Shown: piece by piece, positions 1 to 64,000 of the stretch
Layout: each line of letters starts with the position of its first letter
Position numbering within the stretch: the first letter of the stretch is position 1
Source: Planctomycetaceae bacterium
GTDB lineage: Bacteria; Planctomycetota; Planctomycetia; Planctomycetales; Planctomycetaceae
NCBI GenBank assembly: GCA_021732415.1
Contig: JAKFVC010000009.1
Span: forward strand, 1-64,000
Length of the DNA stretch: 64,000 bases
Direction: 5' to 3'
The notes under the pieces: model-generated
Seen by the model: only the letters and a program-made list of their open reading frames with translations
Told to the model about the DNA's origin: nothing
The model's database searches: none
Translations under genes and position numbers: made by a program

Positions 1-4
1 CCAG

Positions 5-36
5 CCCCTCTCCCCGGAGTACCAGGGCGAGGGGAG
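5..36. repeat. Small inverted repeat, CCCCTCTCCCC family
   Basis: Left arm CCCCTCTCCCCGG (5-17) pairs with CCAGGGCGAGGGGAG (22-36). The same arms recur at 56791-56839, and a looser version at 58627-58663. It lies downstream of the SUI1-like gene, whose stop is at 117. It could act as a transcription terminator hairpin, but no T-run follows on the minus strand side, so this is uncertain. Confidence 0.6.
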
Positions 37-116
37 CGAAAACAAAAAACGTTGATGCTATTTGACATGACCTCGTTGGGGTATTGCAAGCATCGCCGGT
101 TTCAACTTGTGATTGT

Positions 117-464
117 CTATCCCTTCACCTTGTAGCCGATCTCCTCCAGCAACTGGCGAACGCGTTCCAGATGCGTGCCCTGGATTTCGAGCTCTTCGCC
201 TTCAAGCGTCCCTCCGGCTCCAATGGACGTCTTCAGCTTCGTGAGTAACGCGGGCAAATCATTCCCGGCCGCCGACAATCCGCGGACGACGGTCACCAGC
301 TTTCCCTTCTTCCGCTTCTCCGTGGAGAGGCGCGCGGTTTGCTGTTTGGGGGGAATCAAGGTGCTCGGCGGAGCGAGTGGCGGACACGTGCATTCCGTCT
401 CCAGCCGGTCACAGCGTTCACAGCGCGGGGGACGGTCAAACACGGTCCCTGCCAATAGGCCCAT
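117..464 (-). CDS. SUI1/eIF1-like translation factor (YciH family)
   Basis: Protein of 115 residues. The C-terminal half (about 50-115) fits the SUI1/eIF1 fold seen in bacterial YciH: a basic start (KRKKGKLVTVVRGL), then a glycine-rich turn (GAGGTLEGEELEIQG) and a final helix ending EEIGYKVKG. YciH-type proteins are thought to influence start-site selection on the small ribosomal subunit, although their bacterial role is not settled. The N-terminus carries CERC and CTC cysteines that could bind a metal; this is only a suggestion. The length matches the family. It stands alone, with a perfect inverted repeat about 38 bases upstream of the start codon. Confidence 0.85.
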   Translation of the reverse strand: MGLLAGTVFDRPPRCERCDRLETECTCPPLAPPSTLIPPKQQTARLSTEKRKKGKLVTVVRGLSAAGNDLPALLTKLKTSIGAGGTLEGEELEIQGTHLERVRQLLEEIGYKVKG

Positions 465-858
465 TTTAAAGAGTCTCTTCTAGGTTGCGAAGTTGCATCA
501 AAGCTTAAGGTCTTAAGCTAATCGATCACGCCGATTCCGGCGAGTGCGAATATCACGGCGGTGGTGTAGTCTGGGTCGACTTTGCTGCCTGCAACGCTCG
601 GGCTGTCAAGTATTTACGACGAGTGAACCGATGAAGGAATGTTAAGGAAACTTCGGCACAACCGACAGCTTCGGCGTGTCCGTTGATTTCCTGACAATCG
701 TTGCTGGCGGCAAGTCATTGGCAGTTGTTGTTGTTTCACCACATCGGCAGAAAATCGGGCCTCGTTTTATAGGGTAGGCTACCTCCGTCGTTCGTGAAGA
801 TCAGTTCACGGACCTTCTGACCCGAGTTTTCCTCTTGCGCGATGTACCGCCACACTTC
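465..858. other. Intergenic region between divergent genes
   Basis: About 390 bases separate the SUI1-like gene (minus strand) from the secreted hydrolase (plus strand), so promoters for both should lie here. Apart from the palindrome at 502-519 I see no confident promoter boxes, repeats or small genes. Confidence 0.5.
502..519. promoter_or_regulatory. Perfect 8+2+8 inverted repeat upstream of the SUI1-like gene
   Basis: AGCTTAAG, two bases, CTTAAGCT. It lies about 38 bases upstream of the minus-strand start at 464, where an operator or promoter-proximal element would be expected. No regulator is identified. It may also be chance, since the core is a simple AT-rich palindrome. Confidence 0.35.
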
Positions 859-2337
859 ATGCTCACCACCGCACGACAAGCCGAAACTTGCCGAGCCAGT
901 CGCAGAATCTGGACATGCTGGGTGGTCTGGTGCGCTCTTTGCGTTCCAGCCTTCGCACAGGACTCAGATTCCCCTGCGACGCTGGGACCGATTCTGATCG
1001 ACCCGGTCGGAAATGAGCAAAGTGTCGACGCCGATGGCCCGTTCATCACGGTGCCGAAGGTCGGACCGCAACTCCCCGAACCGTCTGAATATCCTCCGCG
1101 ACCCAACGTCCCCGGTCAACCTGTTCCACCCGGCGGAGCACCCGAGTTCTACGATCCTGTCTGGGATTACGCGACGGAACCGAATTCGGGCCCCAGCAAC
1201 AAGGCCACGATGCCGCCCGACTACTGGGTGATCAGCTCACGCAACTGTCCCCAGGCGGGCAGCCCCTGCACTGCCGATCAAAACACTCAGTACTATTACT
1301 TTGGTCCCACCGGCAAAGGTGGTCTGCGGAATCCCGCCGATTTTTACTCGACACTCCGTCCCGATGTCCCGGTTTGCATTTTGGTTCACGGCAGTCTCGT
1401 CGGTTGGGATCAGATGCTGACCGACGGCCACCAGACCTATGAATGGTTGAAGAAGTCTCAACCGAACACACCGTTTCGGCTGGTCCTCCTGACGTGGCCG
1501 AGCGAACGCCCCTTGTTGCTGGTTGCCCCGGTCGATTTCACTCTGCTGGGACGGCGTAGCGCCTATAACGGTTTCTATCTGGCTCGCGTCCTGTCGAAAA
1601 TGCCGTCAGAGACATCGGTCAGCATGATTGGACATAGCCACGGGGCGCGGCTGGTCGCTTCGGCCTTGCATCTGGCCGGTGGGGGTGACGCCTACGGCTA
1701 TCGACTTGAGCAACGTGCGACACCCTGGCCCCGCATGCGAGCCATGACGGCTGCCGCGGCTCTCGATCACAATTGGCTGGATCCAGGTGAGCGCTACGAG
1801 CATGCTCTCGACAACGTCGAAAGCTTCGTGAACTTGAGAAATCGCAATGATTTCGCCCTGCGGTTGTATTTATTGCAAGTCCCGCTCAGCCGCGAGTCGC
1901 TCGGCCGAGTCGGATTCAATGCGCGCGATCAGCAGTTGCTGGGTGCCAATTATACGAAGGTCCGCGATGTGGAAGTGTCACCGATTCTGGGGGCTCGGCA
2001 CGTCTGGCCGTGGTTCTACAGTCAACCGGGATTGGCGCGAACGCTGTCTCCATACCTGTTCTTCCAGGAGGATGTCCCGCCGTCACTCGTGCTGAAGCCG
2101 ACCAAGCGGCGTCCGTTTGGATCTCAGCCGGCCCAGATCATTTCGGAAGTCCCACCGCAAATGCAGCGCACGTCAGACGCCAGCAACGCGACCCTGGTCC
2201 GCGGCACGGCTCCGTCGAGGCCCACGCCCCCTCCGCAGCGCGAGACGACCATCAATTCCGAAACAGGCCGAACCTCCACCAGTCCGTCAGCGGTCCGAGT
2301 TTTTAATTCGCCGTTGTCGAGAACGCCGCGGAAGTAG
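859..2337 (+). CDS. Secreted alpha/beta hydrolase
   Basis: Protein of 492 residues from the ATG at 859; a TTG at 835 in the same frame would only add eight residues ahead of the signal peptide. Residues 1-35 look like a Sec signal peptide (hydrophobic WVVWCALCVPAFA, cleavage after AFA). The core has the hydrolase pattern: a strand with an oxyanion motif (CILVHGSLVGW) followed by the nucleophile elbow GHSHGARL around residue 260. That motif resembles the DUF900/esterase-lipase group. A proline- and threonine-rich tail after about residue 410 looks disordered. The substrate is unknown. It is probably periplasmic or exported. It is monocistronic as far as visible. Confidence 0.75.
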   Translation: MLTTARQAETCRASRRIWTCWVVWCALCVPAFAQDSDSPATLGPILIDPVGNEQSVDADGPFITVPKVGPQLPEPSEYPPRPNVPGQPVPPGGAPEFYDPVWDYATEPNSGPSNKATMPPDYWVISSRNCPQAGSPCTADQNTQYYYFGPTGKGGLRNPADFYSTLRPDVPVCILVHGSLVGWDQMLTDGHQTYEWLKKSQPNTPFRLVLLTWPSERPLLLVAPVDFTLLGRRSAYNGFYLARVLSKMPSETSVSMIGHSHGARLVASALHLAGGGDAYGYRLEQRATPWPRMRAMTAAAALDHNWLDPGERYEHALDNVESFVNLRNRNDFALRLYLLQVPLSRESLGRVGFNARDQQLLGANYTKVRDVEVSPILGARHVWPWFYSQPGLARTLSPYLFFQEDVPPSLVLKPTKRRPFGSQPAQIISEVPPQMQRTSDASNATLVRGTAPSRPTPPPQRETTINSETGRTSTSPSAVRVFNSPLSRTPRK

Positions 2338-2480
2338 TAAGTTGCACCCAATCAGTGGTTCGACAAATCAGCCGCAGGGCGTTAGCCCCCGGTTCGATGA
2401 ACAACAACGCTGAGCAATATCACACACGAACCGGACGCTAGCGCGTGCCGGCTAATGATGTCCTAGAGAAGAGATCGCGC

Positions 2481-3443
2481 ATGACAGCCCCCGTCGCCCT
2501 CGTTCTGGCCGCTGGCAAGAGTACCCGGATGAAATCCGCGGTGCCGAAGGTGTTGCATCCGGTTTGTGGTCGGCCGATGATCGACTATGTCCTGGATGCG
2601 GCTCGTGAGGCCGGCGTCGGACGCATCGTCGCGATTGTCGGACACGCTGCCGATCAGGTCCGAGCTGCCCTGTCGGGCCAGTCCGATGTCGAATTCGCGC
2701 TGCAGGCAGAGCAAAAAGGGACCGGCCATGCCGTCATGATGTGCCGCGATGCGCTCCGTTCGCATGATGGAGCCGTGATGATTCTGACCGGGGATGCTCC
2801 GCTGATGCGCAGCAGTTCGTTCGCGGGTTTGCTGGATGATTATCAACAGCAACACGCGGCGTGTGTGATCGGGACCGCCAACACGGCCAACAACTTCGGG
2901 CTCGGCCGCATCGTGCGCGATGCGGCAGGAGTTTTTCAAAAGATCGTCGAAGAGAAGGACGCGACGCCTGAAGAACGAAAAATCACGGAAATCAACGTCG
3001 GATGTTACGTCTTCGACTGCCAATCGCTGCTAAGGGCGCTCGATCAACTCCAGCCAAACAACAAGCAGGGCGAATACTATCTCACCGATTGCTGTGGGAT
3101 CCTCAAATCGCAGGGAGCCACGGTGATTGCCAGCCCGCGGTTGGATATTTCTGAGGCACTGGGAGTCAACACCCGCCAGCAACTGGCCGAGGTAACTCAG
3201 CACATGCAGCGCGTGGCGCTGGCCCGCTATATGGCCGAGGGCGTGACGATTGTCTGTCCGGAACAGACGCTGATTGACCCCCGCGCGATCATCGGCGCTG
3301 ATACGGTCATCCATCCGTTTACGACGATTTCAGGGGCAGCCCGCATCGGATCGAATTGCCAGATTGGCCCGCACGCAGTCATTGAAGGAACGGCAGTCGT
3401 GGCCGACGGAGCGACCGTGAAGCCCTTCACTGTGGTGCAGTGA
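2481..3443 (+). CDS. GlmU-like uridylyltransferase, acetyltransferase domain missing
   Basis: Protein of 320 residues. The start is the ATG at 2481 (MTAPVALVLAAG); an in-frame GTG at 2445 lacks support. The sugar-nucleotidyltransferase signature LAAGKSTRM with PKVLHPVCG (residues 9-31) is that of the N-terminal domain of GlmU, which makes UDP-GlcNAc from GlcNAc-1-phosphate and UTP. GTGHAV and TGDAPL are also present. After about residue 255 only three or four hexapeptide (left-handed beta-helix) turns follow before the stop, whereas full GlmU has about 450 residues and a C-terminal acetyltransferase. It therefore should not acetylate GlcN-1-P. An intact stop, not a visible frameshift, ends the gene. 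Confidence 0.85.
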   Translation: MTAPVALVLAAGKSTRMKSAVPKVLHPVCGRPMIDYVLDAAREAGVGRIVAIVGHAADQVRAALSGQSDVEFALQAEQKGTGHAVMMCRDALRSHDGAVMILTGDAPLMRSSSFAGLLDDYQQQHAACVIGTANTANNFGLGRIVRDAAGVFQKIVEEKDATPEERKITEINVGCYVFDCQSLLRALDQLQPNNKQGEYYLTDCCGILKSQGATVIASPRLDISEALGVNTRQQLAEVTQHMQRVALARYMAEGVTIVCPEQTLIDPRAIIGADTVIHPFTTISGAARIGSNCQIGPHAVIEGTAVVADGATVKPFTVVQ

Positions 3444-3458
3444 CACGCGGGACGTAAC

Positions 3459-3747
3459 GTGGGACGGGTCTCTGACCCGTCTGAGGCCCGTAACAATCGA
3501 ATTGAAAAAGAGTCCAACCGAGCGAACTTCGCGCAGCGGCCGACTCGCATCAATCAATACGGTCTATTTCCACATCAAACCCAGGAAATCGGGTGCCACT
3601 GGCTATGCCAGTGCATTGCCGGATCGAGGCCCGAATGACCACCAGCACTGGCATAGCCAGTGGCACCCAATCCAAGAGTTTATTGATTGGTCGAGGGCTT
3701 TTCGGGAAATGATCTTCTCACGGACGGGCCTGGAGACCCGTCCCACG
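3459..3747. repeat. Inverted pair of the GGGACGGGTC dispersed repeat
   Basis: The left copy begins GTGGGACGGGTC at 3459 and is a variant carrying an extra GACCCGTCTGAG stretch. The right copy, CGGACGGGCCTGGAGACCCG plus TCCCACG, occupies 3721-3747. The same 27-base element occurs as inverted pairs at 17374/17488, 51829/51989 and 63046/63222. Another inverted repeat (3591-3668) is nested between the arms. The element fills most of the gap between the GlmU-like gene and prs; I see no gene in that 426-base gap. Confidence 0.85.
3591..3668. repeat. Perfect 24-base inverted repeat (GGGTGCCACTGGC)
   Basis: The arm at 3591-3614 (GGGTGCCACTGGCTATGCCA and four more bases) is exactly complementary to 3645-3668, with a 30-base loop. 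Perfect identity of arms this long, with an unrelated loop, suggests recent formation or maintenance by gene conversion. It is nested inside the 3459-3747 pair. Confidence 0.85.
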
Positions 3748-3869
3748 AAAGAAGGCACCCATAAAGTTTGCTGCGGTCTATTGCCAGTTTGGCGGGGGTT
3801 CTCACAATAGGGAGTTGCTGTCGTGTCCGACATGTCTTCCCTGTTCGCTGAGTTCCCCGGAAACTGCCC

Positions 3870-4817
3870 ATGTACGACCACTTGACCCTGATTAGCGGTC
3901 GCGCTCATCCCAAACTGGCCAACGAAATTGGTGACTACCTGGGATTGAGCCTTGGGGCCATTGAGATCTGGAATTTCCCCGACGGTGAGATCGGCGTGAA
4001 AATCAATCAGAACATTCGCGGCTGCGATGTGTTCCTGATCCAGCCGACGTGCCCGCCGGTCAATGAAAATCTGATGGAACTGCTGATCATGATCGACGCG
4101 TGCAAGCGCGCGAGCGCCGCACGGATCACGGCCGTCATCCCCTATTTCGGGTACGCTCGGCAGGACCGCAAGGATTCGGGGCGTGTGCCCATCACGGCCA
4201 AGCTGACCGCCAACCTGATTGTTAATGCCGGGGCCGACCGCGTCCTGACGGTCGATTTGCATGCCGCTCAGATTCAAGGTTTTTTCGATGTGCCGGTCGA
4301 CCACCTGTACTCGGCACCCGTGCTGGATGACTACTTCAAGAAGCTCAATCTGCCGGCAGATAAATTGGTGATTGTCAGCCCCGATGAGGGCAGTATCAAA
4401 CGGACGCTCCAGCATCTGCAGCATCTGGGAGGCGAACTGGCGATCGTTGATAAGCGGCGTTTCAGTGCCACTCAAACGAAACAGGCCCATCTGATCGGTG
4501 GGCCGATTGACGGTCGCATCGCCTTGTTATTTGACGACATGATCACAACGGGGGGGTCGATCACGGGCGCGGTCAATGTCGTCCAGCAATTCGGCGCGGC
4601 CGAGATCTATGTCTGCGCCACGCATCCAGTCCTGTGCGGGAAAGCCGTTGAGAATCTGGGCGCGGCCCCGATCAAGGAGATTGTCGTCTCCAACAGCATT
4701 CCGCTCTCGCCACAACAAATGCTGCCGAACATTCGCGTGGTCAGTCTGGCCCCGTTGCTGGGTGAAGCGATTAAACGCATTCATAAGAACGAGTCGGTGA
4801 GTTATTTGTTTGATTAG
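3870..4817 (+). CDS. prs: Ribose-phosphate pyrophosphokinase
   Basis: Protein of 315 residues, the usual length for class I PRPP synthase. It converts ribose-5-phosphate and ATP to PRPP for nucleotide, histidine and tryptophan synthesis in the cytoplasm. The visible hallmarks are the flexible-loop motif YARQDRKDSGR (about 94-104), the VDLHAAQIQGFF metal/ATP segment (about 129-140) and the PRPP-binding loop FDDMITTGGS (about 219-228). The ATG at 3870 has no strong ribosome-binding site. It is preceded by a gap filled with inverted repeats and followed by another, so it is probably transcribed alone. Confidence 0.97.
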   Translation: MYDHLTLISGRAHPKLANEIGDYLGLSLGAIEIWNFPDGEIGVKINQNIRGCDVFLIQPTCPPVNENLMELLIMIDACKRASAARITAVIPYFGYARQDRKDSGRVPITAKLTANLIVNAGADRVLTVDLHAAQIQGFFDVPVDHLYSAPVLDDYFKKLNLPADKLVIVSPDEGSIKRTLQHLQHLGGELAIVDKRRFSATQTKQAHLIGGPIDGRIALLFDDMITTGGSITGAVNVVQQFGAAEIYVCATHPVLCGKAVENLGAAPIKEIVVSNSIPLSPQQMLPNIRVVSLAPLLGEAIKRIHKNESVSYLFD

Positions 4818-4850
4818 AGATCGTGCGATTGACACGAATTCAAAAAAGAT

Positions 4851-4965
4851 TTGGAACACTAATCTACGCTAATCAACACTAATTCAGAACACTTTAGATC
4901 GCAATCTCGATACGTTCTTCTCCTCCTTCTTATTAGTGTTTATTAGTGAAGATCAGTGTTCCAAA
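4851..4965. repeat. Inverted repeat built from AACACTAAT units
   Basis: The left arm (4851-4884) starts TTGGAACACTAATCTACGCT and the right arm (4931-4965) reads TATTAGTGTTTATTAGTGAA then GATCAGTGTTCCAA. Each arm is a degenerate tandem of an AACACTAAT-like unit, and the two arms are roughly complementary. It fills the gap between prs and the GNAT gene. Confidence 0.7.
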
Positions 4966-5022
4966 AAAACCTGTTCGTCTTCGCTCTGTAATCGGTGCAG
5001 TTTCTGAATTGGATGATCTGCA

Positions 5023-5487
5023 ATGTCCGAGATTATTATCCGTGCTGCTCGTCATGGCGATTGGTCGGTTATTGCTGACTACAATTGCCGCCTGGCGTGG
5101 GAGTCCGAGGAGAAGCGGCTGGATCCAGCCAAGATTGAGCCGGGCGTGCAAGCGGTGCTGAATGATCCGACCAAGGGGCGCTACTTCGTTGCGGAACTTG
5201 ATGGGCGGGTCATTGGGCAGCTCATGCACACTTGGGAATGGAGCGACTGGCGCAACGGCCAGATCTGGTGGCTCCAGAGTGTCTATGTCGCTCCCGAGTT
5301 CCGTCAGCAGGGAGTTTTCAAGCGGCTCTATGAGCACCTGGTGGCGCTGGCGGTTGAAGAGCGCGTGCTGGGAGTTCGCCTGTACGTTGAAGATCAGAAC
5401 GAACGTGCCCAGCGGACCTACCGACAACTCGGGCTGGCCGAACCAGGGTACCATGTGATGGAACGCTGGTTTGGGCCTGCGCTGTGA
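5023..5487 (+). CDS. GNAT family N-acetyltransferase
   Basis: Protein of 154 residues. It has the GNAT layout: an N-terminal strand and helix (IIRAARHGDWSVIADYN), the central strands ending in WWLQSVYVAPEFRQQGVFKRL (about 83-105), which contains the acetyl-CoA pyrophosphate loop R-Q-Q-G-V, and a C-terminal ENERAQ-like segment DQNERAQRTYRQLG. The second loop residue pattern (Q-Q-G-V-F) matches the family's R/Q-x-x-G-x-G/A consensus only loosely. The acceptor substrate cannot be told from sequence. Cytoplasmic. Confidence 0.9.
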   Translation: MSEIIIRAARHGDWSVIADYNCRLAWESEEKRLDPAKIEPGVQAVLNDPTKGRYFVAELDGRVIGQLMHTWEWSDWRNGQIWWLQSVYVAPEFRQQGVFKRLYEHLVALAVEERVLGVRLYVEDQNERAQRTYRQLGLAEPGYHVMERWFGPAL

Positions 5488-5518
5488 GAGTGTGGATCAA
5501 TGCCACCCGTGTTCTGAT

Positions 5519-5605
5519 CCCATGAGTCCCATAGGTCCTATAAGTCCCATCCGTCCCATCAAATACATGGGACCAATGGGACTAATGAGACAGATGGAAC
5601 TTATG
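5519..5605. repeat. Inverted repeat built from CCCATNNGTCC units
   Basis: The left side (5519-5560) is a run of CCCATnnGTCCtAT-type units and the right side (5566-5605) is a run of ATGGGACnnATGGGAC-type units, so the two halves can pair imperfectly. A cleaner relative lies at 11636-11724. It sits between the convergent GNAT and PPIase genes, where a bidirectional terminator would be expected. Confidence 0.7.
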
Positions 5606-5621
5606 AAATTGCTGGCAATGA

Positions 5622-7124
5622 TCAATCCGAAATGTTGTTCATTTCGCCGTTGTCATCGGCGACTGCCGGTTTTTGACGGAAGATTGATTTCCAGAAGCTC
5701 TCTTTGGGCGGCTCGTCTGTTGCCCCAGCCTGGGAGACGGTCGATTTCGCGGCAGTGGACTTAGCTGCTCCCCCCTTCTTGGCTGGTGCCTGGGGTTGCT
5801 CGTCGAATGCTGAAACCCGTTTGATCTTTTCGGCGGTTTTGGCTGCCTTTTCTTCAGGCTCTTCGGCATCGAAGACGGTCTTCACGACGGCCGCTTCACG
5901 AATCTCGTGGATGGCTTCCTTCGCGCGGATGGTGCGGGCTTCATTTTTGAGCGTGTCTTCGATGTCCTTTTGTTGCGATTCAAACGTCTTGCGGCCTGCA
6001 TCCTGGCGATCCAGAACCTGCACGATCTGGAATCCCGTCGGCGTGCGGATGACGCCACTCATCTCGCCGACAGGTAGTGTAAAGAGTTCGTTTTCGATCT
6101 CTTTGTTCTGCAGGCTGCCCTTGATGGTCCAGTCCCAGATACCGCCGTTCGCGGCCTTGGGGCCATCGCCGTACTTCTTGACGACAGCGGTGAATTCTGC
6201 CTCTTCCAGAAGCTCCTTCACTGCCTTGTCGAGGTGCTGCTTGGCACCTTCTTTTCCCTTGTGGGCCTCGTCGGAAATCACCAGTTGCTGCCAGTGGACT
6301 CGCGCGGGGAATTCATAGTCTTTCAGGTGTTCTTCATAGTACGTCATCATCTCCCGACGCGTCGGCTCGAACTTGGAGTGGGCTTTGAAGCCGACGTAGT
6401 TCTGGGCAAACTGTTGCTCTCGGTACGCGGCTTCGTGTTCCGCGAGATCATAGTCCTTCTCGGCCATCAGGGTCTCAAGCTCGCCAATGCTCTTGCACTT
6501 GTTGCCCTCCATCATTTTCTGGAGATGTTCGGCCCAGTCCTTATCGATGGCCTTATTGAGGCCTTCCAGTTGATTCTTCTTGAATTCGGACTTGGCCGCC
6601 AAAGCCAGCATCTTGGTTTCGATGATGCGTGGCAGGGCCTGTCTGATGAACATGCCGCGCAGGCGATAGACCATTTCGGGCTTGAACTTCTTGCCTTCCT
6701 GAATCCGCATTTGCTCTTCGGCTTTCGCCAACGCCATATGCAGAGGAGCCAGGACTTCACCGGCGAAAACCGGCTGGTCGTTGACGAATGCGACGACCAT
6801 GCTGTCTTCGAAGCGGGGCAGATCTTTATCGGGGGATTCTTCCAGCGAGACACGCTGAATACCCGACGGAGAGAGCTTGCGGCCGGCGCGAACCTTTTCC
6901 GAATCGGCATCATCCACACCGACTCGATCAGGATCTCCAGCCTGGGCGGTGCGGGTGTCGTCTGAACGGCCGGCGTAAGCGAGTTGTCGTTCGCGAATTT
7001 GATCGGCGGGCAGGCGTGGCGGTGGCGGTCCCACGACCGGATTATCGATCTTGGCAGGCGTCGTCGACTGGCAGCCGCTGAACAGCAACAGCCCCACGAC
7101 AATGATTGTGTAATGGATTCGCAT
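5622..7124 (-). CDS. Peptidylprolyl isomerase lipoprotein (parvulin/SurA type)
   Basis: Protein of 500 residues. The start at 7124 is chosen because MRIHYTIIVVGLLLFSGC is a lipoprotein signal peptide with the lipobox cysteine at residue 18; the open frame upstream has no such signal. Residues about 110-260 are helical and resemble the SurA chaperone N-domain (VNDQPVFAGEVLAPLHMAL). The parvulin isomerase domain spans about 275-385 (ARVHWQQLVISD, GGIWDW, FTLPVGEMSGVIRTPTGFQIVQVLDR). The last 100 residues are charged and probably disordered. It should help fold exported proteins in the periplasm. It is convergent with the GNAT gene. Confidence 0.9.
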   Translation of the reverse strand: MRIHYTIIVVGLLLFSGCQSTTPAKIDNPVVGPPPPRLPADQIRERQLAYAGRSDDTRTAQAGDPDRVGVDDADSEKVRAGRKLSPSGIQRVSLEESPDKDLPRFEDSMVVAFVNDQPVFAGEVLAPLHMALAKAEEQMRIQEGKKFKPEMVYRLRGMFIRQALPRIIETKMLALAAKSEFKKNQLEGLNKAIDKDWAEHLQKMMEGNKCKSIGELETLMAEKDYDLAEHEAAYREQQFAQNYVGFKAHSKFEPTRREMMTYYEEHLKDYEFPARVHWQQLVISDEAHKGKEGAKQHLDKAVKELLEEAEFTAVVKKYGDGPKAANGGIWDWTIKGSLQNKEIENELFTLPVGEMSGVIRTPTGFQIVQVLDRQDAGRKTFESQQKDIEDTLKNEARTIRAKEAIHEIREAAVVKTVFDAEEPEEKAAKTAEKIKRVSAFDEQPQAPAKKGGAAKSTAAKSTVSQAGATDEPPKESFWKSIFRQKPAVADDNGEMNNISD

Positions 7125-7339
7125 GGTCAGCCTTCCTTGGCTGATTGGCCGAAACGGCACTGGCAGACTATCGCTTGGTTTCAGACCTGCGGGCAGGACA
7201 CGAGACGTTATTCCAAGTTCAACGTCCCGTGGTATCAATGCGGAGCACTGACAAGACAGGTTGAAAGGTCCCGACAATCCTTTGTCGAATCGGTGATCTG
7301 GCAAACGACTTTTGCCAGAACTTACGGGTAAGTATAGGG

Positions 7340-10300
7340 TTAACTGGCATTTTGCCGCAACAGCGATTTCAGGACCGATAAGGTCTCTTCGGCGGGCGCA
7401 GAAGGGTTGTCCAACAGGTAGTAGGCGTGACGCTGATCGACGATTCTCAGGCGGTCACCCAGCAGAAATCCCAACTCACGGATCCGGCGCGCGTGACGGT
7501 ATCGAAAAACCGCAAATTTTTCCTCAAGATGAATATCGTCAATCTGCCAGTCATGCGCCAGCAATTGCAACTCCTTCAACTCGAATAACAGCTCGGCCTC
7601 CCGCGGAATGGTCCCGAAACGGTCTCGCAACTCACCGATGAAGTCGTGCAGTTCACTGACCGACGAGATTTGGGAGATTCTGCGGTAGACCTCGATTTTG
7701 TGGCGTCCGGGGGGAATGAATGAACCAGGTAGAAAGGCAGAGATAGGCAGGTCGATGGCGACATGCCGCACTTCACGAATCGGCTCCTTCTTCAACTGAC
7801 GGACTGCGTTCTCGAGCAACTGGCAGTAGAGTTCGTAACCGATCGACGCAATATGCCCACTTTGCTCAGTTCCCAGGATATTCCCGGCTCCGCGGATCTC
7901 GAGATCGCGCATGGCGATCTTGAAGCCGGCCCCCAGTTCGCTGAATTCTTCGATCGCCTTCAGGCGTTTGGCGGCCGTGTCGGTCAGGCTGCGACCTTCT
8001 TCCAGTAAGAGGTAGCAATAGGCCCGATGCTTGTCGCGCCCGACGCGGCCGCGTAACTGGTGGAGGTCTGCCAGGCCGTAGTTTTCGGCCTCGTGGATAA
8101 AGATCGTATTCGCCCGTGGGATATCGAGACCGCTTTCGATGATGGTCGTCGCGACCAGCACATCCAGATGTCCGCGCACGAAGTTGTACATGGTCTCTTC
8201 GAGAGGTCCCTCGGAGAGCTGGCCGTGGACAATTCCGATGCTGGCTTCGGGTACGATGCGCTGGATCCGATTGGCGATCATCTCGATGTCATAGACACGG
8301 TTGTGAACGAAATAGACCTGCCCGCCGCGGTTGAGTTCCCGCACGATGGCCTGCCGAATCAGGCTCTCGTCGAACCGGCAGATCCGCGTTTCAATCGCCA
8401 GGCGATCATGAGGTGGAGTCGTCAGGTTGGAGATATCGCGAATCCCCAGCAGCGACAAATGCAGTGTACGCGGAATGGGGGTGGCACTCAACGTGAGGAC
8501 TTCGACCTGCAACCTAAGCCGTTTGAGACGCTCTTTGACATCAACCCCGAAGCGCTGCTCCTCATCAATGATCAGCAGGCCGAGATCTTTGAATTCGATG
8601 TCCTTCTGCACGAGTCGGTGTGTCCCGACGACTAGATCGACTGACCCTCCGCGCAATCCTTCCAGAACTTGCTTGGTCTCCTTCGTTGAGCGAAAGCGCG
8701 ACAGGACCTCGATTGTGAAAGGGTACTCGGCCATCCGTTCTTTAAAGCTGCGAAAATGCTGCTCGGCGAGCACGGTGGTCGGGACAAGGACGGCGACTTG
8801 CTTGCCGAAGTCCAGCGCTTTGAAGGCCGCCCGCATCGCGACTTCGGTCTTACCATAACCGACGTCGCCGCAGATCAGCCGGTCCATCGGCCGCGGTTGT
8901 TCCATATCCCGCTTCAGGTCGGCGATCGCCCGGATCTGGTCGTCGGTTTCCTGATAGGGGAACGCCGCTTCGAATTCATTCTGCCAGTGACTGTCAGGCG
9001 GGCAGGCAGTACCCGGTTTCGATTCCCGTTCGGCCTGCAGTTGCAACATGTCGCTGGCCAGATCGAGGAGTGCTTCGGCAACTGCGAGCTTTTTCTTCTC
9101 CCAACTGCCGCCTCCCAGCTTCGACAACAGCACCCCGCCGCTGGCCCCGCCGCCGACATATTTTTGGACGAGGTGAATCAATGAGACCGGCACATAGACC
9201 TGGACCTTGTCGCGGAATTCCAGGCACAGATGCTCTTCGGTCTGCTCGTCCTTGTGCATGAGTTTCATGCCGCGATACCGAGCAATCCCGTGCGTCACGT
9301 GAACAACCAGATCCCCTTCATTGAGCTCGAGAAAACTATCAATCGCGCGGCTTTCGACCGCCCGTTTCTTCGATGTCCGCCGGATGTCGCGACGGCTGAA
9401 GAGCTCGTGATCGCTGAGGACGATGATCCGCTCAGACACCAGCCGGAAGCCACGCGCCAGATAACCGACGCACAATGTGACGCGGTCACTCAAAGTGAGC
9501 TTGGGGCGTGGTTCGGCGGGAGGGTTGTTTTTATCGGCCTTGGTCGCCTTTTCCGGTATTGGCGTTTCCGCGAGGAGTTCCGCAAGTCGTTCGACCTCAC
9601 CCGCGTTGTGACACGCCAGCAAGACCCGTTCTTCGTGACCGATGACTGTGGCCAATTCCTGCAGCGCCTGGGCCCCGGCGCCGGTAAAGCGTTCGATGGA
9701 CTCGATCCGCAGATGGCACTTCGCTTCAAAGCTGCCGCCCGCAATGGCCGCGATCGAAATCGTCGGCCGCTCGGTGCAACGTTTGAGCGTCGCGTCGACC
9801 GAGTAGAACCCGCGTGGATTATCGAGGCGACCGAGATAGTGCCGGCCCTCGTCGAGCATCTCGTTCAATTCCACCAGCCCGATCCACGAGTCTGGCGGAA
9901 TCGCGTCGACGAAGTGTCCGCCGCCGAGCCACGATTGCGAGGCGTCGGTCGGATGGATCTTCGGTGTGAGAAAGGTGAACTCGGCCAGCGGCAAGTCCTC
10001 GAGTTTCTTTTGCGTCTCCACGTTGAATCGGCGGATCGATTCGATTTCGTCGCCGAAGAATTCCATCCGATACGGATCGGTGGCATCGGGGGGGAAGATA
10101 TCCAGAATGCCGCCGTGCATGGCGACTTCCCCCGGAAATTGGATGGCGGGGACACGTTCGCAACCTTGGGAAATCAGCCACCGCAACAGATCATCGGGAT
10201 CGATTGTTTCGCCCACCCGCAGCGTCCGGGTGGCGGCGTCCATTTCCTCGCGGGTTGGAACCGGCTGCAGCAGAGCCGGCAGGCAGGTGACGATGACTTT

Positions 10301-10678
10301 GACGGACGACGCCTTCTTCCCTTTCCCCGCCGGTTTCTGCAGTGCCCGCAGGATTCGCAGACGACTGCCGAAGACCGTATCTTTCACGTCCGTTTCGCGG
10401 GGTAGAGCTTCCCAGACGGGAAAGATCAGCGGAGTGACACCCAGAAACCCGGCCAGATCACTGGCAAACTCGTCCATTTCGCTGAGTCGCGGCAGCACGA
10501 CGACCAGCGTGGCGGGGACATCCTGGGCCAAGGCCGCCGAAGCCAGCGCGCAGGCTGAGCCCCAAGCTCCATCGATGGTTGCGGCGGCACCTCGGTGCAA
10601 CGCCGCCAAAACCTCCGAGAACCCCGTTTGCCGACGGAAAATCGGCACCAGCTCCGGCAATACACTCGCGGCCGACAT
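7340..10678 (-). CDS. mfd: Transcription-repair coupling factor Mfd
   Basis: Protein of 1112 residues, close to the roughly 1150 usual for Mfd. It removes RNA polymerase stalled at lesions and recruits UvrA. The start is the ATG at 10678 (MSAASVLPEL); the upstream in-frame stretch overlaps a repeat. Visible domains are the UvrB-like N-terminus (about 20-380), the CarD-like polymerase-interaction domain (EGDLVVHVTHGIARYRG, about 455-470), the helicase with Walker A GDVGYGKTEVAM (about 602-613), DEEQ (about 705), the TLSATPIPRTL motif and the QLRGRVGR motif VI, and a C-terminal TRCF domain. The whole protein is intact. It is cytoplasmic and acts on nucleoid DNA. Confidence 0.97.
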   Translation of the reverse strand: MSAASVLPELVPIFRRQTGFSEVLAALHRGAAATIDGAWGSACALASAALAQDVPATLVVVLPRLSEMDEFASDLAGFLGVTPLIFPVWEALPRETDVKDTVFGSRLRILRALQKPAGKGKKASSVKVIVTCLPALLQPVPTREEMDAATRTLRVGETIDPDDLLRWLISQGCERVPAIQFPGEVAMHGGILDIFPPDATDPYRMEFFGDEIESIRRFNVETQKKLEDLPLAEFTFLTPKIHPTDASQSWLGGGHFVDAIPPDSWIGLVELNEMLDEGRHYLGRLDNPRGFYSVDATLKRCTERPTISIAAIAGGSFEAKCHLRIESIERFTGAGAQALQELATVIGHEERVLLACHNAGEVERLAELLAETPIPEKATKADKNNPPAEPRPKLTLSDRVTLCVGYLARGFRLVSERIIVLSDHELFSRRDIRRTSKKRAVESRAIDSFLELNEGDLVVHVTHGIARYRGMKLMHKDEQTEEHLCLEFRDKVQVYVPVSLIHLVQKYVGGGASGGVLLSKLGGGSWEKKKLAVAEALLDLASDMLQLQAERESKPGTACPPDSHWQNEFEAAFPYQETDDQIRAIADLKRDMEQPRPMDRLICGDVGYGKTEVAMRAAFKALDFGKQVAVLVPTTVLAEQHFRSFKERMAEYPFTIEVLSRFRSTKETKQVLEGLRGGSVDLVVGTHRLVQKDIEFKDLGLLIIDEEQRFGVDVKERLKRLRLQVEVLTLSATPIPRTLHLSLLGIRDISNLTTPPHDRLAIETRICRFDESLIRQAIVRELNRGGQVYFVHNRVYDIEMIANRIQRIVPEASIGIVHGQLSEGPLEETMYNFVRGHLDVLVATTIIESGLDIPRANTIFIHEAENYGLADLHQLRGRVGRDKHRAYCYLLLEEGRSLTDTAAKRLKAIEEFSELGAGFKIAMRDLEIRGAGNILGTEQSGHIASIGYELYCQLLENAVRQLKKEPIREVRHVAIDLPISAFLPGSFIPPGRHKIEVYRRISQISSVSELHDFIGELRDRFGTIPREAELLFELKELQLLAHDWQIDDIHLEEKFAVFRYRHARRIRELGFLLGDRLRIVDQRHAYYLLDNPSAPAEETLSVLKSLLRQNAS

Positions 10679-10740
10679 GGTCGGCGGAATTATAGTGCGC
10701 TCATTCTGCGAGGTACAGGAGCAATGACCCCGAGGCAACC

Positions 10741-10941
10741 CAGGCGAGCGTCCGGCGTAAGCCGGATGGTTTTTAGCGACCTTCAATTACCATGCAGGTT
10801 GATCTAAACAGTTGAAGTACCGATCCGCATTGCGCGAGTCCGATGAGAGTCGCCTCGGGTGCGAGTCTGATTGTTTAGATCAACTCGCGCGGTGGTAGTA
10901 CGTCGTCAAAAACCATCCGGCTTACGCCGGACGCTCGCCTG
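10741..10941. repeat. Nested inverted repeat, AGGCGAGCGTCCGGCGTAAG family
   Basis: The outer arms are CAGGCGAGCGTCCGGCGTAA onward (10741-10774) and its complement (10908-10941). An inner pair, GGTTGATCTAAACAG (about 10798) and CTGATTGTTTAGATCAAC (about 10867-10884), is nested inside. Related GCGAGCC-GGCGTAAGC arms appear at 16101, 16231, 26482 and 31109. It lies upstream of mfd and downstream of cdd, and nothing else is visible in this gap. Confidence 0.8.
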
Positions 10942-10972
10942 GTCGGCCACGGGGGCGTAAGCCGTAAACCCT

Positions 10973-11404
10973 TTATCCCTGCACGACCGTCAGCAGTTGG
11001 AACGGCATCGGCAGCAGTTCTTCCACCGAGAAGATATGCACCGATTCGGCACCGCAGATGATGATTTCTGCATCACGGCACAATTCGGCCATCCACTGGC
11101 GGCAGGCTCCGCACGGCAGGAGTTCTGACAAGTCCTGGTCGCCGCCGGCGTCGATGCAGGCGATCGCGATCGCGCTGATGAGGCGGTCGCCGTTCGACAT
11201 GGCAGCAGCGAGAGCCGCCCGTTCTGCGCAGAGTGTCAGGCCGAAGCTGGCATTCTCGACATTGGTGCCGATGTGAATGCCCTGCTCACCCAGCACGGAC
11301 GCACCAACGCGGAATCGGGAATAGGGAGCGTAAGCCGACTGAGCTGCCTCGCGGGCCGCGGCGATCAGCCGTTGCCGATTTCCGGTTGAAACATGAGCCG
11401 CCAT
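10973..11404 (-). CDS. cdd: Cytidine deaminase
   Basis: Protein of 143 residues, the size of the homotetrameric cytidine deaminases. It deaminates cytidine and deoxycytidine to uridine forms in pyrimidine salvage. The zinc-site motifs are clear: NVENASFGLTLCAERAAL, where Cys and the catalytic Glu of CAE lie, and LPCGACRQ, with the two further Cys ligands. SRFRVGASV at about 30-38 is the family's substrate-loop signature. The ATG at 11404 is the natural start. It is flanked on both sides by inverted-repeat gaps, so it is probably transcribed alone. Confidence 0.96.
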   Translation of the reverse strand: MAAHVSTGNRQRLIAAAREAAQSAYAPYSRFRVGASVLGEQGIHIGTNVENASFGLTLCAERAALAAAMSNGDRLISAIAIACIDAGGDQDLSELLPCGACRQWMAELCRDAEIIICGAESVHIFSVEELLPMPFQLLTVVQG

Positions 11405-11635
11405 GCTGTCCCCTCACAGAAATGTCCGAGTCGAATCGAATGATTCTTGACCAGTGAAATGCAGTTGCATCTGGCAATGGTCAATCTGGAGGCGCTGTGG
11501 CCGATTTACCCCGCGCAGGGCAAACGACGCCTGATCTGCGTCCAGCTTACTCAGGCGGAAGCGCGTCGGGAAGATCTTCCTGCAGGAAGTTGCTCTGGAT
11601 GTCGAATTTTTTATTTGAGCGTCGTTTGCCGAATC

Positions 11636-11724
11636 ATAAATCCCATTGGTCCCATCCGTCCCATAAGTCCCATGAATTTGATGGGACAAATAGGACTTAT
11701 GGGACGGATGGGACGGATGGGACT
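11636..11724. repeat. Inverted repeat built from TGGGACGGA units
   Basis: The left arm (11636-11678) is a tandem of CCCATnnGTCC units and the right arm (11680-11724) is a tandem of ATGGGACGG units, with almost no loop. It is a close relative of the element at 5519-5605. The 365-base gap between cdd and the TadG-like gene holds this element and nothing else I can support. A long minus-strand open frame across it is an artefact of the repeat. Confidence 0.75.
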
Positions 11725-11769
11725 GATGAAAGACAGACAGATACCGACCGCCGTGAGAATTGGCGAACG

Positions 11770-12348
11770 CTACGGGCAGACGATACTGACCGGGCGCGTC
11801 AACTGCGGCGTGCCGCCGGGGTTGAATTGCAGGCGGGCGACTGCTTCGGCGTGGATTGTGTAGGGTCCGAAGGTCACGCCGGCGAAGGTCTTCCACAGGC
11901 TGGGGACCGTTTGCGCGTGGATCACCCGGCATCCGTAATAGTTGGTCGAACTGGGGGTCACGCCCGACTCGAAGACTCCGGCGCTCGTCAGATTTCCCAG
12001 CAGGATGTCGCCGTCGCAGAGCGAGTTTTCATTCACGCCACCTCCCCCCCCGTTGCTGGCCAGCATGACGGGGTAGCCGAGGACCGTATTGGCCTTCGCA
12101 AAATCCTGGGCGGCCGTGCGTGCGAGGTGAATGTCGCCGGTGGCCTTCCACTCTTTCACGGCGGCTAAAGCGGCGGATTCGGCGGCCGTTTCCAGTTCCA
12201 TCCGCGCCTGCCAGACCGTGCCGATATCCGTCAGCAAAATCAGCAGCGTGAAGATTGCCGGCACCGAGGCAATAATCCAAACCGTGGCGATGCCGCGCCG
12301 CGGAGTGCGGTTAAGGCAGCCGTATTCGGTTGGAGTGACGCGATGCAT
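11770..12348 (-). CDS. TadG-like pilus-assembly/pseudopilin protein
   Basis: Protein of 192 residues. An N-terminal basic stretch followed by a hydrophobic helix (RRGIATVWIIASVPAIFTLLILLTDIG, about 17-43) and then a MELETAAESAALAAVKE helix is the typical TadE/TadG beginning. The rest is a small, probably extracytoplasmic domain with two cysteines (ENSLCDGD and YYGC) that might form a disulfide, plus one at the C-terminus. It follows the TadE-like gene by eight bases, so they are one operon. No Flp pilin, prepilin peptidase or CpaF gene is in this window, so a Flp-type pilus is inference. Confidence 0.75.
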   Translation of the reverse strand: MHRVTPTEYGCLNRTPRRGIATVWIIASVPAIFTLLILLTDIGTVWQARMELETAAESAALAAVKEWKATGDIHLARTAAQDFAKANTVLGYPVMLASNGGGGGVNENSLCDGDILLGNLTSAGVFESGVTPSSTNYYGCRVIHAQTVPSLWKTFAGVTFGPYTIHAEAVARLQFNPGGTPQLTRPVSIVCP

Positions 12349-12356
12349 GGGCCGGA

Positions 12357-12881
12357 CTACTGCTCGTAAGGATAAGTGGTGGTCAGTTCGACGGTTTGAT
12401 TGCTGGTGCTATACCCGAAGTTACTGAGCAAGTCAGGGGTCAAATTTGCCAGGTTGACTGAAACGGTGACTCGGACGGCGTTCGCGGGCATAGTCGGCAG
12501 AATTGGGTCCGCAGCCAAGCCATCGGTGGCATTGTAGCCCGCGCTGACCGTGTGCCGCAGGGTCACCCCGCGGGCGGCGTTCATGCCAAAACCCGCGGTG
12601 AACAGTTGTCGGTTCACGGCCGTCCGGATCGAAGTCGCCGTCGTATTGGTGAGTGGCGGGTCGGTGAAGCTACCCAGACCCGGCGTTTCTGCTGCAATCT
12701 TGGCTCCCAGCCGTGCCGCCTGCGAAACTTGTTGCACGTTGATGATGATCAGGGAAAACTCGATCACCGCCAGCAACAAGACCAGCAGGACAGGGAACGT
12801 CAGGATCAATTCCACGACGATCACCCCGCGCCGTGGCAGGGCTGTCCTGCGAGCGTCTGGGGTCTGGCGAAGTGGCATCAT
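12357..12881 (-). CDS. TadE-like pseudopilin
   Basis: Protein of 174 residues (173 from the second Met). It starts with a short basic leader and the TadE-type helix RRGVIVVELILTFPVLLVLLLAVIEFSLI (about 17-45), with the Glu typical of pilin-like proteins in VVELIL, then VQQVSQAARLGAKIAAE. This helix anchors it in the inner membrane. The remainder is a periplasmic domain ending YPYEQ. It is the first gene of a two-gene operon with the TadG-like gene. Two adjacent ATG codons (12881 and 12878) could serve as start. Confidence 0.85.
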   Translation of the reverse strand: MMPLRQTPDARRTALPRRGVIVVELILTFPVLLVLLLAVIEFSLIIINVQQVSQAARLGAKIAAETPGLGSFTDPPLTNTTATSIRTAVNRQLFTAGFGMNAARGVTLRHTVSAGYNATDGLAADPILPTMPANAVRVTVSVNLANLTPDLLSNFGYSTSNQTVELTTTYPYEQ

Positions 12882-13136
12882 CGGTCAACTACCTGGAAGA
12901 AATCTCGAGGGAAATTCGGCTCGTGGGAGGAGCGCGCGGGCGCCCTTCCGAGCTAATGTGCGCACGGACCCCCACCCGACGCAATACAAACCGTGTGCCA
13001 ATGGACATCTAACTGGCAAGAAGTGGCGAGGTGGCCGGTGTTGCAGCGAATTCGGTGGCGGCAGGGGCCGAGGGCAGTTCGATCACGACTACCCGACTGA
13101 TAACTCAGATGGAAAGTGTAAACGCCGGTTAACACA

Positions 13137-13386
13137 TTTGGACTGCGGCGATTCATCGCCGCTTTCCTATTCCGGACAGAGAACCGAGCGTCAATGAAAC
13201 ACACATGATCTTAATGTCTTGGAATTCTTCGTGTCCTTTGTGACCTTCTGTTCAAAGAAAGAAATTTGGAACAGAAGGTCACAAAGGACACAAAGGAATT
13301 CAAAGTTCGTTTCGTTACGGATCCGGACGCATTTAGACATTTTGAACCTGCAATTGGAAAGCGGTGATGAATCACCGCAGTCCAAA
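13137..13386. repeat. Nested inverted repeat in the TadE/ExeA divergent gap
   Basis: The outer arms begin TTTGGACTGCGGCGATTCAT (13137-13168) and are complementary to 13356-13386, which ends CACCGCAGTCCAAA, with a few mismatches. Inside is a second pair at 13221-13256 and 13266-13302, made of TTGTGTCCTTTGTGACC-like units. The remaining bases of the 984-base gap (12882-13136, 13387-13759) show no gene or RNA I can recognise, although the TadE promoter should be in the first part. Confidence 0.85.
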
Positions 13387-13759
13387 TGGGCTGTCGTCCC
13401 AAGTCTGCCGAATCGTTAGAAAAAACGACTTTGGAACAATCGGGATACCCCGCAGAGTTTCTCCAGCCTGCCTGTCGAGAACGCCTTTAACCGTTGAAAT
13501 GTTAATGGGTTACGAAGAAAGCGAGACCTTGGAACGGCTGTCCCGCTTGCGTTCAAGTCTGACCGCGCCACGACACGATTAACCGGAGGAATGAATAGCC
13601 TCCATCTGATCGATACAGAGTGACTCGCGGCTCACCTCTGGCGACGGGATGTTGGTACGTCCAACGCTCCGGGCCGAGTCTGCTTGTTTGCCGGGTGGGC
13701 GGTACGCGCCTGTGGGTACAGCGTGGGACCGAGCCGGGTAGAGATCGATCATTAGAACC

Positions 13760-13835
13760 CTGACAAAACCGGTTGTGGGAAGTTCGGAACTGCAGTATTT
13801 CAAGCAGTTCTGAACTGACGCAGAGGTTTTGTCAG
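13760..13835 (+). promoter_or_regulatory. Nested hairpin just upstream of the ExeA-like gene
   Basis: The outer arms CTGACAAAACC (13760-13770) and GGTTTTGTCAG (13825-13835) enclose inner arms AGTTCGGAACTGC (13781-13793) and GCAGTTCTGAACT (13804-13816). It ends about 30 bases before the ATG at 13866, so it would be part of the promoter or leader. Whether it is an operator, an RNA structure or another of the intergenic repeat elements cannot be decided from one copy. Confidence 0.55.
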
Positions 13836-13865
13836 CATTTATTCGTAGAAGCGATGTGGTGAGCC

Positions 13866-16061
13866 ATGTATGAAGGCCATTTTCAGTTGGACCGGCGGCC
13901 GTTTGCGGCAACTCCGGATCCCGGATGTTGTTTCCTGTCGCCGACGCAGACGCCGCTGTTTCAGACCGTCAGCCGCTGCATCGAGAACGGACAAGGCATC
14001 GCCATCCTGACCGGAACGGCCGGGATCGGGAAGACGTTGCTCGCCCAGGTCCTGCTGGCGGAAGCGGCCCAACGCTTCACCACCGTCTATCTGGGCACCG
14101 GCCAATTCCCCACGCGCCGGGCTCTGCTGCAGGCCATTTTGTATGAACTCGGCCAGCCGTACGGCGGGATGACCGATCAGGAATTGCGCCTGGAACTCAA
14201 TACGGCTCTGCGGAATCTCATCACGCAGCGTGACGGCTTGCTGCTGATTCTGGACGAAGCCCACCTGTTGTCCGATCGCCTGCTGGAAGAAATCCGCTTG
14301 CTCGCCGACCTGGCTCAGCATGGCGTCCCGTTGATGCGGGTGGTCCTGAGCGGCAATCCGGAATTTGAGGAACGGCTGACCGCACCCGCACTGGCGGCCT
14401 TTAATCAACGTGTCGCCTGCCATGTGGCGTTGGAGACCCTCACGCAACAAGAATCGATCAGCTACCTCCAATACCGCATCCAATGGGCGGGGGGAAACGC
14501 CGACCGGATCTTCGAGCGTGAAGCGTTGCAACTGATGGCCTATGCCAGCGACGGCGTGCCGCGCTGCCTGAATCAGTTGGCGGATCACTCGATGATGCAG
14601 GCCTATCTGGCGGGTGCCACCACGGTCACTGCGACCATCGTGCGGCAGGCTCTCGCCGATGTGCAGCACTTGTCCTTACGCTGGAATCCTTCCGCCCTGC
14701 ACGAGCGTTCGATTCGCACGACCGCCACGACGTCCGTTGAGATCTCGGAGGCGAGTCATGCGACATCCGGCCAGCCTGTGACCAGCGACGAATCGGTCTT
14801 CGAAGTCGGCAGTGCTGACGAGCGTGAGACGGCATGTTTTGAATTCGGAGCCGGCGACAGTACGCCAGTCGCCAGTGTCTCCCTGCCGTCCGAAGAAATT
14901 GAGCCCATTGAGCCAACCGTCTTCGAACTGGGTTCTGAGCGGACCAGTCAACTGTCCCTGTCATCCGAATCGCCTTCGGTCTTCGAATTTGGTTCCGACG
15001 ACGAACAGGATTCGGAATCCGAGGCCGAAGTCGAAGAGATCGAAGACGAAGATGGTCCGCCGCTGTTCGCGTGGCTGGCCAAGCCGGCGAAACCCGAGCC
15101 CGTGGTGACTCCGTTGGGGGACGATTACGCGACTTCCAGCTTCACGATTCCGACCCGCGGACGAACTCGCACGCCGATCGTCGAGCACGAGTTCGTCAGC
15201 ACGGCCCCGCTGACCGGTGCGGCATTGGCCGGCAAGCGGCGAGCGGAACCCTTTCGCGCGGTGTCTGCGCGTCCCCGTCCCGTGATGACGCAGCAGGAAT
15301 TTCCCGCTGAAGAAATCGTGATCGACGGATACGCCCGACTGGATGCTCCGTTGTCTCCGCTGTTTCCGCTGCCTGCTCCGTCCTTGCCGGAACCGGTCGT
15401 CTTCATGGAAGAACCGACCACGGTTGAATCCGCAGAAGACATTGCCGAGCTGATCGAGTTGATCGACGTGTCCGAGCCGTCTTCGCAGGTCACCTTCGAA
15501 GCGGAAATCGTCGAACAGGCTCCTCCAGAAATGTTGGTGGAGACCGTATCCGATGATGTGCGTGCCGATTCGCAGAATCAGCCTTTGGACCGGATTGACG
15601 AGATCTGTGCGTTGATCGAAGAGTCCGGCGATTTTTCCAGTTCCGCGACGGGAGTCGAACTGATTACCGATTACGGCGTCGAACGGATCGATGTCGACTT
15701 GCCCGCGAACGCCGAGCTGCCCGCGGGGGTGACTGCCGAACATCATCTGCCACTGGATCTGGAAGACTGGATCGGATCGACGGTCGTCGAAGTGGGCCGC
15801 GATCTCCAGCAGAACATGGCCGCCTCGTTCCCCGATTTGGTGAACCGCCAACGTGCCACCAAGCTGGATCAACTGCTGGACGGCATCGAACGCGCCAGCC
15901 GGTTTGACGTTGTAGAACCCGACGCCGCCGCGACCATGAACCGCATTGACGGCCCGGTCGAAGCGACGGATGATTCCGAAGGTTCGGGAGCCGTCCCGGC
16001 ACCCAAACACAGCCTTAAGAACTTCTTCACCGGCCTGCGTCGTCGGCAGCAAATGCGATAG
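13866..16061 (+). CDS. ExeA/GspA-like AAA+ ATPase with long acidic tail
   Basis: Protein of 731 residues. The N-terminal 270 residues are an ExeA-type ATPase: MYEGHFQLDRRPFAATPDP start, Walker A GTAGIGKT (about 51-58), Walker B LLLILDEAH (about 127-135), sensor region VVLSGNPEFEERL and a C-terminal lid. ExeA proteins are known to help assemble type II secretion pores through peptidoglycan. The remaining 450 residues are acidic and low in order. Residues about 309-380 carry four copies of a short VFEFGS-like motif (VFEVGS, CFEFGA, VFELGS, VFEFGS). No peptidoglycan-binding domain or secretin partner is visible. It may be located at the membrane's inner face. Confidence 0.85.
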   Translation: MYEGHFQLDRRPFAATPDPGCCFLSPTQTPLFQTVSRCIENGQGIAILTGTAGIGKTLLAQVLLAEAAQRFTTVYLGTGQFPTRRALLQAILYELGQPYGGMTDQELRLELNTALRNLITQRDGLLLILDEAHLLSDRLLEEIRLLADLAQHGVPLMRVVLSGNPEFEERLTAPALAAFNQRVACHVALETLTQQESISYLQYRIQWAGGNADRIFEREALQLMAYASDGVPRCLNQLADHSMMQAYLAGATTVTATIVRQALADVQHLSLRWNPSALHERSIRTTATTSVEISEASHATSGQPVTSDESVFEVGSADERETACFEFGAGDSTPVASVSLPSEEIEPIEPTVFELGSERTSQLSLSSESPSVFEFGSDDEQDSESEAEVEEIEDEDGPPLFAWLAKPAKPEPVVTPLGDDYATSSFTIPTRGRTRTPIVEHEFVSTAPLTGAALAGKRRAEPFRAVSARPRPVMTQQEFPAEEIVIDGYARLDAPLSPLFPLPAPSLPEPVVFMEEPTTVESAEDIAELIELIDVSEPSSQVTFEAEIVEQAPPEMLVETVSDDVRADSQNQPLDRIDEICALIEESGDFSSSATGVELITDYGVERIDVDLPANAELPAGVTAEHHLPLDLEDWIGSTVVEVGRDLQQNMAASFPDLVNRQRATKLDQLLDGIERASRFDVVEPDAAATMNRIDGPVEATDDSEGSGAVPAPKHSLKNFFTGLRRRQQMR

Positions 16062-16100
16062 GCTGGCATCTGCGCTGTGAGCTCGTTATAGAGACGATCT

Positions 16101-16264
16101 AGGCGAGCCGGGCGGCGTAAGCCCCCGGATTCTTCTCGATTCAGATTTGGAAACACAGAGGCACAGAGAACACAGAGGAATTGAATACTCTCTGTTATCT
16201 CTGTGCCTCTGTGTTTCAGAAATAATCCTGAAGAATCCGGAGGCTTACGCCGCCCGGCTCACCT
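16101..16264. repeat. Nested inverted repeat: GGCGTAAGC arms around CACAGAG arms
   Basis: The outer arms are AGGCGAGCCGGGCGGCGTAA onward (16101-16135) and its complement at 16231-16264. The inner arms are AAACACAGAGGCACAGAGAA onward (16151-16176) and TCTGTTATCTCTGTGCCTCT onward (16190-16217). The outer family is that of 10741-10941; the inner is related to 26360-26447 and 28593-28694. It fills the gap between the ExeA-like gene and lpxK. Confidence 0.85.
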
Positions 16265-16316
16265 AAGAGTCCGTGCGGCGTTGCAAGCACTTTTTCCCCC
16301 GGAATTGCCCCCCGAC

Positions 16317-17414
16317 ATGAACGAGGCCTACCACCGAGCACTCGTGTCAGGGGAGTCGAAGGGTCTGCGGCCGACCTTGATGCGGCTTGGCTTGAGCGGT
16401 CTCGCCGTTGGTTATGGTCTGGCCATGCGACTGCGTTCGCTGGGCTACGCCTGGGGTTGGCTCGAGACCCAACATGTCGCGGTCCCGGTCATCAGTTTGG
16501 GAAACATCACCACCGGGGGAACGGGAAAGACCCCGTTCGCGGCATTTATTGCCCAGTGGTTTCGCGAACGTGAGGTCCGCGTCGCCTTCTTAAGCCGCGG
16601 CTACGGTGCGGACCCAGGAGCAGTAAACGATGAGGCTCTGGTCCTCAATCTGCTCTGCCCCGATGTCCCCCATCTGCAGAACCCCGACCGAGTGGCCTCG
16701 GCACGCATTGCGATGGAGGAGCTCGAGAGTCAGTTGTTGATTCTGGATGACGGCTTCCAGCACCGCCGACTGGGCCGCGATTTGGATGTCGTGCTGATCG
16801 ATGCCACCAATCCCTGGGGTTATGGAGCGTTGCTGCCGCGAGGTTTGTTGCGCGAACCACTCAGCGCACTGCATCGGGCCGGTCTGGTGGTGCTGACCCG
16901 GGTCGATGGTATCTCCGAGGAGCAACTCGAACAGATTCGGCAACGATTGAAAACCGTACGTGGCACGGCGGAATGTGTTGAGACCAGTTTTCCCGTGCGG
17001 CGCCTAGTGAACTCACAAGGGGAAACGGCCGAGTGGTCGACTCTCCTCCCCGGTCAGGTGGCGGCGTTTTGTGGGATCGGCAATCCGACGGCCTTTCAAA
17101 GCTTGCTGGCCCGACGCGGCCTGCCGCTGGCTGCAGACCGGTTCCGCGTCTTTCCCGATCATCATCGCTATTCGCGCGAGGATGTGTACGCCCTCCGCGA
17201 CTGGGCGGACAAGTTAGGCTCGCCGGTGATCCTGACGACGCAAAAGGACCTCGTGAAGCTGGACGTCCCGCGACTGAACCAGTCCCCTCTGTGGGCCGTG
17301 GAAATCGGCACCGAGATTCACGCGGGCCAGGAATTGCTGGAGAAGTACCTCACGGAAGTTTTGCAACGCGTACCGTGGGACGGGTCTCCAGGCCCGTCCG
17401 TCTCCATGGAGTAG
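16317..17414 (+). CDS. lpxK: Tetraacyldisaccharide 4'-kinase (lipid A)
   Basis: Protein of 365 residues from the ATG at 16317 (MNEAYHRALVSG); the upstream in-frame codons belong to a repeat arm and are not used. LpxK phosphorylates the lipid A disaccharide at the 4' position at the inner membrane. The hallmarks are Walker A NITTGGTGKTPFA (about 63-75), SRGYGAD, and the LpxK-specific DDGFQHRRL (about 144-152). The last 11 or so residues (VPWDGSPGPSVSME) are encoded by the 27-base dispersed repeat at 17374, so the natural C-terminus has been replaced or extended by repeat sequence. This supports a lipid-A-containing outer membrane. Confidence 0.93.
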   Translation: MNEAYHRALVSGESKGLRPTLMRLGLSGLAVGYGLAMRLRSLGYAWGWLETQHVAVPVISLGNITTGGTGKTPFAAFIAQWFREREVRVAFLSRGYGADPGAVNDEALVLNLLCPDVPHLQNPDRVASARIAMEELESQLLILDDGFQHRRLGRDLDVVLIDATNPWGYGALLPRGLLREPLSALHRAGLVVLTRVDGISEEQLEQIRQRLKTVRGTAECVETSFPVRRLVNSQGETAEWSTLLPGQVAAFCGIGNPTAFQSLLARRGLPLAADRFRVFPDHHRYSREDVYALRDWADKLGSPVILTTQKDLVKLDVPRLNQSPLWAVEIGTEIHAGQELLEKYLTEVLQRVPWDGSPGPSVSME

Positions 17415-17514
17415 CGGAATCTCGTAAGAGTTCCGCCGCATGGGGACAAACGTAAGAATTCTTACGAATTCTTCTACACCCTGGGGACGGACGGGCCTGG
17501 AGACCCGTCCCACG
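17374..17514. repeat. Inverted pair of the GGGACGGGTC repeat overlapping the lpxK end
   Basis: The copy at 17374-17400 lies inside the end of lpxK and is exactly complementary to the copy at 17488-17514. Between them are a GTAGCGGAATCTCGTAAGAG half-element (17411-17436), seen again at 24274, and the perfect palindrome GTAAGAATTCTTAC (17451-17464). The Uma2-like gene follows at 17608. Confidence 0.9.
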
Positions 17515-17607
17515 ATACGCCGTGAGGATCGTCTCTTGCGGTTCCGTCGAGTACCATAGGGCCGAATCGTTGGACCGCATCTCTTCGCCCTTAATTTCAC
17601 GTGCTCT

Positions 17608-18198
17608 ATGTCATCACCCCCAATTCACACGGCTGAAGAATACGCCGAGCATAAGCTCGATCTGCCCGAGGGGGGCCGCTGGACCGAACTGGTCGCCGGG
17701 GAGATTGTGACCCTGGAGCCTCCGGACGAAGAGCACGGGAATGTCGTCCGGAATCTGATGCTGGCGTTTTCCAGGTTTGCACATAAGACTCAGCAGGGTT
17801 ATGCCTGTTTTGAGATCGGCCTGGTCACCAAGCGTAATCCGGATACGGTCCGCTGCCCCCCCGCCAGCTATTTCACGACGGGTGCTCCGTTTGCTGAAGT
17901 CGACAATCTGATCGCTCGCACGAAGCCTGCAGTCGTCGTCGAGATCGCGTCAACGAACGATCGTCGCCGGCAGATCGAGGACTGCATTCTCGAGTATCAG
18001 GAGTGGGGTGTTCCTCTCGTCTGGGTCGTGGATCCGCATGAGAAGAAGGTTCACACGTTCCAGGTGAATCGCTCGGCTTTGCACTTCTCGCAACATCAGG
18101 TGCTTTACGGCAGTTCGATTTTAGACGGCTTCGAGTGCCCGGTGGGAGATTTGTTTGAGTTGCCACCGTGGTGGAACGCGAAGGTCGGGGCCCCGTAG
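17608..18198 (+). CDS. Uma2-like (DUF820) protein, catalytic Asp possibly missing
   Basis: Protein of 196 residues with the Uma2 layout: an N-terminal WTELVAGEIV, a histidine region EEHGNVVRNL, the nuclease core strand TVRCPPASYF (about 90-99), then VVVEIASTND and the end GVPLVWVVDPHEKKV. Uma2/DUF820 proteins have a restriction-endonuclease-like fold. The family usually has a P-D pair in the core strand (PDVAF type); here the equivalent reads PPAS, so the metal-binding Asp seems to be replaced. It may be inactive or use another residue. Uma2 genes are numerous in cyanobacteria and planctomycetes, with unknown function. Confidence 0.8.
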   Translation: MSSPPIHTAEEYAEHKLDLPEGGRWTELVAGEIVTLEPPDEEHGNVVRNLMLAFSRFAHKTQQGYACFEIGLVTKRNPDTVRCPPASYFTTGAPFAEVDNLIARTKPAVVVEIASTNDRRRQIEDCILEYQEWGVPLVWVVDPHEKKVHTFQVNRSALHFSQHQVLYGSSILDGFECPVGDLFELPPWWNAKVGAP

Positions 18199-18208
18199 CG
18201 CGACTCGC

Positions 18209-18266
18209 CCCCGTGGCCGACGCTGCCAGCGTCGGAGTTCAGACGCTGGCAGCGTCTGCCACGGGG
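18209..18266. repeat. Inverted repeat, CCCCGTGGCCGACGCTGCC
   Basis: The left arm CCCCGTGGCCGACGCTGCCA and five more bases (18209-18233) pairs with the right arm GACGCTGGCAGCGTCTGCCA and five more (18242-18266), with an eight-base loop. It lies directly downstream of the Uma2-like gene and could terminate transcription. Confidence 0.8.
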
Positions 18267-18330
18267 CCTGTTTTCTGTGATTCGCGACAACGGATTGTCA
18301 ATCCGCTCTAATACCGCTACCCAAAAATCA

Positions 18331-18350
18331 CCCGACTCAGCGAGTCGGGC
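18331..18350. repeat. Small hairpin CCCGACTCAGCGAGTCGGGC
   Basis: Near-perfect hairpin, one of a family whose core is CCCGACTC/GAGTCGGG. Others are at 22803-22820, 26219-26275, 34268-34325 and 63078-63215. It lies just before the start of the Nramp-like gene. Confidence 0.75.
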
Positions 18351-18386
18351 TACGTTCCGCTTGCTTGCCCATAAGGATGCCTCACC

Positions 18387-20135
18387 TTGTCGCAGCCACC
18401 TCCGGAATCGGTCGAAGAACTCGTTCCCGATAGTGTCATTCCGCATAAAACTTTGCCGCCGCTGCGGTATCGCGATTTACCCGAAGCTCCCCATTGGCGA
18501 AAACTGGTCGGGCCGAGCATCATCCTGGCGGGGCTGGCTCTCGGGTCGGGCGAGTTCGTCTTCTGGCCGTATGTGACTTACCGGTCCGGCTTCGTTTTCT
18601 TCTGGGCCTGTATGCTCGGCGTGCTGACCCAGTTCTTCATGAACCTGGAGATCGAACGCTGGACGCTGGCAACCGGCGAAAGTGCCATTACGGGCTTCTG
18701 CCGTCTCAGTCGGCACTGGGCCTGGGTGATGTTGACCATGAACGTCGTCCCCTGGATCTGGCCCGGCTGGGCGATGGGGGCCAGTACCTTGCTGAGCTGG
18801 ACGCTGTTCGGGGCCGACATCCAGCCGCAGAAGGCGACCGCGCCGTTGACTCAGATGACGGCCACGATTCCCGCTGAGCTCCAATCGCAGCTCAGTTTCG
18901 ATGCGGCGGGAAAACAGCTCGTGTGGATGGGAGCACAAACCGCGGAGCAAGTCGCAGAATTGAAAGCTCTCGACAGCGCGCCTGAGTTTCAACAAGCCGT
19001 CGCGACGATCTCTGCGAAGGTCCGCAAGACCGGGGGCTTGAAGCATGACGCGTTGTACGTCCCCTGGTTTGCCATCGCGACGCTGTTGCTGGTCGGGATC
19101 GTGCTGACCAGCAGCCCGGTCGTCTATAACACGGTCGAGGCCCTGCAGTCGTACCTCGTCCTGCTGATCTTCGTCATCGCGATCACATTGGGCATCTTGA
19201 TCATCAAGCCGTACGCTGTCTGGGCAATGGTCACAGGCATCATGAATATCGGTGGATTACCCCCGGCGGACAGCGGTCTGGAATTCATGGCCCTGCTGGG
19301 AGCTCTTGCCTTCGCCGGAGCGGGCGGGACGATGAATCTCGGGCAGAGCAATTTCATCCGCGATAAGGGCTACGGGATGGGCAAATACATCGGCCGCATC
19401 ACGAGTCCCCTGACCGGTAATGAAGAACCGATCGCAGATGTCGGGTTCCACTTTCATCACACACCGGAAAACATGCGTCGCTGGCGAGACTGGTGGCGGG
19501 CGGCCAACATCGAACATTTTTTCAGCTTCTACCTGACCTGCGTGGTCTCGCTGATGTTGCTGGCGTTGATCTCCTACTCGCTGTTTTACGGACCCGACGG
19601 CCAGCTGTTGCCCGGTATGGAGCGGTTTGGCAGCGGTTTGGATTTCATCTGGGGCGAAGCGAATCTGGTGCAGAGCAAGTTCTCGATCCCGTGGGTTGGC
19701 AGTGCCTTCCGGCTGCTGTTTTTCGCGATGGGCATGGCCCTGCTGTTCACGACGGAATTGGGCGTCCTGGACGCCGCAGCCCGGATTTCGGCTGACATCA
19801 TCAAGATCAATGTCCTGCGAGAAAATCCCCGCTGGACACTCGCCCGGCTGTACTTTGTCATCCTGTGGACCGAGATCATTCTCAGCGTGGTGATCCTCGC
19901 CGTCGGATTCTCCGAGCCGCTCTTTCTCCTGAAGATGTCGGCCGCGCTGAACGGCATGGTAATGTGCATTTACGGCATGTTGCTGCTCTATCTGAACCTG
20001 AAAATCATGCCCCGCTCGCTGGCGATCACGCCCCTGCGCTTCATCGCGATGGTCTGGGCCTGTGCCTTCTTCGGCTATTTCAGCCTGCAAGCGATCCAAC
20101 TCGAGGTCTGGCCCATGATCAAGAGCTGGTTCTGA
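18387..20135 (+). CDS. Nramp-related membrane transporter, divergent
   Basis: Protein of 582 residues, about 11-12 hydrophobic segments. I chose the TTG at 18387 because an AAGGA motif lies nine to ten bases ahead; the ATG at 18377 is in another frame. The first membrane segment (LVGPSIILAGLALGSGEFVFWPY, about 40-62) and the segment near GAGGTMNLGQSNFIRDKGYG (about 310-330) resemble TM1 and TM6 of Nramp/SLC11 proteins. The metal-binding DPGN of TM1 is not present; GSGEF stands at that place. The ion transported is therefore unknown. A hydrophilic stretch at about 150-210 (between membrane segments) is unusually long. Similar proteins are common in planctomycetes by my recollection. Confidence 0.65.
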   Translation: MSQPPPESVEELVPDSVIPHKTLPPLRYRDLPEAPHWRKLVGPSIILAGLALGSGEFVFWPYVTYRSGFVFFWACMLGVLTQFFMNLEIERWTLATGESAITGFCRLSRHWAWVMLTMNVVPWIWPGWAMGASTLLSWTLFGADIQPQKATAPLTQMTATIPAELQSQLSFDAAGKQLVWMGAQTAEQVAELKALDSAPEFQQAVATISAKVRKTGGLKHDALYVPWFAIATLLLVGIVLTSSPVVYNTVEALQSYLVLLIFVIAITLGILIIKPYAVWAMVTGIMNIGGLPPADSGLEFMALLGALAFAGAGGTMNLGQSNFIRDKGYGMGKYIGRITSPLTGNEEPIADVGFHFHHTPENMRRWRDWWRAANIEHFFSFYLTCVVSLMLLALISYSLFYGPDGQLLPGMERFGSGLDFIWGEANLVQSKFSIPWVGSAFRLLFFAMGMALLFTTELGVLDAAARISADIIKINVLRENPRWTLARLYFVILWTEIILSVVILAVGFSEPLFLLKMSAALNGMVMCIYGMLLLYLNLKIMPRSLAITPLRFIAMVWACAFFGYFSLQAIQLEVWPMIKSWF

Positions 20136-20158
20136 GACGAATGACGAAATCAGGATTT

Positions 20159-20265
20159 TGAACCACGAATGACTCGAATGACACGAATTTGGCAACGGGA
20201 GATTGTTTCCTTCGGATGCAGTCTTAGGTATTTAGATTCGTGTCATTTGTGTGATTTGTGGTTCA
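20159..20265. repeat. Inverted repeat built from ACACGAATGAC units
   Basis: The left arm (20159-20190) begins TGAACCACGAATGACTCGAA and the right arm (20233-20265) ends ATTTGTGTGATTTGTGGTTCA. It is made of ACGAATGAC-like units, with a 42-base loop. It lies between the Nramp-like gene and the small ORF at 20383. Nothing else is visible in this 247-base gap. Confidence 0.75.
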
Positions 20266-20382
20266 CACTCTCCTATTTTGCCAGCCGATGTTTCGTTAGC
20301 TCTTTTTGTCATTCGCCATTCCTCCCACCACTTGCGGTATAATGGATAATTGACGTCCGTCAGTCCTATTGCGAACTCCACC

Positions 20383-20685
20383 ATGCACATCACCGTCCAA
20401 GCCGTGAATCGACCTGAAGTTCCTGCGTTGAAGTTGTCACCGCGGTTTCGGCACGATGTCACCTACTTCGCGTCGCACCCCACCGATCTCGGGCGGCCGG
20501 CGCTCCCGCAGGGGGAATACTACATCATTCTGGAAGAGGCTCGCGTTACCCTGGATGACGGCGTGTTTCGGATCGTCTCGCCGCTGGACAGCGATAACCG
20601 CACGGAACTGGAAATCACCGAGGAGCAGGAAGACTGGCTCAAGTGGATCGTTGAGCATCAGGTCGAGCATATTCGTCTGTCATAA
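20383..20685 (+). CDS. Conserved-looking small hypothetical protein
   Basis: Protein of 100 residues from the ATG at 20383 (MHITVQAVNRPE). It is hydrophilic and balanced in charge, with no signal peptide, membrane segment or recognised domain. The ending EEQEDWLKWIVEHQVEHIRL is a likely amphipathic helix. Codon use looks like that of neighbouring genes, which is why I accept it. I do not recognise the family. Confidence 0.65.
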   Translation: MHITVQAVNRPEVPALKLSPRFRHDVTYFASHPTDLGRPALPQGEYYIILEEARVTLDDGVFRIVSPLDSDNRTELEITEEQEDWLKWIVEHQVEHIRLS

Positions 20686-20722
20686 GCGGAATGGTGCTTT
20701 AACAACGAATTGGCGCGGATGG

Positions 20723-20825
20723 GGAGTGTGAGAGTACCAGTGTGTGAGGGTGTCAGAGTACAGAAATGCCCCATCGAATTCGGGTTCCGTCTTACTCCGT
20801 CACTCTCTTACCCTCATACTCTCAA
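20723..20825. repeat. Inverted repeat built from GTGAGAGT/TACTCTCAC units
   Basis: The left arm (20723-20762) begins GAGTGTGAGAGTACCAGTGT and the right arm (20787-20825) ends CCCTCATACTCTCAAA. Both consist of short G/A- and C/T-rich units of about 8-10 bases, pairing imperfectly. It is another member of the intergenic hairpin class. Confidence 0.65.
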
Positions 20826-21277
20826 ACGCCTTCTGTTGCGCGATCATTGAATGAAACCGGCGGCTAGCGCCGTGCCGCTCACGATACAGGAACTGGACGA
20901 ATTCTGAACGCCTCCGCATTTCCCCCCTCGATCACGCACTCTTCTCGTTGCAGGTCCCAAAAAACTGACCGCCGACCGACCGCCGCGCCGAACTCTTAAC
21001 GAGCACCCTGGTGACATTCGTCTTCCTCGGTCAACGAAAACACACGGTTTCCGTAGATAATTCGCAATCGCTGTGACCGGATTTCGAGGCAAACTCGGTT
21101 GGCATAGATTGTGCTTCTCTAATCGTTAGCCTGAGCTCTCCAACAAATTGCCGCCACGGTCGAGTTCGAAGTCTGAATGATCAACTCGAATTGCGATGTC
21201 GTACAAGATCCCATGCATCGTCGAAGCGCTAACTCGAGGCCGTGACACAATTTGAATTTCTCACAGAGGGGTGTGCC
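20826..21277. other. Gene-free stretch
   Basis: About 450 bases between the hairpin and the Cys-rich ORF. A minus-strand 82-codon open frame (20844-21092) has no recognisable features and atypical composition. I see no RNA gene. A promoter for the next gene is expected but not recognisable. Confidence 0.4.
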
Positions 21278-21547
21278 ATGAGCATTGCCGAAACGACTCC
21301 TGAAAACGAACTCGAACTCGTCGATTTGCGTCGTTTTTCGCACAATTGTTGTGGTTGCACTTACCTCGGACAATGGCGCGAATACGACCTGTATTACTGC
21401 GAAGACTGTTGCTTCGTGCCCTCGGTCGTCGCCCGTTGGGGAAATGACCGCGCCGACTATGTCAGCGGCTTGGACGAAGTCACTCAGAGCGTAACGCCAC
21501 ATCTGCGTGAGGCAAAACGCCGCGCTGAGGCGATGGGGTTGATCTAA
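21278..21547 (+). CDS. Small cysteine-rich protein (putative zinc ribbon)
   Basis: Protein of 89 residues; the ATG at 21278 follows an AGAGGGG site, better than the in-frame earlier codons. Two cysteine groups, HNCCGCTYLG (about 23-32) and YYCEDCCFVPS (about 39-49), could form one four-Cys zinc site. The rest is hydrophilic and ends in a helix. No signal peptide. I do not recognise the family. A DNA-, RNA- or protein-binding adaptor is possible, but this is a guess. Confidence 0.65.
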   Translation: MSIAETTPENELELVDLRRFSHNCCGCTYLGQWREYDLYYCEDCCFVPSVVARWGNDRADYVSGLDEVTQSVTPHLREAKRRAEAMGLI

Positions 21548-21562
21548 AATCCAGGATCGGAT

Positions 21563-21656
21563 TTTGACAGAAAAATGGAACGACAGAAAAATGAAGTTGT
21601 GAAGGGACGAGATCCCCACTCGTTTATTTTTCTGTCGTCCCATCTTTCTGTCAAAA
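21563..21656. repeat. Inverted repeat built from GACAGAAAAATGG units
   Basis: The left arm is TTTGACAGAAAAATGGAACG and ten more bases (21563-21592). The right arm, ending TCTTTCTGTCAAAA, is at 21626-21656. It lies between two convergent genes, so it is placed as a bidirectional terminator. Confidence 0.75.
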
Positions 21657-21698
21657 AACCATTTGAATAGTCAACGTCCGAAGTTTGAATGTCCGCGC

Positions 21699-22475
21699 TC
21701 AATCGAGCATGTTTGGCGGCATCATTTCGAAGTGACCAACTTTCAACTGGCCACCTTCTTCGACGAGCACAAACTTGAGATTCAGGTAAGGCAGCGATTC
21801 TTCAATCGTCTCTTTCGTCTCCTGATTCACTTGTCCGGACAAGATCTGCTCGGGAGTGACGTTCTCCAGGTCCTTCGCGATCGCTTCCGCCCACGCCCGG
21901 CTCTTCTGGCAGGTCAGTGCGCCGCGCAGGCTGGCCTTGCGAATGTTCGCGGGGATCTCGGCCGGCATCGCGCCGATCGCGAAGACCGCCGACAATTTGT
22001 CCCCCTGGCCCGACAACACTTTGGGGTCGATTTCGAAGACCGAAATGTGCTGAATGGACTCGGGCACGCCCAATTCGGCTTCGCTCTTGCCCATCCATTC
22101 GATGAATTGCTCACGCGTCACATTTTCGAGCGGGGCGCCAAACGAGGTGTCCGTCACGACGCTGGGAGTAAACTGCCCAGACATCATCTTGGCCTTGGCA
22201 TGGGAGCTGAGTTGATCGTAGGCCGCACCGTAGTTGCGACTTGCCACAGCGGTCAAGAAGGGCCGTGCCGGCTCCAGATAAGGACGTTCGCCGGGTTCCG
22301 CTTCAGCCGCCGCAGCCGCAATGGGATCATTGGCAGGAGCATTGGGGACAGAAGTCGCCGCGGCACCGGTTGCTGCGCCTCCCCCCGCAGGCTGGGGCTT
22401 TGCGCCGCCGCAGCCCGGTACAATTATCAGCGCAAGTGTGGCGACGATGAGCGAACAAACAGAGCGGTGGAGCAT
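21699..22475 (-). CDS. Lipoprotein of unknown function
   Basis: Protein of 258 residues. The ATG at 22475 gives a lipoprotein signal, VATLALIIVPGCGGAKPQ, with the lipobox Cys; the upstream in-frame ATG lacks a sensible signal. After a long Ala/Gly/Pro-rich linker, a globular part begins around residue 65 (ERPYLEPARPFLTAVASRNYGAAYDQLSSHAK), resembling the DUF4864/NTF2-like region seen in exported proteins, but I would not name it further. It is likely membrane-anchored and periplasmic. It is divergent from the PQQ-propeller gene at 22925. Confidence 0.7.
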   Translation of the reverse strand: MLHRSVCSLIVATLALIIVPGCGGAKPQPAGGGAATGAAATSVPNAPANDPIAAAAAEAEPGERPYLEPARPFLTAVASRNYGAAYDQLSSHAKAKMMSGQFTPSVVTDTSFGAPLENVTREQFIEWMGKSEAELGVPESIQHISVFEIDPKVLSGQGDKLSAVFAIGAMPAEIPANIRKASLRGALTCQKSRAWAEAIAKDLENVTPEQILSGQVNQETKETIEESLPYLNLKFVLVEEGGQLKVGHFEMMPPNMLD

Positions 22476-22545
22476 GGGTCGACCTGGGATGTAAGAGCGT
22501 GCAAAACTCAGCATCTGAAACGTTCTGCAGCCTGCTCAGAGCATG

Positions 22546-22685
22546 TTTTTGGGAGGGCGAGGCTCCCGCCGAGCCTAGTACGACCGCAGGTCGGCGTCCG
22601 CCGGAGGCTGTTTTGATGCCTCCGGCGGACGCCGAGCTAAAGCTCGTCTTAGGCTCGGCGGGAGCCTCGCCCTCCCATCTCAAAA
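22546..22685. repeat. Long inverted repeat, GGGAGGGCGAGGCTCCCGCC family
   Basis: This is the longest stem of the window: about 65-70 bases per side, with a short loop near 22613. The left side begins TTTTTGGGAGGGCGAGGCTC and the right ends GAGCCTCGCCCTCCC. A shorter relative occurs at 53888-53972. It lies in the divergent gap between the lipoprotein and PQQ-propeller genes, which also holds a GACTCTCCGAGTC hairpin at 22803-22820. The remaining bases show nothing I recognise. Confidence 0.9.
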
Positions 22686-22802
22686 ACGCTTTCAGTCGCC
22701 GTCTGGACAACGACTGGAAGCTGCCGCTTGAACGTAGAGACACCTGGCCCACCGCGATTGATTTTAGAGCGGCCCCGAGGTCGACACAAGCACGTATGTA
22801 AC

Positions 22803-22820
22803 CTGACTCTCCGAGTCGGG
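22803..22820. repeat. Small hairpin of the CCCGACTC family
   Basis: CTGACTCTCCGAGTCGGG, followed by CTACG, matches the family core described at 18331. It is about 100 bases before the start of the PQQ-propeller gene. Confidence 0.6.
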
Positions 22821-22924
22821 CTACGTCTTGCATTGCGAATCACACGTTGGCGACGTACACAGTGTTCCCGGCTTGAAAATGAGACTACAATTCGTCTGGA
22901 CTTCAGCATGAAACGAGGCAGACG

Positions 22925-24235
22925 ATGAACTTGTTGCAGACTCGCTTAGGCCGGGCTGGTGCCTTGGCTCTGATGTTACCCTTCCTCGTGTCGATCGTGT
23001 CTGGTGCTGATTGGCCGCAATATCGCGGACCGAACCGGGACGACATCTCCCTGGAAAAAGACCTGCTGCAAGCGTGGCCCCAATCCGGACCGAAGCTGCT
23101 GTGGACTTTCGAGGATGCCGGGCGCGGCTATTCGGGACCCGCGATCGTCGAAGACCGGCTGTACACGCTCGGAGATCGTGGCGAGGATTGTTTTCTCATC
23201 GCGCTCGATTTGCCGCAGTCGCCCGAGATGAAGCCGAGCGAAGCGTGGGCCTTGCGCCTCGGCCCGAAATTCGACTTTCAAGGGAACTCATGGAGTGCCG
23301 GCCCCAGCGCGACGCCGACGATCGATGGCGATCGGGTATTCGCACTCAGCGGCAACGGCGACCTGGTCTGCGCTGCCGTCGATGGCCGTGAGGTCTGGCG
23401 TAAGGCGTTACCAGCCGACATGGACGCGGAGATCAATCCGATCGGTGGCGGTCCGAAGAAGCTGGGTTGGGGCTTCACTTGGTCTCCGCTCGTCGATGGC
23501 GAGCGATTGATCTGCACTCCCGGCGGTCCGAAGGGCACCGTCGCCGCGCTCGACAAGCAGACCGGCGCGATTGTGTGGCGCTGCACGGCAGCCACCGATC
23601 AAGCAGCCTACACCTCACCCATGCTGGCCATCATCGACGGGGTGCGGCAATACGTCGTGCTGACGAATCAGAGTTTGCTGGGCGTGGCGGCCGATGACGG
23701 TCGGCTCCTGTGGAACCATCCCCAGCGCTGGGGTACCGAAGTCGTCAATTCGCCCATGATTCGCGAGAACCGGATCTTCGTGACCGTCGGCGCGGGTGGC
23801 GGGTGTGAACTGATCGAAGCGACGCGCCGGGCCGACAAGTTCGAAGTGGCTTCGCTCTATGCGAACAAGAAGTTTGCCAATCACCACGGTAATCTCGCGC
23901 TGTTGGGCGACAAACTCTATGGCAACTCCCAGGGGACTGGCTGGACGTGTCTCGCCATGGATACGGGCGAAATCATCTCGTCGAATCGAATGATCGGCAG
24001 TGGCGCATTGACATATGCCGACGGTCGATTCTACCTGTTCCTGGAAGGGGACGGCACAACGCTGTTGCTCGATCAAACAGAGAAAGCGGTGGCCGAAGTC
24101 GGACGCTTACCGCTGCCACAAGAGAGCAAGCTGCGCAAGCCCAGCGGCCGATTCTGGACGCCTCCGGTCGTCAGCAATGGTCGACTCTACTTGCGCGACC
24201 AGAACCTGCTGTTCTGCTATGACGTGCGGCGCTAA
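22925..24235 (+). CDS. Secreted PQQ-type beta-propeller protein
   Basis: Protein of 436 residues. It has a signal peptide ending near VSIVSGADWPQYRGPNRD; the WPQYRGPNRD motif is typical of planctomycete outer-membrane-assembly-lipoprotein-like (PQQ/BamB-like) propellers. Repeats of a blade motif follow, such as GDLVCAAVDGREVW, GTVAALDKQTGAIVW and DDGRLLWNHPQRWG, at roughly 60-residue intervals. It probably forms an eight- or seven-bladed propeller in the periplasm. No PQQ-enzyme active-site residues were identified, so it need not bind PQQ. Function unknown. Confidence 0.85.
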   Translation: MNLLQTRLGRAGALALMLPFLVSIVSGADWPQYRGPNRDDISLEKDLLQAWPQSGPKLLWTFEDAGRGYSGPAIVEDRLYTLGDRGEDCFLIALDLPQSPEMKPSEAWALRLGPKFDFQGNSWSAGPSATPTIDGDRVFALSGNGDLVCAAVDGREVWRKALPADMDAEINPIGGGPKKLGWGFTWSPLVDGERLICTPGGPKGTVAALDKQTGAIVWRCTAATDQAAYTSPMLAIIDGVRQYVVLTNQSLLGVAADDGRLLWNHPQRWGTEVVNSPMIRENRIFVTVGAGGGCELIEATRRADKFEVASLYANKKFANHHGNLALLGDKLYGNSQGTGWTCLAMDTGEIISSNRMIGSGALTYADGRFYLFLEGDGTTLLLDQTEKAVAEVGRLPLPQESKLRKPSGRFWTPPVVSNGRLYLRDQNLLFCYDVRR

Positions 24236-24273
24236 TGCACTCCTTGACGAGCTAGAGCGTTTCCAAGATTGGT

Positions 24274-24346
24274 GTAGCGGAATCTCGTAAGAGTTCCGCC
24301 CCCAAAGTCTGGAGACTATCGCGGAACTCTCACGAGATTCCGCTAC
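24274..24346. repeat. Inverted repeat GTAGCGGAATCTCGTAAGAG
   Basis: The left arm (24274-24300) and right arm GCGGAACTCTCACGAGATTC plus CGCTAC (24321-24346) pair with one or two mismatches. A single half of this element occurs at 17411-17436. It lies between convergent genes. Confidence 0.8.
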
Positions 24347-24488
24347 AGAGATTCTGGAACTGCTCTAATTCGTCATGCTGAAAAACCTCACGTTGGGACT
24401 GTATTGAAAGCGGATCTGAAGGTGACCAGGCGCGCAACGTGAGGACCGCAACGGCTGAACTGTATTCGCGGGACCGGTGGACGGCCAG

Positions 24489-25832
24489 TTACAACAGATT
24501 GCTAGCCAGTTCAGCCAGTTCGCTCCGTTCGCCCTTCTCCAGCGTCACATGGGCGAATAGCGGTTGGCCCACCATGCGGTCGATCAGGTAGCTCAGCCCA
24601 TTCGAGAGCGAATCGAGATACGGATGATCGATCTGCTGGATGTCCCCCGTGAAGACGATCTTGGTCCCTTCACCCGCTCGCGTGATGATGGTCTTGATCT
24701 CATGCGGCGTCAGGTTCTGGGCTTCATCCACAATGAAGAACACGCGTTGCAGGCTGCGACCACGAATATAGGCCAGCGGCGTGACTTCCAGATGATTGGC
24801 CGCCAGCAGATCCTGCACTTTGGAACCGCCGCCAGCCAATTCAGCCAGCGGATGCCGCATCACGGCCATGTTGTCGTACAACGGCTGCATGTACGGATCG
24901 AGCTTCGCGGCGATATCTCCGGGCAAGAAGCCGAGATCGCGGTTGCTCAGGGGCACGGCCGGACGGGCCAGCAGAATCTGTCGATAGCGCGAGCGGCATT
25001 CCATCGCGGCCGCCAGGGCCAGCAGCGTCTTGCCGGAACCCGCCTTGCCGGTCAGCGTGACGAGTTTCAGCTCGTCATTCAGCAACGCGCGCATCGCAAA
25101 CGACTGTTCCGAATTCCGCGGTGAGATCCCCGATGCGGACAACTTGTCGATACGGACAAAGGCCTTCTCATTCGGATTGTAGGTGGCTAGGACCGACTTG
25201 GAACCATTCCGCAGCACGAAGTTTTCATTGGCTCGCGGTTGAGTGACGCAGTGCAGTTGATCGGCGGGAACATGCCCCCCGTTGACGAAGAACTGATTCA
25301 CCACTTCCGACTCCAGCCCTTCGATCAATCTCTTTCCGGTATAAAGCTTGTCCATGCTCTCGACTTTATCAGTACTATAGTCTTGAGCAGTCAGTCCGAA
25401 CGATTTGGCTTTCATCCGCAGGTTGGTGTCCTTGGTCACCAGCACGACGGGTCGCGGGGCCTCCTGTTCTTGCAGCGTCAGGGCGACGCTCAAGATGCGA
25501 TGATCGGGACAATCCTCGAGAAATGCTGTCCTGAGACGTTGATCGCTGCTGGCGTCGAGTACCACACGGATGGAACCAAGTCCATCTCCGAGTGAAGTGC
25601 CGGTGGCAGCGAGAACATCGCCGGTCAGCTCATCCAGGCGGCGTAAGAACGCTCGAGCCTGAAAGTTGATGTCCTCGTTCCCTTTCTTGAACCGGTCCAG
25701 TTCTTCGAGGACCGTGATTGGGACGGCAACATCGTTCTCCTCAAAATTCCGCAGGCAGCCTGCATCGTGCAGGATGACATTGGTATCGAGAACGAAGAGC
25801 TTGGAACCGACGTAAGACGCAGTTTCCCTCAT
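24489..25832 (-). CDS. PIN-PhoH ATPase (PhoH2/YlaK type)
   Basis: Protein of 447 residues. An AGGAGG site six bases upstream supports the start at 25832. The N-terminal part (about 10-145) is a PIN-domain ribonuclease ([10 protein letters not shown], with VLEELDRFK and [11 protein letters not shown]). The C-terminal part (about 245-447) is a PhoH ATPase: Walker [14 protein letters not shown] (about 258-270) and Walker [10 protein letters not shown] (about 365-373). Fused PIN-PhoH proteins are reported to unwind and cut RNA. In some bacteria they pair with a small antitoxin gene, but no partner is visible here. Cytoplasmic. Confidence 0.92.
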
Positions 25833-26218
25833 TCCATCCTCCTTGATAGGCGACTTGATGCGGACTGCCGCGCCGAAATCCGACTCGGCAGAAGGATGGT
25901 ACCCTTAGCCTATCTCAGGGTCAACGGTATTCGCAGGTTATCCGGTCCGGACGCGGATGCTGTCGCGGGCCGAATCCGGCGCGGTGCCGATTGTTTCCTC
26001 GGATGCGATTTCTCATGCCTGATAATATATTATATACATCAACAGCCAGTCACAGGGGCATGCATTCCACGATTTAGATAACCTTCTCAGCAAATTCTCG
26101 CGCGGCGCACGGTGACTGTTCCGCCGGTCGCGAGTGATCCTTGTTCTCTAGAGTCGTCATTTGAAGTCCCGAAGACTCAACGAACGACAACCCATTCACG
26201 CGGATTTAACGGTCCGCG
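25833..26218. other. Upstream region of the PIN-PhoH gene
   Basis: Contains the ribosome-binding site of the gene ending at 25832 and an AT-rich patch around 26023-26042 that could hold a promoter. No gene is supported. A plus-strand 104-codon frame (25767-26081) runs over the coding start and looks spurious. Confidence 0.4.
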
Positions 26219-26275
26219 TGTAGCCTGACTCTCTGAGTCGGGTGCCTCCGAGAAGGTACCCCGACTCGGAGTCCC
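26219..26275. repeat. Inverted repeat of the CCCGACTC family
   Basis: GTAGCCTGACTCTCTGAGTC (26219 onward) pairs loosely with the reverse form ACCCCGACTCGGAGTCCC (about 26258-26275). Compare 34268-34325. Confidence 0.7.
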
Positions 26276-26359
26276 TCCACTCTCATCCCGACGGTGATCC
26301 TCAGGTTGAGGATGACCGTTTGAGGATAGTTTCATCGAATCTGCGATCCAGTAGGACAT

Positions 26360-26447
26360 TTAGCCACAGAAGGACACAGAAAAGCACAGAATAAAAGTAG
26401 AGGATTAATTCTTCATTCTGTGTTTTTCTGTGTCCTTCTGTGGCTAA
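26360..26447. repeat. Inverted repeat built from CACAGAAGGA units
   Basis: The left arm TTAGCCACAGAAGGACACAG and 13 more bases (26360-26392) is almost exactly complementary to 26415-26447, with a 22-base loop. A sister element lies at 28593-28694, so the two flank the hydrolase gene. A half-copy of the GGCTTACGCC-type element (26482-26506) follows. Confidence 0.85.
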
Positions 26448-26547
26448 TAACTCTTCTTAATATCGAAGCAAATTGTCCGGGGCCTTACGGCACCCGGCTC
26501 ACCTGATCAATCTGTGTTTTGCGGGCTATATCGCATGCCGGGAATGT

Positions 26548-28416
26548 TCACTCTTTCGACATGGCAGCTTCGACATTCGTCACTTCCAGATCTGGCCCCG
26601 TCTCTGCCTCCGCAAGTTGTTCCAGGTGCAGCATCAAAATCCGCCGCACCTCCTTCGTCGTCTGAATCGCCTGATGCACCTTGACGTGTTCCGACTGCAC
26701 GATCAACTCCGATTGGACTCCGTCCAGATGCGCACTCGCATACGAGACGACCCCGTCCGTCTGTTCCGCCGTCTTGCAGTGGACCCCGGCGGTACCGTCC
26801 GAAGTCGGCAGGACACCGATAATGGAATGGTAGGTCACCTCGACCGGCGGAGTCCGCGACAGCAGGATTTTCAGAGCGCGCGAATCGGGTGCCAGCAGTT
26901 CCACGCTGGTCGGGACGTGCCCTCCCGGCAGATCGGGGATCTTCCGAATCATCTCGCGAGAGGCCTCGGCCAGCGAACTGCGCAGATGGACGACGCGGTT
27001 CGCAATCTGGCCCGGCAGGCCGGGACTCAGCGATGATCCATGATGCGGTGTGGCAATGAAGACCACTCGCTTGACCGATTGTTGTCGCTCAAAAAAGAAG
27101 GCGCGACGCAGTTCCGTTTTCACCTTGGGGCTGAGGTCCAGGCTGTCGAAGGGTTTCTCACTGACGATTCTGAAGAGATCCTCGCCCCCGTCAATGGTCA
27201 TCATCTTGCACAGCAGTCCGCCCATGCTGTGACCCAGCAGAACCATCTGGTCGAATGACGGATCCTTGTGCTCAGGGTCCAGATCCTGCCGCAGCTTCAC
27301 GAGCGATTCGCGGAAGTCGGCCGCCGACGTGGGGAACGGATCACCCGTGGGATAGAAGTACGACCAGAATTGATAGCGGTCACGCAATGACGGATCGGCG
27401 AGCAAATCGTTGAACAACGGAGCCCAGGTGATCGGCGACGACGCCAGGCCATGCACGAAGATCACCGGAATCTTTCCCGGCTGATAGGGTTCCAACATAC
27501 AAATGCCCGAGTACTCCCGCACGCTTTCGGAGTGCAGGAAGCCGACATAAGCCAGCAGATCCAGTTGCGTTTGAGAAACGGTACTCGCCAGCGGCGTGGT
27601 GAAATCGGCGGCCAGGCCGAACTCCTGGCCCCGGACCACGGTGGTGGGAACGGTCATGGAATTGGCCAGTTGCAGTCGCGTGGGAATCTTCGAGCCACCA
27701 TCGAAATGCAGCACGATGGTCGCAGCGAAGGAAACCAAATCGGGCGAGTAGGGTTTGCCCTCGGAAGGAGTTTTCACGTGGCGATGGATCAGCACCGGAA
27801 CCCCGACCCCCGGCTGTCGGTGTCCGCGTTCGATGCCCACGACCTCCAGGTCATCGCACAGTTCCACCTTGCCGAATTCCGCCACATCCCGCGCGAACCC
27901 GACCTGTTCGACCGGGACGACGTCGCTGGTTCCCGGCAGCACCAATTGAGATTGCGGATTGAAGGTGCCCGATTTCAACGAGAGCCGCACGCACTGCGCC
28001 ACGGCCCCATTGTAAAGGTCCTTGGATCGCTGGAGCTGCTCGTCGTTCGCATCTGGTCTGCCCAGTACGAGGTACGACTGCCGGGCCGACGTGACGTACC
28101 ACTGGATCGCTTCATTCGCGGACTGGAGTTGGGCTGTCCGCCCCGCGTGGTAGGCAACTTCCGCCGTCGCCAGCAGTTTGGCTGGGTCGGAATCGGTCGC
28201 GGGATCATTCAACAGAGCCGTCAGGGCCGCCTTATCAGGCCGCCCATTGCTCATGAGCAGTCGTGACTCGGGCGAGACCGATTGAAAGGCGAGCAAATCA
28301 GGGCGGACGACGCGGCGCACGCCGATACTCGCGCAACCTTCCAGGCACACCAGGCAAATCAGAATTGCCCAAGTTCCCAGTAGCTGCCTTCGCCGCCACA
28401 GATTGACTTGGGCCAT
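26548..28416 (-). CDS. Lipoprotein alpha/beta hydrolase
   Basis: Protein of 622 residues. The start at 28416 gives a lipoprotein signal with lipobox LVCLEGC (Cys about 28). The middle is the hydrolase core: HGLASSPITWAPLFNDL (about 345-361) supplies the oxyanion loop, GHSMGGL (about 395-401) is the nucleophile elbow with the catalytic Ser, and a histidine of SIIGVLPTS/YASAHLDG near 550-580 could complete the triad. The N-terminal 300 residues (repeated helices, DEQLQRSKDLYN) are a separate, unrecognised domain. It is likely anchored in a membrane facing the periplasm. Substrate unknown. Confidence 0.78.
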   Translation of the reverse strand: MAQVNLWRRRQLLGTWAILICLVCLEGCASIGVRRVVRPDLLAFQSVSPESRLLMSNGRPDKAALTALLNDPATDSDPAKLLATAEVAYHAGRTAQLQSANEAIQWYVTSARQSYLVLGRPDANDEQLQRSKDLYNGAVAQCVRLSLKSGTFNPQSQLVLPGTSDVVPVEQVGFARDVAEFGKVELCDDLEVVGIERGHRQPGVGVPVLIHRHVKTPSEGKPYSPDLVSFAATIVLHFDGGSKIPTRLQLANSMTVPTTVVRGQEFGLAADFTTPLASTVSQTQLDLLAYVGFLHSESVREYSGICMLEPYQPGKIPVIFVHGLASSPITWAPLFNDLLADPSLRDRYQFWSYFYPTGDPFPTSAADFRESLVKLRQDLDPEHKDPSFDQMVLLGHSMGGLLCKMMTIDGGEDLFRIVSEKPFDSLDLSPKVKTELRRAFFFERQQSVKRVVFIATPHHGSSLSPGLPGQIANRVVHLRSSLAEASREMIRKIPDLPGGHVPTSVELLAPDSRALKILLSRTPPVEVTYHSIIGVLPTSDGTAGVHCKTAEQTDGVVSYASAHLDGVQSELIVQSEHVKVHQAIQTTKEVRRILMLHLEQLAEAETGPDLEVTNVEAAMSKE

Positions 28417-28592
28417 GACCGGGCCTTGGATACGCGAGAACACGAAGGTGCCCGGGGGACAGGTCCAGGCCGCGGGATCAATATCGCAGATCGGATTTTA
28501 GAGCAAGATCAAGTCGAATGGATTCTGCCGTGGGATAGGCATCCTGCCTGTCAATCGCCGCAGATGCTTATCACTGGCAAGGATGTTTCCAA

Positions 28593-28694
28593 AGGATTAG
28601 CCACAGAATGACACAGAAGAAACACAGAAAAAAAGAAGGAATTTCGATTCCTCAATTCTGTGTTTCTTCTGTGTTCTTCTGTGGCTAAATCCTT
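28593..28694. repeat. Inverted repeat, CACAGA family, extended arms
   Basis: The left arm AAGGATTAGCCACAGAATGA and 17 more bases (28593-28630) pairs with 28655-28694. The pairing includes flanking AAGGATT/AATCCTT. It is similar to 26360-26447 but differs in unit order and loop. It occupies the 303-base gap between two genes on the minus strand; nothing else is visible there. Confidence 0.85.
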
Positions 28695-28719
28695 CTCGAC
28701 CCGCGATAGCACATCGACG

Positions 28720-30558
28720 CTATCTACCAATCTGTGCCGTCTCAGCGCTGGTCTTCATCGGCAATTCAAAGCACGCAATTTCTTCCCCATTGCGGGCGAA
28801 CAACTTCCCGTGGGCAATCACCGGATGATTCCACGTCTTCCCTTCGATGACCTTCAGCTTGGCAATCTCCTGATGCTTTTTCGGTTGAGCCTCCACCAGC
28901 ACGGCCTCACCCGTTTCAGTCAACACAAGCAACAACTTCTGGTCCCCCAGCAACAGCACTTCACCATTGCCATAACCCCGAGCCTTCCAGGCCACTTTCC
29001 CGTCAGCCAGGTCGACGCAGATGAAGATGTTGCCATCAAATCCATACGCATGATCTTCCGACACGACAAAATCGTTGTAGTACGGCTTGAAGGTCCGCAC
29101 GGTCCAGACTTCCTTGGTATTCCAAGTCTCCCCTTCGTGCTCGACATGCACCCGCCGCGTGCCGACTCCCATGCCCGTGCCAATCAGGATGTCGGTGTCA
29201 CTGATCACCGCCGGCTGCACCACCCGGGCAATCTGTTCGGTCGGCCAGGCATGCTGCCAGAGGACTTTGCCAGTGACGGGCTCGAATGCGCTCAACCCGG
29301 CATCGGTCGAGATCAACAGTTGATCCACGCCGCAGACCTTCGACAACTGCGTCGAGCAATAGCTCAGACTCCCTTCGCCCGCCGTCCAGGCCAACTTGCC
29401 GGTGTCCGCATGATAGGCCACGACACTCTTGCTGTTAGCGGCACCTGCGAACACCGAGACCAGCCCTTCGACAACCAGTGGCGAGCTCGAAAAGCCCCAT
29501 TGCGGAATCGTTGCGGCAGTATCGGCCACCAAGTCGCGCGTCCAGATCACCTTGCCGGTGACTGCATTCAGGCAATTCAGATTACCGTTCGCACCCAGGG
29601 CGTAGATATTCCCATTATGAAACGTAGGAGTGCTGCGCGGCCCGGCCCCGGCGACGACTTCGAAGAAACGTGTCGTATCATGATGCGACCACAGTTCGGT
29701 CCCCTTGGCGGTGTCATAACACACCACAAATTCCTGGTCGCCGCGTTGTTCTTGTGTGTAGAGACGATCGCCGACAATCGTGACGGAAGACCACCCCGGC
29801 CCGATGCGATGCCGCCAGACTTCCCGCGGGGGAGCCTGTTCCCAATTCGTTCCAATCGTCACGCCAGCCAGTCGACCATCCCGCTGCGGTCCCCGAAAAT
29901 CGAGCCAGTCTCCCGGTTCCGCCGTCAGTTCCACTGGCAACTCGGCAGAGGCAGCGGCGGGGGTCTCAGCGGGTTTCTGGGCGGTTGCGGTGACGGACTG
30001 GGTCGCAGTCTGTTTAAGATACGCCTGGTGCTCGTCTTCCGCCGTAGGAGTCCACCGCCAACTGAACTTTGCATTAAAACTGCCATCCATTCCCTCCAGT
30101 CGCAATGTGCTACAGAACGCCCCCAGAGCCACAAACAGCAACAACAGGCCCGCTCGTCGCGCCGGCCAGGACAACTTCATCGTCAAGACCAGCCAGCCCA
30201 CCCACGCCCCCGCGACGATCGGGATGCCATAGAAAATCATGCCCATCGCGGGGAAATTGTTTCCGCAGACGACCATGGTCACAGCGGCGATGGCGATCAG
30301 GCCCCCCGGAATCAGCAGCCGGTCCGACCAGTGCAGGCGACTGGCGAACAGCCACCACAGAATGAGAGCCAGCACGCAGGCGGCTGGGGCCACGATCAAT
30401 CCAAAAAAGAATTGCGACGGCGTGGCTGCCCCGAGTGACGCCCAGCCGCGAATCACCGCCAGAATGCAGAAAATCGCCACTCCCGGCCATAATCGCAGTC
30501 GCGGTGGAGTCGTTGTCGGTACACTAGCAGGCTCGGCTTGCATTGTGAGATCACTCAT
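28720..30558 (-). CDS. Membrane-anchored PQQ-type beta-propeller protein
   Basis: Protein of 612 residues. The ATG at 30558 has a GGAG motif seven bases upstream; the frame could also start at a GTG at 30570. The N-terminus (about 25-165) has five hydrophobic segments (LWPGVAIFCILAVIRGW and so on). The rest is a propeller with the WLDFRGPQRDG motif (about 222-232) and blades such as NLNCLNAVTGKVIW and ISTDAGLSAFEPVTGKVLW. The topology suggests a periplasmic propeller tethered to the inner membrane. It is divergent from a MarR gene, and the shared region contains an inverted repeat that may be that regulator's site. Function unknown. Confidence 0.85.
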   Translation of the reverse strand: MSDLTMQAEPASVPTTTPPRLRLWPGVAIFCILAVIRGWASLGAATPSQFFFGLIVAPAACVLALILWWLFASRLHWSDRLLIPGGLIAIAAVTMVVCGNNFPAMGMIFYGIPIVAGAWVGWLVLTMKLSWPARRAGLLLLFVALGAFCSTLRLEGMDGSFNAKFSWRWTPTAEDEHQAYLKQTATQSVTATAQKPAETPAAASAELPVELTAEPGDWLDFRGPQRDGRLAGVTIGTNWEQAPPREVWRHRIGPGWSSVTIVGDRLYTQEQRGDQEFVVCYDTAKGTELWSHHDTTRFFEVVAGAGPRSTPTFHNGNIYALGANGNLNCLNAVTGKVIWTRDLVADTAATIPQWGFSSSPLVVEGLVSVFAGAANSKSVVAYHADTGKLAWTAGEGSLSYCSTQLSKVCGVDQLLISTDAGLSAFEPVTGKVLWQHAWPTEQIARVVQPAVISDTDILIGTGMGVGTRRVHVEHEGETWNTKEVWTVRTFKPYYNDFVVSEDHAYGFDGNIFICVDLADGKVAWKARGYGNGEVLLLGDQKLLLVLTETGEAVLVEAQPKKHQEIAKLKVIEGKTWNHPVIAHGKLFARNGEEIACFELPMKTSAETAQIGR

Positions 30559-30601
30559 GGAACACTCCACGGATTCAGTTTTTATTGTGGCTGGAGAAGC
30601 G

Positions 30602-30626
30602 GTACCGGTATATTATGGCCCGGTAC
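30602..30626. promoter_or_regulatory. Candidate MarR operator/promoter
   Basis: GTACCGG (30602-30608), 11 bases, CCGGTAC (30620-30626). It lies 39 bases before the MarR ATG at 30666 and between two divergent genes. The spacer contains TATTAT, which could be a minus-10 box. MarR proteins usually bind their own divergent promoters at such palindromes. Confidence 0.5.
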
Positions 30627-30665
30627 AAGAACTTGTCAACATGATGTTTGAGAGCTGTATTGCAG

Positions 30666-31106
30666 ATGGTTGAACCGCAGGACCTCGCCCCTTTGATGGC
30701 CGAATTCGGCCGTGGGTACACGCGCAAGATCTTCTCCGAGATGGCGCGCGTCAAAACGACGCCGGCTCGTGCGCGGTTACTGATGACGCTGCAATGTCAC
30801 GGCAGTTGCAAGATGACCGATATCGGCGGATATCTGGAAGTGACCCCGCGCAGCGTGACAAAACTGGTCGACGGCCTGGAGCAGGAGGGCCTCGTCGTCC
30901 GCGAACCGCATCCGCACGACCGACGAATTTCGATGATCCGCCTGACGCCCCAGGGGATGCAAGTTTGCAAGGAAAGCGCCCTGGCCAATCACGCAGCCGT
31001 CACGGCGCTCTACGAGCACCTCACGCCAGCCGATCGCCAGCACTTGGCTCGTATTTTGAACAAGCTGATTGAGGCATTGAATTCCCAGAGCAGCGAAACA
31101 GAGTAA
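30666..31106 (+). CDS. MarR family transcriptional regulator
   Basis: Protein of 146 residues from the ATG at 30666; the in-frame TTG at 30648 is a weaker choice. It has the MarR winged helix: TPARARLLMTLQCHGSCKMTDIGGYLEVTPRSVTKLVDGLEQEGLV (recognition helix about 58-75) and the wing DRRISMIRLTPQG (about 85-97), followed by a dimerisation helix. It most likely regulates the divergent propeller gene and itself, through the palindrome at 30602. The ligand is unknown. The HTH/nitrilase pair follows 47 bases later. Confidence 0.92.
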   Translation: MVEPQDLAPLMAEFGRGYTRKIFSEMARVKTTPARARLLMTLQCHGSCKMTDIGGYLEVTPRSVTKLVDGLEQEGLVVREPHPHDRRISMIRLTPQGMQVCKESALANHAAVTALYEHLTPADRQHLARILNKLIEALNSQSSETE

Positions 31107-31108
31107 TC

Positions 31109-31143
31109 AGGCGAGCCGAGCGGCGTAAGCCCCCGGATTCTTC
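31109..31143. repeat. Single half of the GGCGTAAGC intergenic element
   Basis: CAGGCGAGCCGAGCGGCGTA followed by AGCCCCCGGATTCTT matches the left outer arm at 16101 with a few changes. No complementary arm is nearby, so this is a half-element between the MarR gene and the orphan HTH gene. Confidence 0.7.
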
Positions 31144-31153
31144 TTGTGGCAAG

Positions 31154-31363
31154 TTGGCAACGTCAGAATCACCCCTGTTGACCGACGCTGAGTTGCGAGA
31201 CTTGGAACGCCGTAATCTAATTGGTGTTATGAAACAGACAAAGTGGAAGATCGCGGGAACGGGGGGCGCCGCCGAATTCCTCGGAATTCACCCGGCCACG
31301 TTGGCCTCGAGACTGCGAGCCCTGCAGATTTCCCGGTCGCTGGAGGACGAGTCGCATGCCTAA
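31154..31363 (+). CDS. Orphan Fis-type HTH protein
   Basis: Protein of 69 residues. It matches the C-terminal DNA-binding domain of sigma-54 activators: DLERRNLIGVMKQTKWKIAGTGGAAEFLGIHPATLASRLRALQI, where the final helix pair is the Fis-like helix-turn-helix. The AAA+ and receiver domains of such activators are absent. The best start is a TTG at 31154, with a weak ribosome-binding site, so the gene could be a remnant of a longer regulator. Its last eight bases overlap the nitrilase ATG, implying translational coupling. It may be a small DNA-binding regulator of the nitrilase, but this is inference. Confidence 0.65.
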   Translation: MATSESPLLTDAELRDLERRNLIGVMKQTKWKIAGTGGAAEFLGIHPATLASRLRALQISRSLEDESHA

Positions 31364-32258
31364 CAAAATCCCGGCACCGTTCACCGTGGCCTTGGTTCAA
31401 GCCGGCTCGATCCTGTTTGATACCCCGCGAACTCTCGAAAAACTCTCCGAGCTGTCCGCGACCGCGAAAGCCGCCGGCGCGAAGCTGGCAGTATTCCCCG
31501 AAGCCTTCATCGGCGGCTATCCGAAAGGCGAACAGTTCGGTACCACCTTGGGACGGCGGACCGCAGAAGGACGAGATCTCTTTCGAACCTACTTCGACAG
31601 TGCGATCGAAGTCCCCAGTCCCGAGACCGAAGTCATCGGTAACGCGGCGCGCGAAAACGAATTGTTCCTGGTCGTCGGAGTCATCGAGCGTTCCGGCGGC
31701 ACCCTCTATTGCACAGCCCTCTTCTTCGGACCGGATGGACAACTGCTGGGCAAGCATCGCAAGTTATTGCCCACCGCCCTGGAGCGCGTGATCTGGGGTC
31801 AGGGAGACGGTTCCACATTGACGGTGCTGGATACGCCGCTGGGCAAGCTGGGAGCCGTCATCTGCTGGGAAAACTACATGCCGCTGCTGAGGACCGCCAT
31901 GTACGCGAAAGGGATCCAGCTGTATTGCACTCCGACCGTCGATGATCGCGATTCCTGGATTTCCTCCATGCGGCACATCGCCTGCGAGGGCCGCTGCTTC
32001 GTGCTGTCAGCCTGTCAGTACTTGCCGGCCGCTCAGCCCAACGAACCCCCGTTGATCCGTGGCGGGACGTGCCTGGTGTCGCCGTTCGGAGATTTGTTGA
32101 TTGCTCCGCGGTATGGGTCTGAAGAGGTGCTGACGGCAGACATCGATCTCAATGAAATCACGCGAGGGAAATTTGATCTCGATGTCGTCGGCCACTACGC
32201 CCGTCCGGAGATTTTTCAATTGCATGTGAATGAGGCGCCGTTAAACACGGTTCATTGA
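31356..32258 (+). CDS. Nitrilase-superfamily carbon-nitrogen hydrolase
   Basis: Protein of 300 residues. The catalytic triad is visible: Glu in FPEAFIGGYPKG (about 48-59), Lys in KHRKLLPT (about 128-135) and Cys in ICWENYMPLLR (about 169-179). The CWEN(Y)MP form is typical of nitrilases, which convert nitriles to carboxylic acids and ammonia. A GGAGG site lies 10 bases before the ATG, within the end of the HTH gene. Its substrate is unknown. The tight overlap with the HTH gene suggests joint expression. Confidence 0.9.
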   Translation: MPNKIPAPFTVALVQAGSILFDTPRTLEKLSELSATAKAAGAKLAVFPEAFIGGYPKGEQFGTTLGRRTAEGRDLFRTYFDSAIEVPSPETEVIGNAARENELFLVVGVIERSGGTLYCTALFFGPDGQLLGKHRKLLPTALERVIWGQGDGSTLTVLDTPLGKLGAVICWENYMPLLRTAMYAKGIQLYCTPTVDDRDSWISSMRHIACEGRCFVLSACQYLPAAQPNEPPLIRGGTCLVSPFGDLLIAPRYGSEEVLTADIDLNEITRGKFDLDVVGHYARPEIFQLHVNEAPLNTVH

Positions 32259-32355
32259 CTCGCAATTTGATTTTCGAACTAAGAGCTGAATTTTGACGTA
32301 ATGATGTATCGAGTTTGTTGAGATTAGGGTGAATTTCGAACCTGTAGGGTTCGCA

Positions 32356-32556
32356 GAGAGTAGCCGGTGGTTGAGGAGCGGAGCGACGACACCACCGGTA
32401 AGAGCACCAGTGTGGCCGCATCCTGGAGGGATGCCAGAGAGATGAACCATTCGATATTCGATTCGCGGAATCTCTGCGATCCCTCCAGGATCGGAGACGG
32501 ATTTGGACGTTGTCCGGTGGTGTCGTCGCTTCGCTCCTCAACCACCGGCTACTCTC
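32356..32556. repeat. Nested inverted repeat with 43-base arms (GTAGCCGGTGG)
   Basis: Outer arms: 32356-32399 begins GAGAGTAGCCGGTGGTTGAG and is nearly the exact complement of 32514-32556. The inner pair TCCTGGAGGGATGCCAGAGA (32421-32440) and TCTCTGCGATCCCTCCAGGA (32471-32490) is nested inside. The 418-base gap between the nitrilase and ceramidase-like genes otherwise holds nothing I can support. Confidence 0.9.
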
Positions 32557-32676
32557 TTTAATCCCTCCGGGATACGTTTCGGAATATGTAAGACGCCTGC
32601 CTAGCAACTTCGACGAATGAGAACAAACTCCAAAAATCAGCGGCCCTTAACTTGTACTTTCCTAGCGAGATGACTT

Positions 32677-34254
32677 ATGGAAACGACACTAACAACAATA
32701 GACAACACGATCCAATTGCTGGGGCGTCCTCAACTCCCACGACAAACTGCTGCCAAGCTGGCGCTAATGATCGTCGCACTTGTTGTCGTTGGATGGACCT
32801 CACCCAGCAACCTGTGTGCAGCGGAACTTCGTGCCGGTGCAGCGAAAGTCGACATCGCCGACAAAGACGCCGGCCCCGTCAGCGACCCACCCTATGTCAA
32901 GGCGCTAGTCATCACCGACGGCACAACCACCGCGGTGATTGCGACCGTGGATGCAGTCGCCATCGGCGAAATCGGCAGCATTCGGAATGACTACCTGGCC
33001 AAGGTTCGCACCCAGTTGCAGAAGGACCTGGGCATTGTGCCGGCCAATGTCTTGATCAATGCCAGTCACTGTCATGCCAAGGTCTGTGCCGATATCGAAG
33101 ACCGCACTGTTCAAGCCGTCAAAGCCGCGTTTCAGAAACTGGAGCCGGTCACGGTTGGAGCAGGCCGCGGTCTCGAAAACCGGATCATGGAGAACCGTCG
33201 TCTGAAACTGAAGAATGGCCGCGAAGCCGACGTTCGTCACGCCTATTCGATGCCACCCGATGCTGAAGTTGCCGAGGTCGGTCCAGTCGATCCGGAGATC
33301 GGAATCCTGCGGCTCGACCGTAAGAATGGGCACCCGTTGGCCATAGTATACAACTTCGCCATGCATCCGATTCAAGGCGTACCGAGCGGGGGCAATACTG
33401 CCGACGTCACCGGTTTCGCGTCTCAAGTGATTGAGGACAGCTTTGGCGAAGGTACCGTCGCGCTGTTTCTGCAAGGTTGCGGCGGCGATATCAACCCGGT
33501 CCAGTACAAGGCGGTCAATCATCCGCGCGACGCCGAACCGCTCGGAAATCTACTGGGATTGAGTACGATGAAGGCGGCGAAAAAGATTCATCCCAGCGAC
33601 AAGGCCGAGTTTCGCGTCATCAACGAAACCTTGCAGCTTCCCCGGGCCGATCTGGCCGAACGGATCGCCGCGCAGCAGGCTCAGCAGCTCACACTGCTGC
33701 AGTCGTTGAAGGGAACCAGTCTCAATCTGAAAACGTTCATGCCGTTAGTGGTCAACGGACATCTCTCGGAATCGTTTCCCTCGTACTACTCGCACCGCTA
33801 TCTGCACGACCGCAAGCTGGGTCGCACCGATTTCGATCGCCTGGACGCTGAGAATCGGGCCCATGTCGAGGCCTATCTCAAGAACATCTATGTCATGGAA
33901 GAGTTAACCCGCCTGCAGACGAATCTCAATCTGCTGCAAAAGCATCAGGCTCAGAACATCGCAGCCGGCAAGCGCACAATCGACGTCGAGGTCGCGGGAG
34001 TCCGCCTGGGCGATTTTGTGCTGGTGACATTTCCGGGCGAACTGACCGTGCGCATCGGCCTCAATATCAAGAAGGCCTCGCCCCATCCGTTTACGTTCGT
34101 GGCCGGCTATACGAACGGCTACATCTATTATGCGCCGACGGCCGAACAGTTATTGAACGTGGGCAATGCCCAGGAAGATAGTGATTGCATTTTGGCTCCT
34201 GAATGGCAAGCATTGTATGAAACGAAGGTCGCGGAATTGTTGAAGAAGTTATGA
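32677..34254 (+). CDS. Ceramidase-like (neutral/alkaline ceramidase family) protein
   Basis: Protein of 525 residues, with a signal-anchor near residues 25-50 (LALMIVALVVVGWTSPSNLCAAE) that looks like a Sec signal. The neutral ceramidase-like N-terminus is recognisable: AGAAKVDIADK, DAVAIG and NASHCHAKV, a His-x-His pattern of a metal site, and NFAMHPIQG (about 226-234), a further His. GCGGDINP (about 266-273) matches the family's GxxGD(V/I)SP motif. Neutral ceramidases cleave ceramide to sphingosine and fatty acid; many bacterial homologues have unknown substrates. It is likely exported and acts on lipids or other amides. Confidence 0.8.
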   Translation: METTLTTIDNTIQLLGRPQLPRQTAAKLALMIVALVVVGWTSPSNLCAAELRAGAAKVDIADKDAGPVSDPPYVKALVITDGTTTAVIATVDAVAIGEIGSIRNDYLAKVRTQLQKDLGIVPANVLINASHCHAKVCADIEDRTVQAVKAAFQKLEPVTVGAGRGLENRIMENRRLKLKNGREADVRHAYSMPPDAEVAEVGPVDPEIGILRLDRKNGHPLAIVYNFAMHPIQGVPSGGNTADVTGFASQVIEDSFGEGTVALFLQGCGGDINPVQYKAVNHPRDAEPLGNLLGLSTMKAAKKIHPSDKAEFRVINETLQLPRADLAERIAAQQAQQLTLLQSLKGTSLNLKTFMPLVVNGHLSESFPSYYSHRYLHDRKLGRTDFDRLDAENRAHVEAYLKNIYVMEELTRLQTNLNLLQKHQAQNIAAGKRTIDVEVAGVRLGDFVLVTFPGELTVRIGLNIKKASPHPFTFVAGYTNGYIYYAPTAEQLLNVGNAQEDSDCILAPEWQALYETKVAELLKKL

Positions 34255-34267
34255 GATCGGAATTTGT

Positions 34268-34325
34268 CGTAGCCGGACTCTCTGAGTCGGGTGTGTGTAC
34301 GCCCGACTCAGAGAGTCGGGCTACG
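34268..34325. repeat. Inverted repeat GTAGCCGGACTCTCTGAGTC
   Basis: The left arm (34268-34291) and right arm CCCGACTCAGAGAGTCGGGC plus TACG (about 34302-34325) pair well, each arm also containing the short CCCGACTC/GAGTCGGG hairpin. It sits between the ceramidase-like gene and the LRR gene. Confidence 0.85.
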
Positions 34326-34355
34326 GCCGGCTACGGAAGTTAAGGATTGAACACC

Positions 34356-35681
34356 ATGCAATCCCCTGCCCTGTTCATGGAAGCTATCGCCAGTGATCCC
34401 GATAACGACGCGCCCCGGTTGGAGTATGCCGACTGGCTGACTCGGAACAAGAACCCGTTAGGCGAGTTCATCCGGATCCAATTGGAACTGGCGAAGACGA
34501 TTGTCATTCCGGGTGTCGAGGATGAAGCGACTGCCAAGCTCAAGAAACGCGAAGCCTTGCTCCTTAAGAAGCACGGTGGCGCCTGGCTGAAAGAGTCTCT
34601 GCCGGAATGGGCGAGGCAGATCAACTCGGGCTTTCATCGTGGATTTCCTGGCGTCTGGTGCAACGCGGGAGATTGGGGACAGCACGGTGACAGCCTGGTG
34701 GCTCGGTTTCCCGTCCATCGGCTGAATATTCGTGCGACAACCAAATCGGTTGTAAGCCTGTCTAAATCGGAAGCGTTGCTTAAGGTGCGGCTGCTGGACT
34801 TGTCACACAGTCCGCTCGATGACACAGTATTTTCAGAACTGGCAGCGTCACCGTGTCTCGCCAATTTAACTGGCCTCTATGCATGGAAGTGTGGCTTGGG
34901 CGTGGGGGCAGCCCGGGCGGTTGCAAAGTCCAAATATCTCGGGAATTTGTGTCGCCTCAATTTGGAAGAGAATCGCATCACGGCCGATGGGATCGCGGCT
35001 CTGGTTGCCGCACCATCTCTGGGCCAGTTGACCTATTTGAATGTGCGCAGCAATGACGTAGGGCCTGATGCGGGCCCGCATCTTGGTCGAGCAGCATTGC
35101 TCTCGAATCTGGCCGAGCTGAATCTCGGCAACAATGACCTCGGTCCTGATGCCGTGGTAGGACTGTGCCAGAAACTTTCGCCAGCCTTATGGAGTCTGAG
35201 TCTGGATGGCAATGCCATGCAAGACGCGGGAGCCGAGGCCTTGGCGGCGGCGACGCAGGTGAAGAAACTGGCGACGCTCAATATCACCTATAATCAACTG
35301 ACCGCCCGCGGCGCGAAAGCGATTGCTGCGGCCAAGCAATTCACAAGTCTCGCCGAGCTGGATCTGGGAGCAAACGAGCTCGGCGCAGCCGGAGTCGAGG
35401 CACTGGCGAAGTCACGGCATCTCAGCAACTTGGTCGAATTGACTCTGTCAAACGTGGAAATGGGAGACGCAGGGGCGTTGGCCATCGCACAGTCCAAAAC
35501 ACTGCAGAAACTGCGAACGCTTAATCTCTGGGACTGCGGGATCGACAGCGAAGGCGCTCAAGCCCTCGCCGCCGCGCCGACCCTGGAATCGCTCGAGACA
35601 CTGTGTTTACTGAGCAACCCATTTAATCGAGATGCACGTAATGCGTTGCGTACGAGATTCGGCAAACGAGTTCAGATGTAG
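34356..35681 (+). CDS. TIGR02996-domain leucine-rich-repeat protein
   Basis: Protein of 441 residues from the ATG at 34356, with AAGGA ten bases upstream. The N-terminus (FMEAIASDPDNDAPRLEYADWLTRNKNPLGEFIRIQ) is the TIGR02996 repeat-companion domain, found mainly in planctomycetes. Then about ten leucine-rich repeats run from about 145 to 440 (LTGLYAWKCGLGVGAARAV, LRTLNLWDCGIDSEGAQALA). They resemble the ribonuclease-inhibitor type. No signal peptide, so it is probably cytoplasmic. LRRs bind proteins; the partner is unknown. It is convergent with the GH64-like gene. Confidence 0.85.
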   Translation: MQSPALFMEAIASDPDNDAPRLEYADWLTRNKNPLGEFIRIQLELAKTIVIPGVEDEATAKLKKREALLLKKHGGAWLKESLPEWARQINSGFHRGFPGVWCNAGDWGQHGDSLVARFPVHRLNIRATTKSVVSLSKSEALLKVRLLDLSHSPLDDTVFSELAASPCLANLTGLYAWKCGLGVGAARAVAKSKYLGNLCRLNLEENRITADGIAALVAAPSLGQLTYLNVRSNDVGPDAGPHLGRAALLSNLAELNLGNNDLGPDAVVGLCQKLSPALWSLSLDGNAMQDAGAEALAAATQVKKLATLNITYNQLTARGAKAIAAAKQFTSLAELDLGANELGAAGVEALAKSRHLSNLVELTLSNVEMGDAGALAIAQSKTLQKLRTLNLWDCGIDSEGAQALAAAPTLESLETLCLLSNPFNRDARNALRTRFGKRVQM

Positions 35682-35718
35682 GTGAGCGTTGCTGGTCGTC
35701 CAGTGGTTGTTTCTACGA

Positions 35719-38700
35719 TCACGTATTCACCGCGAACTGACTGATCCCGGTCAACGGATCGCCCGTCGTCGGTGTATAGACTGCCTGGATCAAGAACGCC
35801 TGGCCGAGTCCATCAGAAGCGATCGTCACGCTGCCCGATCCCGTGGCGATCTGGCTGAGCGTCACAAAGCCCGCATTCAATTGCGAGATCGTGGTATCGG
35901 CCGGAATTCCTTGACCAGTAATCTCTGCACCTGTCGACAGTCCGGCCAGATTCATCACGCCGACGACGGTGGTGCTGCCTTGCGTAATGTTGCCCTGGAA
36001 GATCACTCCGTTGGACATCAGCTTGATGGTACCGGTTTGGGTTGCGGGCGCGCTGAGAATAATTTGTGGCGGAGCAAACCCGCTGATCGTCGTGCCAGGG
36101 GTGATGTTCGTTCCGGAAAGTGTTTGACCTGGAGAGAGGTCGACCACGTTGGTCACATTGGCGACGTTCGTACTATTGATTGTCGTCGTGCCGGTAAAGG
36201 ACAGGACGGTCGCCGGGATGTTGACATTGGCCGTGACGGTATTTCCCGTCGTTGGTGCTGGCAGGGTCGTCAACAGTTGCGGATTCGAACCGTCGCTGAG
36301 GGCAAAGTAGAAGCTGACGTTGCCGGTCGGATTCGCACCGGGCAATGTGGCCGTTACTGCGACGGCTGTACCGGCAGGACCGCTGCCGGGGCTGAGCGAA
36401 ACCAGGAAGTCGCCGTTACTGCCCTGCAGTTGGAGCGGTTGATAGGCGATACTGGGCAGATTAGTGGCGTCTCCCGAATAGACAGCCGTCACTGTGTAGG
36501 TGTGCGAGATACTGCCTTCGGGCAACTCTGGCAGGGTGGCAGTGATCGTCGCGATTCCATTCCCATCGAGCGTAATGGGCTGCAACGGCGGTGCGGCCGA
36601 CGCATTCGCGGAGTTAATCGGGACTCCGTCGATGAAGAACGTCACCGTCCCGGTCGGTGTGGTCTGTCCGGTGACCGTGGCGGTCAGTGTGACAACACCC
36701 CCCTGATTTGCGGCCACGGGATAATCCGTCAGCGTGGTGGTCGTGGCTGACGTCTGAGAATCGCTCCAACTGCCGAGCGTAATCTTCGCCACGCCCACAT
36801 TGTTCTGGTTCAGATTCGTACTGGCTCCAAACTTGTCGTCGTACGGATAAGCATAGGCCAGATCCCCAAACGTGAGGCCCGTCTGGTGCCAGTATTCGAC
36901 CCAATAGTTGTAGGCACCCAAGTTGTTGTTATCTGTCGTGAACCACGTTTGCTGATTACCCCAGGTGCTGGAATCATTCAACGCAATGCCGCGATTAAGC
37001 GCGGATGAAATCGAATTCTCCAGATCGCCTAACACGGATGACGGCACACCCGTGAAGCCGCGCGAAACATTGTCGGCGAAGACGGCATCGCATGCGAACA
37101 CCATCTGCGACGGCGATTCATTCTGTTGAGACTTCCCAGTAATCCAAGACGGGGCCACAGTTCCGGGGACATAGAAGATCGGCTGATAAATATCGGGCGA
37201 TGGCAGGTTCGAGTCGAAGAACGGATAGTAGATATCGTAGTCCACGGCCTGATCGCTGGACGAACCGCTAGTCGCGTTGAGGTGCAGGACATAGTTGCCA
37301 GCGATCAGTTGCGTCGTACCGCTATAAGTGACCGAAGAACCTGACGCTCCTGAAACCAGATTGAAGGTCTCTCCTCCACCCACATGGTTATTGATTGTCC
37401 CCGTGAAATACTTCAAGAAGAACTGGTCGATGACGTTGTTGTAGTAATTATTCAGCGGATCGGAACTCGCGGGATCCTGAATGCCCTCGACAACGTCTTT
37501 CGGCGAGACCAGGCGGATGGGGGGCGTCGTATAGACCGACCAGACTCCGCCCATTGTATAAGTTCCGTTGCCTTGAGAATCGACCAGTTCAAACGAGGAG
37601 CCAGTCACATTGGCGATGGAGAACAAACCATTGGCGGCCGTAGTTCCCAGGACCCCTTCGATCCTTATCAAATCGCCGTCAGCGAGCCCTTCCGTACTGC
37701 TGGTGGTTATGACGATGGGGCCCGCGTTGGAAACTCCAGTGATCGTCCCTTGAGTCCACGTACCGCCACCCTGGTAAGCCGAAAACACGGCGTCATCCGT
37801 GCCGTCGAGCGTGTAGTTATTCCCATCGACCACGGTCACCTGGAAGGTCCCATTCGCGGCTGTCGTACCGAGAACTCCGTCGATCGTGACCACATCGCCG
37901 GTCGTCAATCCGTGATTGTTACTGAGCACCGTCAGCGGCTGGCCGGCCGGCATCGTCACATTGAGGATGATGCCGCTGCTGATCGCTGACGGTGTCGTCG
38001 GTTGATTCGCGTAGCTCTCGAGGAACGGCTGCGCGGCCGTATTCGTCGTGCTGATCTGATTCAGCAGGAACTTCAGGAAGGAATCGGTGCCCGTCCCGTC
38101 AATGATCGAATCGCGCGGGGCTTGGACGCCTACCGGCCCGGCGGCGGCAGCCGTGAAGGTGGTACCAGTGGCGGTGATCGTGACTGGTTTGTTCAAGGTC
38201 ACACTGCCGGGGACCGTCGGTGTGGCCGGGACGAGGCTCTGAATTGTCGACCCTGGAGCGATTCCCGTTCCCGTGATGGACTCGCCTTCACCCAGGTTGT
38301 CGGTGTTGACAATACCACTAATGATTGTACTGTCAGAGGTGGTGTTTCCGACGAACGTGTAATTGAACGGAATGGTTCCCGCCTGGTCGGTAAAGAACTG
38401 CAATTCCGTGGGGATTCCAAATGAATCCACCTGGGAAACGTCAATGTCCAGGTTCGGGACACCGTTGAAGTTCGTGACCGTGAATTCCAGGAAATCGTAG
38501 AAGGTGCCATTGCTGGGATCGGTCGCATTACCGGCACTGGGGGCAGACACTGTACCGTCCGATGAAGTGACTTGAGCCTGCACCGGTGCACCGACCGAAA
38601 TGACGATGCGTCCGGTGTATTGATGGTTGGGTGCAGGAACAGGCAAGCTGAGCCTCCCGTCCCAGTCGGCCAGTGTCGAACTGGGCAGAATCACCTGGTT

Positions 38701-39843
38701 GGCGGTCAGCGGGCCGGGTTGCAGTTCGGTTGTGGCCTGGGGATCGGGATGATCACCGATGACGTCGTCGGCCGACAAGTAGTAGGTCGTTCCGACCGGT
38801 GGGACTTGACCGGGTCCGGGGGTGACAATCTCCTGACCAAACACGGCGATCCAGATTTGATCGTCCCCAAAGCCCGTCGCGTTCGGGGTCACTTGCGAGA
38901 CATCGAGACTGATATATTTCGCTGTGAAAACATCGGCGGTCTTCTGCCACACGGTCAATGACGGGTCAGTCGTGGCAGGATCCTTCCCGTGAACTGTCAC
39001 CGGGCCAATCGTACCACTGGCCACGATGGCATTCACCGCACCATCCGATGAGACTGTTGTCCCGGAGACCTTGACCGATCCAATCGTCCCCGCCACCTCC
39101 TGATTGGCGACATAGTCATCCAGCGTACCGAAGTTGCCGTCGCCACCATTGATAATATTGGCGACTACCGACGACCCGATCAGGTCCTGCGTCACCACGA
39201 TATCGCCAATCGTCCCGGCGGAAGAAATGATCGCGTTGTTCACATTCTTAAACTTAGCGCTGCCGATTGTGCCTGCCGAAACCTGAGCGCCGGTGTCGAC
39301 TGTTCTGGCAATGAATTTATCGATGGCTGCATCAACATTGACCTGCGCAGAATGAATGTCCCGCATGTCGAGTTTCTGAATGTTTCCGTTGACGCTGATT
39401 TGGGCGTCTGTTCCGATGTCGCGGATCTTGACCTGGTTCAAGTCGCCGCCGGTCGTGACCTGCCCGCCGGTATTGAAATCGAGACTGGTGCCACGCAATA
39501 AACCCAGGGCACCGTTAATGTGCAGAGCATTAATGGTAGTTCCGTCGACAGAGCCACCGCGGCTGGTGATCTTGAGTTTCGAATCCGTGGTCGTGTCGTT
39601 CAGAGTCAGATTGTTGATGGTGCCGCCGGTGGTCTCGCCACCGACCAGGGTCATCGTTCCGCTCCCCGGTCCGGTCAGCTTGACTTTGACGACGCTGCCG
39701 TCTGAGTCCGTAAAGGACACGACTTGACCACTGATGATGGCGATCGAAGCGGCAGGCGTCAGCACCAGCCGAGGCTCGAGAGTTTCGAAAACGGTCCACG
39801 GAGAGAATGTGCTCTTTCGCTTCCGGTTTTTCCCGATCCCCAT
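35719..39843 (-). CDS. Giant secreted protein with GH64-like domain and Ig-like module
   Basis: Protein of 1374 residues from the ATG at 39843; the frame upstream has no signal-like start. The N-terminus has the planctomycete secretion motif TVFETLEPRLVLTPAAS (about 17-33). A parallel-helix-like region follows to about 250. Residues about 300-1025 resemble GH64 beta-1,3-glucanase: TGRIVISVGAP, DFLEFTV (Glu about 453), SQVDSFGIP (Asp about 473), VFACDAVFAD (about 914) and YAYPYDD near 1000. Two module types interrupt it, GTTAANG (about 644 and 717) and TTxxSTxxSG-type (about 498). A C-terminal Ig-like domain (about 1032-1138) and more TTxxST modules follow. It is likely surface-exposed; activity on glucan is unproven. 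Confidence 0.75.
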   Translation of the reverse strand: MGIGKNRKRKSTFSPWTVFETLEPRLVLTPAASIAIISGQVVSFTDSDGSVVKVKLTGPGSGTMTLVGGETTGGTINNLTLNDTTTDSKLKITSRGGSVDGTTINALHINGALGLLRGTSLDFNTGGQVTTGGDLNQVKIRDIGTDAQISVNGNIQKLDMRDIHSAQVNVDAAIDKFIARTVDTGAQVSAGTIGSAKFKNVNNAIISSAGTIGDIVVTQDLIGSSVVANIINGGDGNFGTLDDYVANQEVAGTIGSVKVSGTTVSSDGAVNAIVASGTIGPVTVHGKDPATTDPSLTVWQKTADVFTAKYISLDVSQVTPNATGFGDDQIWIAVFGQEIVTPGPGQVPPVGTTYYLSADDVIGDHPDPQATTELQPGPLTANQVILPSSTLADWDGRLSLPVPAPNHQYTGRIVISVGAPVQAQVTSSDGTVSAPSAGNATDPSNGTFYDFLEFTVTNFNGVPNLDIDVSQVDSFGIPTELQFFTDQAGTIPFNYTFVGNTTSDSTIISGIVNTDNLGEGESITGTGIAPGSTIQSLVPATPTVPGSVTLNKPVTITATGTTFTAAAAGPVGVQAPRDSIIDGTGTDSFLKFLLNQISTTNTAAQPFLESYANQPTTPSAISSGIILNVTMPAGQPLTVLSNNHGLTTGDVVTIDGVLGTTAANGTFQVTVVDGNNYTLDGTDDAVFSAYQGGGTWTQGTITGVSNAGPIVITTSSTEGLADGDLIRIEGVLGTTAANGLFSIANVTGSSFELVDSQGNGTYTMGGVWSVYTTPPIRLVSPKDVVEGIQDPASSDPLNNYYNNVIDQFFLKYFTGTINNHVGGGETFNLVSGASGSSVTYSGTTQLIAGNYVLHLNATSGSSSDQAVDYDIYYPFFDSNLPSPDIYQPIFYVPGTVAPSWITGKSQQNESPSQMVFACDAVFADNVSRGFTGVPSSVLGDLENSISSALNRGIALNDSSTWGNQQTWFTTDNNNLGAYNYWVEYWHQTGLTFGDLAYAYPYDDKFGASTNLNQNNVGVAKITLGSWSDSQTSATTTTLTDYPVAANQGGVVTLTATVTGQTTPTGTVTFFIDGVPINSANASAAPPLQPITLDGNGIATITATLPELPEGSISHTYTVTAVYSGDATNLPSIAYQPLQLQGSNGDFLVSLSPGSGPAGTAVAVTATLPGANPTGNVSFYFALSDGSNPQLLTTLPAPTTGNTVTANVNIPATVLSFTGTTTINSTNVANVTNVVDLSPGQTLSGTNITPGTTISGFAPPQIILSAPATQTGTIKLMSNGVIFQGNITQGSTTVVGVMNLAGLSTGAEITGQGIPADTTISQLNAGFVTLSQIATGSGSVTIASDGLGQAFLIQAVYTPTTGDPLTGISQFAVNT

Positions 39844-40262
39844 GTGGCGCTCTCCGATTTTCAGTGCGGGTTCTTCGCCAGTGCTCACCATGGCGAAGAA
39901 CGATGATCGACAGACTTGGCCGAATATCACGCGCGGATCGTTACGATCGCGCAACTTGAGGCCGCCGATTAGGATGATTCTGGCGACGGTCAAGACTGTA
40001 TCGACACCAACCAGTGTCCGCGCGTGACCGACCCGAAGACGGCACAATGTTTTCGACAAACGGTGCAAATCAAATGATCATCAGCGGGGGGTGGGTGAAT
40101 CTTCAGAAAAGGAGGCATTCCCCGGTCAAGCGCCAGCGTCGTCGAGCTAATCGCGTACTGCGCGTCAATATGAAAGAGGATGGCAGCGAATTAAAAGAGG
40201 CCGCGAATGAAGGCGGCTGCGCCAAGATGACGTAAAATTGCCCATTCGCTGCCAATGACATC
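39844..40262. other. Upstream region of the giant surface-protein gene
   Basis: About 420 bases between this gene and the GyrI-like gene, both on the minus strand, so the giant gene's promoter should be here. I see no repeat or RNA gene. A 73-codon plus-strand frame (40014-40235) is rich in charged residues and not convincing. Confidence 0.4.
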
Positions 40263-40757
40263 TTATTCGGCGAGAGGTATGCAGATATCAGTGAGCCATT
40301 CTTCGGGCGGCAACTTGCTCGCATCGTTGACATAAACTTCATACGGCGGCGCGGCACTGGGCTCGCGTCCGCTTTCCGGGAGCCAGACGCCGTACAACCA
40401 GCGGTACGCTCCGCCCAGTGTGCTGTAGTGACCCTTGTGCCGCAGGATGGCACACAGGCCGCCGGGAATCGTCTGCACCTGGACTTCACCGCTGGGTTGA
40501 AAGTCTTCGTGGACCGTAACGCCGACATCTGCGCGTTGCTTTTCCGGAGCAGTCACTTCCGGGTCATCGTAATAGACTCCCAGGCAGAGAGTATTGGCGT
40601 TCATGGCCCCGTGCTCGCTGGCCCAGTGGATGATGCGGCCAAACGCGGGTCCCAGGGTTTCAGTACTGTAGGGACCGATCACTCGGATGTAAGCCATTCG
40701 TCGTGGGGGCTGGTGTTCGAAACGCACATCCGCAGCCGTGTAAGCGACCGCATTCAT
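40263..40757 (-). CDS. GyrI-like small-molecule-binding protein
   Basis: Protein of 164 residues; the ATG at 40757 has AAGGA nine bases ahead, so I prefer it to the earlier in-frame codon. The sequence fits the GyrI/SbmC fold also used as the effector domain of AraC/BmrR-type regulators: VRFEHQPPRRMAYIRVIGPYSTETLGPAFGRIIHWA, LCLGVYYDDPEVT and GGLCAILRHKGHYSTLGGAYRWLYGVWLPESG. No DNA-binding domain is attached. It may bind a ligand or modulate gyrase, but this is inference. Cytoplasmic. Confidence 0.8.
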   Translation of the reverse strand: MNAVAYTAADVRFEHQPPRRMAYIRVIGPYSTETLGPAFGRIIHWASEHGAMNANTLCLGVYYDDPEVTAPEKQRADVGVTVHEDFQPSGEVQVQTIPGGLCAILRHKGHYSTLGGAYRWLYGVWLPESGREPSAAPPYEVYVNDASKLPPEEWLTDICIPLAE

Positions 40758-40856
40758 GATATGTTCCTTGAGCGAAAGTGGAGGATGTTCGTGTGTGAGG
40801 TTCATGCACAGATTGTATTCGCGTCATGTCCGCGAAGCTTGTTCGATCTTGCGATG

Positions 40857-41375
40857 TTACGGAGGGGCTTCAATAAAGCCCATTAGTCCGTAGGGTTCCA
40901 ATCCATCGAGATAACTGTTGTCAATAAACGCGACGCATGCTCCTTGAGCAGACAACGTCTCGACTTCTTCCTGTGTCCGGCAGAATGTGACTGAGTTCTG
41001 ACAGTCCGTACAGAAGCGGACGTTTTTGTCGTCAGTCACGCGGAGCGAATCCCAGCGTTTGGGACAACGATATTTGAATTCAAAATCACAGTTCTGAATC
41101 TCGGAATTATATCCGGTGTAGTACAAATCAATGGTGGGCCGCAGATCCGCAGCGGCGGCAACATCAAATGTGATCCGGCAATTCATGAGAAAGTCGAGCT
41201 TCTCGAGCAATTGACTCTGATCCTCTGATCCCAATTCCGGTAGAACGACGTGTACGTCACCAAACTCGTTGATCGATACGGGCAGTACGTCGTTCTCTCG
41301 AGCAACGGTTTCGGGGAGCCGCTGCAGTGCTCGCCATGTGACGGGAAGTGCTCGTAGTTGTTCGAGAGTTAACAT
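40857..41375 (-). CDS. Hypothetical protein with cysteine cluster
   Basis: Protein of 172 residues. The first half (VSINEFGDVHVVLPELGSEDQSQLLEKLDFLMNCRITF) resembles the small N-terminal domain of GspE/PilB-type ATPases. The second half has Cys groups CPKRWDSLRV and VRFCTDCQNSVTFC (about 106-140) that look like a zinc site. The combination is one I do not recognise as a named family. It follows the 41392 gene by 16 bases and so is probably in the same operon as the M48 protease. Confidence 0.6.
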   Translation of the reverse strand: MLTLEQLRALPVTWRALQRLPETVARENDVLPVSINEFGDVHVVLPELGSEDQSQLLEKLDFLMNCRITFDVAAAADLRPTIDLYYTGYNSEIQNCDFEFKYRCPKRWDSLRVTDDKNVRFCTDCQNSVTFCRTQEEVETLSAQGACVAFIDNSYLDGLEPYGLMGFIEAPP

Positions 41376-41391
41376 TTATCGGCCTGACGAT

Positions 41392-42156
41392 TTACTTTGG
41401 CGTGCGACGCAGGGTACCAATCCAGCCTACTCCAGCGGGATACTTTTTTTCCTCCAAAGTGTTGGGGTTGAGACTCCACTTGCCCGCGACCTCCATCACG
41501 TGTTCTTCGTCCGGGTAACTGAGATCTGTTTGTTCGTGATCGGTGTCTGAGTCCGCCCCCGAATCGTCGGAGTCGTAATAGTTGTATCCTAATTCGAGTT
41601 CCCCGGGTGTTCGTGGGCCGCGGTTCACGAGCGTCCCATCGCAGTAGGCGTAGGCTCGCTCTTCACGACCGTTTACAAATCTCGACCAGGCGTGATATTC
41701 CGAAACGCGATGCGTGCAGAAATACTGGACCTCTCCGAATGCCTGCGATAGTGACGTCATCAGTGAAGTCCACTCTGCGGTTTCCGGTGGATGACCGAGC
41801 TCAGGGAGGTCTGTGCAGATCAAAAGCACCCAGCCGTCGAGCGCGGGCGTCAGAAAGGCATTGTCGTTGTAGGCGGCTGCAATGCCGGATTGCCAGTTCG
41901 CCCGCTGGGGAGTGTCGAGGGGCATCATTGCTTTCACCGCATCAGGATCAGACGCACGGATCGCCAGCCACCTATTCTTGTAACCAAAGCAAATCGGTGC
42001 GCAGGGAGTGGTATCAATCTTGCCGATCAGCTCTTCAATGGGCTTGAGCTTTGTCGCACGCAATATCCCGGCTCCTGGATGTTGCCGAAAGCTCAGCCAC
42101 AGGATCAAACTGGCTACGGCCACGGCTCCGATAACGGCGATTATGGAGGGATGCAT
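41392..42156 (-). CDS. Membrane-anchored hypothetical protein
   Basis: Protein of 254 residues. One N-terminal hydrophobic segment (SIIAVIGAVAVASLILWLSF, about 4-23) serves as anchor. The rest contains GYKNRWLAIRAS, LDGWVLLICTDLPELG and FGEVQYFCTHRVSEYHAW. An acidic patch (YDSDDSGADSDTDHE, about 196-210) is notable. I do not recognise the family. It sits between the M48 protease gene and the Cys-cluster gene. Confidence 0.6.
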   Translation of the reverse strand: MHPSIIAVIGAVAVASLILWLSFRQHPGAGILRATKLKPIEELIGKIDTTPCAPICFGYKNRWLAIRASDPDAVKAMMPLDTPQRANWQSGIAAAYNDNAFLTPALDGWVLLICTDLPELGHPPETAEWTSLMTSLSQAFGEVQYFCTHRVSEYHAWSRFVNGREERAYAYCDGTLVNRGPRTPGELELGYNYYDSDDSGADSDTDHEQTDLSYPDEEHVMEVAGKWSLNPNTLEEKKYPAGVGWIGTLRRTPK

Positions 42157-42201
42157 ATCGGAAAAAATGGCCCGTAGTTAAAGATAATGCCAAATCAGGA
42201 A

Positions 42202-42296
42202 CGTAGGTCAGGTTGTGCCTGACGCGTCCAATTGTCAGCAGTGGAACAGGTCTCCGCGTTTACAGGTCGCTCGTGTCAGGCACAGCCTGACCTACG
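42202..42296. repeat. Inverted repeat CGTAGGTCAGGTTGTGCCTG, one arm inside a gene
   Basis: The left arm (42202-42226) is in the intergenic gap. The right arm CGTGTCAGGCACAGCCTGAC plus CTACG (42272-42296) lies within the M48 gene end, whose stop is at 42260. The arm codes the tail residues VGQAVPDT of the protease. The loop is 45 bases. Confidence 0.85.
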
Positions 42297-44137
42297 GCTT
42301 TGCTCTCTGCGGCGGCCCGCACCTGTTTTTGATATTCCACTGCGGCCAGATAGCGGCCGTAATAGTGCTGGAAGGCTCCCAGAACTTGCTCCTGTTGCTC
42401 TTTCGGGAACTTCTTGGTGTTAATGGATCTGCTGAGCTCGCCGGGGCGATTATAGAATATCGCTAATACGCCTTCGTCGCTCAGCGTACAGCGGGTGATC
42501 TCGCTAAACGGGATGGAGTCGGGCCAGGATGCATATTGGACCTTGGCGAAGTCCAGCCACATTCGCCCCTCCTTGCCTTCAAACGAGATCGCGGGAAACG
42601 ATTTCTCGACAACGGCTTGTTCTTCCGGTGTTGAGGGGAGAAAGCGATAAGGGAGCGAGTGTTCGTGATAGTTGCGGAATCGTTCCTCATAAACTTGCCA
42701 TTGCTTCCGCTCCATTTCGTCGGCTGCGGAGATGTTGCGATGCCAGCCTCCGTCGCCGAGATTTCCGAGTAACGCTTGCGTCTCTTCCGCGCTAAGCTGC
42801 ACCCCCAAGGCGCTCAAGCGTTGCAATGTGGGGGGATGGGAATCAAAGGGATGAGCGGTCTCCAGCACTCCGATGTCCTGCTCGGACGCAAACGCCACGA
42901 CGTAGGCCGCGAAGCCACTTTCGATGCGATCTGAAACGTTGGCAGTTTCCAGGGCCTGTTCTTGTTTGAAGAGATCGGATTCGACCGAGCCGCGGAACTT
43001 GGAATAGGCGATCGTGCGCAACAGGGCCGAGGCGAAATCGCGGGGTGACGTGGTTTCTGCGGCGATCTTGTCAGCTCGAAATTCGCGCTGGCGGCTGATC
43101 TTGCCGAGCGACAGTTCGAAGAGAGCCCGAAAGCACAGCATGAAATAGAAGATGGGGATGGTAATGCCCCCATCGTGCAGGTTCTGCAGGTAGGTATTAT
43201 AACGCTGCAAGAGGGGTGCGATGCGTCGCGAGTACAAAGTATCCTGGCCGCTGAAATGGGCCATTTCGTGGGCGAGAATCGCATCTGCTTCGGCCGAATG
43301 CAACTGCTTCAAGAGGGGCAGGCTGACGAACAGCGTCTTCCCACGGTACACGTGGCCTTCCACGGTCACGGGTTGTTCGGTCACAAAGAACGAGTCGTCG
43401 ATGCCCGCGATGATCTGGTCGGGACAGGTTGCTCCGACCTTCTGGCAGATCGTATTCAAGTCCTGCCACAAGGGTTGGGCAGACTCTTTATCGAGAATGA
43501 TCCCTTCGACGGTGAAGTCACGTTTGGGATTCGTGAAGATCGCCTTGAGCACCACGCAGACCCCCAGGAACGCGACGAAACCGGCAATTGCGATCAGCTT
43601 GACGGAATAAAAGTTGAACCACAGGGCCGTCACCCAGAATGAGAGGGCGAGTACCAATACTCCCTGCACAATCGTCTGCAGAGCACCATAAATTCTTAAT
43701 AGCTGCCAGCCAATCGACAGGAAGAGATATTGGGCAAGTTGTGAGCGCATCGAGAACAACACACAGATACCGGCGAGCAGGAAGACCGCCATGCCAGACA
43801 CGACCGAGAGTGCCGACAGGCGAATCATCCAGCGAAACGTGGCGAAGTAGAACAACATCGTGGAATCGACATTGGCGGCAAATTCCTTGTTTGTGATGAG
43901 CCGCGAATACGGAACCTTGGTGAAAAAGGCAATCGCGTTGGTCCGCTCTTCCTCGGAGAGTTTGGGATCGGCTTGGACCTGTTTCAGGATCGCTTCGCGA
44001 GCTTGGGTGTCAAACCGTTCTTGCGCATGCAGAAAGAACAGGCACCCAATGACGGGGATCAGGAAGACCAGCAAGGCCGGCAGGACGAACGTCTTAGCGA
44101 ACCCGATTTTCGTGAAATCTTGTTGAGGCTGACTCAT
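42260..44137 (-). CDS. M48-family membrane metalloprotease
   Basis: Protein of 625 residues from the ATG at 44137 (MSQPQQDFTK). It has a signal-anchor near residue 15, further hydrophobic segments to about 200 (LSALSVVSGMAVFLLAGICVLF and others) and then the zinc protease motif HEMAHF (about 287-292; HExxH). The downstream ISRQREFRADKIAAE supplies the third zinc-ligand Glu. HtpX/Ste24-type enzymes digest membrane proteins. The last 12 residues (AVGQAVPDTSDL) are encoded by the repeat arm at 42272-42296, not by protein-like sequence. Confidence 0.88.
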   Translation of the reverse strand: MSQPQQDFTKIGFAKTFVLPALLVFLIPVIGCLFFLHAQERFDTQAREAILKQVQADPKLSEEERTNAIAFFTKVPYSRLITNKEFAANVDSTMLFYFATFRWMIRLSALSVVSGMAVFLLAGICVLFSMRSQLAQYLFLSIGWQLLRIYGALQTIVQGVLVLALSFWVTALWFNFYSVKLIAIAGFVAFLGVCVVLKAIFTNPKRDFTVEGIILDKESAQPLWQDLNTICQKVGATCPDQIIAGIDDSFFVTEQPVTVEGHVYRGKTLFVSLPLLKQLHSAEADAILAHEMAHFSGQDTLYSRRIAPLLQRYNTYLQNLHDGGITIPIFYFMLCFRALFELSLGKISRQREFRADKIAAETTSPRDFASALLRTIAYSKFRGSVESDLFKQEQALETANVSDRIESGFAAYVVAFASEQDIGVLETAHPFDSHPPTLQRLSALGVQLSAEETQALLGNLGDGGWHRNISAADEMERKQWQVYEERFRNYHEHSLPYRFLPSTPEEQAVVEKSFPAISFEGKEGRMWLDFAKVQYASWPDSIPFSEITRCTLSDEGVLAIFYNRPGELSRSINTKKFPKEQQEQVLGAFQHYYGRYLAAVEYQKQVRAAAESKAVGQAVPDTSDL

Positions 44138-44405
44138 GTCGCTCCTTCGCAACAATGGAGGATGGCCCACCAGTGAAGATCAACGGACTCTGCCTGACAC
44201 GGCGACTTCTGGGACGAACGGAGGTGCCACTCGCTGCGATAAATCCTGCCGAAAGCATTAACGACAGTGATCAGCGACAGAGGTGAACGTGAGCCCTGAT
44301 TTTAGCGGAAATCACCGACCACGCAAAATGAATTTATCGCGAACGCGGCTCGTGAAAGTTGGGCGAGACTCCAGGGCCAAAATAGAAGACCAGAATAAAC
44401 GATGC
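44138..44405. other. Gap upstream of the M48 gene, no gene seen
   Basis: Between the M48 start and the hairpin at 44406. Promoter of the M48 gene expected. I see no repeat, RNA gene or reading frame I can support. Confidence 0.35.
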
Positions 44406-44532
44406 TGGTGAGCCCCGTCCCGTCAGGGCGGGAGTGGAGTAGCGACTCCGATTGCCGATACACGTCACTCAATGCCCGTTGCGCAGCGGAACTCTCTACT
44501 CTACCCCCGCCCTGACGGGACGGGGCTCACCA
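44406..44532. repeat. Inverted repeat GGTGAGCCCCGTCCCGTCAG
   Basis: The left arm (44406-44440) reads TGGTGAGCCCCGTCCCGTCA then GGGCGGGAGTGGAG, and the right arm (44497-44532) is its complement, with a few changes. The loop of about 55 bases includes GATTGCCGATACACG. It lies 12 bases from the stop of the VOC gene at 44544. Confidence 0.85.
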
Positions 44533-44543
44533 AACCTCAATAG

Positions 44544-44966
44544 CTACTTCGGCTCGAATACTTGGTCGTCCACTAACGCTGGACTTTGGAAACACAACTC
44601 GTACCCATCCGGATCCTTCAAAAAGACCTGCTTCAGGCCATAAAACGCGACAACCGGCGGATCGAGGTGCAGACCTCGTTTGCCGAATTCTGCACGGAGC
44701 TCGTCAACGTTATCGCAATTGAAGTAGAAATGGACCCCACGGCCACGGTTTTCGGCTGGTCCGTCTTCGGCGTCGGCCTGCTGCAGCATGATTGCGGAAC
44801 CGGACCGTTCCAGTCTGCACCAGATCAATTGGCCGTTGGGGACCCAGGTGGTTGTGATCTCAAACCCCAGTTGGTCGCGATAGAATGCTGCCGAGTGATC
44901 AATATCCTGCGCCGACAGGAGTGGCACCAATTCAAGAATGGCGGTGACTCGTTGGATCTCTGACAT
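44544..44966 (-). CDS. VOC-superfamily protein (glyoxalase/dioxygenase fold)
   Basis: Protein of 140 residues, two beta-alpha-beta-beta-beta modules: LVPLLSAQDIDHSAAFYRDQLGF and GVHFYFNCDNVDELRAEFGKRGL, then FLKDPDGYELCFQSP. The VOC fold appears in glyoxalase I, bleomycin-resistance proteins and dioxygenases. Metal-binding residues could be the His in GVHFYF and the Glu in GYELCF, but only these are visible. It lies 22 bases downstream of the SNF2 gene and is probably in the same transcript. Substrate unknown. Cytoplasmic. Confidence 0.88.
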   Translation of the reverse strand: MSEIQRVTAILELVPLLSAQDIDHSAAFYRDQLGFEITTTWVPNGQLIWCRLERSGSAIMLQQADAEDGPAENRGRGVHFYFNCDNVDELRAEFGKRGLHLDPPVVAFYGLKQVFLKDPDGYELCFQSPALVDDQVFEPK

Positions 44967-44988
44967 GGCTGTCTCTCGGGTGATTGGT

Positions 44989-47781
44989 TTATACTTCCTC
45001 GGCGGAGCGCGTAATGTCCAACGCGACGAATTTGAGCAATTCCTGGTCGGACATTTCGGTCAACAGCGTTTCGCCTTCCTGAGTCGGGTCGAGGATCTTG
45101 TCGGCCAAGTCCTGCTTGTCGCGGATCATCTGGTCGATGCGTTCTTCCAGAGTGCCGCGACAGACGAACTTGTGGACGAGGACGTTGCGCTTCTGGCCGA
45201 TGCGGAAGGCTCGGTCGGTGGCCTGATTTTCGACCGCGGGGTTCCACCAGCGGTCGAAGTGGACGACGTGCGATGCGGCAGTCAGGTTCAATCCCGTGCC
45301 GCCGGCTTTCACCGAGATCACGAAGAATGGCAAGGCGTCCTCTTCCTGAAACTGCCGCACAAGTTCTTTCCGCTTGGCGACGGGCACTCCCCCGTGCAAC
45401 ACCAGGCCAGGCTGACCGAAAACCTCTTCCAGATATTGGGCGAGCGGTTTGCAGAGAGATTGGAACTGCGTGAAGATCAACACCTTTTCCTGACGCTCGG
45501 CGATCGGTTCGCAGATGGCGGCTAAGCGGAGAAATTTGCCGCTGGCATCTGCGGCGAACTGGGGCTGTGCGAGATATTGGGATGGATGATTACAGATCTG
45601 TTTCAAACGCATCATCGTCCCGAGCACAATTCCGCGGCGCTGGATGTCGTCTGATCGGCCCTCTTGCTGCATGGCTTTTAACTGCTGCGCAAGGTCCTCC
45701 ACAACCTGTTCGTAAAGGGCGGCCTGCTTCTTCGAGAGGCCACATTCGATGCGCATCTCCGTCTTCTCCGGCAGATCAGGGGCGATGAGTGGGTCGGTCT
45801 TCAGGCGACGTAAGATATAAGGCTGAACTAACCGCCGCAGGGCTCCATAGGCCTGGGCGTCCTGCTGTTTATTCAGCCGTTTGACGAATTCTTTGAACTG
45901 TTTGGCCGTGCCCAACAGACCCGGACAGCAGAAGTCGAACAACGACCATAAGTCCCCAATATGATTCTCAACGGGCGTGCCCGTCAGAGCGATGCGCACC
46001 ATGGCCCCGAGCTTCTTGACCGACTTGGTCTGAGCCGATGACGCGTTCTTAATGGCTTGGGCTTCGTCGAGAATGATGAGCTTCCACGGAACCGTTCCCA
46101 GCCAGTCTGCTTTCCTAACGAGTGTGTATGTTGTGACCAACAGATCAACTTGAGCAAGTGCAGGTAGTGGACGGGTGGCTAGATCGCTCAGAGTCTCTGC
46201 ATCGGACTCAGAACGATGTGCAAAGACGGCGTTCAGTTGCGGCGCGAACCGCGCCAATTCCTGCTTCCAGTTCCCGACAAGTGACGCGGGGACGATCAGG
46301 AGGCTGGCCCGATCACCGAGGTCTCGTTTTCCCTGGCCGCTACTTTGTAGTCGAAGCAGCAAATCGATGACTTGAATCGTTTTCCCCAAGCCCATGTCAT
46401 CGGCCAGACAAGCCCCCAATCGCAACCGCGTCATAAACCACAGCCAGCGGACTCCGTCGGCTTGATAGGGTCGCAGAGTCGCATTTAATCCGTCGCCGGG
46501 CGAGCAACCGAGTACGCCGCTGGGGTCTCGTAGTTTTCCCAACGTATCTCGCAGCCAATTTCCCGCAGAGATCGATGCCCAGTCGGCCTCGGTTCCGACC
46601 GCAACTTCTTTGCCATCCAGAGATGCTCCGGCCAACAGACGCATGCCTTGTAAGAAGTCGACGCCATCGGCATGGACTTCCTGCAGTTGCTTCCAGTGCG
46701 ACAGGGCCTCCTGTAACTGGTCGCGATTGACTTCGACCCATTTACCGCGCAACAGAACCAGGCCGTCCGCTTCCGCCAGCAATTGCTTCTGCTCGGCCTT
46801 GGTCAGCGTGTCGCCATTGAGTGCCAGGTCGACCGAAAAGTCCAGTAAACCGTCCACTCCCATGCGACTGGGCTCGTTCTGGCCGATTTGGACTTTCACT
46901 GTCGGTCGCGGCGGCTTGCGGGCTTGCCACCAGTTGGGCACGCGAACGACCAGTCCGCTGTCCTCCATGACCGCGACGTCACGCAGAAAGCGATACGCTT
47001 GAGGGATCGTCAACGCTTGGGGTTGAAACAGGGCCCGCGACGTCAGCCAATCCTTGATGAGCGCGCTGCGGTCCGCCGCCGCTTGCACGGGGGCGAGTAA
47101 TTCCGCGAGTTTTCCCTGATCCCCCTGCCCTGCGTACTGTTTGAGGGCCTGCGCCAGGGGGAGATGCTGCACCGAGGCCTTGGCCGACATGCGATGAGTA
47201 TAAGTTGCCAGGAATGCGAAGGGCCGATGTTCGTCCCGCTTGTTTTCCGCAAGGTGAAACGTGACACGTCCTAATAATTGCCGGAACGGGTTGATCGTAT
47301 GTAAGACGGCTGCCAGGCCACCTTCTGCTTCAGTAGCGCGGATGCGTACGAGGTCTGTCAGTTCTGACCAGAGCGTCTTTAGTACGGCCGGAGTCAAATA
47401 CTCAAGTCCGCGCATCGGCGGTGCGTCAGCAACCATCACGGACAGTTCAAGATCGTTCGGCGGCGGGACGAGGTTCTCGCGTGAGGTCCGAGCAGTCTTG
47501 GTAAAAGTGGTCTGTTGTTCTTCGTCCAATTGAGTTGCTGCCTGGAAAAGCTGTCGCGAAAAGTTTCGCCAGAAGACGAAGTCTGCGGGAAGTGCCTGGC
47601 TCAGCGTTTGCCCAGCGAGCAGTAGCAGCCCCTCGGCGGGAGACGAGTCGAAGGCGGTGATCAGCGCTGTCGCCGTTTCTGGATTGAGCGAAAGCGTGGG
47701 TTCGGTGGCGTCGTTGCCAGCAGGAGTCACCGTTTCGCAGTGCAGCCGTCCATGGGGTGAAATGGAGGTTCGTAGATTCAT
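44989..47781 (-). CDS. SNF2-family helicase
   Basis: Protein of 930 residues. The helicase core lies in the C-terminal half: motif I DDMGLGKTIQV (about 456-466), motif II LIILDEAQAIKN (about 568-579), TGTPVENHIGDLWSL (about 600-614) and the second RecA domain with VAKRKELVRQFQEE, FFVISVKAGGTGLNLTAA and ATDRAFRIGQ (motif VI). The N-terminal half is less conserved and contains the helical segments typical of bacterial SNF2 proteins. Its divergent neighbour encodes a SWIM zinc-finger protein; similar SNF2-SWIM pairs occur in other bacteria. Its role is unknown. Confidence 0.92.
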   Translation of the reverse strand: MNLRTSISPHGRLHCETVTPAGNDATEPTLSLNPETATALITAFDSSPAEGLLLLAGQTLSQALPADFVFWRNFSRQLFQAATQLDEEQQTTFTKTARTSRENLVPPPNDLELSVMVADAPPMRGLEYLTPAVLKTLWSELTDLVRIRATEAEGGLAAVLHTINPFRQLLGRVTFHLAENKRDEHRPFAFLATYTHRMSAKASVQHLPLAQALKQYAGQGDQGKLAELLAPVQAAADRSALIKDWLTSRALFQPQALTIPQAYRFLRDVAVMEDSGLVVRVPNWWQARKPPRPTVKVQIGQNEPSRMGVDGLLDFSVDLALNGDTLTKAEQKQLLAEADGLVLLRGKWVEVNRDQLQEALSHWKQLQEVHADGVDFLQGMRLLAGASLDGKEVAVGTEADWASISAGNWLRDTLGKLRDPSGVLGCSPGDGLNATLRPYQADGVRWLWFMTRLRLGACLADDMGLGKTIQVIDLLLRLQSSGQGKRDLGDRASLLIVPASLVGNWKQELARFAPQLNAVFAHRSESDAETLSDLATRPLPALAQVDLLVTTYTLVRKADWLGTVPWKLIILDEAQAIKNASSAQTKSVKKLGAMVRIALTGTPVENHIGDLWSLFDFCCPGLLGTAKQFKEFVKRLNKQQDAQAYGALRRLVQPYILRRLKTDPLIAPDLPEKTEMRIECGLSKKQAALYEQVVEDLAQQLKAMQQEGRSDDIQRRGIVLGTMMRLKQICNHPSQYLAQPQFAADASGKFLRLAAICEPIAERQEKVLIFTQFQSLCKPLAQYLEEVFGQPGLVLHGGVPVAKRKELVRQFQEEDALPFFVISVKAGGTGLNLTAASHVVHFDRWWNPAVENQATDRAFRIGQKRNVLVHKFVCRGTLEERIDQMIRDKQDLADKILDPTQEGETLLTEMSDQELLKFVALDITRSAEEV

Positions 47782-48021
47782 CGTGAGTCTTGAATAAAAT
47801 GGCGATGGCTTGGGTTCCGACTGACAACATCGTAGAGGGGTCGTCGGAATTCGTCACGCCAGACTGCCAAGCGTATCATTCTGGAAACAGCAGAGGCCCT
47901 GTTTTCGCAGCGAAACCTTGCAGAATACACAACGACGTGATAAGACATGGCTGATCCGACGGCGGTCCAACCGGACTCTACCGTAGCGAAGGAATGTGGG
48001 TTCGACAGAAGGGACTCGATC

Positions 48022-49065
48022 ATGGGATACGGAAGCTATTACGGTGATTGGGCACCCTATGTACCGGTGGCACAACGCAAAGCCCAAGCGGTCCAGCATG
48101 TGGCTCAATTGGCGAAGAAGGAAGGCCGCGAGCCCTCGCCGGTGACGCTGGAGGGTCGCAAATTTGCGACGACGTTCTGGGGCCAGGCGTGGTGCGATAA
48201 TCTCGGGGCGTATAGCGACTTCTCGAATCGTCTGCCGCGTGGTGCGACGTATGTTCGCAACGGTTCCGTGGTCGACTTGGTCGTCAAGCCCGGAAGCATC
48301 AAAGCGATCGTCGCGGGCTCCGAAGTCTATACCGTAAAAATCACCATTGCCGGTGTTGCTAAGCCGGCTTGGAAGAAGATCAAGCAAGAGTGCTCCGCCT
48401 CAATCGAATCACTCCTTGATTTGCTGGCCGGAAAATTCTCCGACGGTGCGATGAAGACGCTGACACAAAAGGGGACCGGACTGTTCCCATCGCCCCGCGA
48501 AATCAAAATGGCCTGCAGTTGTCCCGACTCTTCGTACTGTTGTAAACACATCGCGGCTGTGATGTATGGCGTCGGCAATCGGCTCGATAAGCAGCCGGAA
48601 CTGTTGTTCCTGTTGCGCGATGTCGATCACCGGGAACTGGTGTCTGAAGCGATGGCCGATGGCAATTTGGACCGCGAATTGTCAACGGGTCAGGACCAGG
48701 CGCTGGCTGGAGTCGACCTCGGCGACCTGTTTGGAATCGATCTCGAATCGACCAACGATACTGGTAAAGCCAAGGCGACCAAAGCCAAGACCAAACAGGT
48801 AGCGAAGTCGAAGTCAGTCAAAGAGAAGACCGTCAAGTCATCTCCGAATCAGACTATCGTGTCCGGTAAGAAGTCGACGAAAAAGGACAAGCCCGCGACG
48901 AAGACCATTACCAAAGCGATCGTCAAGACCCCGAAGGTTGCGAAAGCCGCGCCAATGGAAGTGTCTAAGAAACCTCAGTCAACGACCGCGACGGCCACCA
49001 AGCGGAGCTCGAACAAGAAGGTTGAGACGAAACCGAAAGTGGGAGTTGCCAGACGCACGAAATAA
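48022..49065 (+). CDS. SWIM zinc-finger protein with lysine-rich tail
   Basis: Protein of 347 residues; the ATG at 48022 (MGYGSYYGDWAPYVP) fits the family start better than the upstream in-frame codon. YYGDWAPYVPVAQRKAQA is the usual opening. The SWIM motif CSCPDSSYCCKHIAAVMY (about 165-182) provides CxC...CxH zinc ligands. From about 250 the protein is very rich in Lys, Ala, Thr and Ser (KAKATKAKTKQ, KKSTKKDKPATK), like a histone-H1-type tail, which suggests nucleic-acid binding. It is divergent from the SNF2 gene with 240 bases between. The pair probably works together, but the evidence is genomic context only. Confidence 0.88.
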   Translation: MGYGSYYGDWAPYVPVAQRKAQAVQHVAQLAKKEGREPSPVTLEGRKFATTFWGQAWCDNLGAYSDFSNRLPRGATYVRNGSVVDLVVKPGSIKAIVAGSEVYTVKITIAGVAKPAWKKIKQECSASIESLLDLLAGKFSDGAMKTLTQKGTGLFPSPREIKMACSCPDSSYCCKHIAAVMYGVGNRLDKQPELLFLLRDVDHRELVSEAMADGNLDRELSTGQDQALAGVDLGDLFGIDLESTNDTGKAKATKAKTKQVAKSKSVKEKTVKSSPNQTIVSGKKSTKKDKPATKTITKAIVKTPKVAKAAPMEVSKKPQSTTATATKRSSNKKVETKPKVGVARRTK

Positions 49066-49111
49066 CGGCGCTTCCGTATGTGTTACACCACTTCCTAGAT
49101 GTTATTAGGCG

Positions 49112-49321
49112 ATGAAAAAGCCGAAACGCAAACTCACTGCGGCGCAGCAAGCAGCACGGCGTGAGGGAAATGCGCGCTTTCAACACGTCTTCATCAACGG
49201 CAAGCAAAAGCGCGTTCCGCGACCTCAGTTGATCGACGGGTTGCCGATCGATGAGTACATTTCCCGAAATGCCGATCCCGTGTGGTTGCATCAGAATGAG
49301 ATGTGGGAATACATGTCGTGA
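49112..49321 (+). CDS. Small basic hypothetical protein
   Basis: Protein of 69 residues from the ATG at 49112. Basic N-terminus (MKKPKRKLTAAQQAARREGNARFQ) followed by FINGKQKRVPRPQLIDGLPIDEYI, then DPVWLHQNEMWEYM. It looks like a folded small protein, but I do not recognise it. It starts 46 bases after the SWIM gene and so may be in the same operon. Confidence 0.5.
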   Translation: MKKPKRKLTAAQQAARREGNARFQHVFINGKQKRVPRPQLIDGLPIDEYISRNADPVWLHQNEMWEYMS

Positions 49322-49347
49322 TACGAATCGCTGTCGCGAATGGGGTG

Positions 49348-50598
49348 TTATGCGGGATTCGCTTTGAGAAACGTGGCGAAATCCCAGATCTCACCCTGGT
49401 TCCACGAGGCCAAGCCGATCAGCGTACCGTCCTGCGAGAATGCGATGTCGTTGGCAAATTTGATAGTGCGTCGTCCGGCGACAAGCAGGGACGGCGAACT
49501 GGCAACGATGAACTCGTTATCACCAACAATGGCCACCCATTTCTTGTCCGGTGAAAAGACGGCTGCCTTTGGCTCCACTCCTTGCAAATCAGCAATGATC
49601 TTCCCGGATGGGACTTCGATGAGCGAGATTTCATCGAGAGTTTCAATGACAGCCCGCTTGCCCTCGGACGGCTCGAGCCACATCTTCACACAAGGCCTCT
49701 TGATTTGCGTCCGGCTGATTTCTGATTTGAGGTTTTTGCCCCAGATCGACAGGTAGTGTTCCATCGAACATTTCGGATTCAGCGTTAAGACGCAATCGCC
49801 CTTGGCTCGAAAGGAAATCGAGTCGATCGACAGATCGTCCAGGTCCTGTGTGAGTAACGGTGTTCCGTCAGCCGACTGCCATACGAATAGTTTTCCGTCC
49901 CAATTGTCCGCGAGCAACAGTTTGCCGTCTGGCGAAAACAGAAGGCAATTTCCTTGTTCGCCCATCTTGTGCGTGAAAATCCTCTCGCCCGAGCGTGAGT
50001 CGAACATCGCAATGATTCCGGCCGTATTGGATGCCGCCAGGCGACTTCCATCGGGTGAGAACTGCACGCGGGATGTATGAGGATACAACTGACACTTGGC
50101 AGCTTCCTTGCCGGAATCGATATTCCAAATCTTGCCGTCGTGGCTCGCCGCAACGAGTCGGGCCGCTGGTGAGAAGGCAAAGCTGTACGGCTTTTTGACC
50201 GTCAGTAGTGGAGCGCCGGCATCCGCTGGGCCACTCTTCTTTCGAGGCTGTCTTTTCGGAAGCGGCCATGATCCCGGGGCGGCCTCAAGTCCGCTGGGGT
50301 CTGCAGACAGAAACGATTCGTGAATCCCTTCGAATTCATCGGCAGGCAGCGGATCTTCTTCCAGGTTGAAGAAGGCGTCAAACAGGGCCTCATAGCGGGT
50401 AAGCCGCATTAGTCGGCAGATGTCCTCTTTAGAAATGCCCTTGTCGAGCATGTTCTTCAAGATGGGCCCAACTTCCGCGAACGCACCGTCGGGCCGGCGT
50501 TTCGCATCCTTGATGAATTCGGCAATCCATTTGCCATCCATCCCACTATTAATGTTGTCACGCCACAGCGCGTCGAGAAACTTGTCTTGGGTCGTCAT
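49348..50598 (-). CDS. WD40-like repeat protein
   Basis: Protein of 416 residues. After an alpha-helical N-terminus (about 1-80) and a low-complexity linker, residues about 130-410 carry WD-type blades: FSPAARLVAASHDGKIWNIDSG, VQFSPDGSRLAASNTAGIIAMFDSRSG, CLLFSPDGKLLLADNWDGKLFVWQSADG and AAVFSPDKKWVAIVGDN. It likely forms a beta-propeller that binds other proteins. No signal peptide, so cytoplasmic. It lies 27 bases after the SGNH-type gene and could be co-transcribed with it. Confidence 0.8.
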   Translation of the reverse strand: MTTQDKFLDALWRDNINSGMDGKWIAEFIKDAKRRPDGAFAEVGPILKNMLDKGISKEDICRLMRLTRYEALFDAFFNLEEDPLPADEFEGIHESFLSADPSGLEAAPGSWPLPKRQPRKKSGPADAGAPLLTVKKPYSFAFSPAARLVAASHDGKIWNIDSGKEAAKCQLYPHTSRVQFSPDGSRLAASNTAGIIAMFDSRSGERIFTHKMGEQGNCLLFSPDGKLLLADNWDGKLFVWQSADGTPLLTQDLDDLSIDSISFRAKGDCVLTLNPKCSMEHYLSIWGKNLKSEISRTQIKRPCVKMWLEPSEGKRAVIETLDEISLIEVPSGKIIADLQGVEPKAAVFSPDKKWVAIVGDNEFIVASSPSLLVAGRRTIKFANDIAFSQDGTLIGLASWNQGEIWDFATFLKANPA

Positions 50599-50625
50599 AG
50601 AATCATCCCAGATGCCAGAAGGCGA

Positions 50626-51816
50626 TCAACGAACTCGGCGTTCACCACCGGCGACAGCGCCGTCTGTTGCCGGGCTCGCAGGAGTTGGCCCGGAGTCCTG
50701 TTTAGTCGGAGTTACGATCGCTCCAATAATCTCCACGAGTTCTGCGGAATTGCGTTCGGCTCCGGCTTTGGTCAGATGATGCGGAGTCCCGAAGCTGGCG
50801 TCATCGAAGTAACGCAACAGCGGGGAGTGAATCTTGACATTGGAGTACGGTCGGGCGGCCGCGGTTAAGGTGTCTGCCAGCTTGCGATACGCCACGTCGT
50901 CCTGAGGTTTGCGATAGCGTTCGGGCAGCGGCGTCATCATGAAGACGAGATCGATCGAACGGGCATGCGTGCTGGCGAACATTTGCACGATGCCTCGTAA
51001 ACTGTCCGCCGTCAGCTGCAAGCGGTTGGTGGCCGGTTCGATCACCGGCAATTGATTCCTGCGAGTCTCGGCGAAGTAGCCGCTCGTTGCGAGCAGCGTG
51101 CGTCGGACTTCCTCGTCCGAGGGAAACGGGCCGCGTCGCACGTTCACGAGCGGAGCTTGCTGGCTGGTCCCCAGGAGCTGCGTCGCTGCTTGATAGACAG
51201 GTCGGCGCAGGCGATATCCGGGTAACTGGGCCAGTGGCAGATTCGCGGCCAACCCGGCATCGGCCCCGTGCAACCATTCTCTCAAACCGTTATAGACCCC
51301 TTGCCGTTCGATCTCTTCCTGATCGCGGGCGAGCGTCGGCGGCGCCAGGTAGCACACGACCAATTTGGGCTGGGTCGTGGGATGTTTCGTCAGATAGAGA
51401 TCCAGGATGTCGGCTTGGCCAAGTGTGGATAGTGAGCCCACTGTCGCCAGGTTCCAGGTGCGAAGCCCAGTGCCCTGAGTGATTACCTCAGGTATGACGC
51501 TCATCAAGCAAGAGCTATCGCCGACAAATAGTACCTCTTGAGGGGACACCGCCGTCAGCAGATGATGCACCTGCCATTGGATGATGCTTTCTTCGAGCGT
51601 CGGGGTCGTTCGCAACCAGCCGTTGTCTCGATGAAAGCGATTTGTCTGGACCGCCGTTTCTGGTTCGGCGCGAGCCGTCCAGGGGTAACCGGGAAGTGTC
51701 GTGACGATGACCTGCAGCAAGACAAAAGCCATGGCCGTCCAGACGACGACGATTCGCGCGCGTCGCTCGCGGGCCGGCATTGGTTTAGTCGCCGGAATAC
51801 TGTCCGATGAGGGCAT
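50626..51816 (-). CDS. SGNH/AlgX-like exported protein
   Basis: Protein of 396 residues with an N-terminal membrane segment (RIVVVWTAMAFVLLQVIVTTLPG, about 20-42). The catalytic-type motif VLFVGDSSCLMS (about 94-105) and the C-terminal FGTPHHLTKAGAERNSAEL (about 340-358) resemble the GDSL/SGNH fold of AlgX/DltD-like proteins. These act with a membrane O-acyltransferase to add acetyl or similar groups to exported polymers. The MBOAT gene lies directly upstream, separated by the GGGACGGGTC repeat pair. The polymer is unknown. The tail after about 365 is Pro/Thr-rich. Confidence 0.7.
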   Translation of the reverse strand: MPSSDSIPATKPMPARERRARIVVVWTAMAFVLLQVIVTTLPGYPWTARAEPETAVQTNRFHRDNGWLRTTPTLEESIIQWQVHHLLTAVSPQEVLFVGDSSCLMSVIPEVITQGTGLRTWNLATVGSLSTLGQADILDLYLTKHPTTQPKLVVCYLAPPTLARDQEEIERQGVYNGLREWLHGADAGLAANLPLAQLPGYRLRRPVYQAATQLLGTSQQAPLVNVRRGPFPSDEEVRRTLLATSGYFAETRRNQLPVIEPATNRLQLTADSLRGIVQMFASTHARSIDLVFMMTPLPERYRKPQDDVAYRKLADTLTAAARPYSNVKIHSPLLRYFDDASFGTPHHLTKAGAERNSAELVEIIGAIVTPTKQDSGPTPASPATDGAVAGGERRVR

Positions 51817-51828
51817 GGGGCACCGTAT

Positions 51829-52015
51829 CGTGGGACGGGTCTCCAGGCCCGTCCGTCAGCCTGGGATTTCTATTTCGCTAGATTGGAGAGAAAAAAAATA
51901 ACTACGTGGGCGATCGACTGTGGATTCCTATGCTTTGTTGAGCGTGGCTATTATGCAGCTGCTGGGTGTTTTCTTAAGAAAAATGTGGACGGACGGGCCT
52001 GGAGACCCGTCCCAC
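51829..52015. repeat. Inverted pair of the GGGACGGGTC repeat
   Basis: The copies 51829-51855 and 51989-52015 are identical in reverse complement, with 133 bases between. The left copy is preceded by CCGTAT. This is the only sequence between the SGNH-like and MBOAT genes besides two short stretches without features. Confidence 0.9.
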
Positions 52016-52020
52016 GGTTA

Positions 52021-53424
52021 CTAAAACTGAAAATAGATGAACGCTTTACTGCCTTCGGGGATCAACAGTTGGATGGCAACCAGCGAGAGTCCCAGGAGCG
52101 CACCTAAGACCGGCCGCGGCAACGATCGCAACAGCTTCTTCAGGTCCACCCACTCAGCTATCAGATGACCGGCCAGGACGACCAGCAGACAGAGCATCAC
52201 GACAATGCACGAAGCGTAAGTCAGGGACGTTCCGCTGGTGGGAATCAACATGCGCGTCAGAATGACGCGCGCGTCTTCCAGTCGGTGGGCTCGAAAAAAG
52301 ACCCAACCGATGCACACACAGAGGAACGTGAGTGCGATCCAGAACGGTTTTGAAGCCGGCGTTGCGAACCAGCCTCGACGAGGTAATGCGCGATCGACGA
52401 TCAGCAGGATGCCGTGATACAGCCCCCAGACGAGAAACGTCCATTGAGCACCATGCCACAAACCTCCCAGTAGCATGGTCAGCATTAAATTCCGGTAGGT
52501 GAGAAGCGTGCCGCCGCGGTTCCCACCGAGCGGGATGTATAAGTAGTCTCGCAGCCAGGTCGACAACGTAATATGCCACCGGCCCCAGAATTCCGTGATG
52601 CTGCTCGCCAGATAAGGCATGCGAAAGTTGGCCGGCAAACTGAAGCCCAACATGTGGGCGAGGCCGATCGCCATATCGGAATAGCCCGAGAAATCGCAAT
52701 AGATCTGCACGGCGTAACACAACACCGCCAGCCAGATGGCCGACGAATCATAACCGCCCGGATGCAGGAAGACTTGATCGACCACCGGAGCGAGCGTGTC
52801 GGCGATGACCGCCTTCTTAAACAACCCGATCAGGAATTGTTGCAGTCCCACCTGGAGCCGCAACCAGGACCACTGTTTCTTCGTTGCGAGCTGAGGCAGA
52901 AAATCATGCGGCCGAACAATGGGCCCCGCGACAAGATGCGGGAAGAACATGATGTAGAGCGCATAGTCCACCGGATTCTTCACCGGTGGCCGCCGCCGGT
53001 GATAGACGTCGACGATGTAGCTGATAGTCTCGAAGGTGTAGAACGAGATTCCCAGGGGCAGTATCAGGTGGACCAATGGCGGTTGAAACTTGACTCCCAG
53101 CAAATTGATGGCCGGGGCGACCGCATCGAGCAAGAAATTGGTGTACTTGAAATACAGCAACAGCCCGAGATTAGCCGAAATGCTGCCGATCAACAGCAAT
53201 CGGCGAACGGACAGACTGTCAACCCGTTCGAGTCGCAGCGCAACGAGATAGTCGACCGCGGCCGACAGGAGAATCAGCAGAATGAGCCAGGGATTCCAGC
53301 TCATGTAGAAATAGCAGCTCGTCCCCAGCAGCCACATCAACCGCTGGCGATGATCGCGCAGCAGCCAATAGACGGTGAAGACAATGCTAAAGAAGACAAG
53401 GAATTGAAACGAATGGAAGAGCAT
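52021..53424 (-). CDS. MBOAT-family membrane O-acyltransferase
   Basis: Protein of 467 residues and about ten membrane segments. The MBOAT signature is present: LGGNRGG (about 305-311) and the conserved histidine region LLGGLWHGAQWTFLVWGLYHG (His about 331), with WNPWLILLI and GYSDMAIGLAHMLGF also typical. AlgI-like members acylate alginate or other exported polysaccharides, working with an SGNH/AlgX-like partner, which is the adjacent gene here. The acceptor cannot be told. It lies in the inner membrane. Confidence 0.9.
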   Translation of the reverse strand: MLFHSFQFLVFFSIVFTVYWLLRDHRQRLMWLLGTSCYFYMSWNPWLILLILLSAAVDYLVALRLERVDSLSVRRLLLIGSISANLGLLLYFKYTNFLLDAVAPAINLLGVKFQPPLVHLILPLGISFYTFETISYIVDVYHRRRPPVKNPVDYALYIMFFPHLVAGPIVRPHDFLPQLATKKQWSWLRLQVGLQQFLIGLFKKAVIADTLAPVVDQVFLHPGGYDSSAIWLAVLCYAVQIYCDFSGYSDMAIGLAHMLGFSLPANFRMPYLASSITEFWGRWHITLSTWLRDYLYIPLGGNRGGTLLTYRNLMLTMLLGGLWHGAQWTFLVWGLYHGILLIVDRALPRRGWFATPASKPFWIALTFLCVCIGWVFFRAHRLEDARVILTRMLIPTSGTSLTYASCIVVMLCLLVVLAGHLIAEWVDLKKLLRSLPRPVLGALLGLSLVAIQLLIPEGSKAFIYFQF

Positions 53425-53887
53425 CGCGTTCCGATTGCGACCTGGGAGTCAACCAACGTGACTAACGACATGAAACAACGAACGCGGGCACTCTCGGAGG
53501 CGAGAGCACTTTACAGGGGTGACGGATCACTGCGGAATAGTTGACGGAAAAACGCAATCAGGCCGGCCCATCAATGTCGTGATGGTTGCCTTCTAGCGGA
53601 ATGGGCGCAAATTGGTCTGGGGAAATGTGCCGGATTTTTACCGTAAGTGTCAAATTCTGGCAATACCTATTGTTTCGACCACTGATGACATTGCGGGAAG
53701 GTTGTTTTTTCGATGTCGGTACGGAAATCCGCGGCGATTCATGGCAATCATTGTCCGGACGAAGAGTCCTTGCCACTGATGGACACGGATCATTTGGCAC
53801 GGGATTTCACCCTGGCAGGGCAACGCCATGAAGGATTTTTGTCAGGGATTATTGCAAGAAGATGGTTCCATTTGTGATTCGAGTCGA
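53425..53887. other. Gene-free stretch
   Basis: About 460 bases before the hairpin. Short frames on both strands (for example 53558-53800) lack features. A remnant of a downstream frame is discussed under the XRE gene. Confidence 0.4.
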
Positions 53888-53972
53888 TGGGAGGGTGAGT
53901 CTCCTGCCGAACCGGATAGTCTGGCGAAGGCCGATAAACGCTTGCGGTTCGGCGGGAGCCTCACCCTCCCGT
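53888..53972. repeat. Inverted repeat of the GGGAGGGTGAGTCTCC family
   Basis: The left arm ATGGGAGGGTGAGTCTCCTG and eight more bases (53888-53915) pairs with 53945-53972. It is a shorter relative of 22546-22685. A 57-codon minus-strand frame runs across it. Confidence 0.85.
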
Positions 53973-54029
53973 GACGTCGAAATATCCTTCACGGCGTAGC
54001 CTGCCGGAGTGAGGATTTCCATGCCGTCG

Positions 54030-54416
54030 TCATTCAGCCCATAGCTTTCTGCGCGAGCCCGACAGTAGTTCCTGCGCGGTCTTCTGTATCATCTGAGTGA
54101 TCCGCTTTTCGGAAATGCCTTGGCCCTCTAAAGCAGACGTTCCCTGCACCAAACCAACCAAATACTCGGCTTTGTTACGAGCCTGCTGTTCAAGCATCGC
54201 CTGGGCATCCAGCATCGGAACGGCATCAAGCCGCATTCCCAACGTTTGAGCAATGGCCAGGATGTTTTCAAAACTGGCCGCCGGACTATGAGCAGTGAGA
54301 ATTCGATGCACTGTTGGCAGTGATACACCGCTCAGATGCGCCAGCGCAGATTGGCTCAGTCCCAATTCCTGACGTCGGATCTCAAGCTTCTCAAACAGTG
54401 ATTGAGGCTTTGTCAT
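54030..54416 (-). CDS. XRE-type helix-turn-helix regulator
   Basis: Protein of 128 residues. The HTH is LGLSQSALAHLSGVSLPTVHRIL (about 18-40), of the XRE/Cro type. The second half (RMAQ-like helices; RITQMIQKTAQELLSGSRRKLWAE) resembles the C-terminal region of regulators found with nucleotidyltransferase toxin genes, but no such partner is in this window. An inverted repeat lies 25 bases upstream, ACATCA-TATG-TGATGT, so autoregulation is plausible. The reading frame stays open in another frame after the stop, which hints at a possible older, longer version. Confidence 0.8.
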   Translation of the reverse strand: MTKPQSLFEKLEIRRQELGLSQSALAHLSGVSLPTVHRILTAHSPAASFENILAIAQTLGMRLDAVPMLDAQAMLEQQARNKAEYLVGLVQGTSALEGQGISEKRITQMIQKTAQELLSGSRRKLWAE

Positions 54417-54440
54417 ATCAATTGATCCCAGATGAAACCT

Positions 54441-54456
54441 ACATCATATGTGATGT
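54441..54456. promoter_or_regulatory. Candidate operator of the XRE gene
   Basis: ACATCA, TATG, TGATGT: a 6+4+6 perfect inverted repeat. It starts 25 bases upstream of the ATG at 54416 (minus strand). Operators of XRE-type regulators are usually such short palindromes in the promoter. Confidence 0.5.
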
Positions 54457-54508
54457 GAATTCAACTGGAGCTGGAAAGACGAAGTGAAATCCGAGACCAG
54501 GTCAGGCA

Positions 54509-56566
54509 TCACCCCTTCTCCGCAGGCGGCAGGTCTAAGGCCGGATTCCGTTCGAAGAAGCCGTCTGGCTTTAGCTGGAAGCCCAACGTTGCAACCGGCA
54601 TCACGGGCCAGTCTTCCAGGCGCGGGACGTGGTTGTGGCCGAAGACGTACCAGAGGACCAGGTCGGTGTTGACCAGGTTGCGGTCGGCGGTCACGTATTT
54701 CGGCAGGCCGTCTCCGGTGGGGTGCTGGTTGGGATAGTCGCCGGCGGCGTATCGCTGCTGGGGGTCGTACGGGGTCACCCACAGTTGATGGGCGATGAAG
54801 CCGGCGCGACGCATGACGGCTGCATCGAGGCGTACGAATGGAGGGGCGTTTTCTCCGGGGATCAGGCGGTAGCTGACTGGTTCGCCGATGCGGTTCTTCT
54901 TGTTGGGGTTGACGATCCGCCAGTACCTCGCCGAGGCACCGTTGACCGAGCGTTGGGCCTCGGATTCTTTCGCGAGGAGTGTCTGTTCGGCTCGGAAGGC
55001 GTTGCCGTACGGGTTGCTGGATCCTGCGGGGAGGGAGACCGTGTTCACTTCATAAATTGAGTTCTCGTCGCCATCGACGGCCATATCGAGGCGGGCGGCG
55101 AAGATGTGTTCGTGGAAGGGGGCGTTGAGTTGCGGGGCGACGAGATTGCCGAATTCGGGCTTTTCATTCGGAGCGACCGTCGTCGTGTGCATGATGCCGG
55201 TCAGCTTCACTTCGCACTGGATGTTGCCGTCCTGGTAGAGGTACCAGAAGAAGCCGTATTCGTAGTTGCCGACCGTTGCCACAAACGACACCGACAGCCG
55301 CCGCGAGCGTCGCGTTTCTGATTGATTGGTGCGCCAGTCGGTGTGTTTCCACAGGATGCCGACGTCCTCTTCGTGGACGCACACCGCGTTCTTGATGGTG
55401 ACCGGCTGGCCCTTGCTGTCGTTCATGCGGGCGTCGAAATAGCGGATCGTCCCCAGGCAGTCGCAGCCCATTTCGAGTGAATTGGCGAACATCCCGATCC
55501 CGTATTCGCCGATGTCGAACGCGTTCTTGCGATAGTGCCGCTCGGCCGGGTCACCATAAGGAACGACCATCTCGCAGATCGCCGCTCGATAGATGATTGG
55601 CCGCTCGCGACCGGCGTCGGTGTAAGAAATGTTGTGCAGGACCAGCCCCTCGCGCGGAGTAAAGCCGATGCGGAATTTCCACTTCTGCCAGGCGACTTCG
55701 TAACCATCGACGGCAAAGCTGGGACCTTTCGGCTGCACGATATCCAACGGCTGTGGAGCCTCGCGGAATTCTTTCTGATAACTGCGATACCAGTTGCCAG
55801 CCTCAGGAGGCAGCGGGATGACTCCGTAGTCTTCGACTCGCACGACCTCCATCTTGTTGAGATCGACGACCGCCACGACGCCATCCAGTGGCCGAGCATA
55901 GCCGTTGTCATTGGCTTCGGTCCGCACCCACGCCAGGGCCCGCGACAGCCGTTTGCCGTTGTCTGCGGCCAGTTCAGTCCCATACGTGCCGGCCGACCAC
56001 GGATCGACCATCACCAGCTGCACGTCGGTGGCGCCCCTCTTTTTAAGTGCGGCGAGGAACTCGGGTGATTTCTTAATCGCCTCTTCGCACTCGGCAAACT
56101 CATCCAGAGTGATCGCCGGTTGCAAGCCCGCCGCGAGCGGATCGAAGCGCTCGAGAGATCCCTTGATCAGATCGACCGTTCCCTCATAGGCCTGGCCTTT
56201 GGTGCGGTCGATGGCGATGACAAATGCCGCGCGCGAAATCCGTCCGCCCGGCTGAAACGTTTTCATCGCCGGCTTATGGGGCTCGGCGAGCGTGATAGTG
56301 ACGAACCGCCAGGTGTCGTCGACCTGGCGAGTCTTGCGAACGATCTCGACGGCACGGACGATTTCCTCTGTCGTCAGGGGATCGAGCGGATGTGGCCGGC
56401 CCGGAGGATTTGGTGGCGTGCCACCGGCCGGCTTCTGCTGAGCTGCCGCTTCATTGGTCGCGGCCTCGGGAAGTCCCAGGGCTCCGGCCAGTACAGCCGA
56501 AGCTTCGAGGAACCGGCGTCGCGAAAACGCTGCGGATGCGGGTGAAATCAGATCGGGGGCGGTCAT
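54509..56566 (-). CDS. Copper amine oxidase, Tat-exported
   Basis: Protein of 685 residues from the ATG at 56566, with GAGGA upstream. A Tat signal FSRRRFLEASA (about 14-24) precedes a hydrophobic stretch, so it folds in the cytoplasm before export. The cofactor motif is VGNYEYGF; its first Tyr (about 435) is the one converted to TPQ. Copper ligands likely include the His pair in HEHIFAARLD (about 485) and the catalytic-base region FDIGEYGIGMFANSLEMGCDC matches the family. The enzyme oxidises primary amines to aldehydes, with ammonia and hydrogen peroxide. Length and order agree with bacterial amine oxidases. Confidence 0.93.
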   Translation of the reverse strand: MTAPDLISPASAAFSRRRFLEASAVLAGALGLPEAATNEAAAQQKPAGGTPPNPPGRPHPLDPLTTEEIVRAVEIVRKTRQVDDTWRFVTITLAEPHKPAMKTFQPGGRISRAAFVIAIDRTKGQAYEGTVDLIKGSLERFDPLAAGLQPAITLDEFAECEEAIKKSPEFLAALKKRGATDVQLVMVDPWSAGTYGTELAADNGKRLSRALAWVRTEANDNGYARPLDGVVAVVDLNKMEVVRVEDYGVIPLPPEAGNWYRSYQKEFREAPQPLDIVQPKGPSFAVDGYEVAWQKWKFRIGFTPREGLVLHNISYTDAGRERPIIYRAAICEMVVPYGDPAERHYRKNAFDIGEYGIGMFANSLEMGCDCLGTIRYFDARMNDSKGQPVTIKNAVCVHEEDVGILWKHTDWRTNQSETRRSRRLSVSFVATVGNYEYGFFWYLYQDGNIQCEVKLTGIMHTTTVAPNEKPEFGNLVAPQLNAPFHEHIFAARLDMAVDGDENSIYEVNTVSLPAGSSNPYGNAFRAEQTLLAKESEAQRSVNGASARYWRIVNPNKKNRIGEPVSYRLIPGENAPPFVRLDAAVMRRAGFIAHQLWVTPYDPQQRYAAGDYPNQHPTGDGLPKYVTADRNLVNTDLVLWYVFGHNHVPRLEDWPVMPVATLGFQLKPDGFFERNPALDLPPAEKG

Positions 56567-56790
56567 CGGGGGATCCTCGAGCGATGGTTTCAACAATTCA
56601 CAACAACCACAGGCCGGCGCAGGTTTATTCCTACCACATTAGCCGCCGAGGGCTGTCGCGTAAATTGTATCGAATGGCCGAGCAGTCCGAAGATGGTTTA
56701 AAAGGTGCGGAGGTTTGCTGCGACCCCTTGCGGCATTGGTATCTACACAACGCATTTGTTCAAAAAAATACTGAATAAATGAAGGAAACT
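56567..56790. other. Upstream region of the copper amine oxidase gene
   Basis: The promoter of the amine oxidase should lie here. I see no repeat, RNA gene or supported frame. Confidence 0.4.
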
Positions 56791-56839
56791 GCTCCCCTCT
56801 CCCCGCCCGGTTCGTTTTTCCGGCCAGGGCGAGGGGAGC
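56791..56839. repeat. Inverted repeat GCTCCCCTCTCCCCGCCCGG
   Basis: Left arm 56791-56810 pairs with 56820-56839 (CCGGCCAGGGCGAGGGGAGC) around a nine-base loop. It matches the arms at 5-36. Confidence 0.8.
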
Positions 56840-56929
56840 GAAATCTCGTCATTTTTCCAGGGATTTGCTCGGCGTAGTCGGTTGCGTAGATACCAATGCC
56901 CTCCAGGGTCGGGGCAAACGCAAAAACGA

Positions 56930-56958
56930 AACCCCGGGTATCGCTGACGCTCAACCCG
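56930..56958. repeat. Small hairpin CCCCGGGT/ACCCGGGG
   Basis: AACCCCGGGTATC and the mirrored CTCAACCCGGGGCT form a hairpin. It is downstream of the TPR gene's stop at 57021 on the minus strand, so it could be a terminator for that gene. Confidence 0.6.
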
Positions 56959-57020
56959 GGGCTAATAGCTGTCACCCCTGCCGGGGTGAAATCTAATTCA
57001 TTCTGAATCGGTGCTCACCG

Positions 57021-58199
57021 TTACATGCCGGCCTTCTTCTTGGCCTCGGCGAGGGACGCGGTGCAATCCTTAACGTAGCCCTCGATCTTGGTCGTCGCAA
57101 TGGCCCGTTCGTAGTGCGGAATCGCCAGCTTGGGTTCGCCCACTGCCAGGTACACATCACCCAGTCCGCGATGGAAGAAGTGGGTCAGTTGGTCGTTGCG
57201 TTTTTCCTCAGGCGCGGCATCCGCCTTTTTCGCTGCGGCCAGGGCCTTGTCATTCTGCTTCAGCTTGAGCCAGGCCTGGGCGGCTTCCTTCCAGTTCCAG
57301 GCAGACAGCTTTTCGTCGAGGGGTGCGATTTTCTCGTAGAGTTCAGCGCCCTTCTGATATTCCTTGTTCCGGATATGCTGCATGGCCAGTTGCGACGTCA
57401 AATTGATATCGACAGGGCCCCCTTCTTTGCCTTCGGCCTCGGACAACTGCTTGATCAGCTCAATCGCCCGGGCGGGATTCTCGCGCATCCGGGTGTAAAG
57501 TTCAGAGAGCAGATACAGACTGAGCCAGTCCTTGGGATTCTTCTTCAAACGATCTTCGTGATGGGCAATAAACGGATCGAGTTTGCCTCGCTGGTAAAGA
57601 TAACCCAGCAGACCACGGCGTGTCAGGGATTTCTCGGCATCACGTTCGCTGTGTTTGATGATGTACTCGGAGGCATACGTAAATTCTTCGGTCGTTCCCA
57701 ATTGCCGATACGACTCCAGTAGTGCGCCGAACACTTTCACGCGGTGTTCCTCGTCCGGGCCGGACAGAATGATCGACGCCTCGAACGGTTCGCGACTGGC
57801 GGCGAAATTGCGAGCATTGTAAAAGCCCGCACCGACCCCGAAGGCCTCGTCGCCAGACTTGAATGTGCTCTTGGCCTTGGCGATCTGCGCGTCGGTAAAG
57901 GGCAGTTTCTCTTCCGCATCGGCGGTCTTGTCTGTGGTCTTGTCCGTGGTCTTGTCCGTGGTCTTGTCCGCGTCCTTCGCGGGATCGGTCGTGGCTTCGT
58001 CAGTTTTGGGTTTGGTCGTTTTCGGTTTTTTCGCCGTCGACTTGGCTTTACTCTTGCTCCCTTGGGCCGCGGCTTCTGACGGAGCCAGCAGAGTCATGCT
58101 CAGGAGTGCGAGCAGACACCAGCATCCAAGGCGCTGCACGGCGAGTCTCAGCGAAGATGGACCGGACTGTTCAAGATGAAGGTTCTCGTTCTGGATCAT
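57021..58199 (-). CDS. TPR-like exported protein with a Thr-Asp-Lys-rich repeat
   Basis: Protein of 392 residues. The N-terminus holds a hydrophobic segment (LGCWCLLALLSMTLLAPSEAAAQ, about 24-46) that looks like a Sec signal peptide. Residues about 50-95 are low complexity, with a four-residue TDKT repeat (DNA repeats of 12 bases, 57931-57970). The rest (about 100-390) is helix-turn-helix tetratricopeptide-like, for example FLHRGLGDVYLAVGEPKLAIPHYERAI. TPR proteins mediate protein contacts. The function is unknown. Confidence 0.75.
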   Translation of the reverse strand: MIQNENLHLEQSGPSSLRLAVQRLGCWCLLALLSMTLLAPSEAAAQGSKSKAKSTAKKPKTTKPKTDEATTDPAKDADKTTDKTTDKTTDKTADAEEKLPFTDAQIAKAKSTFKSGDEAFGVGAGFYNARNFAASREPFEASIILSGPDEEHRVKVFGALLESYRQLGTTEEFTYASEYIIKHSERDAEKSLTRRGLLGYLYQRGKLDPFIAHHEDRLKKNPKDWLSLYLLSELYTRMRENPARAIELIKQLSEAEGKEGGPVDINLTSQLAMQHIRNKEYQKGAELYEKIAPLDEKLSAWNWKEAAQAWLKLKQNDKALAAAKKADAAPEEKRNDQLTHFFHRGLGDVYLAVGEPKLAIPHYERAIATTKIEGYVKDCTASLAEAKKKAGM

Positions 58200-58626
58200 G
58201 GCAATTCTCCCAATGCGCGAATTGAGGAAATTCTCCCGCAGCCCGTTGATGGCTGTCAGGATTTGATTCCGACCGGCGGCACTGGGCAGAACCCCGTGCC
58301 GGGAATCCTCTAATTAATGACGTGACATGCAGACCAGCAGGATCCAGTCCTGCCGAGATATCTATAGAGCTTCTTCACAGCGTGAAATCTGTGGGAGAAG
58401 CGGGTAACCCAAACGAAGTGAACGGTTGAAAGACTTGCCAGACCGGCATTTTTTGCGGGCGTCCCACGTCAGATTCTGATCGAATATGCATTGTCTGAAA
58501 ACGGATCTTCGGTGACGCCTACACCAGTATGATCCGAGGTTCAGAGATTAGCAACGGATGAACACAATTTCCCGATCCCGTGCTGGTCGGCGCAGCTTGC
58601 TAGGGTGGTTCTCCAACAAACGAAAA
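58200..58626. other. Gene-free stretch
   Basis: About 430 bases upstream of the TPR gene start. It should contain that gene's promoter. No RNA gene or reliable frame was found, and only the small hairpin at its end is notable. Confidence 0.4.
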
Positions 58627-58663
58627 TCTCCCCTTGCCCACCGTACTTCGGGGACAAGGGGAG
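58627..58663. repeat. Small inverted repeat TCTCCCCTTGCCC
   Basis: The left arm at 58627-58639 pairs with GGGACAAGGGGAGC (58650-58663). It is related to the CCCCTCTCCCC elements at 5 and 56791. It is about 60 bases downstream of the MBL-fold gene's stop on the minus strand, so it may act as a terminator. Confidence 0.65.
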
Positions 58664-58721
58664 CGAGTTTTCCCATCAGCGGCCAGTCATCGAGACTGCT
58701 GCTGAGACCAACACGATTGCC

Positions 58722-61460
58722 CTACGGACCGCCCACGAATTCGATCGATTTCAGATCTCTGATGCCGGGCTTTTGCGCGTAGTTGGCGTGCTTGCCCGTG
58801 ATCCGGACCTTCTTGCCTTTGACGTCGGGCTTCAGTTTGGGGCTGAATTCCGCTCGTTGATCGGCAGGGAGCTGCACGGCTAAGAAGCTGGTTGCTCCGG
58901 ACGCGTCGACGAGTTTGAGTCCGAATTGGTCGTTGAACTCGCCATCGACGATTCCGACGACCTTCACAATGGCACCGTCTGCAGATGCCAGGGCCTGCGT
59001 GACGGTCATGTCGTCGGTTCCCGGCGGGGGCCCTGCAGGCGCGCCCGGCCCATTGCCCGGTCCATTGCCGGGTCCATTACCGGGCCGCGGTCCGTTACCC
59101 GGGCGAGGTCTGGCACCCCCACCGCGGGCGGCGAAAGGAGCGCCGAACGAGCCGGGGGCGAACGTGTCGGTATCCCAGGGATTGTAGTTGCGAGGCAGCG
59201 GTTTCCAGGGATGACCGTCATCCGGATCGTCCAATTCCTGAGTGGCCAAGGCGTTGGGAGTGGCCGTTCCAGCAATGTGTCCATTCATGCCGTCGAAGGT
59301 CTCATAGTCTTCCGGGGTTGCCAGCCAGTCGACAATGTTGCTCGCCAACACGGCGGCCGTTCCGGGATCACGCCAGCCGTTATGCAGCGACTTCGTTCCT
59401 CCTCCCACCTCGTTTCGATACTTCGCCGTCTTGTCCTCCACGGGAGATGAATCGCCGAAGAATGCCGCCTTCCCCTTTTTCAGCTTCGAGATTGCCGCGA
59501 AGGGGCCTTCGTTGCGGCCTCCAAAGTACAGGCCTTTACCCGCTCCCTCGACGGCACTCGGCCAGCCTGAGGCAGGATCAGTCGTCTTCAAATAGACGAT
59601 GCCCTTGGCCTTCTGGGGATCGACGATGGCCAGCGTTGAGCTGGCGGCCATCAGAATCGGTTGGACGCCGGTCGTGAGGCCTTCTGCATCCGAGGGATCC
59701 ACAATTTCAGAAGCACCCTTGAGGCAGTTGATCGCATTGAAGCGGAAACGCAGCCCGAAGTTCTGCGCCAGCCACCCCGCGTTGGCAGCCCCGGGGTTCC
59801 GCAGATCCCCGTAATGCGCTTCGAGCTTGAATTGCGGGTTTGTCGAGCGGTTGTAGCCGTTAAAGACTTCGGTCGCATCCCATGTGTTCAAGTTGCGGTC
59901 CGCATTGTAGTGGTCGGCAATCAGGAACAAACCCTTGCCCGATGATACGAACTTCAGGAGTGCCTCCTGTTCGTCCTTGCGCAGCGGCCGGTTGGATTCG
60001 GACATGATGAACACGTCCACGTCCTTAATAGCATCGAATTCGATGACGGCTTCGTTCTGAGCCACGTCTGCCGCCTTGCGGTCGTCGAAGAAGCGGTACG
60101 CACCATCCCCGTCTTTATCGACCCCCCAGTATTCACGGACTTTGTAGCCCTTTTGGACCAGGGCATCGGCGAAGTCGGAAAAACCTCCACCAATCACCCA
60201 GTCACTTTGTCCTGCAGTTCCACCGTGAGTTAAGTCAAACAAGACTGTCTTACCATTCGCACCGGTGGTCGGCACTTTTTCGGGAACATCCACATTCCAG
60301 CGGTAGGCACCTGTCGCATCCGGGGCCGCAGCCACCGCGTTCCTCGTTACGGCAAGTCGGCTTCTACGTCGAGGGGCAACGGGTGTTGTGCCGGCAGGAA
60401 TCAGGGCCGCACGCGGGACCGCAGTAATTGAACCCGTGCTCGTGGCCGAGACTGTGATATCGCCATCCCAGCCAGTCGCGTAAATATTCTGTGTCACCTG
60501 GAAAGGCGAAAACTTTCTCGCCGCGTCTGCGACTTGCACATCGATCGCCTTGGTCCGGGTGCCCGGGATCGCCGCGCTCAATAAATCGACGATCGAGCGG
60601 CGCGGGTGTCCATAGGAGAAGGTGTTGAATCCAGGCCGCTCCCCTTTACCGAAATCGGGCTTGCCGACCGCAATCACGGCCAATTCCGGAGTGATCGCGT
60701 CGAGGAATTCCGCTGTCGTGGCATTGTGCGACCCATGATGCCCGACGAGGTACACGTCCGCATCGAGCAAATCTGTCGTGCTGTAGTCACTAATCAGTTG
60801 GGCAATCGCGGCCTCTTCCAGATCGCCGGTAATCAGAAATGAGGACTCACCGAAATCCACCCGGACCACCAGACTATGGTTGTTCTCATTGTCGAACTCT
60901 TTGTGATCCCAGCCGGGATTTGAACTCCAGCCGCCGGTCAGAATTCGAATGCGGGGATCCACAGCGGGATCGGTGACCGAATCGATATCACTATCAGTCA
61001 AACCTGATAATTCTGGCAGGCTCTGGATTTCATCCTCAGAAACCTCGCGAATGAGCGGTGATCCGTTGGCCACCGCGAAATCACGGGCATGTTGCACGCC
61101 TTCCTCACCTGAACTGGTGACGTGCCCATTGTCGATGTAAGTAGTCACTCGGCAGGCCTGGAAGACCGCCTTGATTCCACGGGTGTGGTCGATATGTGGG
61201 TGGGTAATGATCAGGGCGTTGAGCGTGTTTTTCAGATCGGTCCGGCGTTTGAAGAATTGCTGCAGGACATTGCCTAGACGTACTGACGACTCGTCATCCT
61301 GCCCGCCGGTATCAATCAGAATGGCGCCGGTTGGGAATTCGAGAAGTGTGGCCGACGCCTGCCCGACATCGATGAAATGGGCCTTCATCTCGGGATCGGC
61401 TGCCGATACGGACAGTGGGATCAGAAACAGAACCAGCAACGTTGTCAATCTGCGAAGCAT
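58722..61460 (-). CDS. Secreted MBL-fold protein fused to further domains
   Basis: Protein of 912 residues from the ATG at 61460, which gives a Sec signal (MLRRLTTLLVLFLIPLSVSA). Residues about 20-320 are a ComEC-like metallo-beta-lactamase domain: IDVGQASATLL, DTGG, THPHIDHTRG (about 83-92) and GHHGSHNATTAEFL. A central part (about 400-680) resembles DUF4350/glutamine-amidotransferase-like folds (MSESNRPLRKDEQEALLKFVSSGKGLFLIADH). A glycine/proline linker (GNGPGNGP repeats, about 785-815) leads to a C-terminal OB-like domain (about 825-905). Substrate unknown. It is probably extracytoplasmic. The fusion is unusual. Confidence 0.75.
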   Translation of the reverse strand: MLRRLTTLLVLFLIPLSVSAADPEMKAHFIDVGQASATLLEFPTGAILIDTGGQDDESSVRLGNVLQQFFKRRTDLKNTLNALIITHPHIDHTRGIKAVFQACRVTTYIDNGHVTSSGEEGVQHARDFAVANGSPLIREVSEDEIQSLPELSGLTDSDIDSVTDPAVDPRIRILTGGWSSNPGWDHKEFDNENNHSLVVRVDFGESSFLITGDLEEAAIAQLISDYSTTDLLDADVYLVGHHGSHNATTAEFLDAITPELAVIAVGKPDFGKGERPGFNTFSYGHPRRSIVDLLSAAIPGTRTKAIDVQVADAARKFSPFQVTQNIYATGWDGDITVSATSTGSITAVPRAALIPAGTTPVAPRRRSRLAVTRNAVAAAPDATGAYRWNVDVPEKVPTTGANGKTVLFDLTHGGTAGQSDWVIGGGFSDFADALVQKGYKVREYWGVDKDGDGAYRFFDDRKAADVAQNEAVIEFDAIKDVDVFIMSESNRPLRKDEQEALLKFVSSGKGLFLIADHYNADRNLNTWDATEVFNGYNRSTNPQFKLEAHYGDLRNPGAANAGWLAQNFGLRFRFNAINCLKGASEIVDPSDAEGLTTGVQPILMAASSTLAIVDPQKAKGIVYLKTTDPASGWPSAVEGAGKGLYFGGRNEGPFAAISKLKKGKAAFFGDSSPVEDKTAKYRNEVGGGTKSLHNGWRDPGTAAVLASNIVDWLATPEDYETFDGMNGHIAGTATPNALATQELDDPDDGHPWKPLPRNYNPWDTDTFAPGSFGAPFAARGGGARPRPGNGPRPGNGPGNGPGNGPGAPAGPPPGTDDMTVTQALASADGAIVKVVGIVDGEFNDQFGLKLVDASGATSFLAVQLPADQRAEFSPKLKPDVKGKKVRITGKHANYAQKPGIRDLKSIEFVGGP

Positions 61461-61708
61461 CTCGGTCTCCCTTTCATTGAAGTGGATGGAACACACGAAG
61501 CTCTGCCAGAATCTCCGGCAAAATGCGGTTGTGATGCTGTGGCGCGGCGAACGGTGAATCAATTCTGTGATTGATCCGCGGCCAAGCCGTACTCCGACCC
61601 GCTAGCGTTGATTAGCGAGCTACGCTAATGAACACTGCGAGCTAGGTCGGTGAGCAGAAAATTTATTCGGTTGAGCCCGTGTTGTTTGAAAGCGTGATCT
61701 GTTCTCAA

Positions 61709-62704
61709 TCACCATTTCAAATCGACCGCGCGAAATTGTTGCTGGTTCTTGCCGAGCGTCTTGCAATCCATTGCGGGAGAACCAATTTTATGGTCTCCAT
61801 CGTCACTGAGGAGATGAATCAAAGGCGTCGGGCCAGTTCCTAGAAACAGAGCCTCGGGGTGCATCGTGTCGAATGCCGGACCGGTCACGATTTCCGGAGC
61901 ATGATCCGGGTCGCCAGACCAGTGATAAAGAGCAAACGGGCCGTCGCCAGTGAATGGTCCGGCGACGATGAGATACATGTCCTTGGCCGCCCAATACTCA
62001 AGACTGCGAACACCTTTTCCCCCCAGATTGAGGAGGATCGGCTTACCGAACTTCGCGTCATCTCCATCGAGGACCTTGTTGGGGTTCTTCAAAGGAACCA
62101 GGAGCGCCTTGCCTTCAGGAATGGGATTGCGAAACCCGATCAGCAGATCTCCATCACGGGTGGCCGACAGGCCTTCAATGTTCAGGCCACCGGCGGCCTC
62201 GGGGGCCAGCTTGGCTGCCTCTTTCAGTTTAAACTTCTCGAGCTTGTCGTCGTCCTTCAGGTCACGCAGCAGGTGTTTGCACGGTTTTCCCACGGGTTCC
62301 AGTCGCAAGCCGGTGGCCGTAAGCTGTGCTTTCGTGGCGAACAATCGCAGGCGATTGGGGCGATGATGTCCTTCCGAGTTCCGGCCGTGGGACGTAATCC
62401 AGAAGATCCGATCGCCCAGCCATGTGGCCCCCTCGATATCCGCCTCGGGATGTTCGGCCTCCGTTTCGAGAAAGCTGCTCAGCGGCAGGGAGAACACAGG
62501 TTTCTCTGTGTCATAGCGATAAATCCGCAGATCGTTATCTTCATCCGACGCGACGACAAAAGAGTCCGGCGTCAGTGTGACCGCCGCCGACGCGTCACAC
62601 ATTTCTCGCAACGTTCGCTCGGCCGACAGCTTCCGCTCGCCGTTCGCAGCCAGGCACGTGTACGAGACAGTCACAGCAACGAGAAGAAACACCGTCGGTC
62701 GCAT
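61709..62704 (-). CDS. DUF3616 protein
   Basis: Protein of 331 residues; GAAGGG upstream favours the ATG at 62704 (MRPTVFLLVAVT) over an upstream ATG at 62719. A Sec signal peptide ends near TCLAANG. The DUF3616 pattern is present: FVVASDEDNDLRIYRYDT, EADIEGATWLGDRIFWITSHGRNSEGHHRPNRLRLFAT, GLNIEGLSATRDGDLLIGFRNP and SLEYWAAKDMYLIVAGP. The fold is probably a beta-propeller. The family has no known function. It is likely periplasmic. Confidence 0.85.
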   Translation of the reverse strand: MRPTVFLLVAVTVSYTCLAANGERKLSAERTLREMCDASAAVTLTPDSFVVASDEDNDLRIYRYDTEKPVFSLPLSSFLETEAEHPEADIEGATWLGDRIFWITSHGRNSEGHHRPNRLRLFATKAQLTATGLRLEPVGKPCKHLLRDLKDDDKLEKFKLKEAAKLAPEAAGGLNIEGLSATRDGDLLIGFRNPIPEGKALLVPLKNPNKVLDGDDAKFGKPILLNLGGKGVRSLEYWAAKDMYLIVAGPFTGDGPFALYHWSGDPDHAPEIVTGPAFDTMHPEALFLGTGPTPLIHLLSDDGDHKIGSPAMDCKTLGKNQQQFRAVDLKW

Positions 62705-63045
62705 GGTGAAACCCTTCATACTCGGCCTGAGAGCGATTGCTTAGCCTGCAAAGCGATTGCTCTGCAGTGCCATCCCTAACTTTCCCAAGTTGGCGTTGCC
62801 CGAAGGGTGTTTTAACCGTAACACGTGCTCACTTGCAACCTAGCGGTCTCTAAAAAAATAGTGAAGACAAGTTTATAAAATATTTGCTCCACAGAGCGGT
62901 CAGATGCTCACTAAGGGTTTTCACCCAAATGGGTAGGAATGCATGTTGGGGGATCGAGGATTTGCCCGGACAGGCTACGCTGCGAAGGACTTCGTAGCAG
63001 ATTCACCAAGAGTTGTGGCAGCCTCGAAGAGGGCCCCGACGGTAT

Positions 63046-63248
63046 CGTGGGACGGGTCTCCAGGCCCGTCCGTCCCTCCCGTAGCGTGACTCTCCAGAGT
63101 CGAGCGAATTCCTTGCGATTCGAGCAGCGCAGAACACGTTCCCGCGCACGTCAACACAAATCTGTGAGTCGTTGTTCCGCGAGGTTCGCCCGACTCTGGA
63201 GAGTTAGGCTACGACGGGGGACGGACGGGCCTGGAGACCCGTCCCACG
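63046..63248. repeat. Nested pair: GGGACGGGTC arms around CCCGACTCTGG arms
   Basis: The outer copies 63046-63072 and 63222-63248 are the 27-base repeat in inverted orientation. Inside, TCCCGTAGCGTGACTCTCCA onward (63077 region) pairs with 63190-63215 (CCCGACTCTGGAGAGTTAGG), a CCCGACTC-type element. The 655-base gap between the DUF3616 and efp genes holds no other supported feature. Confidence 0.9.
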
Positions 63249-63359
63249 GTGTCATCCTGCCGAGGGATCAACGTCAAAAAGCGCAAGCGAGCGATCTTCC
63301 CGTGATTGCCGGGAAAATACGCTCGCTTACGCTTCGAATTGAGCTATGGTCAAAACGTC

Positions 63360-63932
63360 TTACGTTATCCGGCGTTTGAATTCGCCGGATTCCGTGTCGA
63401 TTTCGATTTTGTCGCCGATTTCGACGAACGCCGAAACCTGCATCTCGTGTTTCGTCCCCTTCAGGATCGCCGACTTGGTGATTTTTCCAGAAGTATCGCC
63501 ACGAGCGGCCGGTTCGGTGTATTCCACTTCGCGAATGATCGAACGCGGCAGGACCACGGAAATCGGCGTCCCTTCGTAGAACGTCACTTCGCAGACGTCG
63601 GTCATGTCCGGGGCGAGGAATTTTTCCAGGTCGGCGATGACTTCGGCGTCGATTTCGTACTGATTGAATTCCGAGTCGACGAAGACGTGCGACGGCGGAG
63701 CAAAGTAGGAATAGGTACACGGCTTCTTTTCGAGAATCACTCCTTCGAGCTTTTCGTCAGCCTTCCAGATCAGTTCTGAAATGCGGTTGGTCATCAGGTT
63801 CTTCGCCTTGACCTTGATCACCGCGGCGTTGCGGCCCGATTTGTTGTACTGTTTGTTCATCACAACAACGGGTTGACCTTCGACGATGATGACGTTGCCT
63901 ACCACCAGGTCGCCAGCAATCTTGACACTCAT
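63360..63932 (-). CDS. efp: Elongation factor P
   Basis: Protein of 190 residues with the three EF-P domains: KOW-like (about 1-65), OB1 (about 67-125) and OB2 (about 130-190). EF-P relieves ribosome stalling at proline runs. The loop that carries the modified residue reads NKSGRNAAV (Arg34 when Met is 1), as in Pseudomonas-type EF-P with a rhamnosylated Arg32, not the Lys loop of E. coli (PGKGQA). This predicts an EarP-type modification. No earP gene is in this window. The start follows a region with TTTTCCC; no clear ribosome-binding site was identified. Confidence 0.96.
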   Translation of the reverse strand: MSVKIAGDLVVGNVIIVEGQPVVVMNKQYNKSGRNAAVIKVKAKNLMTNRISELIWKADEKLEGVILEKKPCTYSYFAPPSHVFVDSEFNQYEIDAEVIADLEKFLAPDMTDVCEVTFYEGTPISVVLPRSIIREVEYTEPAARGDTSGKITKSAILKGTKHEMQVSAFVEIGDKIEIDTESGEFKRRIT

Positions 63933-64000
63933 AAGACTTTTCCCAATTTGACAGACAAAGTTGATAAATCGACCCGGCGAACCGTAAATCGGACGGGTGG

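Follow-up and report, generated by a model that had tools for sequence, protein, structure and literature searches.

Two populations of intergenic hairpins in a planctomycete genome, one resembling the arms that bracket small GxxExxY and four-helix-bundle protein genes

Distribution of Intergenic Hairpins

The longer gaps between genes in this 64,000-nt stretch of planctomycete DNA (the window) hold many large inverted repeats. Do these belong to a single class, as a sequence-only reading proposed, and what process has put them there? There are 37 inverted-repeat pairs in the window with arms of at least 15 nt and spacers of at most 200 nt. Its 42 gaps (15.6 kb, including 30-bp margins) contain 27 non-overlapping gapless inverted repeats, against 0, 1, 0, 0, and 0 in five dinucleotide shuffles of the same gaps; the 50.9 kb of coding sequence contains one. 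Of the 36 gaps that measure 100 bp or more, 21 contain one; none of the six shorter gaps does. A 1.26 Mb sample of the source genome has 360 hairpins vs. two after shuffling. The intergenic hairpins are real, and the sequence-only reading was right that they are numerous, that they occupy longer gaps and are missing from close gene pairs, and that an active process makes or maintains them; the comparison with shuffled gaps, which it had put forward as a check on density, goes in its favor.

The different types of gap were described as alike, but convergent gaps have about three times the hairpin density of divergent ones. In tandem gaps, the median hairpin lies 40 bp past the upstream stop and 163 bp ahead of the downstream start. 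A position after stops is also what selection against promoter insertion would produce.

Clustering of the hairpins in the 1.26 Mb sample yields tens of families and rules out a single class. There are two populations of small repeats in the gaps, here called class A (the majority) and class B (the minority). The single shared architecture first described was mistaken: the bulk of the arms belong to inverted REP pairs, and tandem short units form the arms of only eight hairpins in the window. Nor is there support for the suggestion that arms change together within families, at least in a small permutation test (n = 16): paired arms are 0.906 identical vs. ~0.910 when permuted, with 368 of 2000 permutations at least as high. 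At orthologous sites in congeners, concerted arm change was seen in single cases only.

Class A: REP Pairs and RAYT Genes

Class A is an already known kind of repeat, REP/REPIN with RAYT. It is made up of intergenic GTAG- or GTGG-tagged REPs in inverted pairs (REPIN/BIME type), in many families, some of them without a clear GTAG; examples are GTAGCGGAATCTCGTAAGAGTTCCGC and GTAGCCCGACTCTCTGAGTCGGG. There are clusters of 78 and 77 in the 1.26 Mb sample. The genome has 13 matches to IS200-like (RAYT, Y1_Tnp) transposases, and long REP-type inverted repeats border the best-matched RAYT genes (L001–L006). Judging from these sequences, the resident RAYT (IS200-like HUH) transposases would be responsible for dispersing the class A REPINs. 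The sequence-only reading knew of no described family that fits; one does for this REP/REPIN majority, with RAYT genes in the genome, and for the short-unit part the statement stands within the literature searched.

GTAG-tagged REP pairs are found at 24245..24375 (GTAGCGGAATCTCGTAAGAGTTCCGC, from the inverted-repeat search and clustering), 32341..32571 (GTAGCCGGTGGTTGAG..CACCACCGG), and 34268..34325 (GTAGCCGGACTCTCTGAGTCGGG), where the congener G295 has a single REP. The pair at 32341..32571 shares its type with the repeats that flank RAYT gene L005, where there is a GTAGCCGGTGG REP of this kind; it is absent in G295, where the gap is 58 bp rather than 418. An inverted pair GGGTGCCACTGGC..GCCAGTGC (3591..3668) belongs to a cluster of 12 in the 1.26 Mb sample, and one of CGTGGGACGGGTCTCCAGGCCCGTCC type (17368..17520) to a kind found in 51 places there, with a second CGTGGGACGGGTCTCCAGGCCCGTCC REP pair recovered by the inverted-repeat search at 51829..52016. 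That search and clustering also gave inverted pairs of CAGGCGAGCGTCCGGCG type (10740..10942) and CCCCGTGGCCGACGCTGCCAGCGTCGG (18209..18266); the search alone gave CCCCGTCCCGTCAGGGCGGG..GTAGCG (44406..44532) and GGGAGGGTGAGTCTCCTGCCGAACCG (53878..53981); and the search with nesting analysis gave a composite palindrome, TGGGAGGGCGAGGCTCCCGCCGAGCC (22550..22677). The REP pair CGTGGGACGGG (63046..63248) encloses a second one, GTAGCGTGACTCTCCAGAGTC (63080-63213). One further inverted repeat (56713..56919), with two copies in the 1.26 Mb sample, is outside both classes.

Class B: Hairpins with Short-Unit Arms

Class B hairpins have arms of tandem 7–15 bp units. A fixed-lag period test missed families with variable spacing, so unit-chain and family tests were used. 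There are eight such hairpins in the window and ~61 in the 1.26 Mb sample. For six of the eight, a GxxExxY-type gene elsewhere in the genome has a matching arm next to it, in two cases at 100% over 34–35 bp (all z values below are DNA fold z). The hairpin at 4850..4965 (CACTAATC units, 34-bp arms; z -6.5) is identical at 34/34 positions to an outer arm beside GxxExxY gene L010, and that at 28597..28688 (CACAGAAG units; z -11.9) at 35/35 positions to an arm beside L011. A match to an arm beside L011 (36/39) is also provided by 26360..26447 (CACAGAAGG units; z -12.5). The other three are 13227..13295, with CACAAAG/CACGAAG units (GTGTCCTTTGTGACC on the plus strand; z -9.1) and a 29/30 match to an arm beside L012; 16150..16217, with CACAGAG units (z -10.9) and a 27/29 match to an arm beside L013; and 21562..21656, with GACAGAAAAATG units (z -7.2) and a 29/30 match to the hairpin beside PDDEXK_3 gene L015. 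No gene-bearing partner was found in the genome for the hairpins at 11634..11729 (GTCCCATCC units, 40-bp arms; z -8.6) and 20159..20265 (CACGAATGA units; z -6.6), and no gene-bearing version of the GTCCCAT and CACGAAT families among its PF13366/Y1_Tnp loci or the long-loop repeats of the 1.26 Mb sample.

In the congeners G295 and G296, window hairpins are absent or different, and the gaps are empty or differently occupied. In G295, the 21562..21656 hairpin is missing from a gap of 52 bp (151 bp here); the gap of 4850..4965 holds a CACAGAT-type hairpin and that of 26360..26447 a CTTTGTGTCCTTCGTG hairpin; 11634..11729 has a shortened form; 28597..28688 has kept its arms with a diverged loop; and 13227..13295 is kept, a change from GTGACC/GGTCAC to GTGATC/GATCAC being its one compensatory pair. 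In G296, a GTCCCAT hairpin occupies the gap of 28597..28688, a related GAATGAC/ATTCGTCATT-type sequence that of 20159..20265, and the 16150..16217 hairpin was not seen in the orthologous gap, which is much shorter. The gene-bearing loci vary likewise: the L010 element has a clean empty site in G295, and the sites of L010 and L012 in congeners carry other hairpins.

Two class B hairpins in the window lie within class A pairs: 13227-13295 within the REP pair TTTGGACTGCGGYGATTCATCRCCGC (13135..13388), which was not seen around the orthologous hairpin of G295, and 16150-16217 within AGGCGAGCCGGGCGGCG (16100..16265). Over the 1.26 Mb, 17 of 61 class B hairpins are inside inverted REP pairs vs. 57 of 1500 random gap positions. 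Symmetric nesting was considered as a sign of fold-back copying and rejected: where nesting is symmetric, it usually reflects one composite class A palindrome, and class B nesting is asymmetric in most cases.

Genes Bracketed by Short-Unit Arms

Class B arms flank GxxExxY or four-helix-bundle genes, not HUH Y1 transposase genes; the RAYT loci examined have other repeats. Assignment to the GxxExxY family (TIGR04256/PF13366) is by scores above the curated cut-off, with the GxxExxY and D..ExK motifs present; the D, the ExK, and the GxxExxY motif are invariant or nearly so. The gene has pN/pS ~0.2 between congeners. A confident structure prediction (pLDDT 92.9) has an archaeal Holliday junction resolvase as its best PDB match, at a weak, non-significant level (E 0.017, TM 0.41); no sequence relatives were found in the PDB, and no paper assigning the protein a role in the literature searched. 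A place in a defense system was rejected for want of a PADLOC match, and spread by plasmids because only eight plasmid records have a relative of L009.

Forty-eight of 79 GxxExxY loci, from ~20 phyla, are bracketed by an arm pair (score at least 14), vs. 0 of 389 control positions elsewhere in the same loci; at the stricter cut-off, ~40% of loci outside the phylum lack a clear bracket. In many phyla most arms are no more than 100 bp from an end of the gene. Arms are present at the gene in 22 of the 25 full loci of the home phylum; in the home genome L009–L011 are bracketed, and next to each of L012, L013, and L015 there is a matching hairpin. The CRC unit of the left arm is in the gene sense in 43 of 48 cases and antisense in two. 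Across genomes, two or more CACAGAG arms were found in 46 of 136 with PF13366 and 6 of 152 without; six genomes, including a single-contig assembly with a completeness rating of 100%, have 12–115 such arms and no detectable GxxExxY gene.

The units, mostly 8–11 bp and of CRCRRAK type, track the protein clade (RRAG vs. GAT/GAA/AAT). Those of LKDGIKR-type proteins end in G (71/72) and those of EYKR-type proteins in T or A (9/9); GAT/AAT/GAA units also occur at ~20 more EYKR-type loci, in other planctomycete families, and one genome holds both types with a separate unit for each. On a protein tree of 138 rows there are 3 label changes vs. 25.8 in shuffles (0/500); almost all EYKR-type loci whose units are known come from planctomycetes, so that this link between protein and motif rests on few independent changes.

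Four-helix-bundle (S23/IVP) genes have the same layout, with arms mostly of heptamer units: 22 of 28 are bracketed, vs. 0 of 112 controls. The flanks of one of them, L016, read as protein-coding sequences, and judged by these it would not lie in 23S or 16S rRNA, as an rRNA intervening sequence does. About half of the sampled planctomycete genomes have a GxxExxY protein, and about half a four-helix-bundle protein.

Possible Origins of the Hairpins

Class B hairpins are probably gene-less copies of minimal elements that in full form carry a GxxExxY or four-helix protein, in a RAYT/REP-like relationship. The findings suggest small mobile elements of a class not yet described; no report of short-unit arms bracketing either kind of gene was found in the literature searched. 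A full element would consist of an arm of tandem short units, a small gene, and the inverted arm, with the gene encoding either a GxxExxY PD-(D/E)XK nuclease or a four-helix-bundle S23/IVP protein. We infer a role for the GxxExxY enzyme in movement: it may recognize unit arrays folded as a hairpin or cruciform, and cut or process them, whereupon repair would copy the array into new gaps, whether or not the gene goes with it. By analogy with RAYT and REP, the resident gene would be the trans-acting factor and the hairpins its dependants. More tentatively, GxxExxY nucleases and S23-type proteins could well self-mobilize widespread undescribed elements of ~0.5 kb, with the unit array as a co-evolving recognition code and gene-less hairpins filling intergenic DNA in many phyla.

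One architecture common to two unrelated protein families could mean that the protein is a passenger. An unlinked enzyme (RAYT, another transposase, or host repair) would then make and move short-unit hairpins, and the GxxExxY and four-helix genes would be cargo aiding persistence by addiction, repair, or regulation. Arms in genomes without a GxxExxY gene would fit; TIR-flanked RAYTs have been described (PMC3733652); and, given the excess of class B inside REP pairs, some class B hairpins may travel through RAYT activity. A passenger would not be expected to have unit sequences tracking its clade, however; arms and gene co-occur across genomes; and RAYT loci here are bordered by REP-type repeats, not class B arms. 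We regard this explanation as unlikely.

It is more doubtful still that the hairpins act as RNA, that is, as transcribed stems (for 3′-UTR protection, RNase III processing, or insulation of convergent genes) bound or cut by small proteins, as in 23S rRNA intervening sequences. S23/IVP is encoded in such sequences, whose terminal inverted-repeat stem is cut by RNase III (PMC4990558), and the retained arms and diverged loop of 28597..28688 are suggestive, as are the density in convergent gaps and the placement after stops. That placement also fits selection against promoter insertion, however; hairpins that come and go between congeners, or give way to other families, are poorly conserved for a regulatory RNA; and Rfam has no match for the hairpins.

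Most window hairpins are REPs, RAYTs are present, and RAYT genes with unrelated TIRs on both sides are known (PMC3733652). It is nevertheless very improbable that ordinary REP/RAYT or TIRtron repeats account for all the hairpins, with the GxxExxY link a chance neighborhood in repeat-rich gaps: bracketing of GxxExxY loci and its absence from same-locus controls at one cut-off, the closeness of arms to gene ends in many phyla, the bracketing of four-helix genes, and the protein tree all contradict it. Ordinary intrinsic terminators, despite the enrichment past stop codons and in convergent gaps, are scarcely credible, as the sequence-only reading had also judged, with a T-run adjoining only 22 of 360 hairpins, terminator-like sites barely above shuffles, and many unrelated families in repeated copies.

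If class B hairpins are indeed copies of such elements, each protein tied to its own repeat offers a testable substrate, and much unassigned repetitive intergenic DNA would be explained. Were the unit arrays a protein-read recognition code, natural variation would supply ready-made specificity pairs.

Comparison with Known Systems

The intergenic TAACTGA heptamers of Beggiatoaceae are likewise tandem 7-bp units, but direct and almost never inverted, and the available part of that report mentions no linked gene family (PMC4679880). Rpn/YhgA-like recombination-promoting nucleases are, in the available parts of their descriptions, prokaryotic PD-(D/E)XK proteins linked to DNA mobilization (PMC5350276, PMC10327210); they belong to a different Pfam family, PF04754. 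MITEs with autonomous IS partners consist of inverted repeats that lack a gene but have the same ends as an element that carries one, and six of the eight window class B hairpins share TIRs with such an element in the genome. The partners encode PF13366 PDDEXK_3 or PF05635, however, with no transposase domain and no DDE transposase; the arms are of tandem units; the gene-bearing form is only ~0.5 kb; and at the empty sites compared, with flanks only 85–90% alike, no target-site duplication was readable.

In 23S rRNA intervening sequences, proposed to be selfish or mobile, a PF05635 protein is encoded inside terminal inverted repeats (PMC4990558). The genes described here appear to lie between protein genes instead, with short-unit arms and a layout common to GxxExxY; these long-puzzling sequences would join a wider class of hairpin-borne genes. 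TIRtrons (TIRYT), RAYT-like genes between long terminal inverted repeats, are likewise short bracketed genes accompanied by scattered copies of the TIRs alone; their protein is unrelated, and their arms share GGGGWSAS or are self-complementary, with no short-unit arrays (PMC3733652).

Class A is like REP/REPIN (BIME) with RAYT (TnpA-REP), of the GTAG superfamily, in tag, inverted pairs, intergenic site, and RAYT flanking. Class B resembles it in having few genes, many gene-less hairpins, and a repeat type tied to a protein type, but differs in its tandem 7–15 bp units in place of a tagged palindrome, and in a PD-(D/E)XK or four-helix protein in place of an HUH transposase.

Density of intergenic hairpins

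A gapless search for inverted repeats (match +1, mismatch -2, score at least 13, loop at most 150) yielded 27 non-overlapping examples in the 42 gaps of the window, against 0-1 in dinucleotide-shuffled gaps and a single one in 50.9 kb of coding sequence; a separate inverted-repeat finder returned 37 pairs. A wider sample of the same genome (12 contigs, 1.26 Mb) contains 360, compared with two in shuffles. The excess of large intergenic hairpins proposed in the sequence-only reading of this DNA is therefore solid.

REP repeats and RAYT genes

When the 360 arms are clustered, 78 fall into one large group and 77 into another, the rest into numerous small ones. The majority are REPs in inverse pairs (class A, of the REPIN/BIME type): GTAG or GTGG starts are common, and many are self-palindromic. 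There are 13 Y1_Tnp matches in the genome. Long REP-type inverted repeats flank the Y1_Tnp (RAYT) loci L001-L006; the GTAGCCGGTGG..CCACCGG repeat at L005 is the one composing window positions 32341-32571, and two further loci (L007 and L008) bear a AAAGGGGACAGGTCCATT repeat. These repeats and loci fit the described GTAG-REP/RAYT system (PMC3733652), and class A hairpins are of an already known kind.

Two smaller families were also seen. A Y1_Tnp gene on contig C5 (18096-18395) is flanked, around 17041-18579, by a seven-copy family whose loop is constantly 34 bp (GGGGTCGGGCGTTCAAATTTC), probably its TIR family. A palindromic family, CGCCCCCGTTGGGC, has seven members on contigs C2, C6, C7, and C9, most with a 144-bp loop and a further repeat nested inside; on C9, a 162-aa gene (3560-4045) lies between two of the copies.

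Short-unit hairpins and GxxExxY genes

About 61 of the 360 hairpins, as assigned by a motif list, have arms of tandem 7-15 bp units and spacers of varying length (class B). Units include CACAGAG, CACAGAAG, CACTAAT, CACGAAT, CACGAAG/CACAAAG, CGCAAAG, CACGGAG, GTCCCAT, and GACAGAAAAATG, among others. DNA folding of the eight examples in the window gave z-scores of -6.5 to -12.5. Within unit families, arms of one element are, in a small sample, no more alike than arms across elements (0.906 vs. 0.910); the proposal that paired arms change together is thus not borne out within families, and their complementarity comes from both matching the family unit.

The genome has seven matches to PF13366 (GxxExxY, TIGR04256). 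One gene (L009) lies between the arms of a 42-bp class B inverted repeat; two (L010, L011) each lie between two class B hairpins; three (L012, L013, L015) have one or two adjoining; and the last (L014) is at a contig edge. Six of the eight window hairpins match arms at L010-L013 and L015: those at 4850 (34/34 to an L010 arm), 28597 and 26360 (35/35 and 36/39, L011), 13227 (29/30, L012), 16150 (27/29, L013), and 21562 (29/30 to the L015 hairpin).

Short-unit inverted arms are found at the gene in 22 of 25 complete PF13366 loci of the home phylum. Across ~20 phyla, 48 of 79 usable loci have the gene bracketed by an arm pair with a score of 14 or more, as against none of 389 control positions within the same loci (60/79 vs. 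11/389 at a looser cut-off of 12). The CRC unit of the left arm is in the sense of the gene in 43 cases and antisense in two. Some genes extend their N- or C-terminal codons into the arms, which fits a compact element. Values of pN ~0.16-0.21 against a near-saturated pS of ~0.8 indicate purifying selection on the genes.

Unit and protein type are linked. Where proteins end in ..LKDGIKR the unit ends in G (71/72), and where they end in ..E[YF]KR it ends in T or A (9/9); a further search in other planctomycete families added EYKR-type loci with CRCRGAT, ACAGGAT, GAA, and AAT units. Three changes account for the two unit labels on a 138-protein tree, compared with 25.8 when shuffled (0/500 shuffles as low), a contrast inflated by near-copies and a mostly planctomycete EYKR set. 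Host composition does not explain the link, since one genome has both types and each of them keeps to its own unit.

Of 136 genomes with PF13366, 46 have at least two ACCACAGAGNCACAGAG arms; of 152 lacking it, six do. These six exceptions (G258, G251, G048, G036, G214, and G202), in which no GxxExxY gene was detected, have 12-115 CACAGAG arms each; the sites inspected are gene-less hairpins or single arms, which could be what is left once a gene was lost, or could point to another mover.

Similar arms bracket PF05635 four-helix-bundle genes (22/28 loci in the phylum vs. 0/112 controls), with a best-fitting period of mostly 7 or its multiple 14, and some of 8. The single such gene in this genome (L016) has TGTATGAGAGTGTGAGAG.. 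arms. PF05635 is the 23S rRNA intervening-sequence protein (S23), already known from rRNA intervening sequences bounded by terminal inverted repeats (PMC4990558).

Turnover and nesting

In the nearest congener, G295 (~84-90% identity in orthologous stretches), the L010 element is cleanly missing and the site ~700 bp shorter; a second congener, G296, has a different short-unit hairpin there. At the L012 site each has another hairpin family, without the gene. The L009 element is at the same site, between the same two genes, in all four congeners (counterparts L130-L132), and in G296 its gene is broken. Both arms carry CACAGAT units here and CACGGAT units in the other congeners. Window hairpins 21562 and 32341 are absent in G295 and 16100/16150 in G296, and other families replace 4850 and 26360. 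Hairpins 28597 and 13227 are kept in G295, the first with near-identical arms and a diverged loop, the second with one compensatory pair.

Of the 61 class B hairpins in 1.26 Mb, 17 are enclosed by an inverted REP pair, a far larger share than the 57 of 1500 random gap positions so placed; window examples are at 16100-16265 and 13135-13388. The latter pair, around hairpin 13227-13295, is not seen in G295 although the hairpin is common to both, so the pair was gained here or lost there. The mostly asymmetric spacings make fold-back copying look less likely than insertion within or beside REPINs; the nesting could also arise if one stretch of a gap tolerates both kinds of insertion.

Possible mechanism and comparison with known systems

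The layout, breadth, specificity, and dispersal of class B elements, and selection on their gene, are established by these observations. As to mechanism, the GxxExxY nuclease would act on its own unit arrays, probably as hairpin or cruciform. Its AlphaFold model is confident; in a comparison with the PDB, an archaeal Holliday junction resolvase ranks first, ahead of SSO0001, a Cas4-family protein, and other nucleases, but with all E >0.01 this predicted likeness is a hint only.

No report linking short-unit arms to GxxExxY/PDDEXK_3 or S23 genes was found in the open-licence papers searched. The earlier suggestion that no described family fits these hairpins fails for class A, given the known GTAG-REP/RAYT system, and within those papers stands for class B: these elements resemble RAYT/REP and MITE systems in their working, but the proteins they encode are not transposases, which places them outside both.

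Follow-up and report, generated by a model that had tools for sequence, protein, structure and literature searches.

Why should a palindrome of one family sit at the centre of a palindrome of another? The question is raised at positions 13135-13388 of a 64,000-nucleotide stretch of a planctomycete genome (the whole stretch is termed the window here), where a hairpin of the family we call F6 lies between the inverted arms of a second family, F8. The window is contig C28 of a draft assembly (G000, the host genome) with 350 contigs and a total of 9.87 Mb, and the genome-wide counts given below were taken from 2.055 Mb of sampled sequence, or about one fifth of that genome. A repeat search covering loops of up to 420 nt returned 682 inverted repeats scoring at least 15 in the sample, against 1 in a dinucleotide shuffle, and these form 127 clusters, some 40 of which have at least three members (one cluster, F0, is a lump of several GTAG-tagged REPs). 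Nearly all of them (664 of 682, 97%) are mostly intergenic, the extragenic habit of REPINs; intergenic sequence makes up 18.5% of the sample according to our own simple hexamer gene finder, the gene calls of which are approximate. The host genome is crowded with gene-less, short palindromic mobile elements of about 40 families.

Within the window we count 29 non-redundant inverted repeats, and six nested pairs lie above threshold. An earlier note on this DNA, which spoke of about 30 sites, had listed seven at which palindromes of different families were nested, and had expected a long, branched hairpin as the outcome. Folding does predict such a hairpin, with concentric stems at all seven sites; our search detected the outer inverted repeats at 10728-10954, 13135-13388, 16100-16265, 32341-32571 and 63046-63248 and the inner one at 3588-3671, and the outer repeat at 3458-3747 was recovered with a separate repeat finder of our own. 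The nested stems stand, but the assignment to different families does so only in part: the inner hairpin of 32355-32557 is of the same family, F3, and built into the element ends, 10728-10954 has no independently recognised inner family, and the outer arms at 13760-13835 are too short to pass the threshold. The features are collected in Table 1.

Table 1. Nested and related palindromic features of the window.
Positions	Strand	Feature
13135-13171	+	Left outer arm, family F8; begins CATTTGGACTGCGGCGATTCATCGCCGCTTTCC
within 13135-13171		Small palindrome internal to the F8 left arm: GCGGCGAT-TC-ATCGCCGC
13219-13303	none	Inner hairpin, family F6; 38-nt arms, 9-nt loop
13352-13388	-	Right outer arm, family F8; inverted copy, 92% complementary
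3458-3747		Composite of REP A outer arms (15 nt recognised) with an F15 hairpin inside at 3588-3671
10728-10954		F30 long palindrome; arms of 83 nt, 82% complementary
13761-13835		Small nested palindrome; outer arms of 11-12 nt, below the threshold used
16100-16265		F7 outer arms with an F16 hairpin inside at 16150-16217
22550-22677		F1 composite, inner hairpin 22588-22638; absent from the earlier list
32355-32557		F3 composite, inner hairpin 32420-32491
51829-52016		REP A dimer; interior without a full-length match elsewhere
63046-63248		A+ B+ B- A-: REP A dimer enclosing a REP B dimer (63080-63213)

The nest that raised the question is a different-family element at the centre of an F8 dimer. 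The F6 hairpin is very nearly central, with 47 and 48 nt separating it from the outer arms, and sequences related to F6 stand at 40 or more places in the genome; the two-family combination of F8 and F6 occurs a single time in the 2.055 Mb sampled. A sister species (G003) carries the same nest at the same locus, and as such the nest is not recent but older than the split from that species. Among the 12 RAYT loci examined, no cognate RAYT is flanked by F8, A or F7, so that the outer family F8 is no more than a candidate member of a RAYT system.

It is probable, in our judgement, that nests of this kind arise in two ways, namely through the abutting of multi-hairpin transposon ends and through the presence of an element of another family inside a REP dimer. 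The parent transposon, in several of the families, would have two or three small tandem hairpins at each end, and where the RAYT (Y1/HUH transposase) gene is missing the inverted ends would abut, giving a palindrome within a palindrome. By the other route, a REP dimer (A, F7, F8) would acquire in its interior an element of a different family, often of the 10-nt-periodic type associated with GxxExxY genes; several of the resulting composites would then spread as single units.

Evidence on the former route comes from the RAYT genes themselves, the genome having 13 Y1 transposase matches. At the 12 loci examined, the arms of F36 with F43, F19, F22, F3, F99 and F21 flank RAYT genes in inverted order, and dimers of B and GTAGGATGG sit on both sides of two other RAYT genes; a cognate RAYT flanked by its own REP, as in REPIN systems, is found for F3 (whose arms bracket the gene at L057), F19, F22, F36, F21, F99, F17, B and GTAGGATGG. 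Gene-less copies of F36, F19 and F22 align to both ends of the RAYT locus over the outer and the inner hairpin, with the gene region missing, and since they match both hairpins of each end, the element in these families includes the inner palindrome. The gene-less copies of F3 and F21 align well to the RAYT locus at their outer ends and poorly in the middle. Fixed composites such as 32355-32557 are presumably gene-less (REPIN- or MITE-like) copies in which the two ends now abut; the alignments show this for F36, F19 and F22, and for F3 they do so partially. At C5:10009-10485 a diverged RAYT-like gene, scoring under the curated cut-offs of NF047646 and PF01797, has F1 arms on both sides; since a complete F1 element aligns next to the gene, this locus was set aside as not demonstrating split ends of the F1 composite by itself. 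A DUF6714 gene lies between F30 arms at C12:77000-77473, which may be coincidence.

The composites also recur as wholes. Clustering of whole elements reduces 128 nested outer repeats to 51 classes (sizes of 25, 8, 8, 7, 7, 5 and so on in the 2.055 Mb), and geometry is nearly fixed in the large ones: F1 (25 members, including 22550-22677), F3 (8), F21 with F20 (7), F19, F22 and F36. The F3 composite at 32355-32557 belongs to the class of 8 in 2 Mb, and the sister species has sequence related to it in at least 13 places; its intergenic region measures 418 bp here against 57 bp at the syntenic site there. Mixed-family composites recur as whole copies as well, as at three sites in the window: that at 3458 resembles A-F26-F15 composites at other loci of the genome, the F7/F16 composite at 16100 is one of seven of its class in 2 Mb, the sister species having three related copies, and that at 63046 has a second copy at C17:26446 (80% across the full length). 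The small unit at 13761-13835 (about 90 bp) is missing at the syntenic site of the sister species and has one diverged copy (77%) on C11, and the counterpart of 10728-10954 holds a different palindrome, a copy of the F30 palindrome (80%) lying elsewhere in that genome. Three other places are recorded in their own right. The window has a single F12 hairpin at 4818-5022 where the sister species has a nest of F25, F25 and F4 palindromes (L188:10503-10945); where a REP B dimer stands at 34255-34355, that species has a single palindrome of lesser length; and at C6:39703-40393 F2 palindromes stand in tandem with F37 hairpins between them.

REP A occurs as 42 A+A- pairs, the inverted pairing that is characteristic of REPINs, plus two with a B dimer inside, and never as A-A+. 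The composites at C4:35199, 37791 and 84115 have near-identical arms and a common but diverged interior. Eleven unmatched REP A interiors have no full-length sibling elsewhere in the genome; a 47-nt repeat motif occurs in one of them, and another has a diverged relative in the sister species. That species lacks arms and interior alike at three REP A sites (51829, C4:31031 and C4:35199), the region at 51829-52016 measuring 240 bp here and 77 bp there; the idea that outer arms had wrapped around old genomic DNA was rejected on the evidence of these sites, where the interiors are missing along with the arms. Most nested palindromes are copies of ready-made composite mobile elements, and only some nests began as one element jumping into another.

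The alternatives to this account differ in how they bear upon position. It had been proposed earlier that palindromes form from the centre outwards, which could proceed by template switching or by repeated addition of arms, and symmetrical concentric composites such as A-F26-F15 have the appearance that such growth would give. Composites of this sort are multi-copy units, however, RAYT elements account for the symmetrical ends in several families, and whole units are present or absent between the species (at a handful of loci), which argues against outward growth; with arms and interior missing together at three REP A sites, and the F8/F6 nest already complete in the sister species, we regard this mode of formation as very improbable and the earlier proposal as not supported. 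Whether nesting exceeds chance, as the earlier note had argued, depends upon the standard of comparison. With all intergenic space as the target, 49 distinct heterologous cases (67 in total) compare with 39-43 expected, an excess of only about 1.2-fold over the genome-wide density. By the refuting condition that the earlier note had set, this comes near to what density gives, and on that standard its argument fails; the near agreement is also what would commend the reading that nesting follows simply from the density of elements. Against the local surroundings the argument holds. Other elements number 2.0 (distinct) to 2.9 per kb of free loop sequence, against 0.52 in the adjacent intergenic flanks, such that extra elements are about 4-6 times denser in loops; furthermore, in tandem and convergent regions the second element lies inside the resident one in 40 of 62 distinct cases (65%; 40:22), where uniform placement would give 20-27% (p ~8e-10) and a null model with the same preference for stop codons 14%. 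Since interiors diverge fast, the collapsing of copies is imperfect and copies with diverged interiors may count as distinct; only the count by family pair guards against this, and with one event per pair the excess persists (34 inside, 22 adjacent). Nesting is favoured over side-by-side placement. Elements shun the flanks of other elements yet occupy their loops, and density alone, disfavoured by this local test, is an improbable explanation. The earlier suggestion of preferential insertion into loops is borne out in the same partial manner: the loop density and the excess that survives family-pair collapse speak for it, while the 1.2-fold figure, and the fact that much nesting is built-in or copied, speak against it.

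What underlies the local bias is bound up with the placement of the elements. Occupancy is about 0.4 elements per intergenic region at any length, and about 2% of the regions shorter than 500 bp hold two or more; this independence of length, together with the scarcity of doubles, departs from a random extragenic distribution. In tandem regions the upstream stop codon lies at a median of 23 nt from the element, and elements are commonest between convergent genes. Second elements lie inside loops more often than beside them since an intergenic region holds about one element, placed close to a stop codon. One possible reason, which we hold with some reserve, is selection that retains one palindrome per gene 3' end (for RNA stability or termination), such that extras survive only inside a resident. 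The occupancy, the proximity to stop codons and the convergent peak all favour it, as does the observation that syntenic 3' ends sometimes bear different families in the host and the sister species; elements nevertheless occur in divergent regions too, where no gene 3' end is present, and selection leaves unexplained the centring of inner hairpins in F8 loops (KS p = 0.0007, n = 6). That centring, a similar one in F30 loops and the loop densities given above would instead suit an active targeting of hairpin tips, with the single-stranded loop as the preferred integration site, in the way that intervening sequences of 23S rRNA, which may encode S23 proteins, replace helix tips, including rRNA tetraloops (PMC4990558). 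REP dimers inside palindromes in other bacteria (PMC3733652), and the F27 arms that bracket an S23-type gene in this genome, also point in this direction. Inner insertions in REP A loops show no centring, however, and pairing between the two flanks of a top-level element is barely above that of mismatched controls, giving no strong sign of entry into small pre-existing hairpins; we consider targeting of tips rather unlikely, and the 23S rRNA sequences would be a parallel to it and not a test of it. General insertion into small, terminator-like, pre-existing hairpins was likewise set aside, having little support from flank pairing. No target-site duplication was seen, the syntenic sites in the sister species being too diverged and the comparison of loops yielding no clean empty sites; as loops are not conserved, joining the inner flanks was uninformative on empty loops. 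The nesting bias is compatible with either cause, the targeting of loops or a selection that keeps a single hairpin at each gene 3' end.

Under the two-route origin that we prefer, the nature of the inner elements is of particular interest. Families with a 9-11 nt periodicity in their arms are nested in 19 of 100 distinct events, against 30 of 441 for the others, at a cut-off of 0.46 that was picked after the scores had been seen; at a cut-off of 0.58 there is no significant nesting signal. Of the seven PF13366 genes in the host genome, five lie between palindromes of a single family, namely F4 (twice), F12, F6 and F31. The GxxExxY gene at L208 has an F6 hairpin on one side and a single recognised F6 arm on the other, a longer copy with the same arms flanking a gene, as is typical of MITEs, and at L212 an S23-type gene is bracketed by F27 arms. 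The GxxExxY proteins submitted match TIGR04256, and one that was tested also matches PF13366, of the PD-(D/E)XK nuclease family. The bracketing extends beyond this genome (loci L205-L212 here, L213-L241 elsewhere): at 22 of 29 GxxExxY loci from Planctomycetota, Verrucomicrobia, Acidobacteria, Bacteroidetes and other groups an inverted repeat spans the gene, mostly with a period of about 10 nt, whereas controls for the 29 gave a spanning repeat in no shuffle and in one displaced window. Ordinary genes of 250-900 bp in the host have one in 10 of 454 cases, RAYT genes and one GxxExxY gene included. Two Cerasicoccus genomes hold more copies of the GxxExxY arms, several of which are gene-less inverted pairs. 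The commonest inner elements seem to trace to this little-studied, nuclease-like gene and to form their own class of mobile palindrome. We tentatively suggest that GxxExxY genes with terminal inverted repeats of about 10-nt period may be small mobile elements of a widespread class so far unrecognised, whose gene-less copies would be the periodic hairpins F4, F6, F12 and probably others, and which might settle at hairpin tips as the 23S rRNA intervening sequences do, producing nests; the bracketing of the genes is observed, and both the mobility and the tip targeting are inferred. We met no described GxxExxY mobile element in the open-access literature searched by the word GxxExxY and the accession PF13366, and GxxExxY supplies a candidate protein for very common periodic repeats, the origin of which is not described in the papers searched.

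This genome shows an origin of concentric palindromes from multi-hairpin transposon ends, and a placement rule of about one palindromic element per intergenic region, with further ones inside. The closest kind is the REPIN/RAYT system, described in Pseudomonas fluorescens and other bacteria, in which REP doublets form hairpins and accompany RAYTs (PMC3116915); inverted REP pairs, less conserved spacers, an extragenic location and a family-specific Y1 transposase gene are held in common. Here, in contrast, there are tens of families in one genome, several with two or three hairpins per end that make concentric palindromes, and placement is non-random, at about one element per intergenic region near a stop codon, whereas the REPINs of P. 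fluorescens were reported to be randomly distributed in extragenic space (PMC3116915). Palindromes with REP dimers inside, and hence one palindromic family within another palindrome, were described in 2013 for GTAG-15 of Anabaena variabilis, GTAG-23 of T. roseum and CGTC-1 of H. neapolitanus (PMC3733652); the pairing is fixed in each of those species, while about 39 family pairs occur in 2 Mb here and composites are copied as units. MITEs are similarly short and gene-less, with terminal inverted repeats and gene-bearing relatives, but no target-site duplication was seen here, and the RAYT-family transposase is of the single-strand Y1 type. The 23S rRNA intervening sequences (PMC4990558) share terminal inverted repeats, an optional small-protein gene and a location at hairpin tips; the sites in the window lie between protein-coding genes and not in rRNA genes, an S23 (PF05635) reading frame between terminal inverted repeats is found only for F27 at L212 and not in the F8/F6 nest, and the usual gene of these intergenic palindromes is GxxExxY rather than S23.
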